Positions 1-64,000 of a DNA stretch of 64,000 nucleotides are shown here, piece after piece. Below the pieces are notes generated by a model that was not told the DNA's origin, did no database searches, and saw only the letters and a program-made list of their open reading frames with translations. Source of the stretch: Echinometra lucunter (taxonomy: Eukaryota; Echinodermata; Echinoidea; Camarodonta; Echinometridae). The stretch spans positions 20,510,745 to 20,574,744 of the forward strand of contig CM057165.1 in the NCBI GenBank assembly GCA_029962745.1, in the 5' to 3' direction. How positions within the stretch are numbered: the first letter of the stretch is position 1; every line of letters starts with the position of its first letter. The position numbers were made by a program, and so were the translations under genes.

Positions 1-633
1 AAAAAACAAACAAACAAACAGACAAACCTAAGGTTTCAGGGGGTCCGCTTCCTGGACCCCGCTTGTTTCGATGTGAGCCCTGTATTTCGATGTGTATCTT
101 GTATAACCCCGTCTTGTGGTGCATTCATGTGGAATTTAATATTTTGTCATTAAAGTATGCTGAATATGAAAAGACCCCCTCGCGGCCTGTTAGATAAATG
201 ATCTGGGTGATGAATGAAAAGAAAGTTGCCTATTTCTGTCCTTTTCTTTTTTAGCCATACAGATGCATTCGCAGGCTGAATAGTTCATACATGAAAAATA
301 AAATGCAAACATATCTTCTTTACATTGTAAAATGAAACGATGCAAGATTAAGATTAGGGATTCAATTCCTTTTCCTTTTCCTTTAGTCTTCCAATATCTC
401 TGTAAACATGTTAATTATATTACTTTGGTCGTAGGCCTATTTACCTAGTAATAATGTTGCTATATTTCATTTCCATGCTTATGTTGTATAATAATGACGC
501 CATCACTTCCATTCTGAATAAAAAGCTTTTTCTATCTCGAAAGTAGGCATTGGATTTCATGCTGATTCGTGTTGATTCAGCGTAATGAAATGTAACTAAT
601 GTGATGCAGAACTCTCGTTTTATCGCTAAATAG
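1..633. other. Non-coding stretch upstream of lectin exon
   Basis: AT-rich sequence beginning with a CAAA-type simple repeat. I see no convincing coding exon. It is probably an intron of the lectin gene whose upstream exons lie before the window. Confidence 0.4.
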
Positions 634-1910
634 GACTTTGTGATGGGGCTCCTTTCCAATGGAAGGTATTTTATTGGACTCACTGACCAAGAAGAGGAAG
701 GCGACTATAAATGGCTTGATGGCTCTCCACTAATGTAAGATTCCTCTTATGAAAGGCTTTTCTCTGCAGAAATTTCTGTCATCGTGTTATCATAATAAAA
801 CCTTCAAAATATCAAGCTGAATTTCTTTAATATTCGTAATATTGATTCCTGTAATTTCGCGTATTGACTTCCCTTCGAATAATTATGTTACCTTTTAAAA
901 TTTGTATTCTAATAAGATGTTTCGATGAATAATTTATTTACTTGCATTCCGTGAATATTTTTTTTTTGCAGTTGTCTTATATGTTTTTCTGATTCACAGC
1001 CGTGATTTTTTTATTACATGCATGTTACAGTCTATGTATTACTCTGTACTGAATATGTTCCGCTTTTGAAAACAGCAACTACTATCATCCTTCTGGCTGC
1101 TTGTTTTGTTGTCCTTTTAATGAATTATAGATCAATAATCAAATAATTCATGTATAAATTTGATTTGCTATTTTTGTTGAATTTCTTTCTAGCTACGAAA
1201 ACTGGGGTGAATTTGAGCCGAATGACCACCTCGGTGATGAAGACTGCGTGGAAATAAACACAATGGAAAGGGATGGGCGATGGAATGACTTGTCTTGTGA
1301 TACTGCAATTGTAAATGCTTCCTACATATGTGGTATAAGTGAGTAAAAAAATCAAAGGCAATCGAGTACTTTTAATTGATGTTGAAATTTTAGGAGAAGG
1401 GCGTATACAAGTTAAAAATGTTAGTTTAAATGCCAAACTTTTTTTGCACTTATATGTCCCTTTTCGGTTTAGAGCTTATAATAAAAAGGAAAAAGAAATA
1501 TCCACCTTGGCACGGTTGGGCACAGAATTGCTCACCTTGGTTGGAAACATAACACCCTCACGATTGCATTTTTCTTTACAAGACATACAGTTAGGGACCA
1601 ATGGGACTAGTTGCGAATACAACGACTCACGTTCTGGTGAGAAATCAGCAGATCGTGCCGAAAAATCATATTTTCCCCTCCAAATATCTCCCCTCCCCTA
1701 TTAAAGCCATGTGTAGTTAGCACCTGCTAATAAATTAGTTAGTAGCATTGGGCCAGAAATGCTTCATGGACCTGTTTCAAAAACACCAGATTTGTCTTTT
1801 CAGGGGTCAGAAATGGACATTTAGGAGATAATGATGTCTCTGTTGACTTCGACGATGATAATGCCAAGCCTACATTAAGACCTTCCTCCATAAACATGAT
1901 GAGTGGCTGA
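634..1910 (+). CDS. C-type lectin domain protein, 3' exons (partial gene)
   Basis: Three inferred exons: 634-734, 1193-1338 and 1804-1910. Exon 1 follows a TAG acceptor and reads DFVMGLLSNGRYFIGLTD, then WLDGSPL, the typical core of a C-type lectin-like domain. It ends in phase 2 at a gtaaga donor. Exon 2 follows a pyrimidine-rich acceptor and carries the EPN motif (mannose-type Ca2+ and sugar ligand in the CTLD family), two disulphide cysteines, the WND motif and the closing YICGI. It leaves in phase 1 at gtgagt. Exon 3 follows a strong TTGTCTTTTCAG acceptor, adds 34 residues rich in Asp and ends in TGA at 1908-1910. The N-terminal half of the domain lies upstream of the window. Known for the family: extracellular, calcium-dependent carbohydrate binding. 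Inferred: the last exon, since the phase-1 donor could equally splice into the phase-1 EGF exons starting at 10551. The exact acceptor of exon 1 is less certain than the other junctions. Confidence 0.75.
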
Positions 1911-2296
1911 ACGTGAGCGAGAGGGAGCTGATGTGCAAAAGTTGTTGAAAAAAATACTTTCAGTTTATCATCCTCCACTCACGTCCGCTTCTCCACCTCA
2001 ACTACCCAGTATCATTTTCCTCTCTCGTGGCAAACATACTTCATAGCATAAATTATTTTCCATACAAGATACAGTATCTCATCTTTCTCCACCTACAGTG
2101 CCTTTGGTACCCTCTTTTTCTCACTCATGGCAGTAGCATTATATGAACCCTCCTGTGCCATAAGTATTGCAACATAGCTAAATTACTTATGCAATTTTGA
2201 GTATAAGCCTTTCTGTATCTTATTATTTTCGTTCATTACCATTGAATGTTGTCGACCATTTGTGCATATCTTAAAAGGGAGAACTTGTCCTTTCCT

Positions 2297-2999
2297 GTCT
2301 GGAGAGTAGAAAATATCTTGACTGGGTCATGTCTGAAACAATGGAGAGACAATAGACCAAAGGAGACAAATGCCCATATTAGGAGGTGGGAGTTATCAGT
2401 GAACGAGATTATGGTAATCCCCCCTTCACATTTCTCCCCAACCTGTTTATAAGGTTTGTATATACTTGTCGCAAGGAAATAATGCCCATAATGTATCCAG
2501 AAAAGAGCGGAGGAAAATGACCACACCCAGAGAAGACAGATTTGTGTGGGCCCTTGCCAAGCCGTTGCTAAGGAGAATGCGCGCCACAATCATTATCTTG
2601 CAAATTGTAATAAGTTTGTGAAAAATTCGCCTATGGAAGTAAATTTTGATAAATTCACCTCACTGCCATTGGGGATTTCTTCACGAATTTATTGCTATTT
2701 TGCTGGATAATGATTGTATCGCGCATCTTCCTTGGCAACGGCTTGGCAACGGCAAACAGAAATCTGTCTTCTCTGGGCGTGGTTATTTTCCTCCGCTCTT
2801 TTCTGGGCATTATTTCCTTGACAACAGAGTATACAAACCTTGCAAACAGGTTGAAGAGAAATATGAAGGGGGATTATTATGATATCGTTCATTCACTGAT
2901 AACTCCCACCTCCCAATAAAAACATGTTTTCTTTGGTCTTTTGTCTTCTCCACTGTTTCAGACATGACCGGGTCAGATATTTTCTGCTCTCAGGATAGC
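2297..2999. mobile_element. Long foldback element
   Basis: Two inverted arms of about 300 bp, roughly 2297-2606 and 2703-2999. For example GGGTCATGTCTGAAACA on the left faces TGTTTCAGACATGACC on the right. A spacer of about 100 bp lies between. Short open frames inside are not conserved between arms. Likely a MITE or foldback transposon. Confidence 0.7.
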
Positions 3000-4732
3000 A
3001 AAGGAGCTATGTTGCATTACTTAGGGCACGGGAGGGTACATCCTAATAACTATATTCAAAATTAACTCTGCAAGGAAAAAATGCCACTCTTCGTTAATAC
3101 GTGAGGTGTACATCAAATTCGGCAGCGCAAACTGGAAACCGTTTGCATTTCATATTAAGTGTGATATGCTTAAAACGTTCATTTTCAGTCATGTCCTGTA
3201 CATTGTTCATATGTTGTATTCTATGGGTGTCGATTTGTGTTCGCGGTTGGGGGGATGACTGATGCCGAATATCCTCGACGCGGAGCAAAGCGACCGATCG
3301 GGGAAAGGATGTGTAGGTTCAAACGTGAAGGATAGACTTATGCAGGGGGGGGGGGGGTGGGGGTAGGACCTGTTTTTGCTGCCCATATATCTGTATTATT
3401 AGTCTAATCTAACGTTCTTCCAATTAATCTCACAAAACATTGTTTTCAAACAATTTCGCAGAGGTATATCCTCATTACTTGAATGAGAAGTGTAGGGGCT
3501 TGAACCTTAACTTAGAGTATGAACCATCCCTTTTTGTTTTAGTTTGCGAGCGAGCGAAGCGAGCTAGCCGAAAATTCCACTTTCTAGCTCGCTTCGCTCG
3601 TTATTGTCCTCAAAGTACACTCAAGCAATATAAAAGGTTTGACTAATTCAGCACCTCGCTGGTCCGATTGTTACTTTCCTAAACCACTCTATTTCACATA
3701 TCACAAGTGAGGGAGGCGAGATAGGGGGAAATACACTAATTTAGTGATGGAGTGTTATTTTTTTTTATTACTATAGGTCTATAAAATATATACATTACAT
3801 ATTCGAATGAGCGCAGCGAGTGAGGAAAAATTACATTCTTTGATAGCCTCAAGGATATCTAAATAGTTTTGATCACCTAATTGCCAAATATGATGCTTTA
3901 TTGGTGCCCCGCTTGCCATCTAAAATCATTTCGTTTCTATGAGCGAGCGAAGCGAGCTACTGACAAAACCTCTGTTTCTTTTCAGTAAAACGTAGAATTT
4001 CCACCAAAATAAATTAGATGACTTTTACCATTTACCTGTATTCGAGAAAAGTTTTACATCTCGCTGTAGAAATATTACAATGTTCGGACATGTTGCTGAG
4101 AGAATAAGAGCGCTTGACTCCTGATCTTGTTTCTATGAGCGAGTAGAGCGAGAGAGCGAGAAAGGGCTATTTTTTTAAAACTGAGAACATGCGGCTACGT
4201 TCTAGTGTACTGTTACTCCAGTTCTATATCAATAATGTACATTTTATTAGCATCCGATCCTTTCTCATATTTGGTAAGGTAGGAATAGGTTACCGGTCAC
4301 AGGCCATTATTTCATGAAAATTTTCCTGTTATGGGTCTTCTTCCCGTTCGACTCCTTGCAGTTATATCATAACAGTACGTGTATAACATTGGATAGAAAT
4401 ACAAGATGTAAATCAGTTTCATTTGATAATAAACTCTGATAAAATATTAATTGGCATTGGATAAGATAACAAAAGATATTAAAATGCGAGTAGAACAATA
4501 ATAGCATACTATCTGATAGAAAGACATTATGCAAACCGATTTGCTTTCATAAAGATAGTATTACAACCTCATTGGTTGAAATACTTATAATAATAATGCG
4601 AGAGAGTGAAGCGAGCGAGCGCTGAAAGCCTTTTCCTTTTCCTTTCCTTTTAAAAAAATTGCTTCTTTGCTCTTTATTCTCTTTGTCTTTGTCTTTACTT
4701 ACTTTTTTCGAGGATTATAGGACAGAGGCGTC
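3000..4732. other. Non-coding, with scattered GCGAGCGAAGCGAGC motifs
   Basis: I see no gene. The near-palindromic motif GAGCGAGCGAAGCGAGC and its relatives occur near 3546, 3586, 3808, 3940, 4137 and 4600. The same motif is dense inside the hAT-like elements downstream, so this stretch probably holds decayed copies. A poly-G run lies near 3345. Confidence 0.5.
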
Positions 4733-5079
4733 GATCCGGGGGGGGGGTAGTTGCCCCCAAAGAAAATTTTCGGGGGGAAAAAAAGAAAAAAGAAAAAAGA
4801 AAAATAGAAAGAGAAAAGAAAGGAGAAGGAAGGAAGGAGGTGAAATGAAAGCGGAAAAAAAGGAAAACGAAAGGAAATGGGACACTGGGAAGCGCTCGCT
4901 TCGCTCGCTCGCATTTAAGCATCTTAACCAATGCCAATGATAATTACTATTCTTATGAAAGGAAATCGGTTTGCATCTTGTGTTTCTATCTAATGTTATA
5001 ACATTCTTCTAGTCATAGGAAGTAATATACCAAACAAGATGTCACTCCAAGAAATCGAGCGGGCAGTTGACCTAAAATA

Positions 5080-6420
5080 CAGAGGCGTCGATCCTGGGGG
5101 GGGGGCAGGGTTGGCAGTTGCCCCCCCCCAAGAAAATTTCGGGGGGGGCAAAGGTATCATTTTGCCCCCCCCCCAATAATTTCGCAATAAAAAAAAAGAA
5201 CAAAGGAAAAAGAACAAAGAAAGAGAAAAGGAAGTGAAATGAAAGCGTAAAACGAGAAAAAAGAAAAAAAAAGGGAAACTGGGAAGCGCTCGCTCGCATT
5301 TAAGTATCTCAACCAATGCCGATGATAAGTACTATTCTTATGAAAGGAAATCCGTTTGCATCTTGTGTTTCTATCTAATGTTATACTATTCTTCTACTCA
5401 TAGGAAGTAATATAACCAAACAAGATATCACTCCTAGAAATCGAGCGGCCAGTTGACCTAAAAATAGATAAACTTTCAGGAGACAACAGCCTGGATAAAA
5501 AGAAAAAAAAAACGCAAAACAAAAACATATTTTTCGTTGACTCGCTCGCTACTCTCGCTGGTAAAAGCTAGATACAAGATGATTTCGGGCAGCAAGTAGC
5601 TTATTATAGCAGCGAGATTCCAAAATATCATTATATTTAGGCAGCAAGGTGGTTGACAAAGATTTTGGGACGAATCCATATAATTTTGCCTGGATCGGTC
5701 GTTGACTTTGCTCGCTATGGTAGAAACAGAATGGATTCGGACTGCAAGCGAGGTAGCTAAAACAGTGTCATATTCGGCACACAGGTGATCAGATGTATTA
5801 TTTAGAAATCATACAGGCATGACAGGTTTATAGTGTATTCTGATGATAATGATGATAATAATATTCCGTTCTTGTATAGCGCATATCACATTTTTATCAC
5901 ATTATTATGATGACGAAATAACACTTCTGTAATTATGGAAAAGAGGATATTTTTCCTCGCTCGCTGCGCTCGCTCGTTTCATATTAATGGTTTTGAAAAG
6001 CAAACGAATTCGGTGAAATGAGACCGAATAGATAATGTAGATGTTTCATTGGCTCGCAACGTAATTTTCCGAAGGGTTTACTATATCTACCATGAAAAAC
6101 AGTGTGTGCTTCCTCGCTCGCCTTGCTCGCTCGTAATATTAAAAAAACAGAGTGGTTTGGGGGCCAGCAACAATGGACCAAGGATGTGACAAAGCAGAGT
6201 TCATATTTGGCAGCGAGGTAACCATATACATATATATTAGGTATCATTTATGCCTATATGATAAGTAAACCCTTCTCTCATAACAAGAAATTTGTTATTA
6301 TTTGCTCGCTCGCTTCGCTCGCTCGCAATATTGAAAAAAAAAGCAAGATGGTTCACATAGCAAGTTGCCTAATTTCCCCAATTTGAAAATGCTTCACGTT
6401 GATATAGGCCTATGTATGCC

Positions 6421-6469
<49 letters not shown>

Positions 6470-6578
6470 GTGAGGGTGTGTGTGTGTGTGTGTGTGTGTG
6501 TACAAATAGTAGCCGTGAATTCATCTCCGTTTGGGCGTCTTGCCCCCCCCCCATCCGAAAAATGGATCGACGCCTCTG
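5080..6578 (+). mobile_element. hAT-like non-autonomous transposon with 8-bp TSD
   Basis: Perfect 15-bp terminal inverted repeats: CAGAGGCGTCGATCC at 5080 and its reverse complement ending at 6578. They are flanked by an 8-bp target-site duplication, CTAAAATA, at 5072-5079 and 6579-6586. Eight-base duplications are characteristic of the hAT superfamily. The 1499-bp body has no transposase frame. It carries repeated TCGCTCGCTTCGCTCGC motifs (near 5288, 5540, 5954, 6112 and 6304) and ends with TA and TG microsatellites. Confidence 0.85.
6421..6502. repeat. (TA)n then (TG)n microsatellite
   Basis: About 40 bases of TA repeats followed by about 30 of TG, inside the hAT-like element. The open frame across it is low-complexity artefact. 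Confidence 0.95.
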
Positions 6579-7505
6579 CTAAAATAGATACACTTTTAGG
6601 AGATAAAGCCCTAGATATAAAAAACCCCCATATTTTTCGTTAGCTCGCTCGCTACTCTTGCTGGTAAAAGCTAGATGCAAGATGATTTCGGTCAGCAAAT
6701 AGCTTATTATAGCAGCGAGATTCCAACATATCATTATATTTGGGCAGCAAGGTGGTTGACAAATTTTTTTGGACGAATCCATACAATTTTGCCAGGATCG
6801 GTTGTTGACTTTGCTCGCTATGGTAGAAACAGAATGGATTCGGACTGCAAGCAAGGTACCTAAAACAGTGTCATATTCGGCGCACAGGTGATCGGATGTA
6901 TTACTTAGATATACAGGAATGACAGGTTTATAGTGAATTCTGATGATGATTATATTAATGATATTCTGTTCTTGTATAGCGCATATCACATTATTATCAC
7001 ATTATCATATAATCATGATGACGAAATAACACTTCCATCATATGGAAAAGGGATTATTTTTCCTCGCTCGCTGCGCTCGCTCGTTTGATAGTAATGCTTT
7101 TGAAAAGCAAACGAATTCGGTGAGATGAGACCGAATAGATAATGTATGTTTCATGGGCTCATAGTGTAATTTGCCAAAGGGGTTACTACTTCAACCATCA
7201 AAAACAGTGTGTTTTTCCTCGCTCGCTTCGCTCGCTCGTAATATTTAAAAAAAAAACCCAGAGTGGTGGGGGGGGGGGGGGGCAGCAACAATGGACCAGC
7301 GATGTGACAAAATAGAGTTCATATTTGGCTGCGAGGTAACCATATTTTTTAGGTATCATATATGCTTATAGTGTATTTTCATATCTAAACAAGAAATTTG
7401 TTATTTATTTAAAAAAAAAAGCAGGATGGTTCACACTCTAGCAAGATGCGTAATTTCCCCAAATTGAACATGCTTCACGTTGATATAGGCCTATGTTATA
7501 TATGG

Positions 7506-7830
7506 TTACACGACATATGCTCCGCCGACATATGCTCCGCGACAACTGCTTCGAAAATTCCGACAAGTGCTCCGCGACAATTGCTCCGCGACAATTGCTC
7601 CGCCGACATTTGCTCCGCCGACATTTGCTCCGCCAACATTTGCTCCGCAGACATTTGCTCCGTCGACATATGCTCCACCGACATATGGTCCCCCGACATT
7701 TGCTCCGCCGACATTTGCTCCGCCGACAATTGCTCCGCCGACGTATGCTCCGCCGACGTATGCTCCGAAACGACGACATTTGCTCCGCCCACATATGCTC
7801 CGCCCACAATTACTCAGACTAGATATTTGC
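7506..7830 (+). repeat. 15-bp minisatellite, unit CCGACATTTGCTCCG
   Basis: About twenty tandem units, varying mainly at CATTTG, CATATG or CAATTG. The unit is a multiple of three, so several frames on both strands stay open. The resulting repetitive peptides (ICSAD-type) have no codon constraint that I can see and should not be taken as genes. Confidence 0.95.
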
Positions 7831-8239
7831 TCCTCCGAATTATTTCGACAATAATGTGACAAATGCCTCACCGCCAATTTCTCTGCCGAATTAATTTCGT
7901 TGATTGACAGTCCATGGGCGTCAATCCAGGGGGACAGGAGGACATCCCCCCCCCCCAAGAAAAAAATCACGATCGCTGTTGGCAAGTGAGAGAGGGAGAG
8001 AGAGAGAGAGAGAGAGAGAATGTAGAGGGAAGAGGAAGGAGGAGAAAAAGAAAAAAGAAAGAAAGAGTAAGGTGCCCAAATAAAGTCATATTCGGCTTAT
8101 TTGCTTGTGTATTTTGACAATGAAATAACACTGGTACAGAGAAAGAGAGTGTATATTTTTCCTCGCTCACTGCGCTCGCTCGTATAACATTTAGATGCAG
8201 GATGTTTTCGAATGAGCAAAGTTTGAAGCTAAACTGTCA

Positions 8240-8480
8240 CAGAGTCGCAAGATCTCAAGCAATTTTTATGTGTATAATGGCCTCTATGACCTTTGACCTT
8301 GAGACCCCAAAATGTAATCGGATCATTGTCCCTCCCATATGCATGTGAGCCAAGTTTAAGGTTTATCCGTCACACAGTTCCGTTATCGCGAGAAAGGAAA
8401 ACGGGACGGACGGATGGACGGACGGACAAACCTATAACATAATACCTCCGGCACCTACCTTAGGTGGGCGGAGGCATTCC
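8240..8480. repeat. Dispersed repeat fragment with TGACCTTTGACCT
   Basis: Contains a run of TGACC-type half sites, then ACGGACGGACGGACAAAC, then a GC-rich hairpin-like end CACCTACCTTAGGTGGG. A related sequence lies at about 54470-54760, so this is an interspersed repeat. Confidence 0.55.
8287..8299 (-). promoter_or_regulatory. Perfect DR1 nuclear-receptor-type motif in a repeat
   Basis: TGACCTTTGACCT is the reverse complement of AGGTCAAAGGTCA, a direct repeat with one-base spacing. This is the known binding configuration for RXR, HNF4 and COUP-TF type receptors. Function here is untested. It sits within an interspersed repeat. Confidence 0.35.
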
Positions 8481-8573
8481 TACTTTCCATTCTCTTTAAA
8501 ACACCTATGAGGGGCAATTTTGACACACCGCAGTATTTTTATCTCAGTGCATACTACTTTGCAGTTTAGATCT

Positions 8574-8712
8574 GGGGAGTGTTTCATGAAGAGTTTTGTG
8601 GGTGAAAATCACCGACAAATGTTATAAGCTACTGAAAATCCTCGCATCTGATTGGCTGAAAGCAAATTTGTCAGTGAAAATCACCGACAAAACTCTTCAT
8701 GAAACGCTCCCC
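8574..8712. mobile_element. Foldback MITE, 139 bp
   Basis: GGGGAGTGTTTCATGAAGAG at the left is mirrored by CTCTTCATGAAACGCTCCCC at the right. A second inner inverted pair is GTGAAAATCACCGACAAA. No open frame. Confidence 0.85.
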
Positions 8713-8934
8713 TGCTCTGATTTACTATGAATATTCAGATTACGTAGATTTATTTAGATTGATAATTACAAAAGCAAGCCCTAAAATCCATTGAATGGTG
8801 TCGATGGAGCAATACATGTATAGTCACCGGTTCAAGTGTCGTGGTTTCCGAATATATTTCGGCGGAGTTGTCGGCGGAGCAAATGCTGGCGGAGCATATG
8901 TCATGGAACCGATGATCAGACGGCAAATGGATTA

Positions 8935-9250
8935 CCCAACACAAAACGTTTTCAGAACGTTCTTAAAACATTTTTATTAGGTCCGCTTCGTCTCTGACTT
9001 TGATAAACGTTCACGAAACGTTTTTATTAGGTTTGCTACGTCTTCGTCTTTAACGTACACAAAACGATTTCAGAACGTTCACAAAACATTTACAAAACGT
9101 TTTTATTACGTCCGCTACGTCTTCGTCTTAAAAAAAAAGACGTTCGCAAAACATTTTCAGAAGGTTCATAAATCGTTTACAAAACATTTTTATTAGGTCA
9201 GCTACGTCTTTGTCTTGAATAAACGTTCAAAAAACGTTTTTATCAGGGCT
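8935..9250. repeat. Degenerate tandem repeat rich in AACGTT
   Basis: About five imperfect units of 55-75 bp. Each contains ACAAAACGTTTTTATTAGG, then GCTACGTCTTCGTCTT, with extra AACGTTC blocks between. No coding signal. Confidence 0.8.
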
Positions 9251-9434
9251 GTTTCCTCTTCGTAAATTTTCTCTGAATGGGGATTTTAATTCGGAATGAC
9301 TATAATTCTCTTGATGACCTTGATAATGAGATAGTAATGTTGATGACTGTGATAAAAACCCTGAAGATGAAAATGATGAATGGCCAACTGTGATATACCT
9401 TTCATAATCATAGATATATCTGTATCAAAAAGAC

Positions 9435-9477
9435 GACAGACCACCTAATTCCTCTGATCGAATGACGAATTAAATCT
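9435..9477 (+). mobile_element. Helentron-like 3' terminus (isolated)
   Basis: GACAGACCACCTAA is followed about 30 bases later by AATCTCG and a TT. This matches the right ends of the copies at 10485-10532 and 12675-12719. It appears to be the remnant of another copy directly abutting the next one. Confidence 0.55.
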
Positions 9478-10532
9478 CGTTATTCTTTTTACCCCCCCCC
9501 CCCCCACTTTTTAGTGCAGTCAAAATCTCAGACGTGGCTTTGTCAAATTTCGTCACATTTTCATCAAATCTCCGTCTTAATAAGATCTGGGTTTTCCAAC
9601 CATTTTCGGGTTCATCAACATTTTGCCCACGTCCGCATCCGCGCGCGCCATATTTGGGCGCAAAGCCTATACCAGAGGTAAAAATGCCGTTTTTGCGCAT
9701 GATTTGCACTCCTGATAGATTTCATGAGAGTTTCCGACAATTTGGAATGAATTTCAACTTTTCCTAAGGTCGCGCCCGCACAGCAAATCTCAAAATGCAC
9801 ACGTGCGTCTCTTGGGCAAATAGTGTCAAAATGCGCAAAAGCAAGCCCTTTTGTTTTCCGTCATAGCTCCTTCGAAAGGGTGGAGACACCCCAATTTTCT
9901 GATATTTTCTAAAAGCTTATGACTTCTAGATTTCAATCCATGAAGAAAAAGCAGTGGTTTGACAGTCAAAAGTCCTCATATTCTCATCTCAATTCAAAAA
10001 TTCCATTTTAAGGCTTTTACGTTATTTTTTCAGCATTTCAGTGTGGCTGTCTCGCTTGTTGTTGGTCAATTTTCGCCAGGATTTTTATATCTTCTAGCCA
10101 AAACATCACCTCTTGCACACGCAAGACCAGATCCCAGGCATTATTCCAAAAAGATATTCCGAAAAGAACTTAGGGTTTTTAAAAATCTCCAGAGCCCCCC
10201 GCCTATACAGCTCGAGTTTGAAAGGGGCTACAGATATGAAAATGGCCTGATCTGATAGAGCAAAGAATTCTGCATAAAAGTTACACAGGTGCAACTTCGT
10301 CAAATGTCGTCTTCGGGTCGATAGCTTTGGAAAAAAATTTCTTAACAGGTTTTACCGTTTTCAGGGCAGTCCCACCTTACATACAAAAAATGATATGTGT
10401 GTGTGGGGGGTTTTTTTGGTTGTTTTTTTTTAAACTCCGATGTATTCCGAAAGGACATTCTTTCACTTGAATATGTTTACAATTGACAGACCACCTAATT
10501 CGTCTCCAGTGACGAATTCGAATATCTCGTTT
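9478..10532 (+). mobile_element. Helentron-like element, copy 1 (5'-truncated)
   Basis: Most of its length closely matches copy 2 at 11378-12719. It ends with GACAGACCACCTAA (10485-10498), then a 7-bp stem hairpin ATTCGTC/GACGAAT, then ATATCTCG immediately before TT. The left terminal TTAGGTGGTCTGTC and the subterminal hairpin are missing and replaced by a poly-C tract. It lies directly upstream of the acceptor of EGF exon 1. No Rep/helicase frame is present. Confidence 0.65.
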
Positions 10533-10550
10533 TCTTTCAATTTTTTACAG

Positions 10551-10676
10551 ATATCGATGAATGTGCATCAGATAGTGCGAACGATTGTGACGCCATGGCT
10601 TCGTGTTTGGATAACGAGGGAAGTTATACATGCTCATGCAATACTGGATACCAGGGTGACGGAATGACATGCACAA
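10551..10676 (+). CDS. cbEGF exon 1
   Basis: Most divergent visible unit: ID class, with ASDSANDCDAM and CLDN. Its acceptor TTTTTTACAG lies 18 bases after a Helentron-like terminus. Confidence 0.9.
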
Positions 10677-13610
10677 GTAAGTAAGACCATTGATGTTTCT
10701 GATATCGAAGAGAAAGATGCGAATGAATTAGCATCTGTAAGTAAATTAACAGATTTTGTTAAAACGCAATGAAAGATGTGTTACACTTTATTTTGATCTC
10801 ACTATATATTTCGAGTGTCAAAGAGCGCTATAAGAAGGTAATTCTCCGTTGTCTCATAATCATTTTCTTTGCCATTTCTATATGGTTAAAGCCAATTTAG
10901 AGGCAGCTCTGAAACAAAACTATCAGTAAGTTGTAATATATACAATGCTTGTTTTCTTTAAATCTTTACAGATATCGATGAATGTGCATCAGATAATGCG
11001 AACGATTGTGACGCCATGGCTTCGTGTTCGGACAACGAGGGAAGTTATACATGCTCATGCAATACTGGATACCAGGGTGACGGAATGACATGCACAAGTA
11101 AGTAAGACCACTGATGTTTCTGATATCGAAGAGAAAAATGCGAATGAATTAGCATCTGTAAGTAAAGAAACAGATTTTGTTAAAACGCAATAAAAGATGT
11201 ATAAGACTTGATTTTGATCTCACTATATATTTCGAGTGTCAAAGAGCGCTACAAAAAGGTAATTCTCCGTTGTCTCATAATCATTTTCTATGCCATTTCT
11301 ATATGGCTAAAGATAATTTAGAGGCAAATCTATTTCAGACTAAACTATGAATGAGTAGTGAAATGTACAATGCTTGTTAGGTGGTCTGTCATATTTGACA
11401 GATCACCTTTTGATTTCGTCAGAATTTTCTTTCTTTCTTTATTTTCACTTCTTCCACCCACTTTTTTGTGCACTCGAAATCTCAGAATCGGCTGGCTCAA
11501 ATTGCACGAAATTTTGGTCAGTTATTAGTCATAATAAGATCTCGCGGTTCCAATTATTTTCATGTTCACCGGGTCATCGTGACGTCATCCAAGCATTTTG
11601 TGAAAACCACCTTAGGGCCATATCTTCATAACGGATAGATATTTCTCATTCATATTTGGCATGATTAAAGTTCATTTAAATCCAATAAATTTCAGATACC
11701 GTGACGCAGGCGTACGCATACGTCCGCGCGTCAGCGCACGCGCAAAAATTAAAAATGCTCAGAATCGAGTCAAATTTATTTTGCACACGTTTCAAGCCAT
11801 TTTAAGCCATTTTGCGCGCGTCCGCATCCGCGCGCGCCATATTTGCGCGCAAAGCCTATACCAGAGGTAAAAATGCCGTTTTTGCGCATGATTTGCACTC
11901 CTGATAGATTTCATGAGAGTTTCCGACAATTTGAAATGAATTTCAACTTTTCCTAAGGTCGCGCCCGCACAGCAAAGCTCAAAATGCACGCGTGCAAATA
12001 GTGTCAAAATGCGCAAATTGAAAGCAAGCCCTTTTGTATTCCGTCATAGCTCCTTCGAAAGGGTGGAGACACCCCAATTTTCTGACATTTTCTGAAAGCT
12101 TATGACTTCTAGATTTCAATCCATGAAGAAAAAGCAGTGGTTTGACAGTCAAAAGTCCTCATATTCTCATCTCAATTCAAAAATTCCATTTTAAATCTAT
12201 TACGTTATTTTTTCAGCATTTCAGTGTGGCTGTCTCGCTTGTTGTTGGTCAATTTTCGCCAGGATTTTTATATCTTCTAGCCGAGAACATCACCTCCTGC
12301 ACACGCCAGACAAGATCCCAGGCATTATTCCAAAAAGATATTCCGAAAAGAACTTAGGGGGTTTTTTTAATCTCCAGAGACCCCCGGCTATACAGCTCGA
12401 GTTTGAAAGGGGCTACAGATATGAAAATGGCCTGATCTGATAGAGCAAAGAATTCTGCATAAAAGTTACACAGGTGCAACTTCGTCAAATGTCGTCTTCG
12501 GGTCGATAATAGTTTTGGAAAAAAAATTCTTAACAGCTTTTACCGTTTTCAGGGCAGTCCCACCTTACATACAAAAAATGATATGTGTGTGTGTGGGTTT
12601 CTGTTGTTGTTGTTTTTTTTTAAACTGCGATGTCTTCCGAAAGTACATTCTTTCACTAGAAGATGTTTACAAATGACAGACCACCTAATTCGTCTCCAGT
12701 GACGAATTCAAATATCTCGTTAGGTGGTCTGTCATCTAAAGATTGCCTGTTATTCAGTCATGCATGCAAAGATCCAAATGAAAAGGGTACCAATGAATGT
12801 TGGGAGGATAATTCTACCAAGATAATGAAACCCATGATTAAATGTTCATTCTTCAAACAAGACAACTTCAAAATGATGAGGCATTTTTCTGACTCACTCT
12901 GTACATTGCAATAGACATCACAGGTAAAATAACGCAGTTATTGCAGCAGTTATTGCATTTGTTTCTGATTGTATGTGTAAAAGTAGTCAAATAAGATGGT
13001 AATATGAACGGACAAAAAAAAAAAAAGAAAGAAAAAAGAACCCCGCTGGCGCCGGGAGTCGAACCGGGGACCTTGAGCATGTGAGGCAAGTGTTTTACCG
13101 ATAGACCAGAATTAGGCCCATAGAGATAACACGTAGATGGAAATTGGGATTCTTATATCATATGTTCCAGTTAAAATTTCGATATGTTCCCGACATCTGA
13201 TTAAAAAATAAATGGCACACTTAGATAGAAAATTTTCTCAGTTACCACATACCCGAAGCTGGGCGGAAATCGAGCAGAAATAACGGAGCTGTTGCTCAAA
13301 AAAATCGGCAATGTAGAATCGAGAATGAAGAAAAGGTCATGTCCCATAGACAATACACGCAAAATGTGAGAAATTGACATGCCTCCATTTATCGTAAAAT
13401 TAGACCATGAAGACGTTATCAAAATGAAAAATAAGGAAAAGCTTAATGAAAGTAAATTGTCTCAGCTACAACATCGAATTCCTGGCGAAAACTGACCAAC
13501 AATAAGTGAGATAGTGAGTTCACATGAGAATATGGTGACGTTCCAACTGCTTGACCCCCGATTTTTTCATGATTTCAAGCCTTCAACTCATAGGCTTTCA
13601 GAAAATGTAA

Positions 13611-13653
<43 letters not shown>

Positions 13654-15235
13654 GGGGGGGGGGGGGTCCCCATGCTTTTAAACGGGTTATTGCGGATTTT
13701 AAAAGGGCATGTTTTTGCATGTTTTTACGTTATTTGCCCCATAGACGCGCGCACGGATTTTGACGCGCGCGTGCGGCATTATGGTTAGTTGAAATCGATT
13801 GTAAATTGATGGAAATAGGGAAGAAAAGTTTCAGATTGCAAATCAAGTGAAAAAGGGGCGTTTTTACGTTATTCATTATTGTAACGCACGCGCAAAACGC
13901 ACGCGCGGGCGCTGCGCACGGAAATTTTTGAAATGTTTAAAATGGATTTTTATTTGATCATGAGTGATTTTGAGCATTTTTAAATTTTGCGTAAATGGAA
14001 TTGTTTAGGTTAATATGAATATTCATCATGCCAAATATGAATGAAAAATGACATTCCTTTGAAGATATGATCGTGAGATGATATTTACAAAATGACGCCT
14101 GGAAGACGACATGATGAACTTTTGACCTTGAAAATTTTTTGGAACTATTCCTGATAGCAACTAATGACTGACAGAAAATGTACAAAAAAGTGGGGGGGGG
14201 GGGGGGGAGGAATAAAAAGATTGAGAAGATTAAAGAAAGAAAATTTCAGCGAAATTAAAAGGTGATCTGTCAAAAATGACAGACCACCTAATAACAAGAA
14301 AGAAAATTCTGACGAAATTAAAAGGTGGTCTGTCATTTATAGGAACACAGAAATTCCAGCGAAATTAAAAGGTGATCTGTCAAAGATGACAGACCATCTA
14401 AAAAAATCTGGATGGTAAAATAACCTGTTAAACAGCTAAAAAGGTAATTTTCTATTGAGACGTAATAAAATAAAAATGTATAAAGCTTTACTCCTCATAA
14501 TGAGGATGAATCGAAACTAATGAAATTGAATCGAGTGGAAGAAATGGAATATAAGTGTAATCAATTGCAAATGATCGATGCAAGCTTGAGTCATAGTCTT
14601 GTCATAGTTTAAAAAGAGGTGTTGTGGTTGATTGGTTTCAGGGCGTAGATAGCGGGAAAGGGGGGGGGGGGGATTGTATGTGTACATAAGTGGGGGATCC
14701 TCGTAATGATCTCTCTACGCCAGTTATCGGCCTATACACTCGACTGATATAAGAAGAGTTTCGAGTCTTGACACTTTTGCAGTGTATTCAATGGAATTAG
14801 ACACTCTCGAACGGGCGTATTGGGATGTGGTAGAATTAGAATTCGTACTTTGTACTGGGATTACTGTGTAATAACATCATGTGATTTGTGAACCCAAGGA
14901 CACGCATTTTTCTAAAATCCATACTAGCCTATGAGTCCAAATTAGAAATTGAACAATCAGTCGAATTCTAAGCTTTCCTTTTGTTAAACATGCCATGAAC
15001 ATGGGTTTTGACTGGAATTGGTAGAATACAACCGTCTCATGCGACATTGTCACGTTGATAAATTTCCCCGCATTTTTGTTTGAAAAATAAATACACGTGC
15101 TAAATACAAAAAAATATCTTGTAAGTCTAACGATCAGGCTCTGATTCATATTCTGATTTTTTTTTTTAAAGAAAATTTCTGTTATTGTCACGCTGATAAA
15201 TTTTCCATCAGTTGCCCCCCCAATAATTTCCGAAC

Positions 15236-15266
<31 letters not shown>

Positions 15267-18200
15267 AGAAAAAGAAAGAGAAAAGAAAGAAAAGGGAAAG
15301 AAGGAAGTGAAATGAAAGCGGAAAACAGGGGAAAAGAAAGTAAATGGGACACTGGCAGGGAAGCGCTCGCTCGCTTCGCTCGCTCGCATTTAAGTATCTT
15401 AACCAATGCCGATGATAATTACTATTCTCATGAAAGGAAATCGGTTTGCATCTACAGTTCCTGTCTAATGTTATACTATTCTCCTACTCATAGGAAGTAA
15501 TATAACCAAACAAGATATCACTCCAAGAAATCGAACGGCCAGTTGACCTAAAAATAGATACACTTTCAGTAGATAACGGCCTAGATTTAAAAACAAAACA
15601 AACATATTTTTCGTTAGCTCGCTCGCTACTCTCGCTGTTAAAAGCTAGATACAAGATGATTTCGGGCAGCAAGTAGATTATCATAGCAGCGAGATTCCAA
15701 AATATCATAATATTTGGGCAGTAATGGGGTTGAAAAAAATTTGGTGACGAATCCATATAATTTTGCCGGGATCGGACGTTGACTTTGCTTGCTAGCTAAT
15801 GGTAGAAACAGAATGGATTCGGACTGCAAGCCAGGTAGCTAAAACAGTGTCATATTCGGCACACTGGTGATCGGATGTATTATTTAGATATCATACAGGC
15901 ATGACAGGTTTATATTGTATTCTGATGATGATAATGATAACATTCCGTTCTTGTATAGCGCATTATCACATTATTATGATGACGAAATAACACTGCTATC
16001 ATATGGAAAAGGGTATATTTTTCCTCACTCGCTACACTCGCTCGTTTGATATTAATGGTTTTGAAAAGCAAACGAATTCGGTAAGTGAGATGAGACCGAA
16101 TAGATAATGTAGATGTTTCATGGGCTCACAGTGTAATTTGCCGAAGGGGTTACTACTTCTACCATCAAAAACAGTGTGGGATTCCTCGCTCGCTTCGCTC
16201 GCTCGTAATATTAAAAAAACAAGAGTGGTTCGGGGGTAGCAAAAATGGACCAGCGATGTGACAAAAAGAGTCATATTTGGCAGCGAAGTAACCATATATA
16301 TATATATATATTAGGTATCATATATGCCTATAGTGTATTTTGATAACTAAACACTTCTCTCATAACAAGAAATTTGTTATNNNNNNNNNNNNNNNNNNNN
16401 NNNNNNNNNNNNNNNNNNNNNNNNNNNNNNNNNNNNNNNNNNNNNNNNNNNNNNNNNNNNNNNNNNNNNNNNNNNNNNNNNNNNNNNNNNNNNNNNNNNN
16501 NNNNNNNNNNNNNNNNNNNNNNNNNNNNNNNNNNNNNNNNNNNNNNNNNNNNNNNNNNNNNNNNNNNNNNNNNNNNNNNNNNNNNNNNNNNNNNNNNNNN
16601 NNNNNNNNNNNNNNNNNNNNNNNNNNNNNNNNNNNNNNNNNNNNNNNNNNNNNNNNNNNNNNNNNNNNNNNNNNNNNNNNNNNNNNNNNNNNNNNNNNNN
16701 NNNNNNNNNNNNNNNNNNNNNNNNNNNNNNNNNNNNNNNNNNNNNNNNNNNNNNNNNNNNNNNNNNNNNNNNNNNNNNNNNNNNNNNNNNNNNNNNNNNN
16801 NNNNNNNNNNNNNNNNNNNNNNNNNNNNNNNNNNNNNNNNNNNNNNNNNNNNNNNNNNNNNNNNNNNNNNNNNNNNNNNNAAGGTAATTCTCCGTTGTCT
16901 GAGAATTATTTTCTTTGCCATTTTCTATATGGCTAACATGGCTAAAGTCATTTCAGTGGCAACTCTGTTTCAAACAAAACTATCAATAATTTGTGATATA
17001 TACAGTGCTTGTTTTCATTAAATCTATTACAGATATCGATGAATGTGCATCAGATAATACGAACAATTGTCACACCATGGCTTCGTGTTCGGACAACGAG
17101 GGAAGTTATACATGCTCATGCAATACTGGATACCAGGGTGACGGTATGACTTGCTCAAGTAAGTAAGACCATTGATGTTTCTGATAACGAAGAGAAAAAT
17201 GCGAATGAATTAGCATCTGTAAGTAACAGATTTTGTTAAAACGCAAAGAAGGATGTATTAAATCTGATTATGACTTCAGTATATTTCGAGTCTGAGATGT
17301 AATTTTTCATTGCCTGGCAATCATTGTCTTTGTCGTTTCCTATATCGCTAAAGCAAATTTAAAGGAAAATCCTTTTCAAACAAAACTATCAATAAGTTGT
17401 AATATATACAGTGCTTGTTTTCATTAAATCTTTTACAGATATCGATGAATGTGCATCAGATAATACGAACAATTGTCACGCCATGGCTTCGTGTTCGGAC
17501 AACGAGGGAAGTTATACATGCTCATGTAATGCTGGATACCAGGGTGACGGAATGACGTGCACAAGTAAGTAAGACTATTGATGTTTCTGATTAACGAAGA
17601 GGAAAATGCGAATGGATTAGTATCCGTAAGTATAGTAACAGATTTTGTTAAAACGCAATGAAAGATGTATTAGACTTGATTTTGATCTCATTATATATTG
17701 CGAGTGTCAAAGAGCGCTATAAGAAGGTAATTGTCCGTTGTCTCATAATCATTTTCTTTGCCATTTTTATATGGTTAAATCCAATTTACAGGCAACTTTG
17801 TTTCAAACAAAACTATCAATAAGTTGTAATATATACAGTGCTTGTTTTCATTAAATCTTTTACAGATATCAATGAATGTGCATCAGATAATACGAACAAT
17901 TGTCACACCATGGCTTCATGTTCGGACAACGAGGGAAGTTATACATGCTCATGCAATACTGGATACCAGGGTGACGGAGTGACGTGCACAAGTAAGTAAG
18001 ACCATTGATGTTTCTGATTAACGAAGAGGAAAATGCGAATGAATTAGCATCTGTAAGTAAAGAAACAGTTTTTGTTAAAACGCAAAGAAGGATGTATTAG
18101 ACTTGATTTTGATTTGAGTATATTTCGAGTCTCAAAGAGCGCTACAAGAAGGTAATTCTCCGTTGTCTGAGAATTATTTTCTTTGCCATTTTCTATATGG

Positions 18201-21200
18201 CTAACATGGCTAAAGCCAATTCAGGGGTAACTCTGTTTCAAACAAAACCATCAATAAGTTGTAATATATAGAATGCTTGTTTTCTTGAATTCTTTTACAG
18301 ATATCGATGAATGTGCATCAGATAATACGAACAATTGTCACACCATGGCTTCGTGTTCGGACAACGAGGGAAGTTATACATGCTCATGCAATACTGGATA
18401 CCAGGGTGACGGAATGACGTGCACAAGTAAGTAAGACCATTGATGTTTCTGACAATGAAGAGAAAAATGCGAAGAAATTAGCATCTGTAAGTAAAGTAAC
18501 AGTTTTTCTTAAAACGTAAAGAAGTATGATAGACTTGATTTTCATCTCACTATATATTTCGAGTGTCAAAGTGCGCTATAAGAAGGTAATTCTCCTTTGT
18601 CTGAGAATCATTTTCTTTGCCATTTCTATATGGTTAGAACTAATTTGGAGGCTACTCTCTTTCAAACAAAACTATCAATAAGTTGTAATATTTAGAATGC
18701 TTGTTTTCTTGAAATCTTTTACAGATATCGATGAATGTGCATCAGATAATACGAACAATTGTCACACCATGGCTTCGTGTTCGGACAACGAGGGAAGTTA
18801 TACATGCTCATGCAATACTGGATACCAGGGTGACGGAATGACGTGCACAAGTAAGTAAGACCATTGATGTTTCTGACAACGAAGAGAAAAATGCGAATGA
18901 ATTAGTATCCGTAAGTATAGTAACAGATTTTGTTAAAATGCAATAACAGATGTATTAGACTTGATTTTGATCTCTTTATATATTGCGAGTGTCAAAGAGC
19001 GCTATAAGAAGGTAATTGTCCATTGTCTCATAATCATTTTCTTTGCCATTTTTATATGGTTAAATCCAATTTTACAGGCAACTTTGTTTCAAACAAAACT
19101 ATCAATAAGTTGCAATATATACAATGCTTGTTTTCTTGAAATCTTTTACAGATATCAATGAATGTGCATCAGATAATACGAACAATTGTCACACCATGGC
19201 TTCGTGTTCGGACAACGAGGGAAGTTATACATGCTCATGCAATACTGGATACCAGGGTGACGGAATGACTTGCTCAAGTAAGTAAGACCACTGATGTTTC
19301 TGATAACGAAGAGAAAAATGCGAATGAATTAGCATCTGTAAGTAAAGTAACAGTTTTTGTTAAAACGCAAAGAAGGATGTATGAAACTTGATTATGATTT
19401 TAGTATATTTCGAGTATCAAAGAGCGCTATAAAAATGCAATTCTCCTTTGTCTGAGAATCATTTTCTTTGCCTTTTCGATATGGCTAAAGCCAGTTTAGA
19501 GGCAACCCTGTTTCAAACAAAACTATCAATAAGTTGCAATATATACAATGCTTGTTTTCTTGAAATCTTTTACAGATATCGATGAATGTGCATCAGATAA
19601 TACGAACAATTGTCACGCCATGGCTTCGTGTTTGGACAACGAGGGAAGTTATACATGCTCATGCAATACTGGATACCAGGGTGACGGTATGACTTGCTCA
19701 AGTAAGTAAGACCACTGATGTTTCTGATAACGTAGAGAAAAATACGAATGAATTAGCATCTGAAGTAAAGAAACAGTTTTTGTTAAAACGCAAAGAAGGA
19801 TGTATTAGACTTGATTTTGATTTGAGTATATTTCGAATGTCAAAGTGCGCTATAAGAAGGTAATTGTCCGTTGTCTCATAATCATTTTCTTTGCCATTTT
19901 TATATGGTTAAATCCAATTTACAGGCAACTTTGTTTCAAACAAAACTATCAATAAGTTGTAATATATAGAATGCTTGTTTTCTTGAAATCTTTTACAGAT
20001 ATCGATGAATGTGCATCAGATAATACGAACAATTGTCACGCCATGGCTTCGTGTTCGGACAACGAGGGAAGTTATACATGTTCATGCAATACTGGATACC
20101 AGGGTGACGGAATGACGTGCACAAGTAAGTAAGACTATTGATGTTTCTGATAACGTAGAGAAAAATGCGAATGAATTAGTATCCGTAAGTATAGTAACAG
20201 ATTTTGTTAAAATGGAATAACAGATGTATTAGACTTGATTTTGATCTCATTATATATTGCGAGTGTCAAAGAGCGCTACAAGAAGGTAATTCTCCGTTGT
20301 CTGAGAATTATTTTCTTTGCCATTTTCTATATGGCTAACATGGCTAAAGCCAATTCAGGGGCAACTCTGTTTCAAACAAAACTATCAATAAGTTGTAATA
20401 TATAGAATGCTTGTTTTCTTGAAATCTTTTACAGATATCAATGAATGTGCATCAGATAATACGAACAATTGTCACACCATGGCTTCGTGTTCGGACAACG
20501 AGGGAAGTTATACATGCTCATGCAATACTGGATACCAGGGTGACGGTATGACTTGCTCAAGTAAGTAAGACCACTGATGTTTCTGATAACGAAGAGAAGA
20601 ATACGAATGAATTAGCATCTGAAGTAAAGTAACAGTGTTTGTTAAAACGCAAAGAAGGATGTATTAAACTTGATTATGATTTTAGTATATTTCGAGTCTC
20701 AAAGAGCGCTATAAAAATGCAATTCTCCTTTGTCTGAGAATCATTTTCTTTGCCTTTTCGATATGGTTAAAGCCAGTTTAGAGGCAACCCTGTTTCAAAC
20801 AAAACTATCAATAAGTTGTAATATATAGAATGCTTGTTTTCTTGAAATCTTTTACAGATATCAATGAATGTGCATCAGATAATACGAACAATTGTCACAC
20901 CATGGCTTCGTGTTCGGACAACGAGGGAAGTTATACATGCTCATGCAATACTGGATACCAGGGTGACGGAATGACGTGCACAAGTAAGTAAGACTATTGA
21001 TGTTTCTGATAACGTAGAGAAAAATGCGAATGAATAAGTATAGTAACAGATTTTGTTAAAATGCAATGAGAGATGTATTAGACTTGATTTTGATCTCATT
21101 ATATATTTCGAGTGTCGAAGAGCGCTATAAGAAGGTAATTGTCCATTGTCTCATAATCATTTTCTTTGCCATTTTTATATGGTTAAATCCAATTTACAGG

Positions 21201-24200
21201 CAACTTTGTTTCAAACAAAACTATCAATAGGTTGTAATATATAGAATGCTTGTTTTCTTGAAATCTTTTACAGATATCAATGAATGTGCATCAGATAATA
21301 CGAACAATTGTCACACCATGGCTTCGTGTTCGGACAACGAGGGAAGTTATACATGCTCATGCAATACTGGATACCAGGGTGACGGAATGACGTGCACAAG
21401 TAAGTAAGACCATTGATGTTTCTGACAACGAAGAGAAAAATGCGAATGAATTAGTATCCGTAAGTATAGTAACAGATTTTGTTAAAATGCAAAAACAGAT
21501 GTATTAGACTTGATTTTGATCTCTTTATATATTGCGAGTGTCAAAGAGCGCTATAAGAAGGTAATTGTCCATTGTCTCATAATCATTTTCTTTGCCATTT
21601 TTATATGGTTAAATCCAATTTTACAGGCAACTTTGTTTCAAACAAAACTATCAATAAGTTGTAATATACAGAATGCTTGTTTTCTTGAAATCTTTTACAG
21701 ATATCAATGAATGTGCATCAGATAATACGAACCATTGTCACACCATGGCTTCGTGTTCGGACAACGAGGGAAGTTATACATGCTCATGCAATACTGGATA
21801 CCAGGGTGACGGAATGACGTGCACAAGTAAGTAAGACCATTGATGTTTCTGATTAACGAAGAGGAAAATGCGAATGAATTAGCATCTGTAAGTAAAGAAA
21901 CAGTTTTTGTTAAAACGCAAAGAAGGATGTATTAGACTTGATTTTGATTTGAGTATATTTCGAATGTCAAAGTGCGCTATAAGAAGGTAATTGTCCGTTG
22001 TCTCATAATCATTTTCTTTGCCATTTTTATATGGTTAAATCCAATTTACAGGCAACTTTGTTTCAAACAAAACTATCAATAAGTTGTAATATATAGAATG
22101 CTTGTTTTCTTGAAATCTTTTACAGATATCGATGAATGTGCATCAGATAATACGAACAATTGTCACGCCATGGCTTCGTGTTCGGACAACGAGGGAAGTT
22201 ATACATGCTCATGCAATACTGGATACCAGGGTGACGGAATGACGTGCACAAGTAAGTAAGACTATTGATGTTTCTGATAACGTAGAGAAAAATGCGAATG
22301 AATTAGTATCCGTAAGTATAGTAACAGATTTTGTTAAAATGGAATAACAGATGTATTAGACTTGATTTTGATTTGAGTATATTTCGAGTCTCAAAGAGCG
22401 CTACAAGAAGGTAATTCTCCGTTGTCTGAGAATTATTTTCTTTGCCATTTTCTATATGGCTAACATGGCTAAAGCCAATGCAGGGGCAACTCTGTTTCAA
22501 ACAAAACTATCAATAAGTTGTAATATATAGAATGCTTGTTTTCTTGAAATCTTTTACAGATATCAATGAATGTGCATCAGATAATACGAACAATTGTCAC
22601 ACCATGGCTTCGTGTTCGGACAACGAGGGAAGTTATACATGCTCATGCAATACTGGATACCAGGGTGACGGAATGACGTGCACAAGTAAGTAAGACCATT
22701 GATGTTTCTGATTAACGAAGAGGAAAATGCGAATGAATTAGCATCTGTAAGTAAAGAAACAGTTTTGTTAAAACGCAAAGAAGGATATATTAGACTTGAT
22801 TTTCATCTCATTATATATTGCGAGTGTCAAAGAGCGCTATAAGAAGGTAATTGTCCATTGTCTCATAATCATTTTCTTTGTCTTTTCGATATGGCTAAAG
22901 CCAGTTTAGAGGCAACTTTGTTTCAAACAAAACTATCAATAAGTTGTAATATATAGAATGCTTGTTTTCTTGAAATTTTTTACAGATATCAATGAATGTG
23001 CATCAGATAATACGAACAATTGTCACACCATGGCTTCGTGTTCGGACAACGAGGGAAGTTATACATGCTCATGCAATACTGGATACCAGGGTGACGGAAT
23101 GACGTGCACAAGTAAGTAAGACCATTGATGTTTCTGATTAACGAAGAGGAAAACGCCAATGAATTAGCATCTGTAAGTAAAGAAACAGTTTTTGTTAAAA
23201 CGCAAAGAAGGATGTATTACACTTGATTTTGATTTGAGTATATTTCGAGTCTCAAAGAGCGCTACAAGAAGGTAATTCTCCGTTGTCTGAGAATTGTTTT
23301 CTTTGCCATTTTCTATATGGCTAACATGGCTAAAGCCAATTCAGGGGCAACTCTGTTTCAAACAAAACTATCAATAAGTTGTAATATATAGAATGCTTGT
23401 TTTCTTGAAATCTTTTACAGATATCAATGAATGTGCATCAGATAATACGAACAATTGTCACACCATGGCTTCGTGTTCGGACAACGAGGGAAGTTATACA
23501 TGCTCATGCAATACTGGATACCAAGGTGACGGAATGACGTGCACAAGTAAGTAAGACCATTGATGTTTCAGATTAACGAAGAGGAAAATGCGAATGAATT
23601 AGCATCTGTAAGTAAAGAAACAGTTTTTGTTAAAACGCAAAGAAGGATGTATTAGACTTGATTTTGATTTGAGTATATTTCGAGTCTCAAAGAGCGCTAC
23701 AAGAAGGTAATTCTCCGTTGTCTGAGAATTATTTTCTTTGCCATTTTCTATATGGCTAACATGGCTAAAGCCAATTCAGGGGCAACTCTGTTTCAAACAA
23801 AACTATCAATAAGTTGTAATATATAGAATGCTTGTTTTCTTGAAATCTTTTACAGATATCAATGAATGTGCATCAGATAATACGAACAATTGTCACACCA
23901 TGGCTTCGTGTTCGGACAACGAGGGAAGTTATACATGCTCATGCAATACTGGATACCAGGGTGACGGAATGACGTGCACAAGTAAGTAAGACCATTGATG
24001 TTTCTGATTAACGAAGAGGAAAATGCGAATGAATTAGCATCTGTAAGTAAAGAAACAGTTTTTGTTAAAACGCAAAGAAGGATATATTAGACTTGATTTT
24101 CATCTCATTATATATTGCGAGTGTCAAAGAGCGCTATAAGAAGGTAATTGTCCATTGTCTCATAATCATTTTCTTTGTCTTTTCGATATGGCTAAAGCCA

Positions 24201-27200
24201 GTTTAGAGGCAACTTTGTTTCAAACAAAACTATCAATAAGTTGTAATATATAGAATGCTTGTTTTCTTGAAATTTTTTACAGATATCAATGAATGTGCAT
24301 CAGATAATACGAACAATTGTCACAGCATGGCTTCGTGTTCGGACAACGAGGGAAGTTATACATGCTCATGCAATACTGGATACCAGGGTGACGGAATGAC
24401 GTGCACAAGTAAGTAAGACCATTGATGTTTCTGATTAACGAAGAGGAAAACGCGAATGAATTAGCATCTGTAAGTAAAGAAACAGTTTTTGTTAAAACGC
24501 AAAGAAGGATGTATTACACTTGATTTTGATTTGAGTATATTTCGAGTCTCAAAGAGCGCTACAAGAAGGTAATTCTCCGTTGTCTGAGAATTGTTTTCTT
24601 TGCCATTTTCTATATGGCTAACATGGCTAAAGCCAATTCAGGGGCAACTCTGTTTCAAACAAAACTATCAATAAGTTGTAATATATAGAATGCTTGTTTT
24701 CTTGAAATCTTTTACAGATATCAATGAATGTGCATCAGATAATACGAACAATTGTCACACCATGGCTTCGTGTTCGGACAACGAGGGAAGTTATACATGC
24801 TCATGCAATAATGGATACCAGGGTGACGGAATGAGGTGCACAAGTAAGTAAGACTATTGATGTTTCTGATAACGTAGAGAAAAATACGAATGAATTAGTA
24901 TCCGTAAGTATAGTAACAGATTTTGTTAAAATGCAATGAGAGATGTATTAGACTTGATTTTGATTTGAGTATATTTCGAGTCTCAAAGAGCGCTACAAGA
25001 AGGTAATTGTCCGTTGTCTCATAATCATTTTCTTTGCCATTTTTATATGGTTAAATCCAATTTAGAGGCAACTTTGTTTCAAACAAAACTATCAATAAGT
25101 TGTAATATATAGAATACTTTTTTTCTTGAAATCTTTTACAGATATCAATGAATGTGCATCAGATAATACGAACAATTGTCACACCATGGCTTCGTGTTCG
25201 GACAACGAGGGAAGTTATACATGCTCATGCAATACGGGATACCAGGGTGATGGAATGACGTGCACAAGTAAGTAAGACCATTGATGTTTCAGATTAACGA
25301 AGAGGAAAATGCGAATGAATTAGCATCTGTAAGTAAAGAAACAGTTTTTGTTAAAACGCAAAGAAGGATGTATTACACTTGATTTTGATTTGAGTATATT
25401 TCGAGTCTCAAAGAGCGCTACAAGAAGGTAATTCTCCGTTGTCTGAGAATTATTTTCTTTGCCATTTTCTATATGGCTAACATGGCTAAAGCCAATTCAG
25501 GGGCAACTCTGTTTCAAACAAAACTATCAATAAGTTGTAATATATAGAATGCTTGTTTTCTTGAAATCTTTTACAGATATCAATGAATGTGCATCAGATA
25601 ATACGAACAATTGTCACACCATGGCTTCGTGTTCGGACAACGAGGGAAGTTATACATGCTCATGCAATAATGGATACCAGGGTGACGGAATGAGGTGCAC
25701 AAGTAAGTAAGACTATTGATGTTTCTGATAACGTAGAGAAAAATACGAATGAATTAGTAGCCGTAAGTATAGTAACAGATTTTGTTAAAATGCAATGAGA
25801 GATGTATTAGACTTGATTTTGATTTGAGTATATTTCGAGTCTCAAAGAGCGCTACAAGAAGGTAATTGTCCATTGTCTCATAATCATTTTCTTTGCCATT
25901 TTTATATGGTTAAATCCAATTTACAGGCAACTTTGTTTCAAACAAAACTATCAATAAGTTGTAATATAAAGAATGCTTTTTTTCTTGAAATCTTTTACAG
26001 ATATCAATGAATGTGCATCAGATAATACGAACAATTGTCACACCATGGCTTCGTGTTCGGACAACGAGGGAAGTTATACATGCTCATGCAATACTGGATA
26101 CCAGGGTGACGGAATGACGTGCACAAGTAAGTAAGACCATTGATATTTCTGATTAACGAAGAGGAAAATGCGAATGAATTAGCATCTGTAAGTAAAGAAA
26201 CAGTTTTTGTTAAAACGCAAAGAAGGATGTATTAGACTTGATTTTGATCTCATTATATATTGCGAGTGTCAAAGAGCAATATAAGAAGGTAATTGTCCAT
26301 TGTCTCATAATCATTTTCTTTGCCATTTTTATATGGTTAAATCCAATTTACAGGCAACTTTGTTTCAAACAAAACTATCAATAAGTTGTAATATATAGAA
26401 TGCTTGTTTTCTTGAAATCTTTTACAGATATCGATGAATGTGCATCAGATAATACGAACAATTGTCACGCCATGGCTTCGTGTTCGGACAACGAGGGAAG
26501 TTATACATGCTCATGCAATACTGGATACCAGGGTGACGGAATGACGTGCACAAGTAAGTAAGACTATTGATGTTCTGATAGCGTAGAGAAAATGCGAATG
26601 AATAAGTATAGTAACAGATTTTGTTAAAATGCAATGAGAGATGTATTAGACTTGATTTTGATCTCATTATATATTGCGAGTGTCAAGAGCATATAAGAAG
26701 GTAATTGTCCATTGTCTCATAATCATTTTCTTTGCCATTTTATATGGTTAAATCCAATTTACAGGCAACTTTGTTTCAAACAAAACTATCAATAAGTTGT
26801 AATATATAGAATGCTTGTTTTCTTGAAATCTTTTACAGATATCGATGAATGTGCATCAGATAATACGAACAATTGTCACGCCATGGCTTCGTGTTCGGAC
26901 AACGAGGGAAGTTATACATGCTCATGCAATACTGGATACCAGGGTGACGGAATGACGTGCACAAGTAAGTAAGACTATTGATGTTTCTGATAGCGTAGAG
27001 AAAAATGCGAATGAATAAGTATAGTAACAGATTTTGTTAAAATGCAATGAGAGATGTATTAGACTTGATTTTGATCTCATTATATATTTCGAGAGTCGAA
27101 GAGCGCTATAAGAAGGTAATTGTCCATTGTCTCATAATCATTTTCTTTGCCATTTTTATATGGTTAAATCCAATTTACAGGCAACTTTGTTTCAAACAAA

Positions 27201-30200
27201 ACTATCAATATGTTGTAATATATAGAATGCTTGTTTTCTTGAAATCTTTTACAGATATCAATGAATGTGCATTAGATAATACGAACAATTGTCACACCAT
27301 GGCTTCGTGTTCGGACAACGAGGGAAGTTATACATGCTCATGCAATACTGGATACCAGGGTGACGGAATGACGTGCACAAGTAAGTAAGACCATTGATGT
27401 TTCTGATTAACGAAGAGGAAAATGCCAATGAATTAGCATCTGTAAGTAAAGAAACAGTTTTTGTTAAAACGCAAAGAAGGATATATTAGACTTGATTTTC
27501 ATCTCATTATATATTGCGAGTGTCAAAGAGCGCTATAAGAAGGTAATTGTCCATTGTCTCATAATCATTTTCTTTGCCTTTTCGATATGGCTAAAGCCAG
27601 TTTAGAGGCAACTTTGTTTCAAACAAAACTATCAATAAGTTGTAATATATAGAATGCTTGTTTTCTTGAAATTTTTTACAGATATCAATGAATGTGCATC
27701 AGATAATACGAACAATTGTCACACCATGGCTTCGTGTTCGGACAACGAGGGAAGTTATACATGCTCATGCAATACTGGATACCAGGGTAATGGAATGACG
27801 TGCACAAGTAAGTAAGACTATTGATGTTTCTGATAACGTAGAGAAAAATGCGAATGAATAAGTATAGTAACAGATTTTGTTAAAATGCAATGAGAGATTT
27901 ATTAGACTTGATTTTGATCTCATTATATATTTCGAGTGTCGAAGAGCGCTATAAGAAGGTAATTGTCCATTGTCTCATAATCATTTTCTTTGCCTTTTCG
28001 ATATGGCTAAAGCCAGTTTAGAGGCAACTTTGTTTCAAACAAAACTATCAATAAGTTGTAATATATAGAATGCTTGTTTTCTTGAAATTTTTTACAGATA
28101 TCAATGAATGTGCATCAGATAATACGAACAATTGTCACACCATGGCTTCGTGTTCGGACAACGAGGGAAGTTATACATGCTCATGCAATACTGGATACCA
28201 GGGTGACGGAATGACGTGCACAAGTAAGTAAGATTATTGATGTTTCTGATAACGTAGAGAAAAATGCGAATGAATAAGTATAGTAACAGATTTTGTTAAA
28301 ATGCAATGAGAGATGTATTAGACTTGATTTTGATCTCATTATATATTTCGAGTGTCGAAGAGCGCTATAAGAAGGTAATTGTCCATTGTCTCATAATCAT
28401 TTTCTTTGCCATTTTTATATGGTTAAATCCAATTTTACAGGCAACTTTGTTTCAAACAAAACTATCAATAAGTTGTAATATACAGAATGCTTGTTTTCTT
28501 GAAATCTTTTACAGATATCAATGAATGTGCATCAGATAATACGAACAATTGTCACACCATGGCTTCGTGTTCGGACAACGAGGGAAGTTATACATGCTCA
28601 TGCAATACTGGATACCAGGGTGACGGAATGACGTGCACAAGTAAGTAAGACCATTGATGTTTCTGATTAACGAAGAGGAAAATGCGAATGAATTAGCATC
28701 TGTAAGTAAAGAAACAGTTTTTGTTAAAACGCAAAGAAGGATATATTAGACTTGATTTTCATCTCATTATATATTGCGAGTGTCAAAGAGCGCTATAAGA
28801 AGGTAATTGTCCATTGTCTCATAATCATTTTCTTTGCCTTTTCGATATGGCTAAAGCCAGTTTAGAGGCAACTTTGTTTCAAACAAAACTATCAATAAGT
28901 TGTAATATATAGAATGCTTGTTTTCTTGAAATTTTTTACAGATATCAATGAATGTGCATCAGATAATACGAACAATTGTCACACCATGGCTTCGTGTTCG
29001 GACAACGAGGGAAGTTATACATGCTCATGCAATACTGGATACCAGGGTGACGGAATGACGTGCACAAGTAAGTAAGACTATTGATGTTTCTGATAACGTA
29101 GAGAAAAATGCGAATGAATAAGTATAGTAACAGATTTTGTTAAAATGCAATGAGAGATGTATTAGACTTGATTTTGATCTCATTATATATTTCGAGTGTC
29201 GAAGAGCGCTATAAGAAGGTAATTGTCCATTGTCTCATAATCATTTTCTTTGCCATTTTTATATGGTTAAATCCAATTTTACAGGCAACTTTGTTTCAAA
29301 CAAAACTATCAATAAGTTGTAATATACAGAATGCTTGTTTTCTTGAAATCTTTTACAGATATCAATGAATGTGCATCAGATAATACGAACAATTGTCACA
29401 CCATGGCTTCGTGTTCGGACAACGAGGGAAGTTATACATGCTCATGCAATACTGGATACCAGGGTGACGGAATGACGTGCACAAGTAAGTAAGACCATTG
29501 ATGTTTCTGATTAACGAAGAGGAAAATGCGAATGAATTAGCATCTGTAAGTAAAGAAACAGTTTTTGTTAAAACGCAAAGAAGGATCTATTAAACTTGAT
29601 TATGATTTGAGTATATTTGGAGTCTCAAAGAGCGCTATAAAAGTGCATCTCTCCTTTGTCTGAGAATCATTTTCTTTTCCTTTTCGATATGGGTAAAGCC
29701 AGTTTAGAGGCAACCGTGTTTCAAACAAAACTATCAATAAGTTCCAATATATACAATGCTTGTTTTCCTGAAATATTTTACAGATATCGATGAATGTGCA
29801 TCAGATAATACGAACAATTGTCACACCATGGCTTCGTGTTCGGACAACGAGGGAAGTTATACATGCTCATGCAATACTGGATACCAGGGTGACGGAATGA
29901 CGTGCACAAGTAAGTAAGACCGTTGATGTTTCTGATTAACGAAGAGGAAAATGCGAATGAATTAGCATCTGTAAGTAAAGAAACAGTTTTTGTTAAAACG
30001 CAAAGAAGGATGTATTAGACTTGATTTTGATTTGAGTATATTTCGAGTCTCAAAGAGCGCTACAAGAAGGTAATTCTCCGTTGTCTGAGAATTATTTTCT
30101 TTCCCATTTTCTATATGGGTAACATGGCTAAAGCCAATTCAGAGGCAACTCTGTTTCAAACAAAACCATCAATTAGTTGTAATATATACAATGCTTGTTT

Positions 30201-33200
30201 TCTTGAAATCTTTTACAGATATCGATGAATGTGCAACAGATAATACGAACAATTGTCACGCCATGGCTTCGTGTACGGACAACGAGGGAAGTTATACATG
30301 CTCATGCAATACTGGATACCAGGGTGACGGAATGACGTGCACAAGTAAGTAAGACCATTGATGTTTCAGATTAACGAAGAGGAAAATGCGAATGAATTAG
30401 CATCTGTAAGTAAAGAAACAGTTTTTGTTAAAACGCAAAGAAGGATGTATTAGACTTGATTATGATTTTAGTATATTTCGAGTCTCAAAGAGCGCTACAA
30501 GAAGGTAATTGTCCGTTGTCTCATAATCATTTTCTTTGCCATTTTTATATGGTTAAATCCAATTTACAGGCAACTTTGTTTCAAACAAAACTATCAATAA
30601 GTTGTAATATATAGAATGCTTGTTTTCTTGAAATCTTGTACAGATATCAATGAATGTGCATCAGATAATACGAACAATTGTCACACCATGGCTTCGTGTT
30701 CGGACAACGAGGGAAGTTATACATGCTCATGCAATACTGGATACCAGGGTGACGGAATGACGTGCACAAGTAAGTAAGACCATTGATGTTTCTGATTAAC
30801 GAAGAGGAAAATGCGAATGAATTAGCATCTGTAAGTAAAGAAACAGTTTTTGTTAAAATGCAAAGAAGGATGTATTAGACTTGATTTTGATTTGAGTATA
30901 TTTCGAGTCTCAAAGAGCGCTACAAGAAGGTAATTCTCCGTTGTCTGAGAATTATTTTCTTTCCCATTTTCTATATGGCTAACATGGCTAAAGCCAATTC
31001 AGAGGCAACTCTGTTTCAAACAAAACCATCAATAAGTTGTAATATATACAATGCTTCTTTTCTTGAAATCTTTTACAGATATCGATGAATGTGCAACAGA
31101 TAATACGAACAATTGTCACGCCATGGCTTCGTGTACGGACAACGAGGGAAGTTATACATGCTCATGCAATACTGGATACCAGGGTGACGGAATGACGTGC
31201 ACAAGTAAGTAAGACCATTGATGTTTCTGACAACGAAGAGAAAAATGCGAAGAAATTAGCATCTGTAAGTAAAGTAACAGTTTTTGTTAAAACGCAAAGA
31301 AGTATGATAGACTTGATTTTCATCTCACTATATATTTCGAGTGTGAAAGTGCGCTATAAGAAGGTAATTGTCCGTTGTCTCATAATCATTTTCTTTGCCA
31401 TTTTTACATGGTTAAATCCAATTTACCGGCAACTTTGTTTCAAACAAAACTATCAATAAGTTGTAATATATAGAATGCTTGTTTTCTTGAAATCTTTTAC
31501 AGATATCGATGAATGTGCATCAGATAATACGAACAATTGTCACACCATGGCTTCGTGTTCGGACAACGAGGGAAGTTATACATGCTCATGCAATACTGGA
31601 TACCAGGGTGACGGTATGACTTGCTCAAGTAAGTAAGACCACTGATGTTTCTGATAACGAAGAGAAAAATGCGAATGAATCAGCATCTGTAAGTAAAGAA
31701 ACAGTTTTTGTTAAAACGCAAAGAAGGATGTATTAGACTTGATTTTGATTTTAGTATGTTTCGAGTCTCAAAGAGCGCTATAAGAAGGTAATTCTCCGTT
31801 TTCTGAGAATTATTTTCTTTGCCATTTTCTATATGGCTAACATGGCTAAAGCCAATTCAGGGGCAACTCTGTTTCAAACAAAACCATCAATAAGTTGTAA
31901 TATATGCAATGCTTCTTTTCTTGAAATCTTTTACAGATATCGATGAATGTGCATCAGATAATACGAACAATTGTCACACCATGGCTTCGTGTTCGGACAA
32001 CGAGGGAAGTTATACATGCTCATGCAATACTGGATACCAGGGTGACGGTATGACTTGCTCAAGTAAGTAAGACCACTGATGTTTCTGATAACGAAGAGAA
32101 AAATGCGAATGAATCAGCATCTGTAAGTAAAGAAACAGTTTTTGTTAAAACGCAAAGAAGGATGTATTAGACTTGATTTTGATTTTAGTATGTTTCGAGT
32201 CTCAAAGAGCGCTATAAGAAGGTAATTCTCCGTTTTCTGAGAATTATTTTCTTTGCCATTTTCTATATGGCTAACATGGCTAAAGCCAATTCAGGGGCAA
32301 CTCTGTTTCAAACAAAACCATCAATAAGTTGTAATATATACAATGCTTGTTTTCTTGAAATCTTTTACAGATATCGATGAATGTGGAACAGGTAATACGA
32401 ACAATTGTCACGCCATGGCTTCGTGTTCGGACAACGAGGGAAGTTATACATGCTCATGCAATACTGGATACCAGGGTGACGGAATGACGTGCACAAGTAA
32501 GAAAGATCATTGATGTTTCTGATAACGAAGAGAAAAATGCGAATGAATTAGCATCTGTAAGTAAAGTAACAGATTTTGTTAAAACGCAAAGAAGGATGTA
32601 TTAAATCTGATTATGATTTCAGTATATTTCGAGTCTGAGATGTAATTTTTCATTACCTAGCAATCATTATCTTTGTCGTTTCCTATATCGCTAAAGCAAA
32701 TTTAAAGGAAAATCCTTTTCAAACAAAACTATCAATAAGTTGTAATATATACAGCGCTTGTTTTCATTAAATCTTTTACAGATATCGATGAATGTGCATC
32801 AGATAATTCGAACAATTGTCACGCCATGGCTTCGTGTTCGGACAACGAGGGAAGTTATACATGCTCATGCAATACTGGATACCAGGGTGACGGAATGACG
32901 TGCACAAGTAAGTAAGACCATTGATGTTTCTGATTAACGAAGAGGAAAATGCGAATGAATTAGCATCTGTAAGTAAAGAAACAGTTTTTGTTAAAACGCA
33001 AAGAAGGATGTATTAGACTTGATTTTGATCTCATTATATATTGCGAGTGTCAAAGAGCGCTATTAGAAGGTAATTGTCCATTGTCTCATAATCATTTTTT
33101 TTGCCATTTTTATATGGTTAAATCCAATTTTACAGGCAACTTTGTTTCAAACAAAACTATCAATAAGTTGTAATATACAGAATGCTTGTTTTCTTGAAAT

Positions 33201-35890
33201 CTTTTACAGATATCAATGAATGTGCATCAGATAATACGAACAATTGTCACACCATGGCTTCGTGTTCGGACAACGAGGGAAGTTATACATGCTCATGCAA
33301 TACTGGATACCAGGGTGACGGAATGACGTGCACAAGTAAGTAAGACCATTGATGTTTCTGATTAACGAAGAGGAAAATGCGAATGAATTAGCATCTGTAA
33401 GTAAAGAAACAGTTTTTGTTAAAACGCAAAGAAGGATATATTAGACTTGATTTTCATCTCATAATATATTGCGAGTGTCAAAGAGCGCTATAAGAAGGTA
33501 ATTGTCCATTGTCTCATAATCATTTTCTTTGCCTTTTCGATATGGCTAAAGCCAGTTTAGAGGCAACTTTGTTTCAAACAAAACTATCAATAAGTTGTAA
33601 TATATAGAATGCTTGTTTTCTTGAAATTTTTTACAGATATCAATGAATGTGCATCAGATAATACGAACAATTGTCACACCATGGCTTCGTGTTCGGACAA
33701 CGAGGGAAGTTATACATGCTCATGCAATACTGGATACCAGGGTGACGGAATGACGTGCACAAGTAAGTAAGACTATTGATGTTTCTGATAACGTAGAGAA
33801 AAATGCGAATGAATAAGTATAGTAACAGATTTTGTTAAAATGCAATGAGAGATGTATTAGACTTGATTTTGATCTCATTATATATTTCGAGTGTCGAAGA
33901 GCGCTATAAGAAGGTAATTGTCCATTGTCTCATAATCATTTTCTTTGCCTTTTCGATATGGCTAAAGCCAGTTTAGAGGCAACTTTGTTTCAAACAAAAC
34001 TATCAATAAGTTGTAATATATAGAATGCTTGTTTTCTTGAAATTTTTTACAGATATCAATGAATGTGCATCAGATAATACGAACAATTGTCACACCATGT
34101 CTTCGTGTTCGGACAACGAGGGAAGTTATACATGCTCATGCAATACTGGATACCAGGGTGACGGAATGACGTGCACAAGTAAGTAAGACTATTGATGTTT
34201 CTGATAACGTAGAGAAAAATGCGAATGAATAAGTATAGTAACAGATTTTGTTAAAATGCAATGAGAGATGTATTAGACTTGATTTTGATCTCATTATATA
34301 TTTCGAGTGTCGAAGAGCGCTATAAGAAGGTAATTGTCCATTGTCTCATAATCATTTTCTTTGCCATTTTTATATGGTTAAATCCAATTTTACAGGCAAC
34401 TTTGTTTCAAACAAAACTATCAATAAGTTGTAATATACAGAATGCTTGTTTTCTTGAAATCTTTTACAGATATCAATGAATGTGCATCAGATAATACGAA
34501 CAATTGTCACACCATGGCTTCGTGTTCGGACAACGAGGGAAGTTATACATGCTCATGCAATACTGGATACCAGGGTGACGGAATGACGTGCACAAGTAAG
34601 TAAGACCATTGATGTTTCTGATTAACGAAGAGGAAAATGCGAATGAATTAGCATCTGTAAGTAAAGAAACAGTTTTTGTTAAAACGCAAAGAAGGATGTA
34701 TTAGACTTGATTTTGATTTGAGTATATTTCGAGTCTCAAAGAGCGCTACAAGAAGGTAATTCTCCGTTGTCTGAGAATTATTTTCTTTCCCATTTTCTAT
34801 ATGGGTAACATGGCTAAAGCCAATTCAGAGGCAACTCTGTTTCAAACAAAACCATCAATAAGTTGTAATATATACAATGCTTGTTTTCTTGAAATCTTTT
34901 ACAGATATCGATGAATGTGCAACAGATAATACGAACAATTGTCACGCCATGGCTTCGTGTACGGACAACGAGGGAAGTTATACATGCTCATGCAATACTG
35001 GATACCAGGGTGACGGAATGACGTGCACAAGTAAGTAAGACCATTGATGTTTCAGATTAACGAAGAGGAAAATGCGAATGAATTAGCATCTGTAAGTAAA
35101 GAAACAGTTTTTGTTAAAACGCAAAGAAGGATGTATTAGACTTGATTATGATTTTAGTATATTTCGAGTCTCAAAGAGCGCTACAAGAAGGTAATTGTCC
35201 GTTGTCTCATAATCATTTTCTTTGCCATTTTTATATGGTTAAATCCAATTTACAGGCAACTTTGTTTCAAACAAAACTATCAATAAGTTGTAATATATAG
35301 AATGCTTGTTTTCTTGAAATCTTGTACAGATATCAATGAATGTGCATCAGATAATACGAACAATTGTCACACCATGGCTTCGTGTTCGGACAACGAGGGA
35401 AGTTATACATGCTCATGCAATACTGGATACCAGGGTGACGGAATGACGTGCACAAGTAAGTAAGACCATTGATGTTTCTGATTAACGAAGAGGAAAATGC
35501 GAATGAATTAGCATCTGTAAGTAAAGAAACAGTTTTTGTTAAAATGCAAAGAAGGATGTATTAGACTTGATTTTGATTTGAGTATATTTCGAGTCTCAAA
35601 GAGCGCTACAAGAAGGTAATTCTCCGTTGTCTGAGAATTATTTTCTTTCCCATTTTCTATATGGCTAACATGGCTAAAGCCAATTCAGAGGCAACTCTGT
35701 TTCAAACAAAACCATCAATAAGTTGTAATATATACAATGCTTCTTTTCTTGAAATCTTTTACAGATATCGATGAATGTGCAACAGATAATACGAACAATT
35801 GTCACGCCATGGCTTCGTGTACGGACAACGAGGGAAGTTATACATGCTCATGCAATACTGGATACCAGGGTGACGGAATGACGTGCACAA
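10551..35890 (+). CDS. Tandem calcium-binding EGF exon array (47 visible exons, partial gene)
   Basis: Each 126-bp exon starts after a ttttacag-type acceptor and ends CAA or ACAA before gtaagtaag. Splicing is phase 1 on both sides, so exons join in frame in any number. The junction codon A|AT gives Asn, so each unit reads N-I-D/N-E-C, then cysteines 2 to 6, 42 residues per domain and 1974 visible residues. The start N-I-D/N-E and the C-x-N-x4-Y-x-C segment (CSDNEGSYTC) fit the cbEGF calcium-binding and Asn/Asp-hydroxylation consensus. Known for the family: secreted or cell-surface rods stabilised by calcium, as in fibrillins and Notch-type proteins. Signal peptide, N-terminal exons and C-terminal anchor are not visible. 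Two classes dominate: IN with HTM, and ID with HAM. Introns of about 280-310 bp are almost as conserved as exons. Reading through any donor gives TSK and a stop. The array is cut by fixed-size gaps at both sides. Which named gene this is cannot be decided here. Confidence 0.9.
10972..11097 (+). CDS. cbEGF exon 2
   Basis: ID class, ASDNANDCDAM, CSDN. It shares the NDCDAM variant only with exon 1, so the pair forms a distinct subfamily. Downstream intron is interrupted by transposons and a gap. Confidence 0.9.
11378..12719 (+). mobile_element. Helentron-like element, copy 2 (complete ends)
   Basis: Left end TTAGGTGGTCTGTCA begins at 11377/11378 and forms a 13-bp stem hairpin with TGACAGATCACCT. 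The same terminal sequence occurs inverted near the right end at 12675-12688, followed by the hairpin ATTCGTC/GACGAAT and a short tail ending ATATCTCG. The element lies between T and T with no target duplication. Asymmetric terminal inverted repeats, a 3' hairpin and T|T insertion are described features of Helentron/Helitron2 elements. No Rep/helicase is present, so it is non-autonomous. It interrupts the intron after EGF exon 2. Confidence 0.7.
13041..13113 (-). other. tRNA-Val(CAC)-like sequence, probable SINE head
   Basis: On the minus strand a box-B match GGTTCGACTCC and the anticodon-arm-like CTTGCCTCACATGC (anticodon CAC) are visible. The acceptor stem does not pair and the anticodon stem is imperfect. 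It is followed by a T-rich tail, as in a tRNA-derived SINE. Unlikely to be a working tRNA. Confidence 0.5.
13614..13666 (+). repeat. Poly-T then poly-G tract
   Basis: More than 35 T followed by about 14 G. Length may be unreliable in the assembly. Confidence 0.9.
14401..15189. other. Intronic or intergenic sequence, no gene seen
   Basis: AT-rich with a poly-G run near 14660. An open frame on the minus strand at its right end is driven by a TTTC-rich tract and shows no domain. Confidence 0.5.
15190..16380 (+). mobile_element. hAT-like family copy, truncated at both ends
   Basis: Follows the same order as the element at 5080-6578 from its poly-C segment onward. It includes the TTAACCAATGCCGATGAT block, the GACCTAAAAATAGATA block and the clustered CTCGCTCGCTTCGCTCGCTC motifs. 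The left terminal inverted repeat is absent and the right end is lost in the gap at 16381. Confidence 0.7.
16381..16880. other. Assembly gap of exactly 500 N
   Basis: A round-number placeholder, so true size is unknown. The right side resumes inside an EGF-array intron; the left side is transposon. Confidence 1.
17033..17158 (+). CDS. cbEGF exon 3
   Basis: ID, HTM, ends MTCS. The following intron is the rare D class (TTTTTCATTGCCTGGCAATC). Confidence 0.92.
17439..17564 (+). CDS. cbEGF exon 4
   Basis: ID, HAM, unique CNAGY in place of CNTGY. Confidence 0.92.
17866..17991 (+). CDS. cbEGF exon 5
   Basis: IN, HTM, unique DGVTC in place of DGMTC. Confidence 0.92.
18301..18426 (+). CDS. cbEGF exon 6
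   Basis: ID, HTM, MTCT. Confidence 0.92.
18725..18850 (+). CDS. cbEGF exon 7
   Basis: ID, HTM, MTCT. Confidence 0.92.
19152..19277 (+). CDS. cbEGF exon 8
   Basis: IN, HTM, ends MTCS. Confidence 0.92.
19576..19701 (+). CDS. cbEGF exon 9
   Basis: ID, HAM, CLDN (shared only with exon 1), ends MTCS. Confidence 0.92.
19999..20124 (+). CDS. cbEGF exon 10
   Basis: ID, HAM, MTCT; one silent change in a cysteine-flanking Ser codon run. Confidence 0.92.
20435..20560 (+). CDS. cbEGF exon 11
   Basis: IN, HTM, ends MTCS. Confidence 0.92.
20858..20983 (+). CDS. cbEGF exon 12
   Basis: IN, HTM, MTCT: the majority (reference) exon sequence. Confidence 0.92.
21274..21399 (+). CDS. cbEGF exon 13
   Basis: Majority sequence, identical by eye to exon 12. 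Confidence 0.92.
21701..21826 (+). CDS. cbEGF exon 14
   Basis: IN, HTM; unique NTNHC in place of NTNNC. Confidence 0.92.
22126..22251 (+). CDS. cbEGF exon 15
   Basis: ID, HAM, MTCT. Confidence 0.92.
22560..22685 (+). CDS. cbEGF exon 16
   Basis: Majority sequence. Confidence 0.92.
22986..23111 (+). CDS. cbEGF exon 17
   Basis: Majority sequence; acceptor tract AATTTTTTACAG, linked to the C-class intron. Confidence 0.92.
23421..23546 (+). CDS. cbEGF exon 18
   Basis: Majority protein; one silent change (CAA for CAG-like position in GYQG). Confidence 0.92.
23856..23981 (+). CDS. cbEGF exon 19
   Basis: Majority sequence; preceded by an A-class intron of the longest spacing (435 bp unit). Confidence 0.92.
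24283..24408 (+). CDS. cbEGF exon 20
   Basis: IN; unique HSM in place of HTM; acceptor AATTTTTTACAG. Confidence 0.92.
24718..24843 (+). CDS. cbEGF exon 21
   Basis: IN, HTM; double variant CNNGY and GMRC shared only with exon 23. Confidence 0.92.
25142..25267 (+). CDS. cbEGF exon 22
   Basis: Majority protein with two silent changes. Confidence 0.92.
25577..25702 (+). CDS. cbEGF exon 23
   Basis: CNNGY and GMRC as in exon 21, 859 bp upstream: marks a two-unit duplication. Confidence 0.92.
26001..26126 (+). CDS. cbEGF exon 24
   Basis: Majority sequence. Confidence 0.92.
26428..26553 (+). CDS. cbEGF exon 25
   Basis: ID, HAM. The following intron has several single-base losses (unit only 411 bp). 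Confidence 0.92.
26839..26964 (+). CDS. cbEGF exon 26
   Basis: ID, HAM; same exon sequence as exon 25. Confidence 0.92.
27255..27380 (+). CDS. cbEGF exon 27
   Basis: IN, HTM; unique CALDN in place of CASDN. Confidence 0.92.
27682..27807 (+). CDS. cbEGF exon 28
   Basis: IN, HTM; unique GNGM in place of GDGM. Confidence 0.92.
28098..28223 (+). CDS. cbEGF exon 29
   Basis: Majority sequence; C-class intron before it. Confidence 0.92.
28515..28640 (+). CDS. cbEGF exon 30
   Basis: Majority sequence; B-class intron with AATTTTACAG and AATATACAG before it. Confidence 0.92.
28942..29067 (+). CDS. cbEGF exon 31
   Basis: Majority sequence; C-class intron before it. Confidence 0.92.
29359..29484 (+). 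CDS. cbEGF exon 32
   Basis: Majority sequence; upstream intron nearly the same as that before exon 30. Confidence 0.92.
29784..29909 (+). CDS. cbEGF exon 33
   Basis: ID, HTM; preceded by an unusual C-like intron and acceptor ATATTTTACAG. Confidence 0.92.
30219..30344 (+). CDS. cbEGF exon 34
   Basis: ID, ATDN, HAM, CTDN. This variant set recurs in exons 36, 45 and 47. Confidence 0.92.
30644..30769 (+). CDS. cbEGF exon 35
   Basis: Majority exon; rare acceptor CTTGTACAG shared only with exon 46. Confidence 0.92.
31079..31204 (+). CDS. cbEGF exon 36
   Basis: ID, ATDN, HAM, CTDN; upstream ATGCTTCTTTTC variant shared with exons 38 and 47. Confidence 0.92.
31503..31628 (+). CDS. cbEGF exon 37
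   Basis: ID, HTM, ends MTCS. Confidence 0.92.
31937..32062 (+). CDS. cbEGF exon 38
   Basis: ID, HTM, MTCS; flanking introns before and after match each other closely, indicating a one-unit duplication. Confidence 0.92.
32371..32496 (+). CDS. cbEGF exon 39
   Basis: ID, HAM; unique CGTGN, which replaces CASDN; donor is gtaagaaag, not gtaagtaag. Followed by a D-class intron. Confidence 0.92.
32782..32907 (+). CDS. cbEGF exon 40
   Basis: ID, HAM; unique DNSNNC in place of DNTNNC. Confidence 0.92.
33210..33335 (+). CDS. cbEGF exon 41
   Basis: Majority sequence; starts a block equivalent to exons 27-30. Confidence 0.92.
33637..33762 (+). CDS. cbEGF exon 42
   Basis: Majority sequence; C-class intron before it. 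Confidence 0.92.
34053..34178 (+). CDS. cbEGF exon 43
   Basis: IN; unique HTMSSC in place of HTMASC. Confidence 0.92.
34470..34595 (+). CDS. cbEGF exon 44
   Basis: Majority sequence; upstream intron as before exons 30 and 32. Confidence 0.92.
34905..35030 (+). CDS. cbEGF exon 45
   Basis: ID, ATDN, HAM, CTDN; partner of exon 34. Confidence 0.92.
35330..35455 (+). CDS. cbEGF exon 46
   Basis: Majority exon with acceptor CTTGTACAG; partner of exon 35. Confidence 0.92.
35765..35890 (+). CDS. cbEGF exon 47
   Basis: ID, ATDN, HAM, CTDN; partner of exon 36. The next intron is cut by the gap at 36026. Confidence 0.92.
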
Positions 35891-36025
35891 GTAAGTAAGA
35901 CCATTGATGTTTCTGACAACGAAGAGAAAAATGCGAAGAAATTAGCATCTGTAAGTAAAGTAACAGTTTTTGTTAAAACGCAAAGAAGTATGATAGACTT
36001 GATTTTCATCTCACTATATATTTCG

Positions 36026-36525
36026 NNNNNNNNNNNNNNNNNNNNNNNNNNNNNNNNNNNNNNNNNNNNNNNNNNNNNNNNNNNNNNNNNNNNNNNNNNN
36101 NNNNNNNNNNNNNNNNNNNNNNNNNNNNNNNNNNNNNNNNNNNNNNNNNNNNNNNNNNNNNNNNNNNNNNNNNNNNNNNNNNNNNNNNNNNNNNNNNNNN
36201 NNNNNNNNNNNNNNNNNNNNNNNNNNNNNNNNNNNNNNNNNNNNNNNNNNNNNNNNNNNNNNNNNNNNNNNNNNNNNNNNNNNNNNNNNNNNNNNNNNNN
36301 NNNNNNNNNNNNNNNNNNNNNNNNNNNNNNNNNNNNNNNNNNNNNNNNNNNNNNNNNNNNNNNNNNNNNNNNNNNNNNNNNNNNNNNNNNNNNNNNNNNN
36401 NNNNNNNNNNNNNNNNNNNNNNNNNNNNNNNNNNNNNNNNNNNNNNNNNNNNNNNNNNNNNNNNNNNNNNNNNNNNNNNNNNNNNNNNNNNNNNNNNNNN
36501 NNNNNNNNNNNNNNNNNNNNNNNNN
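36026..36525. other. Assembly gap of exactly 500 N
   Basis: Placeholder gap interrupting the intron after exon 47. Sequence to the right is unrelated to the array. Confidence 1.
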
Positions 36526-37095
36526 GCACCTGCTATGTGTACTGTTCACCCAAGCCTGAATTAAACACACATTACTGTGTAATTCAAGTAATATACATAA
36601 TATATCATCTGCCAAGAGCTATAATGGCATTCACTTTTACAGTGCAAACAGAATTAACAGCTCTAGTATTCTACATGTAGCTCTGACCAGACTTAGACCT
36701 AAATGTAATGTACACTGTACTATTAAACCTTGGCTGTTGCATAGAGAGAAATCCTGTACACTTAATGTTTATCATATTAGGGATTTCATCCAATTCTTTA
36801 TCTTTGCTAATTAACTGCTGTGTATAATTAATTTATTTTAAAAAATATATTATGAAAACACAATCAGGATTTGTATATTTGCTGTTATTTTTTTATTTAT
36901 TGCTTTATTACATGTATGTATTGATGTATTTTTTAATGTAGTCTCCAATAAAAAAAAAAAAAATATATGGACAAACTATAACAGTAGAAATGGTACATAG
37001 AGATCTAACTCAAATCTACCACTTACCACAACCCCAAGTTATGAACTTCTGTTCTCAATATTCCACACACATAAGGAGCAGACCATGTTTCTAAA
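36526..37095 (+). other. AT-rich sequence, possible 3'UTR
   Basis: No open frame of note. AATAAA at 36948-36953 runs straight into a poly-A stretch, as at a polyadenylated 3' end or a retrocopy. It could be the 3'UTR of the EGF gene if the last coding exon lies in the gap, but no link is visible. Confidence 0.25.
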
Positions 37096-37103
37096 CATTC
37101 AAT

Positions 37104-37314
37104 CAGGGGCAGCACCAGGGTATTCTGATACTGGGGGGGGGGGGGGGCAAGATGACCTACAGGTCAGTTTATGTTTTAAATGAATAGGGGTATCATAATT
37201 CATATAGTCGCATGACCCAGCCCTCTCTTTCCCCATACCCTTCTTTCTTCTTTCTCTTTTTGAAAAATCACAGAAGGTTGCCCCCCCCCCCCCCCCCCTG
37301 TAGCACCACCCCTG
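37104..37314. mobile_element. hAT-like MITE, 211 bp
   Basis: Starts CAGGGGCAGCACCAGGG and ends with an imperfect inverse, CACCACCCCTG. Flanking octamers CATTCAAT (37096-37103) and CAGTCAAT (37315-37322) match at seven of eight bases, fitting a decayed 8-bp TSD. Contains poly-G and poly-C tracts. Confidence 0.6.
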
Positions 37315-37520
37315 CAGTCAATTCAAATCAAGTGGAGCTCATCCATTTGTATTAACTACATGTATATTGCCTACTGGAATTTGCTTTCTACACATTTCCT
37401 CCCTAGAGGCTAGAACTGAATCTACATTTTGTAATTTGGAAATACTGACAATTTTACAAACTGTATGCTATGCAACGTTTAGTCAACGAATGGGTAACGA
37501 GAAGTCCGATGTTAACTTAC

Positions 37521-37630
37521 CGGTCTTCGTCGGCGTAGTGCTCACCCCATACCAGGTCCCGGAAGCGATATCTCGGCGGCAGCGGTGGGACGGTGTCTAT
37601 TGCTGGTTCCACCATATCGGCATTATACAT
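37521..37630 (-). CDS. Probable first coding exon of a minus-strand gene
   Basis: Reads MYNADMVEPAIDTVPPLPPR and continues with YRFRDLVWGEHYADED to a consensus donor gtaagt at 37520-37515, leaving in phase 2. The first ATG (37630) has a weak context. The second (37615, GCCGATATGG) is strong and may be the true start. The frame is open a little further upstream but only with GTG, then a stop. Sequence upstream is CpG-containing, as for a promoter. Later exons would lie at lower coordinates, in the gap or beyond; none is seen. I do not recognise the protein. Confidence 0.5.
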
Positions 37631-38250
37631 CAAATCGTCTTCGCTAAATTCCCGTCTTAGAATCAACTCAAAACAGCGGCTAAACACTGTGAAGACCCTC
37701 ACGAGAAGTCACGCTTTATTCAAATCCAAGCACTGAATCTGTTGAAAAGGGCTGAAAATCTGAAGTCGACTGAAGGATTAGAACGCTTTTGTTAAACCGA
37801 CCTCCTTTCAGAAAATCATGCAATCAGAGAAAGTGTTTATTTACTATTTAGCTCGATTCGGTCCGGCGATCGCACTTGTCGTCTCCCTCGCTACGATAAT
37901 CAAAGCGACGTGAAACTGGAGCTCAGACTAGAGAATAAAGTTCAGTCATTAAACCTAAGTTAGATGTTCACTTTTAGAAAATACAAAATACAGCTCCCTT
38001 GGTCTCCTTGTGATAAACGTGTTTTGAGTGAGGAGCAAAGTAAGAACTCAATGCATTCACGAATGCACATGTAATTGCACTGTCAGTACTTTGTTGTGAT
38101 AAAATAAAGAACTCGTGTGCAACGTTAACGCGTAGCGAATCGAATCGGAGGTCGTTCATTCGCGCGCACATGCACAGCTGATTTTCCGATGGCATCGTCG
38201 TTCCATTCCGACTCAGGAACTCAGTTGTGTGGCTTGAAAACCGCGCCAGC
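37631..38250 (-). promoter_or_regulatory. CpG-containing upstream region
   Basis: Unusually many CpG dinucleotides for this AT-rich window (for example around 37855-37920 and 38130-38215), directly upstream of the candidate first exon. Promoter role is inferred only from position and composition. Confidence 0.3.
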
Positions 38251-38699
38251 TGAAAGAGTGATGAGGGATTATTTTATTCAATGGTGCAGTTGGTCGTACC
38301 GCGTAAGTTACTAAAAAAAACAAACTTTGAATGTGTGTAAGGGCCGGGTCTGTGCAGGTGGAAGAGGGCGTGTGTTTATACTTAAGTGTGAGTTCGACAG
38401 AAAAAATCGCCCAAAAAAGTCGATCATCCCCCCCCCCACTCCTCAAAGTGGATTTACGCCAGTGAGACGAACCCGCAAACAAAACACAAACCCGCAAACA
38501 AACAGACAAACAAAGAACATGACCCAATGTTTTTTTTTTAAATCTAAATTCGATTTTCTTTTTTTTTTTTAACTGTTATTGTTCATGAATCCTAGTTGAA
38601 TTCTCATCCACTTCTTCCTTTCTTCGCACCTCAAAATTATTATTTCTTATTTTTGTTATAAAATGAAACAAACATTAATCTAAGTACATCTGGACAAGG

Positions 38700-39117
38700 A
38701 GGCCCGGGGGATGTGTCTCATTGAGGCCTGTACATCATCGGCGTAAATCACTTTCTGAAAAGCACCCTAAACGGCGATTAAAGTAGGACGGAAATAATGG
38801 TTGGTTGGTTGTTTTTTTTTAGTTTAGAGGCGCTTATCACTTCTAAATTAGAATATTTGCGCCATCTGTATTACATCTCCGATTTTTATTCCCTTAACGG
38901 GGATTTTATGCAAGGATTGCATCATTATCTCCTAATTAATTAACACTTTCCCGGATTTTCCTCATTTTGATACCCTTTTGTCTGATTTTACCTCTTTTTT
39001 GATACTCTTAACAGGTTCCCCGGGTTCTCCGCCCGGTGCTGAAAAACGACCCTTTTTCTACGTTTTTGTTTACGAGGATGATGTACAGGCTTCGATGAGA
39101 CATATCCCCCCGGGCAA
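38700..39117. mobile_element. Inverted-repeat element, about 418 bp
   Basis: Arms of about 47 bp: GCCCGGGGGATGTGTCTCA at the left is mirrored by TGAGACATATCCCCCCGGGC at the right, continuing through GTACATCATC and GATGATGTAC. No open frame of interest. Confidence 0.7.
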
Positions 39118-41213
39118 GGAGGTGACCAAAGAACCAATACCATGGATTTTTACATTGTTGATATAGCCTCTTAATTGTATAATTGTGTACAATGATTGTT
39201 TTTAAAGAAGAAAATTTTTGTTAAAATTCCATTGACCGAAAAGCATTTTTTATGTACAGGAAAAATATCAAATATCAAAATTAATAACATGGAACCCCCT
39301 CCTCCTCAGTTTGAAAATATATGGACGGAAGCGCCTTTTGTGATCGTTTTTGTTTAGAAACAAATGAATAGGCCCCACATAAATCTTAACAAAATACACC
39401 ATACAATACTGTATCTGCGTAGCAATTAAACTTCTAGAAAAGAGAGAGAAAAACAAAGCAAAACAAAACCTGAACTTGAATATGTGAGGGGCCGAGTGGT
39501 TAAGACTTATGGGTGGGGGCAGACATCACCGGAGACACAGACAGAAGGACATTGACAGCTTGAAGTCCAAGTTCAGTGGTCTTTATTTCCTTCTCCAGGC
39601 TTGACTCACCGCTGAGGAAAGGAGAAAGCGGGGTCACAATATCAGTTGCAGTTCTCAATTACAATTAATTAACAAGGAAATATTCCTAATATAAAATAAA
39701 CATATAAACAGTTTCCGGAACAGCTGAATAATAAAATGTTCCAAAGCTTATCTCAATTATAATAATCCATGTTTCCATACACTAATTTGATAATGAGAAA
39801 GTTTTATAAAGGGTTTCCTTTACTAATAAAGCTACCAAAGCTATCAAATCATTTCATTCATAAACTCGGACTCAAACCCCATTCCATTGTCCATAGCGCC
39901 CTAACATCCCCAACTACGTTTCACCCATAGAGTTAAATACGTATGTTAAGGTTTATATAACTCTATGGTTTCACCCGACAAAGCCCATCAGACCGTGCCC
40001 AATGCATGCACCCTACGCTGGCCAATACACACTAAAGCATTTATGTGTAATCTACCACACCCTCTCATGACATTACATGTATTTATGAATCGCTTAAAAT
40101 ATACACTTTCTCATAACAAATATTTCACTCTCTAGACATAATAATTTTCCTTATAGTTACGATGTGTCTCTGATACAACAATAATAAGAAAACATAACTA
40201 CAAATTCATCAAATAGTAAATTTTACAAACAAATCCAATATATGTCAGCCTTACCTGAGGAAAGGAGAAAGCGGGGTGAAGGTCACAGGACCAGCAGCCT
40301 GCCACCAACGACCTTCTTACAAATACAAGGGGAACAGGGTAAAAGTACCCAAAACAACATATATTTTGAAAAACAAAATCTGTTGTACAGCTAAGATTGG
40401 TCTCACCTAGCTGGGGATGAAGTGCACTTTGCAAGAAACTCTGTATGGCCTATATACTTTCATGCCAGCAGTAACCTTACATGTTGGTCTTTTTTTGGCT
40501 GATATAATTTTGATGATACAAAACTGTCTATTCCATTTCACTATATTGGTCTGATTTTGGTTGATTTTGTTTGATTTGATTTGACTTGATCTGATAATGC
40601 CATAATGATTTTAAAAGATTTTCCTTCATTATTCAACTTCCTTTTTTTTTTTTTTTTTTTTTTTTTGGAGGGGGGGGGGTTGTTTAAATTAGTCATGATG
40701 CCATGAGAAGCAGAGAATGTCCTATTTCACTATTGGGTATCAGCCATGTTTGTGTGTGTGTGTGTGGGGGGGGGGGGGGCGTGTGTGGAGGGGGGAGGGT
40801 TGGGGTCCTCAACATTATTTCCCATGAATGTGCCTTAGGGGATCCAAACCTGTTTCAGAGGAGATGGGGGGGGGGGGGGGGTTATGGGCTAAATAAAAGG
40901 AAAACAAAATCCCGACATTAAACTTTTATAGGAAATCGAATACTAGTAATTTCGAATATTTTTTTTCTTTGAATAATATAGTTCATGAAATAGTGGGAGT
41001 GTGTGGGCGTGTGTGTGGGTGGGTTGTGTTTTTCTTTCTTCTTTAAGGTTCTTCAAATTAAATGTTTTACCTCAAAAGCAGGGGGGCGGCGCCCGGCTTT
41101 ACCCCCTGCATTCCCGATTGCCTCCCCCCCCCCCCATACCTCCCTGCAGGAAAGTCATGTTCTCATAATTATAGCGGAATTTCAGTTTTCATGTACATGT
41201 ATTTAAATATATT

Positions 41214-41268
<55 letters not shown>

Positions 41269-41812
41269 CTTGTTCGTTACAAGCTGGCGCTCTTTCCGAA
41301 ATACATGGATCTTGCTTGACGATTAATCTCGCCCCGATAGGTAGATTATATGAACAGCGTGAGTCAGGGAAACCTATTAAGTTCAACCGTAAATATCGTT
41401 GAAGTAATTAGTGCAAGATGCCTATTCTGGCCTATCATGTTGTGTGTGTGTGTGTGTGTTTTTTTATTATTATTATTATCTAGCACCTTGACTGATAAAA
41501 TCTTATCATTGGAAGCTGGAAAAATAGGATTTTTTTTTCCTTATTCATGTAAAGATTTGCCTAAGTTCTGAATGGAATTGATTGTCAACCTAAGGTTTGG
41601 TTACACTGTCCCCTTTCCAGTTGAATGCATTCACACATGAGAGAAGTAAATTATAAGTTTGCATTATATAATTGTTCTAAACTTGGGCAAAGTCGACTTT
41701 ATCATGCTTTTTAAAAACAGCCAGTGCTCAGACATAATACTTGGGTAAGTAGGGTATTTAAAGAAGACAATATCAGCTATCCTAGCATAAAAATATTTCT
41801 TCAGCAATTTCA
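39118..41812. other. Intergenic, microsatellites and decayed repeats
   Basis: No gene recognised. Contains a direct repeat GAGGAAAGGAGAAAGCGGGGT near 39613 and 40256, a tRNA-like A-box piece GGGCCGAGTGGTTAAGAC near 39488, a poly-T/poly-G tract near 40642-40678, several TG and G runs, and (TA)n at about 41218-41267. Confidence 0.5.
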
Positions 41813-41817
41813 CTCAT

Positions 41818-44103
41818 TGTCAGGAAAGAAATTTGATGCATTTGATTATACACATGTTTTTAGTTTAGATATGTACATGTGTTTTAGATATTTTTTTCAA
41901 TCTTGGTTACGGTATGTACATGTGTTAGAAATGTTTATTACATCCAAGTCAGGTGGATGTCATATTTTATACAAGCGTCGGAAATAGCAGTCTTTAATTA
42001 ATTCTGTTGTGCAGATGCACAGAAGGTCTCTTTTGTAACAAGAATATTTTACTTCATATGCTTTATGCACTCATCTGTTCTTCACATCTTTAGAAGTGCT
42101 TTCCTAGTTACGATAAGGTATATTAGGAGGTTGATTTTAGTTAATCAGGGAGAACCACCTAAAGCTAAGGTAGACCATAGATCTCCGTTTAGACAGTAAA
42201 AGTTAATCTGAGGGAATCCACGTCGGTGACGAGACTACGAGCCCAACTGCCGCCCGGTTCTCCATCGACATGATACGCAGTGGCGTAACAACCGGGGGGG
42301 GGGGGCACTCGAAGGATTTCAGCTGGAAAATCCATCAAACCACCGGGAAAAGTGAAAGGAAGGGAAAGGAAGAAAAAGGAAGGGAGAAAGGGAAAGGAAG
42401 AAGAAGAAAGGGGAGAAAGAAGAAGAGAGAGAGGGAAAAAGAGGGAAAAAAGAAGAAAGCAAAGTGAAACAAAAGGAATGAGGGAAAATTTAGTACCAAA
42501 ACCCCGGAGTTTCCGGGGGCTCCCCCGCAGTGGCTTTCCCTGTAGACCCCCATCAGGGGCCCTAAGCCAGAACCCTGGGACCCACCCGCTAAGGGCTTCA
42601 CAACAAGCAACTCGCGGTGCGGGCTCACCCTCCGCATATTCTATTTCTAGACTTAGTTACCGGGAAATTTTCGGCTCTGCCCACCCCCCCCCCCCCGAAA
42701 ACAGGCAGAGAATTACACCACTGATTCTAGACTTAATTACCGGGGAAATTTTTGGCTATGCATATGTCCCCCCACCCCATAACAGGCAGAGAGCGTAAGA
42801 AGAGCGGGAACTGACAGCGCAAAAACGCCGGAGCTTCCGCGCTTTGCGCGGCAGGGGTAAACTCCCCCCTCCCTGCACCTAGCTCCTCCCTAGGGAGCAC
42901 TACCGTCCTCCTAAAATAAAATCCTAGTTACGCCGCAGAAGATAGACAACTAATAATTCAAAGAAACGTCGGAGCTTCTGCGCGAAAACTCCCCCCTCCC
43001 TGCACCCTCCCCTCTAGGGAGCACTACACTGGCGTAAATTCCAGGGGGTAGGGGGATCTATCATCCCCACTTGGGGGGAGAGGGGGGATGGTGTGTACAA
43101 ATTCCCCCCCCCCCCCATGCAGACACACTTTTTAAGGAAGAAAATATATTTCAATTAATCAGTCAGTAAAAATTCTGAATATCTATCATAAACAACCATT
43201 ATATTTTAGAATTTCTATTTGAAAATGCTATTGAAAACAAAAAAGTGGTTATTTTGGCTCGCTCGCTACGCTCGCTCATAAAAATCTTAGGATTTCCATC
43301 CGAAAATGCGATTAAAATTGAGAAAAGTGGTTATCATTTGGCTCACTCGCTTCGCTCGCTCGCAAAATAGTTATGAAAATGTGTGTGACAGGGAAAAAAA
43401 TCGTTAAAAAAGTTTTTCATCCCCCACTCCTCAAATTGGATTTATGCCGGTGGAGCACTACCGTCCTCCTTAAATGCAGTCCTAGCTACGTCACAGATTC
43501 TAGACATAGACTAGTTACCGGGAAATTTTGGGCTCTGACCCCACCCCCCCCCCCCCCCCTGATAACAGGTACCTGTTACGCCCGTGATGATACGCTATAA
43601 TTCATGTCAATATTCGGGGCTCGATCTCGTCCGTAATCGTTGAAGTCTGACCTGAGGGGCATCGCCATCTGCGGAGGCCAAGGGACCGTCTGCCAAGGGC
43701 CAAGTGGAGGAGGCAACGCTATCTGCGAAGGCCAAGGGACCGACTACCAAGGGCCAAGTGGAGCAACGCCAGCTGCGGAGGCCAGGGACTGGACTGACTG
43801 CCAGAGGCCGAGTGAGGCGTGACACATCCAGACAGACGATGGCTAATATGGACCTGATTCTACTTTATTTGCCTAAGTTAAGTTCTGTTTATTAGTCAAT
43901 TATTTCAATATCCATATATGTATATATCATGAATGTTCATGTACAACTTTTTGTGAAACAAACCCAAATCAAAGAAAAGATTGAAGAGATTTAAATATTA
44001 AATCTGAATTTAACTTTATACAACTGGTTATATATTCTTTATTTGGTGTCTCAGGTAGCAGTAAATAAATAATTTTTTTTTTTTTAAGTCACCTCACGTG
44101 ACA
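41818..44103 (+). repeat. 5' LTR, interrupted by a hAT-like insertion
   Basis: About 970 bp without the insertion at 42278-43586. A TATA-like CTATAATT at 43595 precedes the start of the shared ATTCGGGGCTCG block at 43612. AATAAA lies near 44063, so R would run from about 43612 to shortly after it, with a short U5. Confidence 0.8.
42278..43586. mobile_element. hAT-like element inside the 5' LTR, 1309 bp
   Basis: Termini CAGTGGCGTAAC and GTTACGCCCGTG are inverted repeats (10 of 12). The 8-bp target duplication ATGATACG is at 42270-42277 and 43587-43594. The 3' LTR preserves the empty site with a single ATGATACG at 46423-46430. The interior has three related ATTCTAGACTTA...GGGAAATTTT...AACAGGCAGAG blocks and the TCGCTCGCTACGCTCGCTC motif. 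No transposase. Confidence 0.9.
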
Positions 44104-44821
44104 ATTTGGAGGTCCCACCGAGACTTGAACTCGGATCGCTGGATTCAAAGTCCAGAGTGCTAACAATAACAAGATTGTAAAACAACTTTGTTATTGAAGC
44201 AATGTTTGAAAGTTGTAAAACAATTTATTGAATTTATGATGTAGAATTTTAAACCATAATAACAATGGTAAGAATTGTAAAGCACTTTGTTATTGAAGCA
44301 ATGTTTGAAAGTTGTAAAACAATTTATTGAATTTATGATGTAGAATTTTAAACCATAATAACAATGGTAAGAATCACTTTACTTTGTTTAAAAAAAATAC
44401 AGTTTCCGGAAAGATTACTGATTTTTGGTTAAAAGCAATGCAGTATGAAGCACTGTAGTTTGGAAAAATGTATTCAAGAAGTTTACTGAATTTGATAATT
44501 CTCTTTACTGATCTTTTACAAAACAAATATAAGATTTTCACAGATTGAAATCAAATTTAAAACAGTTTTGCAGAGCTCAAATTAATATTTGGACAATAAA
44601 GGTTGCATTGTTATCTTTAAAAAAAAAATCTGTTTTAAATATACAGATGGCTTATTTTGGATGTACTCTGCATATTACCTTTGCATGTTTGTGTTTATGT
44701 TTATATGTGTCACTGAATATTAGATAATGAAACATTCGTGAATGATATGGATAATAAACGATATAGGTTTGAATAATACCTTTTAAAGGAGACTTTGTTA
44801 TTAATTTCTTAAGTGGATATA
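43612..44821 (+). repeat. Tandem duplication unit 1 (1210 bp)
   Basis: Runs from ATTCGGGGCTC through the LTR end, PBS and internal segment. Includes a short internal repeat of about 60 bp (GGAGGCCAAGGGACCG type). Open frames across that repeat occur on both strands and are not persuasive. Confidence 0.85.
44107..44164 (-). other. Extended tRNA-Gln(TTG) complement / primer-binding site
   Basis: TGG followed by AGGTCCCACCGAGAC is a standard LTR PBS for tRNA-Gln. The match continues: on the minus strand 54 bases cover the D-arm half, the anticodon arm CTGGACTTTGAATCCAG (anticodon TTG), the T arm and the acceptor 3' strand, then the discriminator base and CCA. The first ~18 bases of the tRNA are absent. 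CCA is not encoded in eukaryotic tRNA genes, so the source was a mature tRNA. Confidence 0.85.
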
Positions 44822-45970
44822 ATTCGGGGCTCGATCTCGTCCGTAATCGTCGAAGTCTAACCTGAGAGGCATCGCCATCTGCGGAGGCCAAGGGACCGTC
44901 TGCCAAGGGCCAAGTGGAGGAGGCAACGCTATCTGCGGAGGCCAAGGGACCGACTACCAAGGGCCAAGTGGAGCAACGCCAGCTGCGGAGGCCAGGGACT
45001 GGACTGACTGCCAGAGGCCGAGTGAGGCGTGACACATCCAGACAGACGATGGCTAATATGGACCTGATTCTACTTTATTTGCCTAAGTTAAGTTCTGTTT
45101 ATTAGTCAATTATTTCAATATCCATATATGTATATATCATGAATGTTCATGTACAACTTTTTTGTGAAACAAACCCAAATCAAAGAAAAGATTGAAGAGA
45201 TTTAAATATTAAATCTGAATTTAACTTTATACAACTGGTTTATATATTCTTTATTTGGTGTCTCAGGTAGCAGTAAATATATTTTTTTTTTTTTTAAAGT
45301 CACTTCACGTGACAATTTGGAGGTCCCACCGAGACTTGAACTCGGATCGCTGGATTCAAAGTCCAGAGTGCTAACAATAACAAGATTGTAAAACACTTTG
45401 TTATTGAAGCAATGTTTGAAAGTTGTAAAACAATTTATTGAATTTATGATGTAGAATTTTAAACCATAATAACAATGGTAAGAATCACTTTACTTTGTTT
45501 AAAAAAATACTGTTTCCGGAAAGATTACTGATTTTTGGTTAAAAGCAATGCAGTATGGAGCACTGTAGTTTGGAAAAATGTATTCAAGAAGTTTACTGAA
45601 TTTGATAATTCTCTTTACTGATCTTTTTACAAAACAAATATAAGATTTTCACAGATTGAAATCAAATTTAAAACAGTTTTGCAGAGCTCAAATTAATATT
45701 TGGACAATAAAGGTTGCATTGTTATCTTTTAAAAAAAATCTGTTTTAAATATACAGATGGCTTATTTTGGATGTACTCTGTATATTACCTTTGCATGTTT
45801 GTGTTTATGTTTATATGTGTCACTGAATATTAGATAATGAAACATTCGTGAATGATATGGATAATAAACGATATAGGTTTGAATAATACCTTTTAAAGGA
45901 GACTTTGTTATAAATTTCTTAAGTGGATATAATTTAGGTCCCCTTAATTTTATCTTAAGGTGGGGGATAT
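44822..45970 (+). repeat. Tandem duplication unit 2
   Basis: Second copy of the leader-PBS-internal block, beginning at ATTCGGGGCTCG directly after internal sequence GGATATA. It ends at the polypurine tract and 3' LTR. Differs from unit 1 by scattered substitutions and loss of one of two ~100-bp internal repeats near 44165-44365. Confidence 0.85.
45318..45375 (-). other. Second copy of extended tRNA-Gln complement
   Basis: Same 58 bases as at 44107-44164, again preceded by LTR end TGACA and ATT. Confidence 0.85.
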
Positions 45971-46556
45971 AGTCAGGAAAGAAATTTGATGCATTTAATT
46001 ATTCACATGTTTTTAGTTAAGATATGTACATGTGTTTTAGATATTTTTTTCAATCTTGGTTACGGTATGTACATGTGTTAGAAATGTTTATTACATCCAA
46101 GTCAGGTGGATGTCATATTTTATACAAGCGTCGGAAATAGCAGTCTTTAATTAATTCTGTTGTGCAGATGCACAGAAGGTCTCTTTTGTAACAAGAATAT
46201 TTTACTTCATATGCTTTATGCACTCATCTGTTCTTCACATCTTTAGAAGTGCTTTCCTAGTTACGATAAGGTATATTAGGAGGTTGATTTTAGTTAATCA
46301 GGGAGAACCACCTAAAGCTAAGGTAGACCATAGATCTCCGTTTAGACAGTAAAAGTTAATCTGAGGGAATCCACGTCGGTGACGAGACTACGAGCCCAAC
46401 TGCCGCCCGGTTCTCCATCGACATGATACGCTATAATTCATGTCAATATTCGGGGCTCGATCTCGTCCGTAATCAGCTGGTTTATATATGCTTTATTTGG
46501 TGTGTCGCAGGTAGCAGTAAATAAATGATTTTAAAAAAAAGTCACTTCACGTGACA
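45971..46556 (+). repeat. 3' LTR (internally deleted)
   Basis: Matches the 5' LTR at both ends, but about 390 bp between CGTAATC and CTGGTTTATATAT are missing. It carries the empty target site for the hAT-like element. Confidence 0.85.
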
Positions 46557-46561
46557 CTCAT

Positions 46562-47791
46562 AAGGGCTTAAAAATAAGCTTCTTTTATTCGATTCACATT
46601 GCATTTTATCACCTTATCCAATCGTGACAACAGATATTTTCTACATAGATTCCGATTTTAGTAGTTAAAAAGAAAAGTAGCAATCAAATTCCATTCACTT
46701 TCAACTTTTCAGTAATATCCTTAACAGTGAAATAACATCTCACTTACATTTCGACCCCCCCCCCCCGGGGGGGGGGGGGGACTTAGAAGTGCAATTTTAA
46801 GACCATTATTGTTATGCCTATATAGAAGCCATGTTCAGATTATGAAAAATATCACAATTTTTTAAAAGGGTGACGCGTGGCTAATAGCTTTTATGAGGTT
46901 GATTTCTCGAAGGGCTTTGCTTATATTTAAATACTTTCTCCATGTAATTATAGAACGACGGATGGTGGGATTGGGGGTTGGGACTGTATCCGTTCCATCC
47001 TAAGAAATTTTGATGTTCGAAAATGATCAATTTTCTAAGGTTAGTGTGAAACATGTTTCTCGTGATACATAGGACAAGACAAAACAAGACAACTTATGAA
47101 CTCAATGGTGTGTCAAATCTTCACCATCATGAACCAGGATATAGTTTGAACTCATTCTGTGCTAAATTAGTTAGCTCATTATATCACCTTATTTCTCATT
47201 ATAGTTTTTTGAACAATTCTTTTTCTGGTGTTCTTATGATCACATAAATTAAGTAATAAATTTAGCCGACGTAAATGCAAGACGCCATTTGCTCTGTAAG
47301 AAAGAAAAAAATTTGTTGTTCGCAAGAGCTTATTTCCCCATGATGTAATACTGAAATCACATGGGGATTCCCCGATGGGAATACCCCAATTGTCTGATGG
47401 CATATACGTATTTAAAATTATTGGGGGTGCCCCCGCCCCCTCTGTTGATCAATTACTGCACCCTAGGTTAAAACTGTTGCCTGTGACAAATAAAGGTCAC
47501 GGCTAGGCGCTGTTTAAAAAAAACTGTTGGTGATAAATAATGTTAGGGGTCCACCACACCAGTATGTAAAATCCTTTTCCATAAAATCTATTGTACAAAG
47601 AGCAAATATGATTACACGAATAAAAAAAAAATCTAACTCACAAATATTTCTCTATAGTGTGGTGGTGATAACTGGGTTTTTACAGACGTTTATCAATCAA
47701 ATATGATTTTTTTACGTCTGGGACCGACCTTTAACGTCACCATCCGAAAGACGTGGCAAATGTAGATTCATGCCTTGCCAAAGGACATTAG
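46562..47791. other. Intergenic, no gene seen
   Basis: AT-rich. Contains a head-to-head homopolymer of about 12 C followed by 14 G at 46755-46780. Confidence 0.5.
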
Positions 47792-47865
47792 TGCCGCGCC
47801 AGGGATTCGAACTACGGACCTTCCGGTTTAAAGTCCGGATACTTATCCACTGAGCCACAACACCT
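47705..47865 (-). mobile_element. tRNA-derived SINE
   Basis: On the minus strand a tRNA-like head (47792-47865) has box A TGGCTCAGTGG and box B AGTTCGAATCC. It is followed by a body with CTTTGGCAAGGCATG and CTTTCGGATGGTGACGTTAAA. The anticodon arm TCCGGACTTTAAACCGGA has an irregular loop, so a working tRNA is unlikely. The body may belong to a known SINE family; I cannot confirm which. Confidence 0.65.
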
Positions 47866-48218
47866 CTCTATAGGTTACTTCATTCATTTATATACGATGG
47901 TACTAATCAAAAGATGCTACTTTCTAGGTTTCTTCTATTTTCTTCCCCTTCTTCAGTTCACTTAACACAATACACTGCTTAAACCTTGCAAGTAGTTATA
48001 GTACCCAAGCAATAACGATATGAAAGCCTCGTATATTGTTTGATTGCATCGCTGTTTTTCTTTTAATTACAAAATACATCGCTTCACTTTGCAAAAAAGC
48101 AGAATCTACTACAACTATTAAAGCGTCGAATTTACCAAATAGAACAAGATCATCGTATAATTTCATAAGACTAAACAGAGTTACAGCAGGATACTGAGTT
48201 GCTCGCACTTAAAACGAC

Positions 48219-48564
48219 TATCTTCTACCGAGGAGCCATGATACCAAGATCATTCACTTTGGTGAAGTAATTTTTTATTCTTTGCCCGTTTCTTAAAATG
48301 CAGTTATTTTGAAATTTCGCATGTTTTTGGCGATAAAAGAAAGCAGAACTGTGTCGGGAATGGCCTTTCATATGGCATGTTTTGTTATTGACACGCACCA
48401 ATAGGTTTTCCTCAGACATTGTATTATGAAAGGCCATTTCCGATACAATTCAGCGCCAAAAACATGCAAAATTGAAAAATAACTGTATTTTGAGAAAACG
48501 GCATAGAACCAAAATTACTTCACCAAATTCAATGATCTTGGTATCATTCTCTTCGGTAGAAGAT
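48219..48564. mobile_element. Foldback element, about 345 bp
   Basis: Left TCTTCTACCGAGGAG and ATGATACCAAGATCATT are mirrored by AATGATCTTGGTATCAT and CTTCGGTAGAAGA on the right. Inner arms also pair (CATGTTTTTGGCG with CGCCAAAAACATG; GGCCTTTCATA with TATGAAAGGCC). Loop of about 60 bp. Confidence 0.85.
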
Positions 48565-49400
48565 GCTTTACCCAATGATGTAGCGAAATTATTTACTGTT
48601 TTAAGGCAAAATACTTAAAATCCGCTGTTCTTCTTTTTCTGGTACACCCAGGTATACACAGTATGTAATTTGAATTTGAAAGTAAATGTGCTAGCAGTTA
48701 GCTAAGGTATTCACGCATATGAAAAAAAAAAAAACCAAAAAACAAAAAAACAATCCCAAACATATTTGACTGAACATGTCAATGACAACTATTAAAATGA
48801 TCAAGTAACATACAGTCAGAACACGACATAATGTTTCTACGTACAATACAGTAGACTAGCATAACGTTAATATGATGAACAAATTCGATTAGAGGTTTAT
48901 TAAGTACATTTTCACAATAATGAGTGAGTTTTGTGTTTGTATTATCCGAATACATCACTTGCTCGGCTTGTATAAGAATGATTGAATACGTTGATTTTAT
49001 TCTAAATCGTAGAGTTCAACTTCAAACTGAAATTCATATAATACAATTTAATTGCAGCAACATAGATAACATTCAATAATAATGCACGGAGGAAGGCGCA
49101 AAGTTGAAATTCTTTTTAAAGAGAGAATCTTCTTGTTTACTTATGGTGGATTCAAAGACAAAGATATAATTTTCACCATTTCTCTTTCTGTTTTCTACCT
49201 ATCACAATAATACACAAAGTTATTCAACAAGCAAATTAAAAAAAATATTGTAGGGCGTATAATGTTCCGGTATTCCATTCTACTGCAACTAAAGTTTTAA
49301 GTTATACACATTTGTTTTAAATTTGAAGAATGCACTAATGAATATGCGATATATAGGCCCAGCCTGTCCAGCCAACACGAAGTGTCATTTCGATAATTCG
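48565..49400. other. Intergenic, nothing recognised
   Basis: AT-rich sequence without convincing coding, RNA or repeat structure. Confidence 0.4.
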
Positions 49401-49402
49401 AT

Positions 49403-49445
<43 letters not shown>

Positions 49446-49472
49446 TTCATTTATCTATTTATTTATTTATTT
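49401..49472 (+). repeat. (ATTT)n microsatellite
   Basis: About 18 tetranucleotide units with two interruptions. Confidence 0.95.
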
Positions 49473-49959
49473 CTGATATCTATACAGGGTGGCACATTTC
49501 ACCAATATTGGTGGTCTTCCATGAGGCCCTGTTTGGTAACAAAGTATTCAATAACAGTCATCGATGAAAACAAGATTACAGCAACAAAACCAAATAAATA
49601 CACACACATGCAGATTTACAAATTAATTTGTATCCTCATAAAAAGTGGATTAGTCAAGAAATATATATTGTACTGTATGTGCAGACAGTTTTAGTCCGTA
49701 AAGCATCATGAGATTTTAGGCATTGAGGAGAAAAAGAAAAAGAAAAGGTATAGCCTCATAAAATATTGTCTGATTAAAAAAAAAACATAAGCAACATCGA
49801 TAAATGTATTGTAAACTCTATTTTCCACCATAGCCCGATCGACACACTGTAAACTAGAGATGTTATATACATATTTACAACAGTATTAACATGATTGTTA
49901 TGGCTTCTCAAATAATTCTAAAAAATCGCTTTGATTGTTGACAATATAGCTGAATACTA

Positions 49960-49971
49960 CTAATAATAATG

Positions 49972-50011
<40 letters not shown>

Positions 50012-50109
50012 TAATAATAATGATAATGATGATGATAATAATAATAATAAAAATAATGATAATAATAATGATAATGATGATGATAATAATTATAATAATA
50101 ATAATGATG

Positions 50110-50149
<40 letters not shown>

Positions 50150-50178
50150 TAATAATAACAATAATGATAATAATAATA
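49960..50178 (+). repeat. (AAT/GAT)n trinucleotide array
   Basis: Roughly 73 units of ATA with interspersed GAT. Long open frames of Ile/Met or Tyr/His arise from the repeat alone. Confidence 0.95.
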
Positions 50179-52256
50179 GTTCAGATCTGTATTGCGGCAA
50201 ATCCACTCTGAAGAGCGCTGGCCGCAGAGTAAGCATGGAAAGATAAAGAAGTGAAAGTAGAGAGAAGAAATACAAATGAAGATAATTATTATAATCGTTT
50301 CAGTACCAAAGAAAGTTCTTAAAGTGACCAAGATCGATGCAATTGATTTATTTCAAAGATTTATTTCAAAGATTTCCTGTTAATCTCTTTATGCTTATTA
50401 AATTTATATCGACTGAGTATTTACATGCACTAATCGAGCCAGAACACTCTCAAGTCAAGAGGTTTTTTTTTTTAATCAAAGCTAAGACAGAATAAAACAT
50501 ATCAGTAAAAATTTGAACGAAATCAGAGAAGGAAAGAAAGTTATGGCTATATGATATTTTCTACATGACATTTTTTCACACCACCATAGCCATGATAGCT
50601 GTTGATGACATCATTTTAGACTCATTTCGTGGACAACTCTCAATACGTTTTGTACACACATAATAACATTTTCATTTCTCGATTAAGGTTTGCATATTTT
50701 CGAGGTATAGTGTTTCCTTTAGGTGACACTTTTGCAGTATCTGTTGGTCGAAAATGCGGGGCATTACACATTATCATCACCATACGTTTCATTTTCTAAA
50801 GTTCTTACTTTACCCCCTTCAATAATGGAATCTCAAATTTCCAGACGGCAGAGTTCATTTTCCAAAAAGGGAGGATCAGACAATTAGGATGCAATCACAA
50901 ACATTTATGCAAAATCGTAAACTAGAATTTAGTATGTTCTATTTAATTTTTTGTATTAACTTGAAAAGCTAATGCAGTTTCTCAATTCAATCTTATTTTG
51001 ATTTGTATATAAATTCACTATCACTGAAATCCAAAACTACTTCCCCCGTGTGAAAAATAGAACAGCCCACACTGTATCTGCAAACTCGTGGTTTATCTTC
51101 CCGCCCATGAAAAGAGCTTTTGAGAAACAGGAACATGTGGTCTTGTCTTCTAAACCTTTCAAATTTATATAAACATATTTAGAAGCACGTTTTAGGTAGG
51201 TGTTTCACTAAGAAATACGAAGATAGGACACAGTTGCCTAAATTGGATTCCATATTCATTTGAACAAAATACATGTATGTATAAAATAAAGCTAATCATG
51301 AACAAAATTATAAAGAAGTTAGAAATGACAAGAAATAAAGACTAGCATGCCGGCTACCCCTCATTCAGGCAACCTGCATGTTCCGATATATCCCAACACT
51401 AACAGTGTCTTTCTTGTATTGCAAAAGCGTAGGCTGTTTTGGGCATGGGGTGGTGCTCATATCTTGGGGAGGTGGAACTAAATGCGTCCCGGGTCTCCTG
51501 CCCCCTTGTATTTGACGCTGTTGAAAGCAGAAAAAGGGGTGCACATGCATGCACCCAGTGCACCGGGCACCCACGGCCTACATGTACACCCTTGGATGTA
51601 ACAAATAATTTATTGCATCACATTCATAACTAAATTTAATGAATTGGACAAATTAATCTCACAAATCTCGATTCTTAATCTAACAGAAGTGCTCAAAAAT
51701 ATATCTAGATTGCACCAGTGAGTATCAATAAATAACAGAGCTCAATGGACCTTTAAGTAGGCCCTAGATAACCCAGCGCAAGGGATTTCGCGCTTCGCGC
51801 ACCGTTGAACATGATCACTTTACATGTTTAAAATTTCAGTTGTGGAAAACCCCTGAATTAGAGCAATTTAATTGTAACTAATCAGTAAACTCTTTATATT
51901 GGCAACGAAGCGAATATTTTATAATAACTCTTTTCTTGTTTAAACTGGCAATGTCGGATTAAATTTCATGACTATAATTCAGTTTGATTCATGCTATATC
52001 CATATTGAATTTCATTTTTTTAAAACTATGTATGGGTGGAAAAAAATATTAGCTTTTGCCAATAAAATTTTGAGGACTGAAGATGATTAATTTGACCTCA
52101 AGATGACCTCAAGAAAGCTCTGTACTGCTGTATATGGATTGAGCCAGACTCAAAGATATTTAAGGTAGTAGGGGTATTTTCTCCACAACATATTTCGATT
52201 CTTGACTCTACTGGGAATACGTCTTGAGCTGAGAGGGATGCTCATTAGTAAGCAAA
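50179..52256. other. Intergenic, nothing recognised
   Basis: Mostly AT-rich. No conserved domain or splice-consistent exon found. It is the 3' flank of the KCTD-like gene at 52257-53484. Confidence 0.4.
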
Positions 52257-52556
52257 CTACGCCGTTGAAAAGTGGACCTTAGTCCAGCCGCCCTCCAGTT
52301 GAATGACTCGATGTTGTTTCCCACCCATCTTATCACGAATGAATGTGATGATATCTCCTTTATTGATGGATCCTCCGTTATTCACCTTCTTCACATCAAG
52401 CAGCCCGGCGAACTTGCCATTAATGACGCTGTACTTGGAACAGATGTCAGAGATATGCCAGTCTGTAAACCACCCGCTTGACTTTGCGTGGTTGGCGTAT
52501 ACAACACACTGGTCCTTGTCATGGTAGAACAGATGGAGGTGGAGGATAGGCGTATT
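52257..52556 (-). pseudogene. Out-of-frame C-terminal domain of the KCTD-like gene
   Basis: Just after the stop of the gene at 52555, the next frame is open for 99 codons to a TAG at 52257-52259. It reads segments such as ILHLHLFYHDKDQCVVYAN and DIITFIRDKMGG. This aligns with the C-terminal part of the intact paralogue at 61407-62735 (for example CVVY with CVAY, ISYF with ITFI). A one-base shift at the codon before the stop would join the two frames. It may be a true disabling frameshift, an unrecognised splice or an assembly indel. Confidence 0.75.
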
Positions 52557-53484
52557 ACAGGGTACCGTCGATATTCATGAACTTAACGCTCTTAGTGTGG
52601 TGTTCAAGCATTTTAAGTCCGAAGTACTCCCCTTCCTTTTTCAGAAGGTCTAACTCTCCAGATGGGATGCTTATGAAGATGCCACCGTCTCGAAGGTAAC
52701 TGAGGACAAGTCGGAACATGTTCGCATCCCTGTCCACGACGAAGTTTCCAAGTGAATCTCTGGGAAGTGAAATATTCTGACCCAACATCTTGGCGAAGAA
52801 CGAGCCCTGCTCTCTCAGTGCCTCTTCGGTTGTCATCCTGAAGGTCTTCCCACCAACCCTCAATCCAATCGCCCCACGGGTCTGTTCTTGAATAGCTTTC
52901 TTGAGTTCCTCAAGTTCGAAGAACTCGGCTTCGCACTTAAGCAGTTCGTACTCTTGGAACCCATCGGGAAGCACGAGCCTCCCGTATCTCAAGAAATTTA
53001 GAACATACCGAAATGTCTCGCCGTCTCGGTCGATCAAGTAGTGCCCTTCTTCATTTTTGGTAGATGGATCATTGCCTTTCAACAGTCTTGGGAAAAAGGT
53101 GCCTTTAGAACGTTCCAGAGTTGACCTCTTGGTCTGGTAATGTTTACCGCCAACACTCAATCCGATCGTCCCGCTGGTCTGCTCTTGAATAGCTCTCTTG
53201 AGTTGCCCAAGTTCGAAGAACTCGGCTTCGCACTTAAGCAGTTCGTACTCTTGGAACCCATCGGGAAGCACGAGCTTCCCGTATCTCAAGAAATTTAGAA
53301 CATACCGAAATGTCTCGCCGTCACGGTCGATCAGGTAGTGCCCTTCTTCATTTTTGGTAGATGGATCATTGCCTTGCAACAATCTTGGAAAAAAGCTGCC
53401 TTGATATCGTTTCAGAGTTGACGTTTTGGTCTTGTACAGCTTACCACCAACATTCAAGGTGATGTAGCCATTGTAGGAAGCCAT
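52555..53484 (-). CDS. KCTD-like protein with three BTB/T1 repeats (C-terminus frameshifted)
   Basis: 309 residues from the ATG at 53484. I prefer this start over an ATG 15 codons upstream because it has a strong context (AAAATGG) and gives MAS, as in the paralogue. Three T1 (K_tetra/BTB_2) repeats, numbered from this start, begin near residues 7, 106 and 204. Repeats 1 and 2 show LNVGGK/LSVGGK, a run STLxRxxGxFFPRLLxGNDPS, YLIDRDGETFRYVLNFLRYG and a final CEAEFFEL. Repeat 3 is more diverged (LRVGGKTF, VVDRDANMFRLVLSYLRDGG). Known for KCTD proteins: the T1/BTB domain oligomerises and often recruits Cullin-3. Role here is inferred from the fold only. No introns or transmembrane segments. The stop falls just after repeat 3 and removes the C-terminal domain kept by the paralogue. 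Confidence 0.85.
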   Translation of the reverse strand: MASYNGYITLNVGGKLYKTKTSTLKRYQGSFFPRLLQGNDPSTKNEEGHYLIDRDGETFRYVLNFLRYGKLVLPDGFQEYELLKCEAEFFELGQLKRAIQEQTSGTIGLSVGGKHYQTKRSTLERSKGTFFPRLLKGNDPSTKNEEGHYLIDRDGETFRYVLNFLRYGRLVLPDGFQEYELLKCEAEFFELEELKKAIQEQTRGAIGLRVGGKTFRMTTEEALREQGSFFAKMLGQNISLPRDSLGNFVVDRDANMFRLVLSYLRDGGIFISIPSGELDLLKKEGEYFGLKMLEHHTKSVKFMNIDGTL

Positions 53485-54187
53485 TTTCCTCGAAGAATCA
53501 CAATAATGTAACCTTTGCTTGTAATTCACGTTGTCGTCTTCCTTAGTTTTATCACAATCCAGGAAAGTACGGAGCCTTATGCGTGTCAGCTGAAGTAAAT
53601 TATGTCAACTAGGAAGCTAAAGACAAAGCAGTGAGTAGACAGTTATTTTGTCGAAGAGCACAGATGGCGTTGATTTTCGTAAATGAATGCACTGTGCAGT
53701 GAAAACGTTCAAAACATTTCTTTTTATACATGACTGTATGCATATATTTATGTAGAATACGTCATTAAAATGGTATTCCCAGCGGGGAATCCCCAGTCAT
53801 TTCGAAATTCAGTAATGCACGCATCTCAATGTTACACCTGATCCTTCTGCGCCAATATGATTGTATGATGTGTGATTGTAGATAATTACCTATGGCTCTC
53901 CATAGTTTCGCTGGTCGACTCCATCGATATGTACAGATATACATATACAGATGAACAGATGTATTCGACTCGGCCGCGACCAATAAATACCACAACACCT
54001 TATCTGAATCGTCTGGTGTTTTCCTTTATTTCCTGGCGCTGCTATTAATATGTCCTATATTGCCGGTAACCGAGCGCTCTTGGAGAGAAACGTACATGAA
54101 TTACTGAAAAACATGAATACAGAGGATCTAATATATAGCTATATATAGCTGGACTTATAAGATAAAATAAATTCATTTACATGTACA
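53485..54187. other. 5' flank of the KCTD-like gene
   Basis: No gene or clear promoter element seen. The presumed promoter of the minus-strand gene lies here. Confidence 0.4.
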
Positions 54188-54446
54188 GAGTGAACGCGTT
54201 CACTCTGTTACTGGTGAATTTCAGAAAAGAGTGCAATTAGAATTAATTGAGAGTGAATAAAGAGTAAAAATTGTGATATTCACTCCTTATTCACTCTCTG
54301 AGGGGTGACCTCAGGGATCACTCACAATCCTTGAGTGATCCCTGAGGTCACCCCTCAAAGAGTGAATAAAGAGTGAATATCACAATAATCCACTCTAAAT
54401 GCACCCTCTTCTGAAATTCACCCCTAACGGAGTGAACGCGTTCACT
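54188..54446. mobile_element. Foldback element, about 259 bp
   Basis: Both ends carry GAGTGAACGCGTTCACT, itself a palindrome. Arms pair through AGAGTGAATAAAGAGT and GAGGGGTGACCTCAGGGATC to a centre near 54320-54345. Long inverted arms with a very small loop. Confidence 0.9.
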
Positions 54447-54469
54447 TTTTTTTTTAGAGAGTAAATTGA

Positions 54470-54760
54470 CCTCTTTGACCTTTGACCTCACAACCGAAAG
54501 ATCTGATCACTTTGTCTCCTCATAGTGATGAGTGCTAACAAAATCTGAAGAAAAAAAAAATCAAGCATTTTGACCTCCATAACCTCTGACCGTTGACCTA
54601 TGTATCCCAAATTCTAACAAGGTCGTCTTCCTGTGGTGATGCATGCTAGCACCGAATTTGAAGCTCAAACCTCAAACGGTTCTTGAAATATCGCGTAAAC
54701 GAGAAACTGAAAAAAGCGGAAAAAAGCAGAAAACCCTAAAACATAAAGTCTCAGAGAAAT
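54470..54760. repeat. Dispersed repeat with TGACCT half sites
   Basis: Related to 8240-8480: opens with TGACCTTTGACCTCA, later TGACCTCCATAACCTCTGACC, and ends with a CGAGAAACTGAAAAAAG stretch. Confidence 0.5.
54476..54488 (-). promoter_or_regulatory. Second perfect DR1-type motif in a repeat
   Basis: TGACCTTTGACCT again, about 1 kb upstream of the start of the minus-strand KCTD-like gene. Binding is untested. Confidence 0.35.
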
Positions 54761-54887
54761 AAAAGAAGGGGGGGCACAAATCTCAGAAAAAACCAGCTCT
54801 AGTCTAAAAGAGGAGAGCCCACCGTTTACGAAAGGGGGGTGGGCCGCACTGCAGACTTTGTTTTCAAAAGCGGTGCTGGGCACAAAC

Positions 54888-55083
54888 CAGGGGCCCGTTG
54901 CATACAACTTACCATAATAGTAACTTTGCTATTATAGCAACTCTTCATGGAATACTGGATTTTGATTGGCTGTTGAACATGGCGTTGCTCAACAGCCAAT
55001 CAAAATCCAGTATTCCATGAAGAGTTACTATAAAAGCAAAGTTAGGCCTACTATTATGGTAAGTTTTATGCAATGGGCCCCTG
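54888..55083. mobile_element. Palindromic MITE, 196 bp
   Basis: CAGGGGCCCGTTGCATA at the left, TGCAATGGGCCCCTG at the right, and long arms through ACTTACCATAATAGTA and CAACAGCCAATCAAAATCC. Central loop only a few bases. Shares GGGGCCCGTTGCA with the element at 60894-61053. Confidence 0.9.
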
Positions 55084-55332
55084 ACGTGCCTCCCAATTAA
55101 TTCTTTGCTTATTGCCAGCATAAGACTTGACAATAAACTGGAAGTAGGACTTTCGATGCAGAGTCTTTTAATACCGAGTTTGGCCAACTCGGCTCCAGCA
55201 GGGCACAACATGGCGCATTATTATAGTGGTGTGCAAGGCAATCACAATACAAAAGAAATTGCGCCATGTTGTAACCCCCCTTATAACCCCCCTTAAACCA
55301 ATAACGCCTTGCAGAAACCGAGTTGGCCAAAC

Positions 55333-55335
<3 letters not shown>

Positions 55336-55371
<36 letters not shown>

Positions 55372-56929
55372 GTTTCGATTCCATTCTCTCTCTCTCCCCC
55401 TTTCTATATTCACCATCCCTCTTCTTCCATTCTCTCTCGTTCTCTCCATCCCTGTCTTCACCAGTCCTCCTTTTCCATTCTCTCTGTCTTCACCATCCCT
55501 CTTTTTCAAATTTCTCTCTCTCCCTTTCTATCTTCACCATCCCTCCTTTTCTATTGTCTCTCTCTCTTTCCTTCTATCTACCTATCTTTACTATCCCTCC
55601 TTTTTCATTCTCTCTCTCTCCCTCCCTTTCTATTTTCACCATCCCTCCTTTTCTATTTTCTCTCTCTCTTTCCTTCTATCTACCTATCTTTACTATCCCT
55701 CCTTTTTCATTCTCTCTCTCTCCCTCCCTTTCTATTTTCACCATCCCTCCTTTTCTATTTTCTCTCTCTCTTTCCTTCTATCTACCTATCTTTACTATCC
55801 CTCCTTTTTCATTCTCTCTCTCCCTTTCTATCTTCACCATCCCTCCTTTTCTATTCTCTCTCTCTTTTCCTATATCTACCTATCTTTACTATCCCTCCTT
55901 TTTCATTCTCTCTCTCCCTTTCTATCTTCGCCATCCATCCTTTTCCCTTCTCTCTCCGTCTCTCCATCCCTGTCATCACCAGCCCTCCTTTTCCATTCTC
56001 TCTCCGTCTCTCCATCCCTGTCTTCACCAGACCTCCTTTTCCATGCTCTCTCCGTCTCCCCATCCCTGTCTTCACCGGCCCTCCTTTTCCATTTTCTCTA
56101 TCTTCGCCATCCCTCTTTTTCCACTTTCTCTCTCTATCTCTATTTTCCTTTCTCTCTCTCTCCATCCATCTCTGTCTTCATCAGCCCTCCTTTCCATTCT
56201 CTTTTTCTATATTCACAATCCCTTCTTTTCCAGTCTCTCTCTCCCTCTATTTATCTATCTTTACGATCCTTCCTTTTCCAATTTCTCCCACTCTATCTTC
56301 ACCATCTCTCCTTTTCCATTCTCTCTCGTTCTCTCCATCCCTGACTTCACCAGCCCTCCTTTTCCATTCTCTTTATCATCACCATCCTTCTTTTTCCAAG
56401 TTCTCTCTCTCCATCTCTATCTTCATCATCCCTCCTTTTCCTTTCTCTCCCTTTCTATCTTCACCATTCCTTCTTTTCCATGCTCTCTCTCTGTCTCTCC
56501 CTCTATCGACCAATCTTCACCATCCATCCTTTTCCATTCTCTTTCTCCATCTCTGTCTTCACATCCCTCTTTTTCCATTCTCTGTCTCCCTTTCTATCTT
56601 CACCATTTCTTCATTTTCATTCTCTCCATCTCTCAATCCATCTTCTCCAGCCCTCCTTTTCCATTCTCTCTATCTTCACCATCCCTCTTTTTCCGATTTC
56701 TCTCTCCCTTTTTATCTTCACCATTCCTCCTTTTCCATTCTCTCTCTCTCTCTCTCTCTCTCCATCTCTGTCTTCACCATTCCTGCTTTTCCTTTCTTCC
56801 TCTCTCCTCTCACTTCCTGCATAGCTCTACCTTCAAAAAGGCTTAGTATTCTCTCTCCCCCTCATTCTTAATACTAAAAATTTCTTTTTCAGTAGCCTAA
56901 CCCCCAAAGCATCGGTTTTTTTTTCCTTC

Positions 56930-56960
<31 letters not shown>

Positions 56961-56990
56961 CCTCCCTCCCTTCATTTCTCTCATTCACTG
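55336..56990 (+). repeat. Poly-A tract then CT-rich minisatellite
   Basis: About 32 A, then about 1.6 kb of units containing CTCTCTCTCCCTTTCTATC and TTCACCATCCCTCCTTTTC. A higher-order unit of 102 bp recurs at 55571, 55673 and 55775. Frames of up to 520 codons rich in Ser, Leu, Pro and Phe stay open because stops are rare in CT-rich DNA; no domain is present. Confidence 0.95.
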
Positions 56991-57512
56991 GCATTAAAAA
57001 AAAAACAACAACTCAAATAGAAGCAGAAAATGGAACAGCAAAACTTGAGGAAAATACAACGAAAAATAAGTTGCAATTCATGCAGACTAACGATCACTAA
57101 ATTGGCAATGCTTTTATTCTTTCATCAATATAATTTTTTTTTCGGTCACATAGTCTCCATGTATTCTTGTCAACATAACTTAATAAATTATGTTTACTAC
57201 AATGTATGAAAACATATCCTCCTACCTTGCCCGGAATATGTTTGGATAGATTTTCTTTTGTGAAAATGGAACCAAATTCTTCATGGGTTTTCTTCAATGT
57301 TTTGCAAATGGAGACCACATACAGCTAACAGAAGAAATCTTTGAATTTGCAATTTTTGCAAGTATTTTAGTCATACAACACCCCCCCCCCCCCCCACCAA
57401 TAAAACAACAAACAAACAAACTGTTAAAAGAACTCCTTGCTATTTTACCAACCCGTTTCAATCATTAATCTACTTCTATTTGGATCAACTTATAAGAGTG
57501 GACCTATCATTT
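56991..57512. other. Intergenic, no gene seen
   Basis: AT-rich with a poly-C run near 57380. Confidence 0.4.
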
Positions 57513-58543
57513 GAGGGGGTCGGTGCAATATAGTGTTAACCCACACTTTTGTGAAAAATGAGTTACATACATTTGCATAATCCCTTAGTAGTATTCTACA
57601 TGCTATTAAAATTTCAAATCGAAAGTCAAACGTTGATTTGGTCTAATAAGGTGGGCATGTTCTTGCCCCAAGAAAAAGAAGCAACTCTTACGCAGTAAAA
57701 ATGTGCTAACCCACACATTTTCATATGGCAGCTTCCATGATTGGAAAAAGTACGATTCACAAAAAGTGCACATCTTTAAGCATGATAGACTTCAATTTGC
57801 AAAGCACCTAATGAATCTGACATTTGAGATATGTGACTTTGTCAAACTTACTAAAAGATTAAATAAAATGCCAGAATATGATGGCAAAATTAGTTCAAAC
57901 ATGGAATTTTGATGCTTTTTTGTGTGATGTGGGATAGCACTATATTCTTCCTATCTTTGGGAGCGATAAGTTTTTTTGGCAATTTTTACAATTTGCATAT
58001 GACATAAAAGGTAGCTACAAGAAGATTTATCAGGTTTTAAAGTATTTATTTCAGTCATGATTTTTAAAAATTGAGCTAAATTCTATGTATCACAAGTTTT
58101 AAAACATCTTTTTACCTGTGGTTTAGCACTATTTTGATGCTGAAAGGAAAAAAAATATTTTTTGTTCTTTTGTGGAAATTCATGTTCAAAAACATCCCAA
58201 ATATCCAATACATTTGAAAAGGCAGCATTTGTGTGATTAAAACTTAAAATTTGAAGAATGACAAAAATGTCTATGGGATTTTGCATGTATTACATATGGG
58301 TGCATTATAGTGCTAACCCACAAAACAGAATCACTTGTCAGAAATGTCATAAAATTGGCAACTTTATCTACATGTTCGTTCTCTAAATTGGCAGTAGCTC
58401 ATCTTGAGTATTTACTCTTTCAAATGACCAAATTTCACGACACCTGACAAAAGACTGTGATTTATGGATTTTTCAAACTTTCAAAAGTGATTATCTCAAA
58501 ATGACAAACATGTGGGTTAGCACTATACTACACCGACACCCTC
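57513..58543. mobile_element. DNA transposon-like element with ~33-bp TIRs and subterminal repeats
   Basis: Left end GAGGGGGTCGGTGCAATATA then GTGTTAACCCACA. The right end is its inverse, TGTGGGTTAGCACTATACTA then CACCGACACCCTC. The motif GTGCTAACCCACA recurs inside near 57706 and 58310, and in looser inverted form near 57930 and 58120. No transposase frame. Confidence 0.75.
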
Positions 58544-58728
58544 ATTTCAATCAGACCTAATTTCGGAAAACCAAGCAGATGTACATGTACATGTATGTAC
58601 TCTAGATCTGAAAGCGGCGTATGAATACAGAGCCCTCTATTCGCCGTTTCGGAGTATATACCTGTGCACAGTACTCTGAAGCTGGGTCTGACTGCATTTA
58701 GGCATTTGTGCATGCAACCGGCAGTTAC

Positions 58729-59095
58729 AGTCAGTAGAGGATAGTTCCTGCCTCTCACGGTTACCTTTTAATTTGACGCCAGAGACATTAGAAATGTCAT
58801 AGAAATAAATATGTATAAGCACGTAGGTAGGAATTCCAGGTCTAAATTTCTTAGAGAACCCACTCCAGTGTCGACCGCTTGTGCAACTCAGTGAGTTATG
58901 CGTCAGTTTACTGTCTCAAGTTCAGATCCCGCTCTCGCCTTCTGCATTTTTGCTGTAATAATTGATAACAATGGCATTTATATTCGTCAAAAATAATCAA
59001 ACTATCACAGCTATTAATGATTTATATTCATTTCTGTGACGTCAAATTGGAAGGTAACTGTGAGAGGCAGGAACTATCCTCTACAATCACAGTCA
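58729..59095. mobile_element. Foldback element with arms ~90 bp
   Basis: Left AGTAGAGGATAGTTCCTGCC is mirrored by GGCAGGAACTATCCTCTACA. The arms continue through CTCTCACGGTTACCTTTTAA and its counterpart, and through TTTGACGCCAGAG. Confidence 0.85.
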
Positions 59096-59698
59096 TCCCA
59101 TTCTGCCACAAATATCACACCACCTCCATAACTCAGTGTACTGCCAAGTTTGTAATTTTACTATATTTTCAAAATAAAGTAACTGTATTACAAAATGACT
59201 AGATCTTAATTGAGGGGGAAAAAAAGTTTTGTAAATAACTAGTGCACAAGCAATCAGTATGCATCAAAAAGAGTGCAGACAGTGAGTTACTTTACAAGTG
59301 ATTTTCTACTGTACAGTGTACTTCACAGATACACCCATTTTGTAATCTTGGATCATTGCCCCCCAAAAAATTAAACAAATAAAACATGATTTTACTATAT
59401 GTACAATACAGGAATGAGAACATTGTGATAAAGTTAGCTTCAGTGAGGCAAACAAAGTCATAGGAATTACTTTCCAAAACAAAATACATATACAGAGTAC
59501 GTGTACATAGTCTTCTGCTTCAACTGCATTTTACTAAAATTTGTTTGTACAGGAAAATAAAAACATATTCACAACTCTAAAACAGCTTAACAACTGGAGG
59601 TTTCTGAACCCCCCCCCCAAAAAAAAACACCACTCAAATTAGATGCATGAGCAGAGGGCATAAATTCAGTTCCATGAAACCAAAGTAACCTACTAAAG

Positions 59699-60179
59699 CA
59701 GCGCTTCTCAACCGGTGGTCCACGGCCCATTGGTGGGCCGCGAAGCTTTCTTTGGTGGGCCGTGAAGTCAGTCCAAAATATTTTGGAAAAAAATTCTTGA
59801 ATTCAGCTTTCCAGTTAACATCAAAGTGAATTTAATTTATTAAACATATCAAAATAACACCAACGGTTGTGGATTATTGTCAGTGCAATGTGCTAAAAAT
59901 TTTCGAAAATTTCTGTACATTTGGGGTGGGGGTATTATATCAATCTTTCATGTATTACAACCATACTTGTAGGCTGCATTTTGTAATGTAATGTAGGTAG
60001 TGGTCCAGATAATTACCACACAATTCGCTATTTTCTTTTGTCATGTTTTATTCATATTTTTTTTTCTCTTTGAGATTATGTGAGGTGGTCCTCAAAATAT
60101 TTTAAGAATGAAGGTGGGCCGCGAAAAAAAATTCAGTTGCCAAAGTGGGCCTCGAGGTAAAAAAGGTTGAGAAGCACTG
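59699..60179. mobile_element. hAT (Charlie-like) non-autonomous element, 481 bp
   Basis: Starts CAGCGCTTCTCAACC and ends GGTTGAGAAGCACTG. Flanked by the perfect 8-bp duplication TACTAAAG (59691-59698 and 60180-60187). Subterminal GGTGGGCCGCGAAG repeats occur at both ends. The CAGNGCTTCTCAACC terminus is a familiar hAT end type. Confidence 0.92.
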
Positions 60180-60893
60180 TACTAAAGCATTACAGAGCAC
60201 AAATCAATAAATGTTTCCAGGAAATTGGGCAAGTTATCATATTCAAAACAGAAGAAACTGACTCGCTTTTCCAATGCACATGCACTGCACACAGAAATGA
60301 ATATACGCATGCACGCAACAACATTTTTGCCAAGATTCCGCGTCGCAGGACTTGCCAATCTAAAGCTCCCCATTTATAAAATAAAGGATCATGGTTTAAC
60401 TGCTCTTTGAAAAAAAAAAAGAACAAAGCAAAACAATCAAGGAAATAACAAAACGAAAAGGGCTGCACCCATGAAACAAAATTTGACATCAGTCACACAA
60501 TTTATTCATCTTGTAAACCCCCTCCCCCAAAAAAGAAACATGAAGAGGCAGCTGTTGTTTTAATTTGCAAATGTGCATAGAGGGTTGAAAACCTTGATTA
60601 GTAGGCTTCCTCCTATGACTCTATGCAAGAACCTGTACACATACATGTATGTTAATTGTACATGTACTACAGTTCCCAGCTCTTCCTGTAAATTCTGAGT
60701 TTTCCTAATGCAGAGAAAAAAAAGTCCCAAATCATTTAGTCAACCAATTTTCAATGTTCACTTATTTTTTCAGCCAATCTTTCTGTGGATACATACACAT
60801 CTGTAGTTCAGACACAAGGGGGAAAAAAATTGATATGAGAGACTGACTACTTCCTTTTAAGGCCACTGAAATTCCCTTGATTTTTCTCTGCCT

Positions 60894-61053
60894 GGGGCCC
60901 GTTGCAAAAAACTTTTGCCAGACTTTTTTTCTGGCAAAAAAAAGTCTGGCAAATTTTTATGTAATGGAAAACTATGGCAATTTTTTATTTGCCGTAGTTT
61001 CCTCAATTTTTGCCATAAAAAAACTCAGGCAAAAGTTTTATGCAACGGGCCCC
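60894..61053. mobile_element. MITE, 160 bp, GGGGCCCGTTGCA termini
   Basis: Inverted ends GGGGCCCGTTGCA and TGCAACGGGCCCC, then AAACTTTTGCC and GGCAAAAGTTTT. The interior has further ATGGCAA/TTGCCAT pairs. Confidence 0.9.
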
Positions 61054-61406
61054 AAGAGAGATATTTTCTAAAATTCTCTGACATTTTTCCAACTGGAAAA
61101 AGCAACTCCTTTCCACATTTCCTAGATTACAGGGACAGTTTAGCTGAGAACCCTGGGCATCGTTCAGAAAATTCTCAAGTCTTCTGATATCCAAATCCCG
61201 CTAAAAGATGTGCCTTATATGCATTTCAATTGGAGTAATTTGATGTCAGCAAACCTGTTGTTTGAATATTTCATGACACTATGCCTTTCCTGAACAACAA
61301 ATCAGTGGCAGTAGATTACTGTGAATATTGTACACATGAGAATGGTGCTTACATGTACATGTAATTAAATGAGGGCATGTTCTTGCAAGATAAGATTCAT
61401 GCAGTC

Positions 61407-62735
61407 CTAAATAGTGACCTCTATCAGGGTGGCTTCACCATGTAGTCGATTCCAATTAACTACGGCCGAACTGCCCCCTACCACTCTTTCCGTGAAATAC
61501 GAAATGATATCCTCTACACTAGGATTTCCATCTTCCTTCAGTTTACACAGGTCTACCCATCCAATAGACACCTTGCCATCATTGAGTAGTCCTCGTCCTA
61601 ATGTGATTTCATTAACTTCACGAAAGAAGAAGTTGTAGATGCTGATATTTGTGCGGCGATTTAGAAGAAAGTCGGGTGATTTGTTGGTGTACGCTACACA
61701 GGGGCCATTCATCCAATGATATATGTGCATGTACACATGTCTGTCCTCCCAGTGCTCTTCCATGAACACTAAGCTCTGGCAGTGATCAACAACGTTCTGC
61801 AGGTGGAGATCTGAGGCATCGTCCTGCAGCAGCTTGAGTTCATCAGTTGTGATGTCTTTGACAATTCCACCATATTTAATGAAACTCATCACATGGTCAA
61901 CAACATCCATATCCCATTCTAAGACATGATTTCCTTGAGTATCTTTGGGGTATGCAACTTTTCCATGCACAATGTCTGCAAACAAAGAATCCTTGTTTCT
62001 CAACACATCCTCCAGCCTCAGTTTGAAAACCTTATTATTAATCACAAATCCAACCATTTCTAAGCGTTCCGTCATTGCGACCCGAAGTGACTCAAGCAAG
62101 TAGAAATCCGCCTCACGTTCAAGCAAAGCTAGCTCATCAAACCTTTCTGGTAGCTCCAAATCCCCAAATGTCATGAAGTTCAGAACATGCTGGAAAATCT
62201 CCCCATCTCTATCAATCATGTAGTTTCCTTGCTCGTCCTTGGCGGATGGGATGATGCCGTCGAGCAGACGAGAAAAGAAACTATCTGGAGACCTCCTGAT
62301 GGTCGCACGTGATGTTCGATAGATCTTTCCACCAACATTTAACCCAACAGTCATCAGGGCTGTATCGCGTGTACTCCCTTTCTCTTTCAACTCGTCTCTT
62401 ATCGCCTTCTTCAGTTCATCCAGCATAAAATAATCTGCCTCGTGCTCAAGCAAATGGTAGTCACAAAACCGTGCCGGAAGAACAAGTTCCCCGCATCTAA
62501 AAAAATTGAGGACATGTCTGAAAACCTCACCATCACGGCCAATCAGGTAGTTTCCTTTGTTATCTTTAGTAGATGGAACGACCCCACAGTCGAGCAAGCC
62601 ATCAAAAAAACTGTTCGGATATCGCGTCAGAGTGGTTCGTGATGTTCGATAAATCTTACCACCCACGTTCAAACCAATGTAGCTATCAATAGTACAGGTA
62701 TCATTATCTTTGTTGGTTGAATTTCCAGAAGCCAT
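61407..62735 (-). CDS. KCTD-like protein with three BTB/T1 repeats and a C-terminal domain
   Basis: 442 residues, one exon, ATG in a good context (AAGATGG) giving MAS. T1 repeats start near residues 19, 129 and 227. Repeats 1 and 2 keep LNVGGKIYRTSR, a D/N-x-x-G-N-Y-L/M-I-x-RDGE turn and HVLNF. Repeat 3 is degenerate, with INNK in place of VGGK and EWDMD in place of DRDGE, so it may have lost the partner surface. Residues about 318-442 form a domain I cannot name; it includes CVAYTNKSPDFL and IISYFTERVVGGSSAVVNW. Known for the family: intracellular BTB adaptors, many binding Cullin-3. Inferred: paralogue of the gene at 52257-53484, same strand, about 8 kb away, by local duplication. Confidence 0.92.
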   Translation of the reverse strand: MASGNSTNKDNDTCTIDSYIGLNVGGKIYRTSRTTLTRYPNSFFDGLLDCGVVPSTKDNKGNYLIGRDGEVFRHVLNFFRCGELVLPARFCDYHLLEHEADYFMLDELKKAIRDELKEKGSTRDTALMTVGLNVGGKIYRTSRATIRRSPDSFFSRLLDGIIPSAKDEQGNYMIDRDGEIFQHVLNFMTFGDLELPERFDELALLEREADFYLLESLRVAMTERLEMVGFVINNKVFKLRLEDVLRNKDSLFADIVHGKVAYPKDTQGNHVLEWDMDVVDHVMSFIKYGGIVKDITTDELKLLQDDASDLHLQNVVDHCQSLVFMEEHWEDRHVYMHIYHWMNGPCVAYTNKSPDFLLNRRTNISIYNFFFREVNEITLGRGLLNDGKVSIGWVDLCKLKEDGNPSVEDIISYFTERVVGGSSAVVNWNRLHGEATLIEVTI

Positions 62736-63483
62736 CTTTCAGTAGAAATGTACACATTACACTTACAGGCGTAAGAGGAGGGGGTTCATTCGGATTCTTC
62801 CAAACAGAGGCAATACTACAATGCCTAACGTTTCATGTAGTACTAGATAGATACACGCAGATCTTTCGCAGCATTCTCAGTGCATGCATGCATGCACGGT
62901 AAGGTTGCAGTGCACTGCATTCTGGTGTTTATTGGCCACAATGTCAACACATGCTAGGAGTTAGCTTTAGTTGATGCTTATCAGATTTTGGCTTCCATTA
63001 AAAACTGACGCTTGTACAGGTTAATGGCATGAGACATTCAGATATTATCTCTGATTATACATCATATTTTCTCATGCTAAAAATACACGGCCAAAGAAAA
63101 AGAAAGCTTTAATGTAACTTACAACCATTGGGTTATGAAATATTGCTAATTTAAGCATTGTACAAAGACTACGTTTTATTTTGCGTGTGGGGATTCCCCT
63201 TTTGAATTCTAGCCTGGCCACAAAGCAAAGTTTTTATACTGTTCCTATTAAACAAACTTGTTGCTAAACTAGTCGTATGATCCTGCAAAATATAGAGTAG
63301 TAAATATTAGTTTTATAGGTGAAGATTACAACAACTAATAACTCATTCATTCTACTCTAAGAACATACGTTCAATGTGACTTTTCTTCATAACCATTTCT
63401 CTTAAGATCTTATCCTTCCTTATTTAACGTTCTTTCCTTTTCTTCCTATCTTCTTTGTATTTTGCTTCTTCCTTCCTCCTCAT
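62736..63483. other. 5' flank, no gene seen
   Basis: Upstream of the minus-strand KCTD-like gene. Contains a short GCATGCATGCATGCA run near 62884. No TATA or other decisive promoter site identified. Confidence 0.4.
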
Positions 63484-63680
63484 TCTCAAGTTCTCCTCCT
63501 CCTCCTCCTCCTCCTCCTCCTTCTTCTTCTTCTTCTTCTTCTTCTTCTTCTTCTTCTTCTTCTTCTCCTTCTTCTTCTTCTTCTTCTTCTTCTTCTTCTT
63601 CTTCTTCTTCTTCTTCTTCTTCTTCTTCTTCTTCTTCTTCTTCTTCTTCTTCTTCTTGTTCTTCTTCTTCTTGTCCTCCT
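63484..63680 (+). repeat. (TTC/TCC)n trinucleotide microsatellite
   Basis: About 60 units, first TCC then TTC. Open in all three + frames and two - frames (poly-Ser, poly-Phe, poly-Lys, poly-Arg); not coding. Confidence 0.97.
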
Positions 63681-64000
63681 CCACAATTCGATTTTCAAAG
63701 GTCTAGATTGGGGGGGGGGGGGGGAGTGGGTTGTTCTATTCAGCTGGTCTGTTTTGCATCCTTCTATTTGATAATGTTGAAAAAATATACCGCCTTCTAT
63801 TTCCCCCTTCCCACGCCTTTATTTTTTTCTGTTATCTCATTTGTCCTTCACTGAGCCCCACCTACAAAATCAGTTTTCTCGCCATATGCCATGCCGATCT
63901 CCAGTCAGATTATTGCTTCCCCCAGAGAACGATTCTTTCCCACAGCATAAAACACTCTTAAAAATTCCGAGTCAGATTGATCGCAAAATAGTCCGTTGGG
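63681..64000. other. End of window, nothing recognised
   Basis: Poly-G tract at about 63710-63724, then AT-rich sequence with no domain. Confidence 0.4.

Follow-up and report, generated by a model that had tools for sequence, protein, structure and literature searches.

The locus described here raises the question of how dozens of copies of one short exon are kept alike, i.e., by copying, by exchange between copies or by selection. In most repeats that make up long extracellular proteins, the traces of the copying process have become illegible with age. At this locus, in a window of 64,000 nucleotides from the sea urchin Echinometra lucunter, one short exon recurs, and the 44 complete introns around its copies serve as a record, which makes block duplication, short-tract conversion and selection separable at a single locus. 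The explanation that we favor, with modest confidence, is that the window holds a 45-copy array of one predicted calcium-binding EGF (cbEGF) module. The array likely forms the rod part of a sea urchin gene that also has a C-type lectin domain upstream, and its uniformity likely stems from unequal crossing-over in combination with short-tract gene conversion, the latter likely exon-centered.

A tandem array of predicted cbEGF exons

Using Tandem Repeats Finder (period 435, 44.9 copies, 91% matches) and parsing of the individual units, we confirmed the original prediction that the contig at 16881-36025, flanked by 500-N gaps at 16381-16880 and 36026-36525, is a tandem exon-intron array throughout. 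The main features are as follows.

16881..36025, + strand: array contig, made up of 45 exon-intron units in tandem (the final one cut by the gap, the other 44 complete), from Tandem Repeats Finder and unit parsing
17033..17158, + strand: first EGF exon of the array contig, 126 bp, phase 1-1
35765..35890, + strand: 45th and last EGF exon of the array contig

Parsing also bore out the predicted form of the units, with 45 open exons of 126 bp, all phase 1-1, one in each unit of approximately 425 bp, and with a start-to-start spacing of 406-436 bp. The exon borders are GT-AG (acceptors TTACAG in 43 and GTACAG in 2; donors GTAAGT in 44 and GTAAGA in 1), and the spliced array exons give 1889 amino acids with 0 stops. 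Scans of the whole window with Rfam (gathering cut-offs) and for tRNAs returned no matches. A noncoding satellite is ruled out, since the exons carry neither indels nor stops and variable nonsynonymous sites are scarcer.

All six cysteines and the EGF_CA pattern are kept in 47 of 47 units (the 45 array units and two diverged units, L1 and L2, described below), the criterion being the calcium and hydroxylation sequence pattern together with the cysteines. Three typed array units scored 82 bits against Pfam EGF_CA (cut-off 27). The array modules are predicted to bind calcium, and their product may be a stiff, calcium-stabilized rod. We infer that splicing brings all array exons together in one mRNA. 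An array of equal-length tandem exons could also be a mutually exclusive cassette, as in Dscam, which we regard as highly improbable: the 126-bp phase 1-1 exons can all be joined, and a single sequence is common to 15 of the 45 exons, so that choice among those would change nothing. Given these identical exons, we reject Dscam-like exon choice.

Diverged EGF units and predicted lectin exons upstream of the array

The contig to the left of the array contains L1, L2 and, upstream of them on the same strand, predicted lectin exons, all of which are new beyond the original prediction.

634..734, + strand: predicted C-type lectin exon, the first seen in the window; borders by eye; joined with 1193..1338, Lectin_C 1.7e-13
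1193..1338, + strand: predicted C-type lectin exon containing EPN and WND motifs; its end is in phase 1
9483..10527, + strand: Helentron-like (HINE-like) element that ends in the intron before L1; its 5′ part is divergent and the position of its start uncertain; boundaries by eye
10551..10676, + strand: EGF exon L1, diverged unit (tblastn; Pfam EGF_CA 29.9 bits, cut-off 27)
10972..11097, + strand: EGF exon L2, diverged unit (tblastn; Pfam EGF_3 33.8 bits, cut-off 28.5; EGF_CA 26.6, slightly under the cut-off of 27)
11377..12717, + strand: Helentron-like element whose start lies at the same position within the intron after L2; boundaries by eye

The two joined lectin exons score 51.7 bits against Pfam Lectin_C (cut-off 22.6) and cover profile positions 29-105 of 107, the N-terminal part lying outside view. 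The phase 1 end of the last lectin exon joins the EGF exons in frame, a match expected by chance 1 in 3; this join crosses 9.2 kb rich in mobile elements, with the array on the far side of a gap. We infer that one gene may extend from the lectin exons via L1 and L2 into the array across a gap of unspecified size, and the predicted gene would comprise a lectin domain and at least 47 EGF modules.

The two Helentron-like elements are 93.6% identical over 925 aligned positions. HINEs are described, in the text cited, by 12-15 bp subterminal inverted repeats, a 3′ palindrome and a T-rich insertion site (PMC4067079), and we identified TTAGGTGGTCTGTCA with its inverse near the 3′ end, together with an 8-bp hairpin. 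The inverse repeat lies approximately 29-44 bp from the inferred 3′ end, and at 38-60 bp in the mite families covered there (PMC4067079). Since L1 and L2 sit between two such elements, and elements of this type in oyster are described as carrying tandem arrays (PMC7492417), a Helentron-type mobile element could have carried the array as tandem-repeat cargo and spread it through rolling-circle copying. However, L1 and L2 lie outside both elements (in the order 3′ end of one, L1-L2, 5′ end of the next) and not between two modules of one, and the element end word is absent from the array contig. On the order of the element ends we reject this explanation, which we consider very improbable.

Block copying and exchange between units

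The introns record two kinds of copying. The first is the copying of blocks of several units.

30175..31339, + strand: 1165-bp stretch with an exact repeat 4686 bp (11 units) downstream
34861..36025, + strand: exact copy of 30175-31339, reaching the gap
33210..36025, + strand: units 39-45, from unit distances and the exact repeat; 42-44 pair with 31-33 (0-0.7% different), 45 lies within the exact repeat of 34, and 39-41 are of types also present among 25-29

The difference of 0-0.7% between units 42-44 and 31-33 stands against a mean of 7.0% over 946 unit pairs. Of the remaining units, 39 is nearest to 28 (0.23%, and 0.70% to 25), 40 to 26 (0.72%) and 41 to 29 (0.24%, and 0.48% to 27). Reading units 39-45 as a copy of units 25-34 minus 28-30 is therefore possible and not unique, and the parse was made after the distances had been seen.

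The second kind is exchange that reshuffles variants between units. Among 50 of 63 informative sites (the set without 13 columns that belong to two indel-linked runs), all four combinations occur in 857 of 1225 site pairs. Shuffling the site order 5000 times never made neighboring sites compatible as often as observed, which also holds after the 44 units are reduced to 25 clusters, and mean r2 between intron sites falls from 0.41 at less than 40 bp to 0.037 at 240-280 bp (null 0.024). A concentration of exchange ends in exons, sought as lower association across the exon, was not found: association was higher across the exon than within introns in 3 of 5 shared distance bins and thus not consistently lower, so that nothing places exchange ends in the exon. 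Homogenization is also less advanced in the first nine units, where the nearest neighbor differs by 2.65% as against 1.09% elsewhere (P 0.003; P 0.004 and 0.008 if the cut is placed after 8 and 10 units, respectively).

There is thus good support for recent copying of several units at a time and for ongoing exchange among units. The alternative, in which the copies are old, have had no recent exchange and owe their likeness to purifying selection, would account for 45 exons free of indels and stops and with all cysteines kept. It has next to no probability in our judgment, as distant units share near-identical introns, the 1165-bp repeat is exact and association decays with distance; these intron data rule out purifying selection acting alone. 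We also considered an assembly artifact, i.e., a looped or collapsed repeat or a contig misplaced by scaffolding. Both ends of the array contig fall inside the repeat, each beside a 500-N gap, and the exact repeat ends at such a gap; however, 42 of the 44 full units are distinct, and the left contig holds two related same-strand units and a lectin in the right phase, making an artifact improbable.

Exon and intron diversity

Mean pairwise difference is 8.9% for introns and 2.3% for exons, with 41 of 44 complete introns distinct and 21 distinct sequences among the 45 exons, so the original prediction that introns are nearly as similar as exons did not hold. Exons 12, 13, 16, 17, 19 and 29-32 had been given as identical; nine of nine share one sequence if the left-contig units are counted as 1 and 2, whereas numbered within the array contig alone they hold 7 different sequences. 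Exon indels number 0 against 4.8 expected (P 0.008), and 18 of 102 nonsynonymous sites vary, compared with 126 of 298 intron sites (P 5e-6). Constraint on the exon frame is well supported.

The exon-versus-intron identity check set beforehand, in which similar divergence of introns and silent sites would favor recent duplication or conversion and much lower exon divergence would favor purifying selection on old copies, gave neither outcome cleanly, as exons are strongly lower in divergence than introns, yet their silent sites are low too (pS 3.1%, pN 2.2%, pN/pS approximately 0.7). This low silent diversity does not fit purifying selection on old copies and, together with the pN/pS ratio, points to exon-focused homogenization. 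Silent third positions differ by 1.96%, compared with 8.0% in intron windows with the same site spacing, and none of 146 overlapping windows is as low (2 of 146 when fourfold sites alone are used). Whether silent sites also vary less often depends on the counting method: of 39 third positions 8 vary, compared with 120 of 268 interior intron sites (P 0.005), whereas by synonymous-site equivalents the figures are 8 of 24 and, for intron sites, 126 of 298 (P 0.52). The clearest silent deficit is one of frequency and rests on 8 variants; a steadily faster rate explains it no better than would a single exon type that spread recently. Within the intron, the rise in diversity away from the exon is weak (Spearman 0.18, a value reached by 4.9% of rotations; P 0.18 in the left half taken by itself).

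If crossing-over and conversion acted equally on exon and intron, with exon uniformity arising only via removal of protein changes, this would account for the block copies, the mosaic introns and the exon constraint, and the count of 8 of 24 silent sites is intron-like. We nevertheless consider such uniform concerted evolution unlikely, given that pN is 0.7 of pS, that silent diversity is about one third of intron diversity or less and that the third-position count gives fewer variable silent sites. Uniform homogenization fits the low silent diversity poorly. In simulations with hand-chosen settings, uniform conversion brought the silent/intron ratio to 0.37 or below in 0 of 60 runs (mean tract 80 bp) and 1 of 60 (200 bp), with the same counts, 0 and 1 of 60, when damaged donors were rejected, whereas exon-centered conversion did so in 40 of 60 and 11 of 60, respectively. 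The exon-centered model left nonsynonymous diversity at 0.6-0.9%, below the observed 2.2%. Mutation was raised to match the introns in these runs; at lower mutation, intron diversity was 1.2-2.2%, and 17-20 of 60 uniform and background runs hit the ratio by noise.

A favored exon version may instead have spread recently to all units by ordinary conversion, the introns retaining older variation. Such a sweep is possible but somewhat doubtful. Exon variants are mostly rare (19 of 26 at low frequency, against 60 of 129 in introns), and sites fixed between L1/L2 and the array number 4 in exons (3 of them amino-acid changing) and 1 in introns, against 26 and 126 variable (P 0.005), a comparison made with two outside units only and without an outgroup for the direction of change, and in which a looser definition gives 2 fixed intron sites. 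The pattern predicted by a sweep is also nearly equal to that of recent exon-centered conversion. Alternatively, the silent sites themselves may be constrained, e.g., by splicing enhancers needed in each short exon, and the low silent diversity, the third-position count and the position of short exons beside AT-rich introns (GC 44% and 31%) are in keeping with this. We find it distinctly unlikely, since by synonymous-site equivalents silent variants occur at intron-like density and amino-acid variants are tolerated at the same exon positions.

Conversion, rather than selection on silent sites, probably makes the exons so uniform. Very recent expansion or ongoing homogenization by unequal crossing-over or gene conversion had been proposed for this array; the multi-unit copying seen in the 1165-bp repeat and the exchange seen in the reshuffled intron variants agree with that proposal, but the exon and silent-site pattern points to homogenization focused on the exon. 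In the exon-centered explanation, exon-sized tracts copied between units would let one master exon spread faster than its introns, and unequal exchange would add and remove blocks of units and so change rod length, while the lectin head would anchor the rod to glycans. We tentatively extend this to a self-correcting polymer, an idea to which we give less than even credence: exon-centered conversion would copy a master cbEGF exon through dozens of units faster than drift diversifies it, unequal exchange would make rod length a rapidly changing heritable trait, and the product would be a near-homopolymeric, lectin-tipped rod differing in length between individuals. If conversion is truly exon-centered, a protein polymer could in this way stay uniform, and yet vary in length, even though selection on the single units is not strong.

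Comparison with known systems

Fibrillins contain long cbEGF runs with TB (8-cysteine) domains among the modules, and fibropellin has C1s-like N-terminal and avidin-like C-terminal domains. By sequence pattern, the array shares with fibrillin a long run of predicted calcium-binding EGF modules, and differs in that the modules are near-identical and in the result of our domain scan: TB, C1s-like and avidin-like domains were absent from the raw + frames of 1-16380, 36526-46127 and 46001-55602, a scan of an incomplete gene that can miss intron-split domains and that leaves 55603-64000 outside. Protein searches with the array, which scored only the candidates with the most shared words, gave no near-identical relative among the matches listed (the best 120 of 1655 and 120 of 3212; listed identities 29-56%). 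Protein P0171 of the brittle star Amphiura filiformis has the same lectin-to-EGF order (C-type lectin, then EGF), is 42-44% identical across the junction and contains EGF modules in a run that is fairly uniform (18 distinct among 22 scored units; mean neighbor identity 0.82). Measured in the same way, the array is more uniform (44 scored units, 17 distinct, neighbor identity 0.955), and P0171 carries further domains, which from its accession we take to be kringle, SUEL-type lectin and F5/8C. An exceptionally long EGF rod had been predicted here; it is the uniformity that is exceptional, and the length seen so far is not.

By likeness rather than membership, the array may work like the LPA KIV-2 coding VNTR and resembles octovafibrin. 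The human LPA KIV-2 unit is described as approximately 5.5 kb with two exons, polymorphic at 1 to over 40 copies, and expressed (PMC4378929, PMC11462820). Like the array, whose placement in one gene is itself predicted, KIV-2 consists of intragenic exon-intron repeats with little exon variation, for which duplication or gene conversion is invoked in these reports to explain variants shared between copies; tandem units with near-identical exons are found in both. The array, known here from one assembled sequence, differs in its one-exon unit. Human DMBT1 likewise has tandem domain units within one secreted-protein gene, with 7-21 domains between alleles and with length affecting binding, according to the text cited, although these are SRCR domains with spacers and not cbEGF (PMC9038570). 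A search of the open-licence literature returned nothing on EGF with concerted evolution, tandem EGF arrays in sea urchins or a coding VNTR in sea urchins, and print elsewhere is possible.

In octovafibrin of octopus egg threads, a C-type lectin adjoins a long EGF run, as may be the case here, where the lectin exons are in phase upstream with a gap between. As far as the cited text describes it, octovafibrin has lectins at both ends and 29 EGF modules, none of them reported as calcium-binding (PMC10336842), in contrast to the 47 units fitting the pattern here, and the predicted urchin gene is seen without its C-terminal end. The lectin-plus-rod layout, shared in outline with this egg-thread protein, makes the predicted product a candidate structural or adhesive sea urchin protein. 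Finally, a model of domain-repeat growth drawn from protein alignments of many families describes several domains being duplicated at once, often in the middle of the repeat (PMC1553488); multi-domain duplication is common to that model, as presented in the cited text, and to this array, where in addition the introns record the copying.

Structure of the array and identity of its modules

The window holds three contigs divided by two 500-N gaps, and repeat finding showed the middle contig (16881-36025) to be tandem array throughout (period 435, 44.9 copies). Together with a unit parse, this bears out the original prediction of a contig consisting wholly of 45 tandem units of 406-436 bp. In the parse, the 45 exons are each exactly 126 bp long, with a start-to-start spacing of 406-436 bp, all are bordered by AG and GT, and each is in phase 1 at both ends; the spliced array frame runs to 1889 residues with 0 stops. 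The array is known from one assembled sequence, with gaps at both of its ends. Three typed array units matched Pfam EGF_3 and EGF_CA far above the cut-offs, and from sequence we predict that the unit encodes a calcium-binding EGF module. The six cysteines are kept in 47 of 47 units (the 45 array units and two diverged units in the left contig, L1 and L2), all of which also fit the calcium-binding and O-fucosylation patterns. Exon codon 2 is D in 18 array units and N in 27, with no other residue present, and both are permitted by the calcium pattern.

Unit 37 (32371-32496) is the sole unit with a GTAAGA donor, and the sole unit in which GTGN replaces ASDN in the first loop. Its nearest match is unit 1 (3.45% different, the next nearest being 11%), which is 34 array units off from the types of unit 37's neighbours.

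Exchange between units

Exons differ by a mean of 2.3% over all unit pairs, with pS of 3.1% and pN of 2.2% within the exons. There are 21 distinct exons among the 45, the commonest sequence being common to 15 units, and 42 of 44 complete units are distinct. The identical exons originally listed are correct once their numbering is shifted by two, but the claim that introns are nearly as similar was overstated, since in pairwise comparison introns differ by a mean of 8.9%.

Each intron is a mosaic drawn from a small set of segment types, in combinations that change between units. Using 50 informative sites (13 more columns, in two indel-linked runs, were dropped), all four combinations were present in 857 of 1225 site pairs. 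Clashes affect 39% of neighbouring site pairs, versus a mean of 70% for shuffled order; a rate as low occurred in 0 of 5000 site-order shuffles, and the same was seen with the 44 units collapsed to 25 clusters. For pairs of intron sites, mean r2 is 0.41 at separations <40 bp and has dropped to 0.037 by 240-280 bp, near the 0.024 obtained on shuffling. The four-combination pairs and this decay with distance indicate that copying between units uses pieces smaller than a unit.

Larger blocks are also shared: an exact 1165-bp repeat has copies 11 units apart, units 42-44 differ from units 31-33 by 0-0.7%, and units 39-41 resemble the unit types at 25-29 (unit 39 is nearest to 28 and also close to 25, unit 40 is nearest to 26, and unit 41 is nearest to 29 and also close to 27). 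One reading among others, made after the distances were seen, is that units 39-45 are a copied block that then lost or gained a few units, as by unequal crossing-over. A general search for series of close pairs at a constant spacing yielded P values of 0.013 and 0.019 relative to 2000 shuffled orders.

Reduced diversity in exons

Silent third positions (39 sites, with twofold sites counting transitions only) have a diversity of 1.96%, versus a mean of 8.0% for intron windows of equal site spacing, and 0 of 146 overlapping intron windows fell to that level. When just the 16 fourfold sites were compared, 2 of 146 windows had a diversity as low as theirs. Against intron sites drawn at random, P was 5e-5 for the full set of silent third positions and 0.038 for fourfold sites. 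Whether silent sites are less often variable hinges on the counting method: 8 of 24 synonymous-site equivalents vary versus 126 of 298 intron sites (P = 0.52), and 8 of 39 third positions vary versus 120 of 268 intron sites (P = 0.005). This second count would favor constraint on the silent sites themselves, which we consider improbable. Variable sites are clearly rarer among nonsynonymous sites (18/102 versus 126/298 intron sites, P = 5e-6), and the exons contain 0 indels where 4.8 were expected from introns (P = 0.008). The diversity trend inside the intron is weak, and association (r2 between sites) was not consistently lower across the exon than within introns.

We simulated a 45-unit array with hand-chosen settings and mutation matched to intron diversity, asking in 60 runs per setting for a silent/intron ratio of ≤0.37, about the observed value. 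Under uniform conversion, with most amino-acid changes removed, the ratio was ~1, and ≤0.37 was reached in 0/60 runs (mean tract 80 bp) and 1/60 (200 bp); with rejection of damaged donors the counts were 0/60 and 1/60 for the same tracts. When three-quarters of events began in the exon, 40/60 (80 bp) and 11/60 (200 bp) runs reached it. With 80-bp tracts, this exon-started model gave 3.2% at silent sites, 7.2% in near-exon intron and 13.6% in mid-intron, roughly the observed profile, and nonsynonymous diversity that was too low, i.e., below that observed. The main rival is that a favored exon version spread recently through the array, which would give a pattern like that of exon-centred conversion. 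On balance, we lean toward a lectin-EGF-rod gene whose array is kept uniform by unequal crossing-over and short-tract conversion, likely exon-centred. More tentatively, the product may be a self-correcting polymer, in which a master exon is copied by exon-centred conversion and heritable rod length varies between individuals, a possibility we rate as rather unlikely.

Diverged units in the left contig

Two EGF units lie on the same strand as the array:

10551, + strand: EGF unit L1
10972, + strand: EGF unit L2

L1 differs from the array by 7.3% in the exon and 10.1% in the intron, and L2 by 4.9% and 13.6%. Fixed differences between L1/L2 and the array number 4 in the exon (3 amino-acid changing) and 1 in the intron, compared with 26 variable exon sites and 126 variable intron sites (P = 0.005); a looser count, in which L1 and L2 may differ, gives 2 fixed intron sites. 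The L1/L2 segment (10526-11378) lies between two Helentron-like elements (9483-10527 and 11377-12717) that are 93.6% identical over 925 aligned positions and both meet the intron at GCTTG^TTTTC, and a single insertion copied together with its unit is likely. Homogenisation is weakest in array units 1-9, which lie closest to this side, as expected from their edge position.

A dispersed repeat of ~0.9-1.1 kb (15259-16380, 5189-6298 and 6581-7496; 81-85% identical) carries CGCTCGCTACTCTCGC-like motifs, with one copy reaching the gap before the array. A minisatellite at 7511-7808 contains 19 copies of a 15-bp unit (CGACATTTGCTCCGC), with several frames open.

An upstream lectin and the predicted product

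A raw-frame scan gave a weak Lectin_C match under the cut-off (E = 0.0086), and two exons were then placed, with borders by eye and an in-frame join:

634-734, + strand: predicted C-type lectin exon
1193-1338, + strand: predicted C-type lectin exon

Joined, these carry EPN and WND motifs and matched Lectin_C (1.7e-13) as well as solved C-type lectins. Because the second exon finishes in phase 1, it could be spliced to any array EGF exon. The lectin/EGF order recurs in a brittle star protein, with 42-44% identity over the stretch that spans both domains. The window yielded no N-terminal part for the lectin, nor does it show the 3' end of the gene. Scanning raw + frames of 36526-46127 and 46001-55602 found no further domains, and - frames of 36524-46125 gave nothing above cut-off. 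The gene is predicted to encode a probably secreted rod of 47 or more modules with a lectin at its tip.

Octovafibrin, which makes up load-bearing octopus egg threads, has 29 EGF modules flanked by two lectin domains (PMC10336842), and the sea star adhesive protein Sfp1 has EGF and C-type lectin domains (PMC7037938). From this domain likeness, a structural or adhesive role is our likeliest guess. Identity of the array with octovafibrin itself was rejected, the array modules fitting the calcium-binding pattern. As to fibrillin and fibropellin, the raw + frames of 1-16380, 36526-46127 and 46001-55602 showed neither the TB domain of the former nor the C1s-like and avidin-like domains of the latter, in scans that can miss domains split by introns.

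Comparison with other repeats

LPA KIV-2 is a coding VNTR built from exon-intron units that show scant exon variation (PMC4378929); the likeness lies in how the unit works, the polymorphic-VNTR class requiring varying copy number and the array being one assembled sequence. Neighbour identity in the array is 0.955 (44 units), and in other proteins has a median of 0.43 and a maximum of 0.91 (a bacterial protein of 9 units), among 284 proteins retrieved for words in common with the queries, which form no census (188 with enough units to score; 44 of the 284 from the BTB query).

Other features of the window

Two further open reading frames are of the BTB_2 (KCTD) type:

52555-53604, - strand: BTB_2 (KCTD-type) ORF, three stretches
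61407-62738, - strand: BTB_2 (KCTD-type) ORF, two stretches

The first contains a 297-bp tandem repeat (52846-53457, 90% matches), which means that this gene too has grown by internal duplication. The second, a BTB-domain ORF unrelated to the array, found 44 proteins when used as a query. Among the 29 listed under a name that includes an organism, 27 belong to Strongylocentrotus, Lytechinus or Diadema, and the best of these named matches aligns with 69% of the query at 65% identity; the DNA is therefore likely from a sea urchin.

A likely coding exon, identified by eye from an open frame and a splice-like border, lies at ~37500-37660 (- strand), with no Pfam match in the frames scanned. At 55379-56811, a pyrimidine-rich strand has nested 23-124 bp tandem repeats and GC skew to -0.8, and the + strand carries long open frames. 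A ~54-bp tandem repeat is present in two copies 1.2 kb apart (43654-43789 and 44866-44999).
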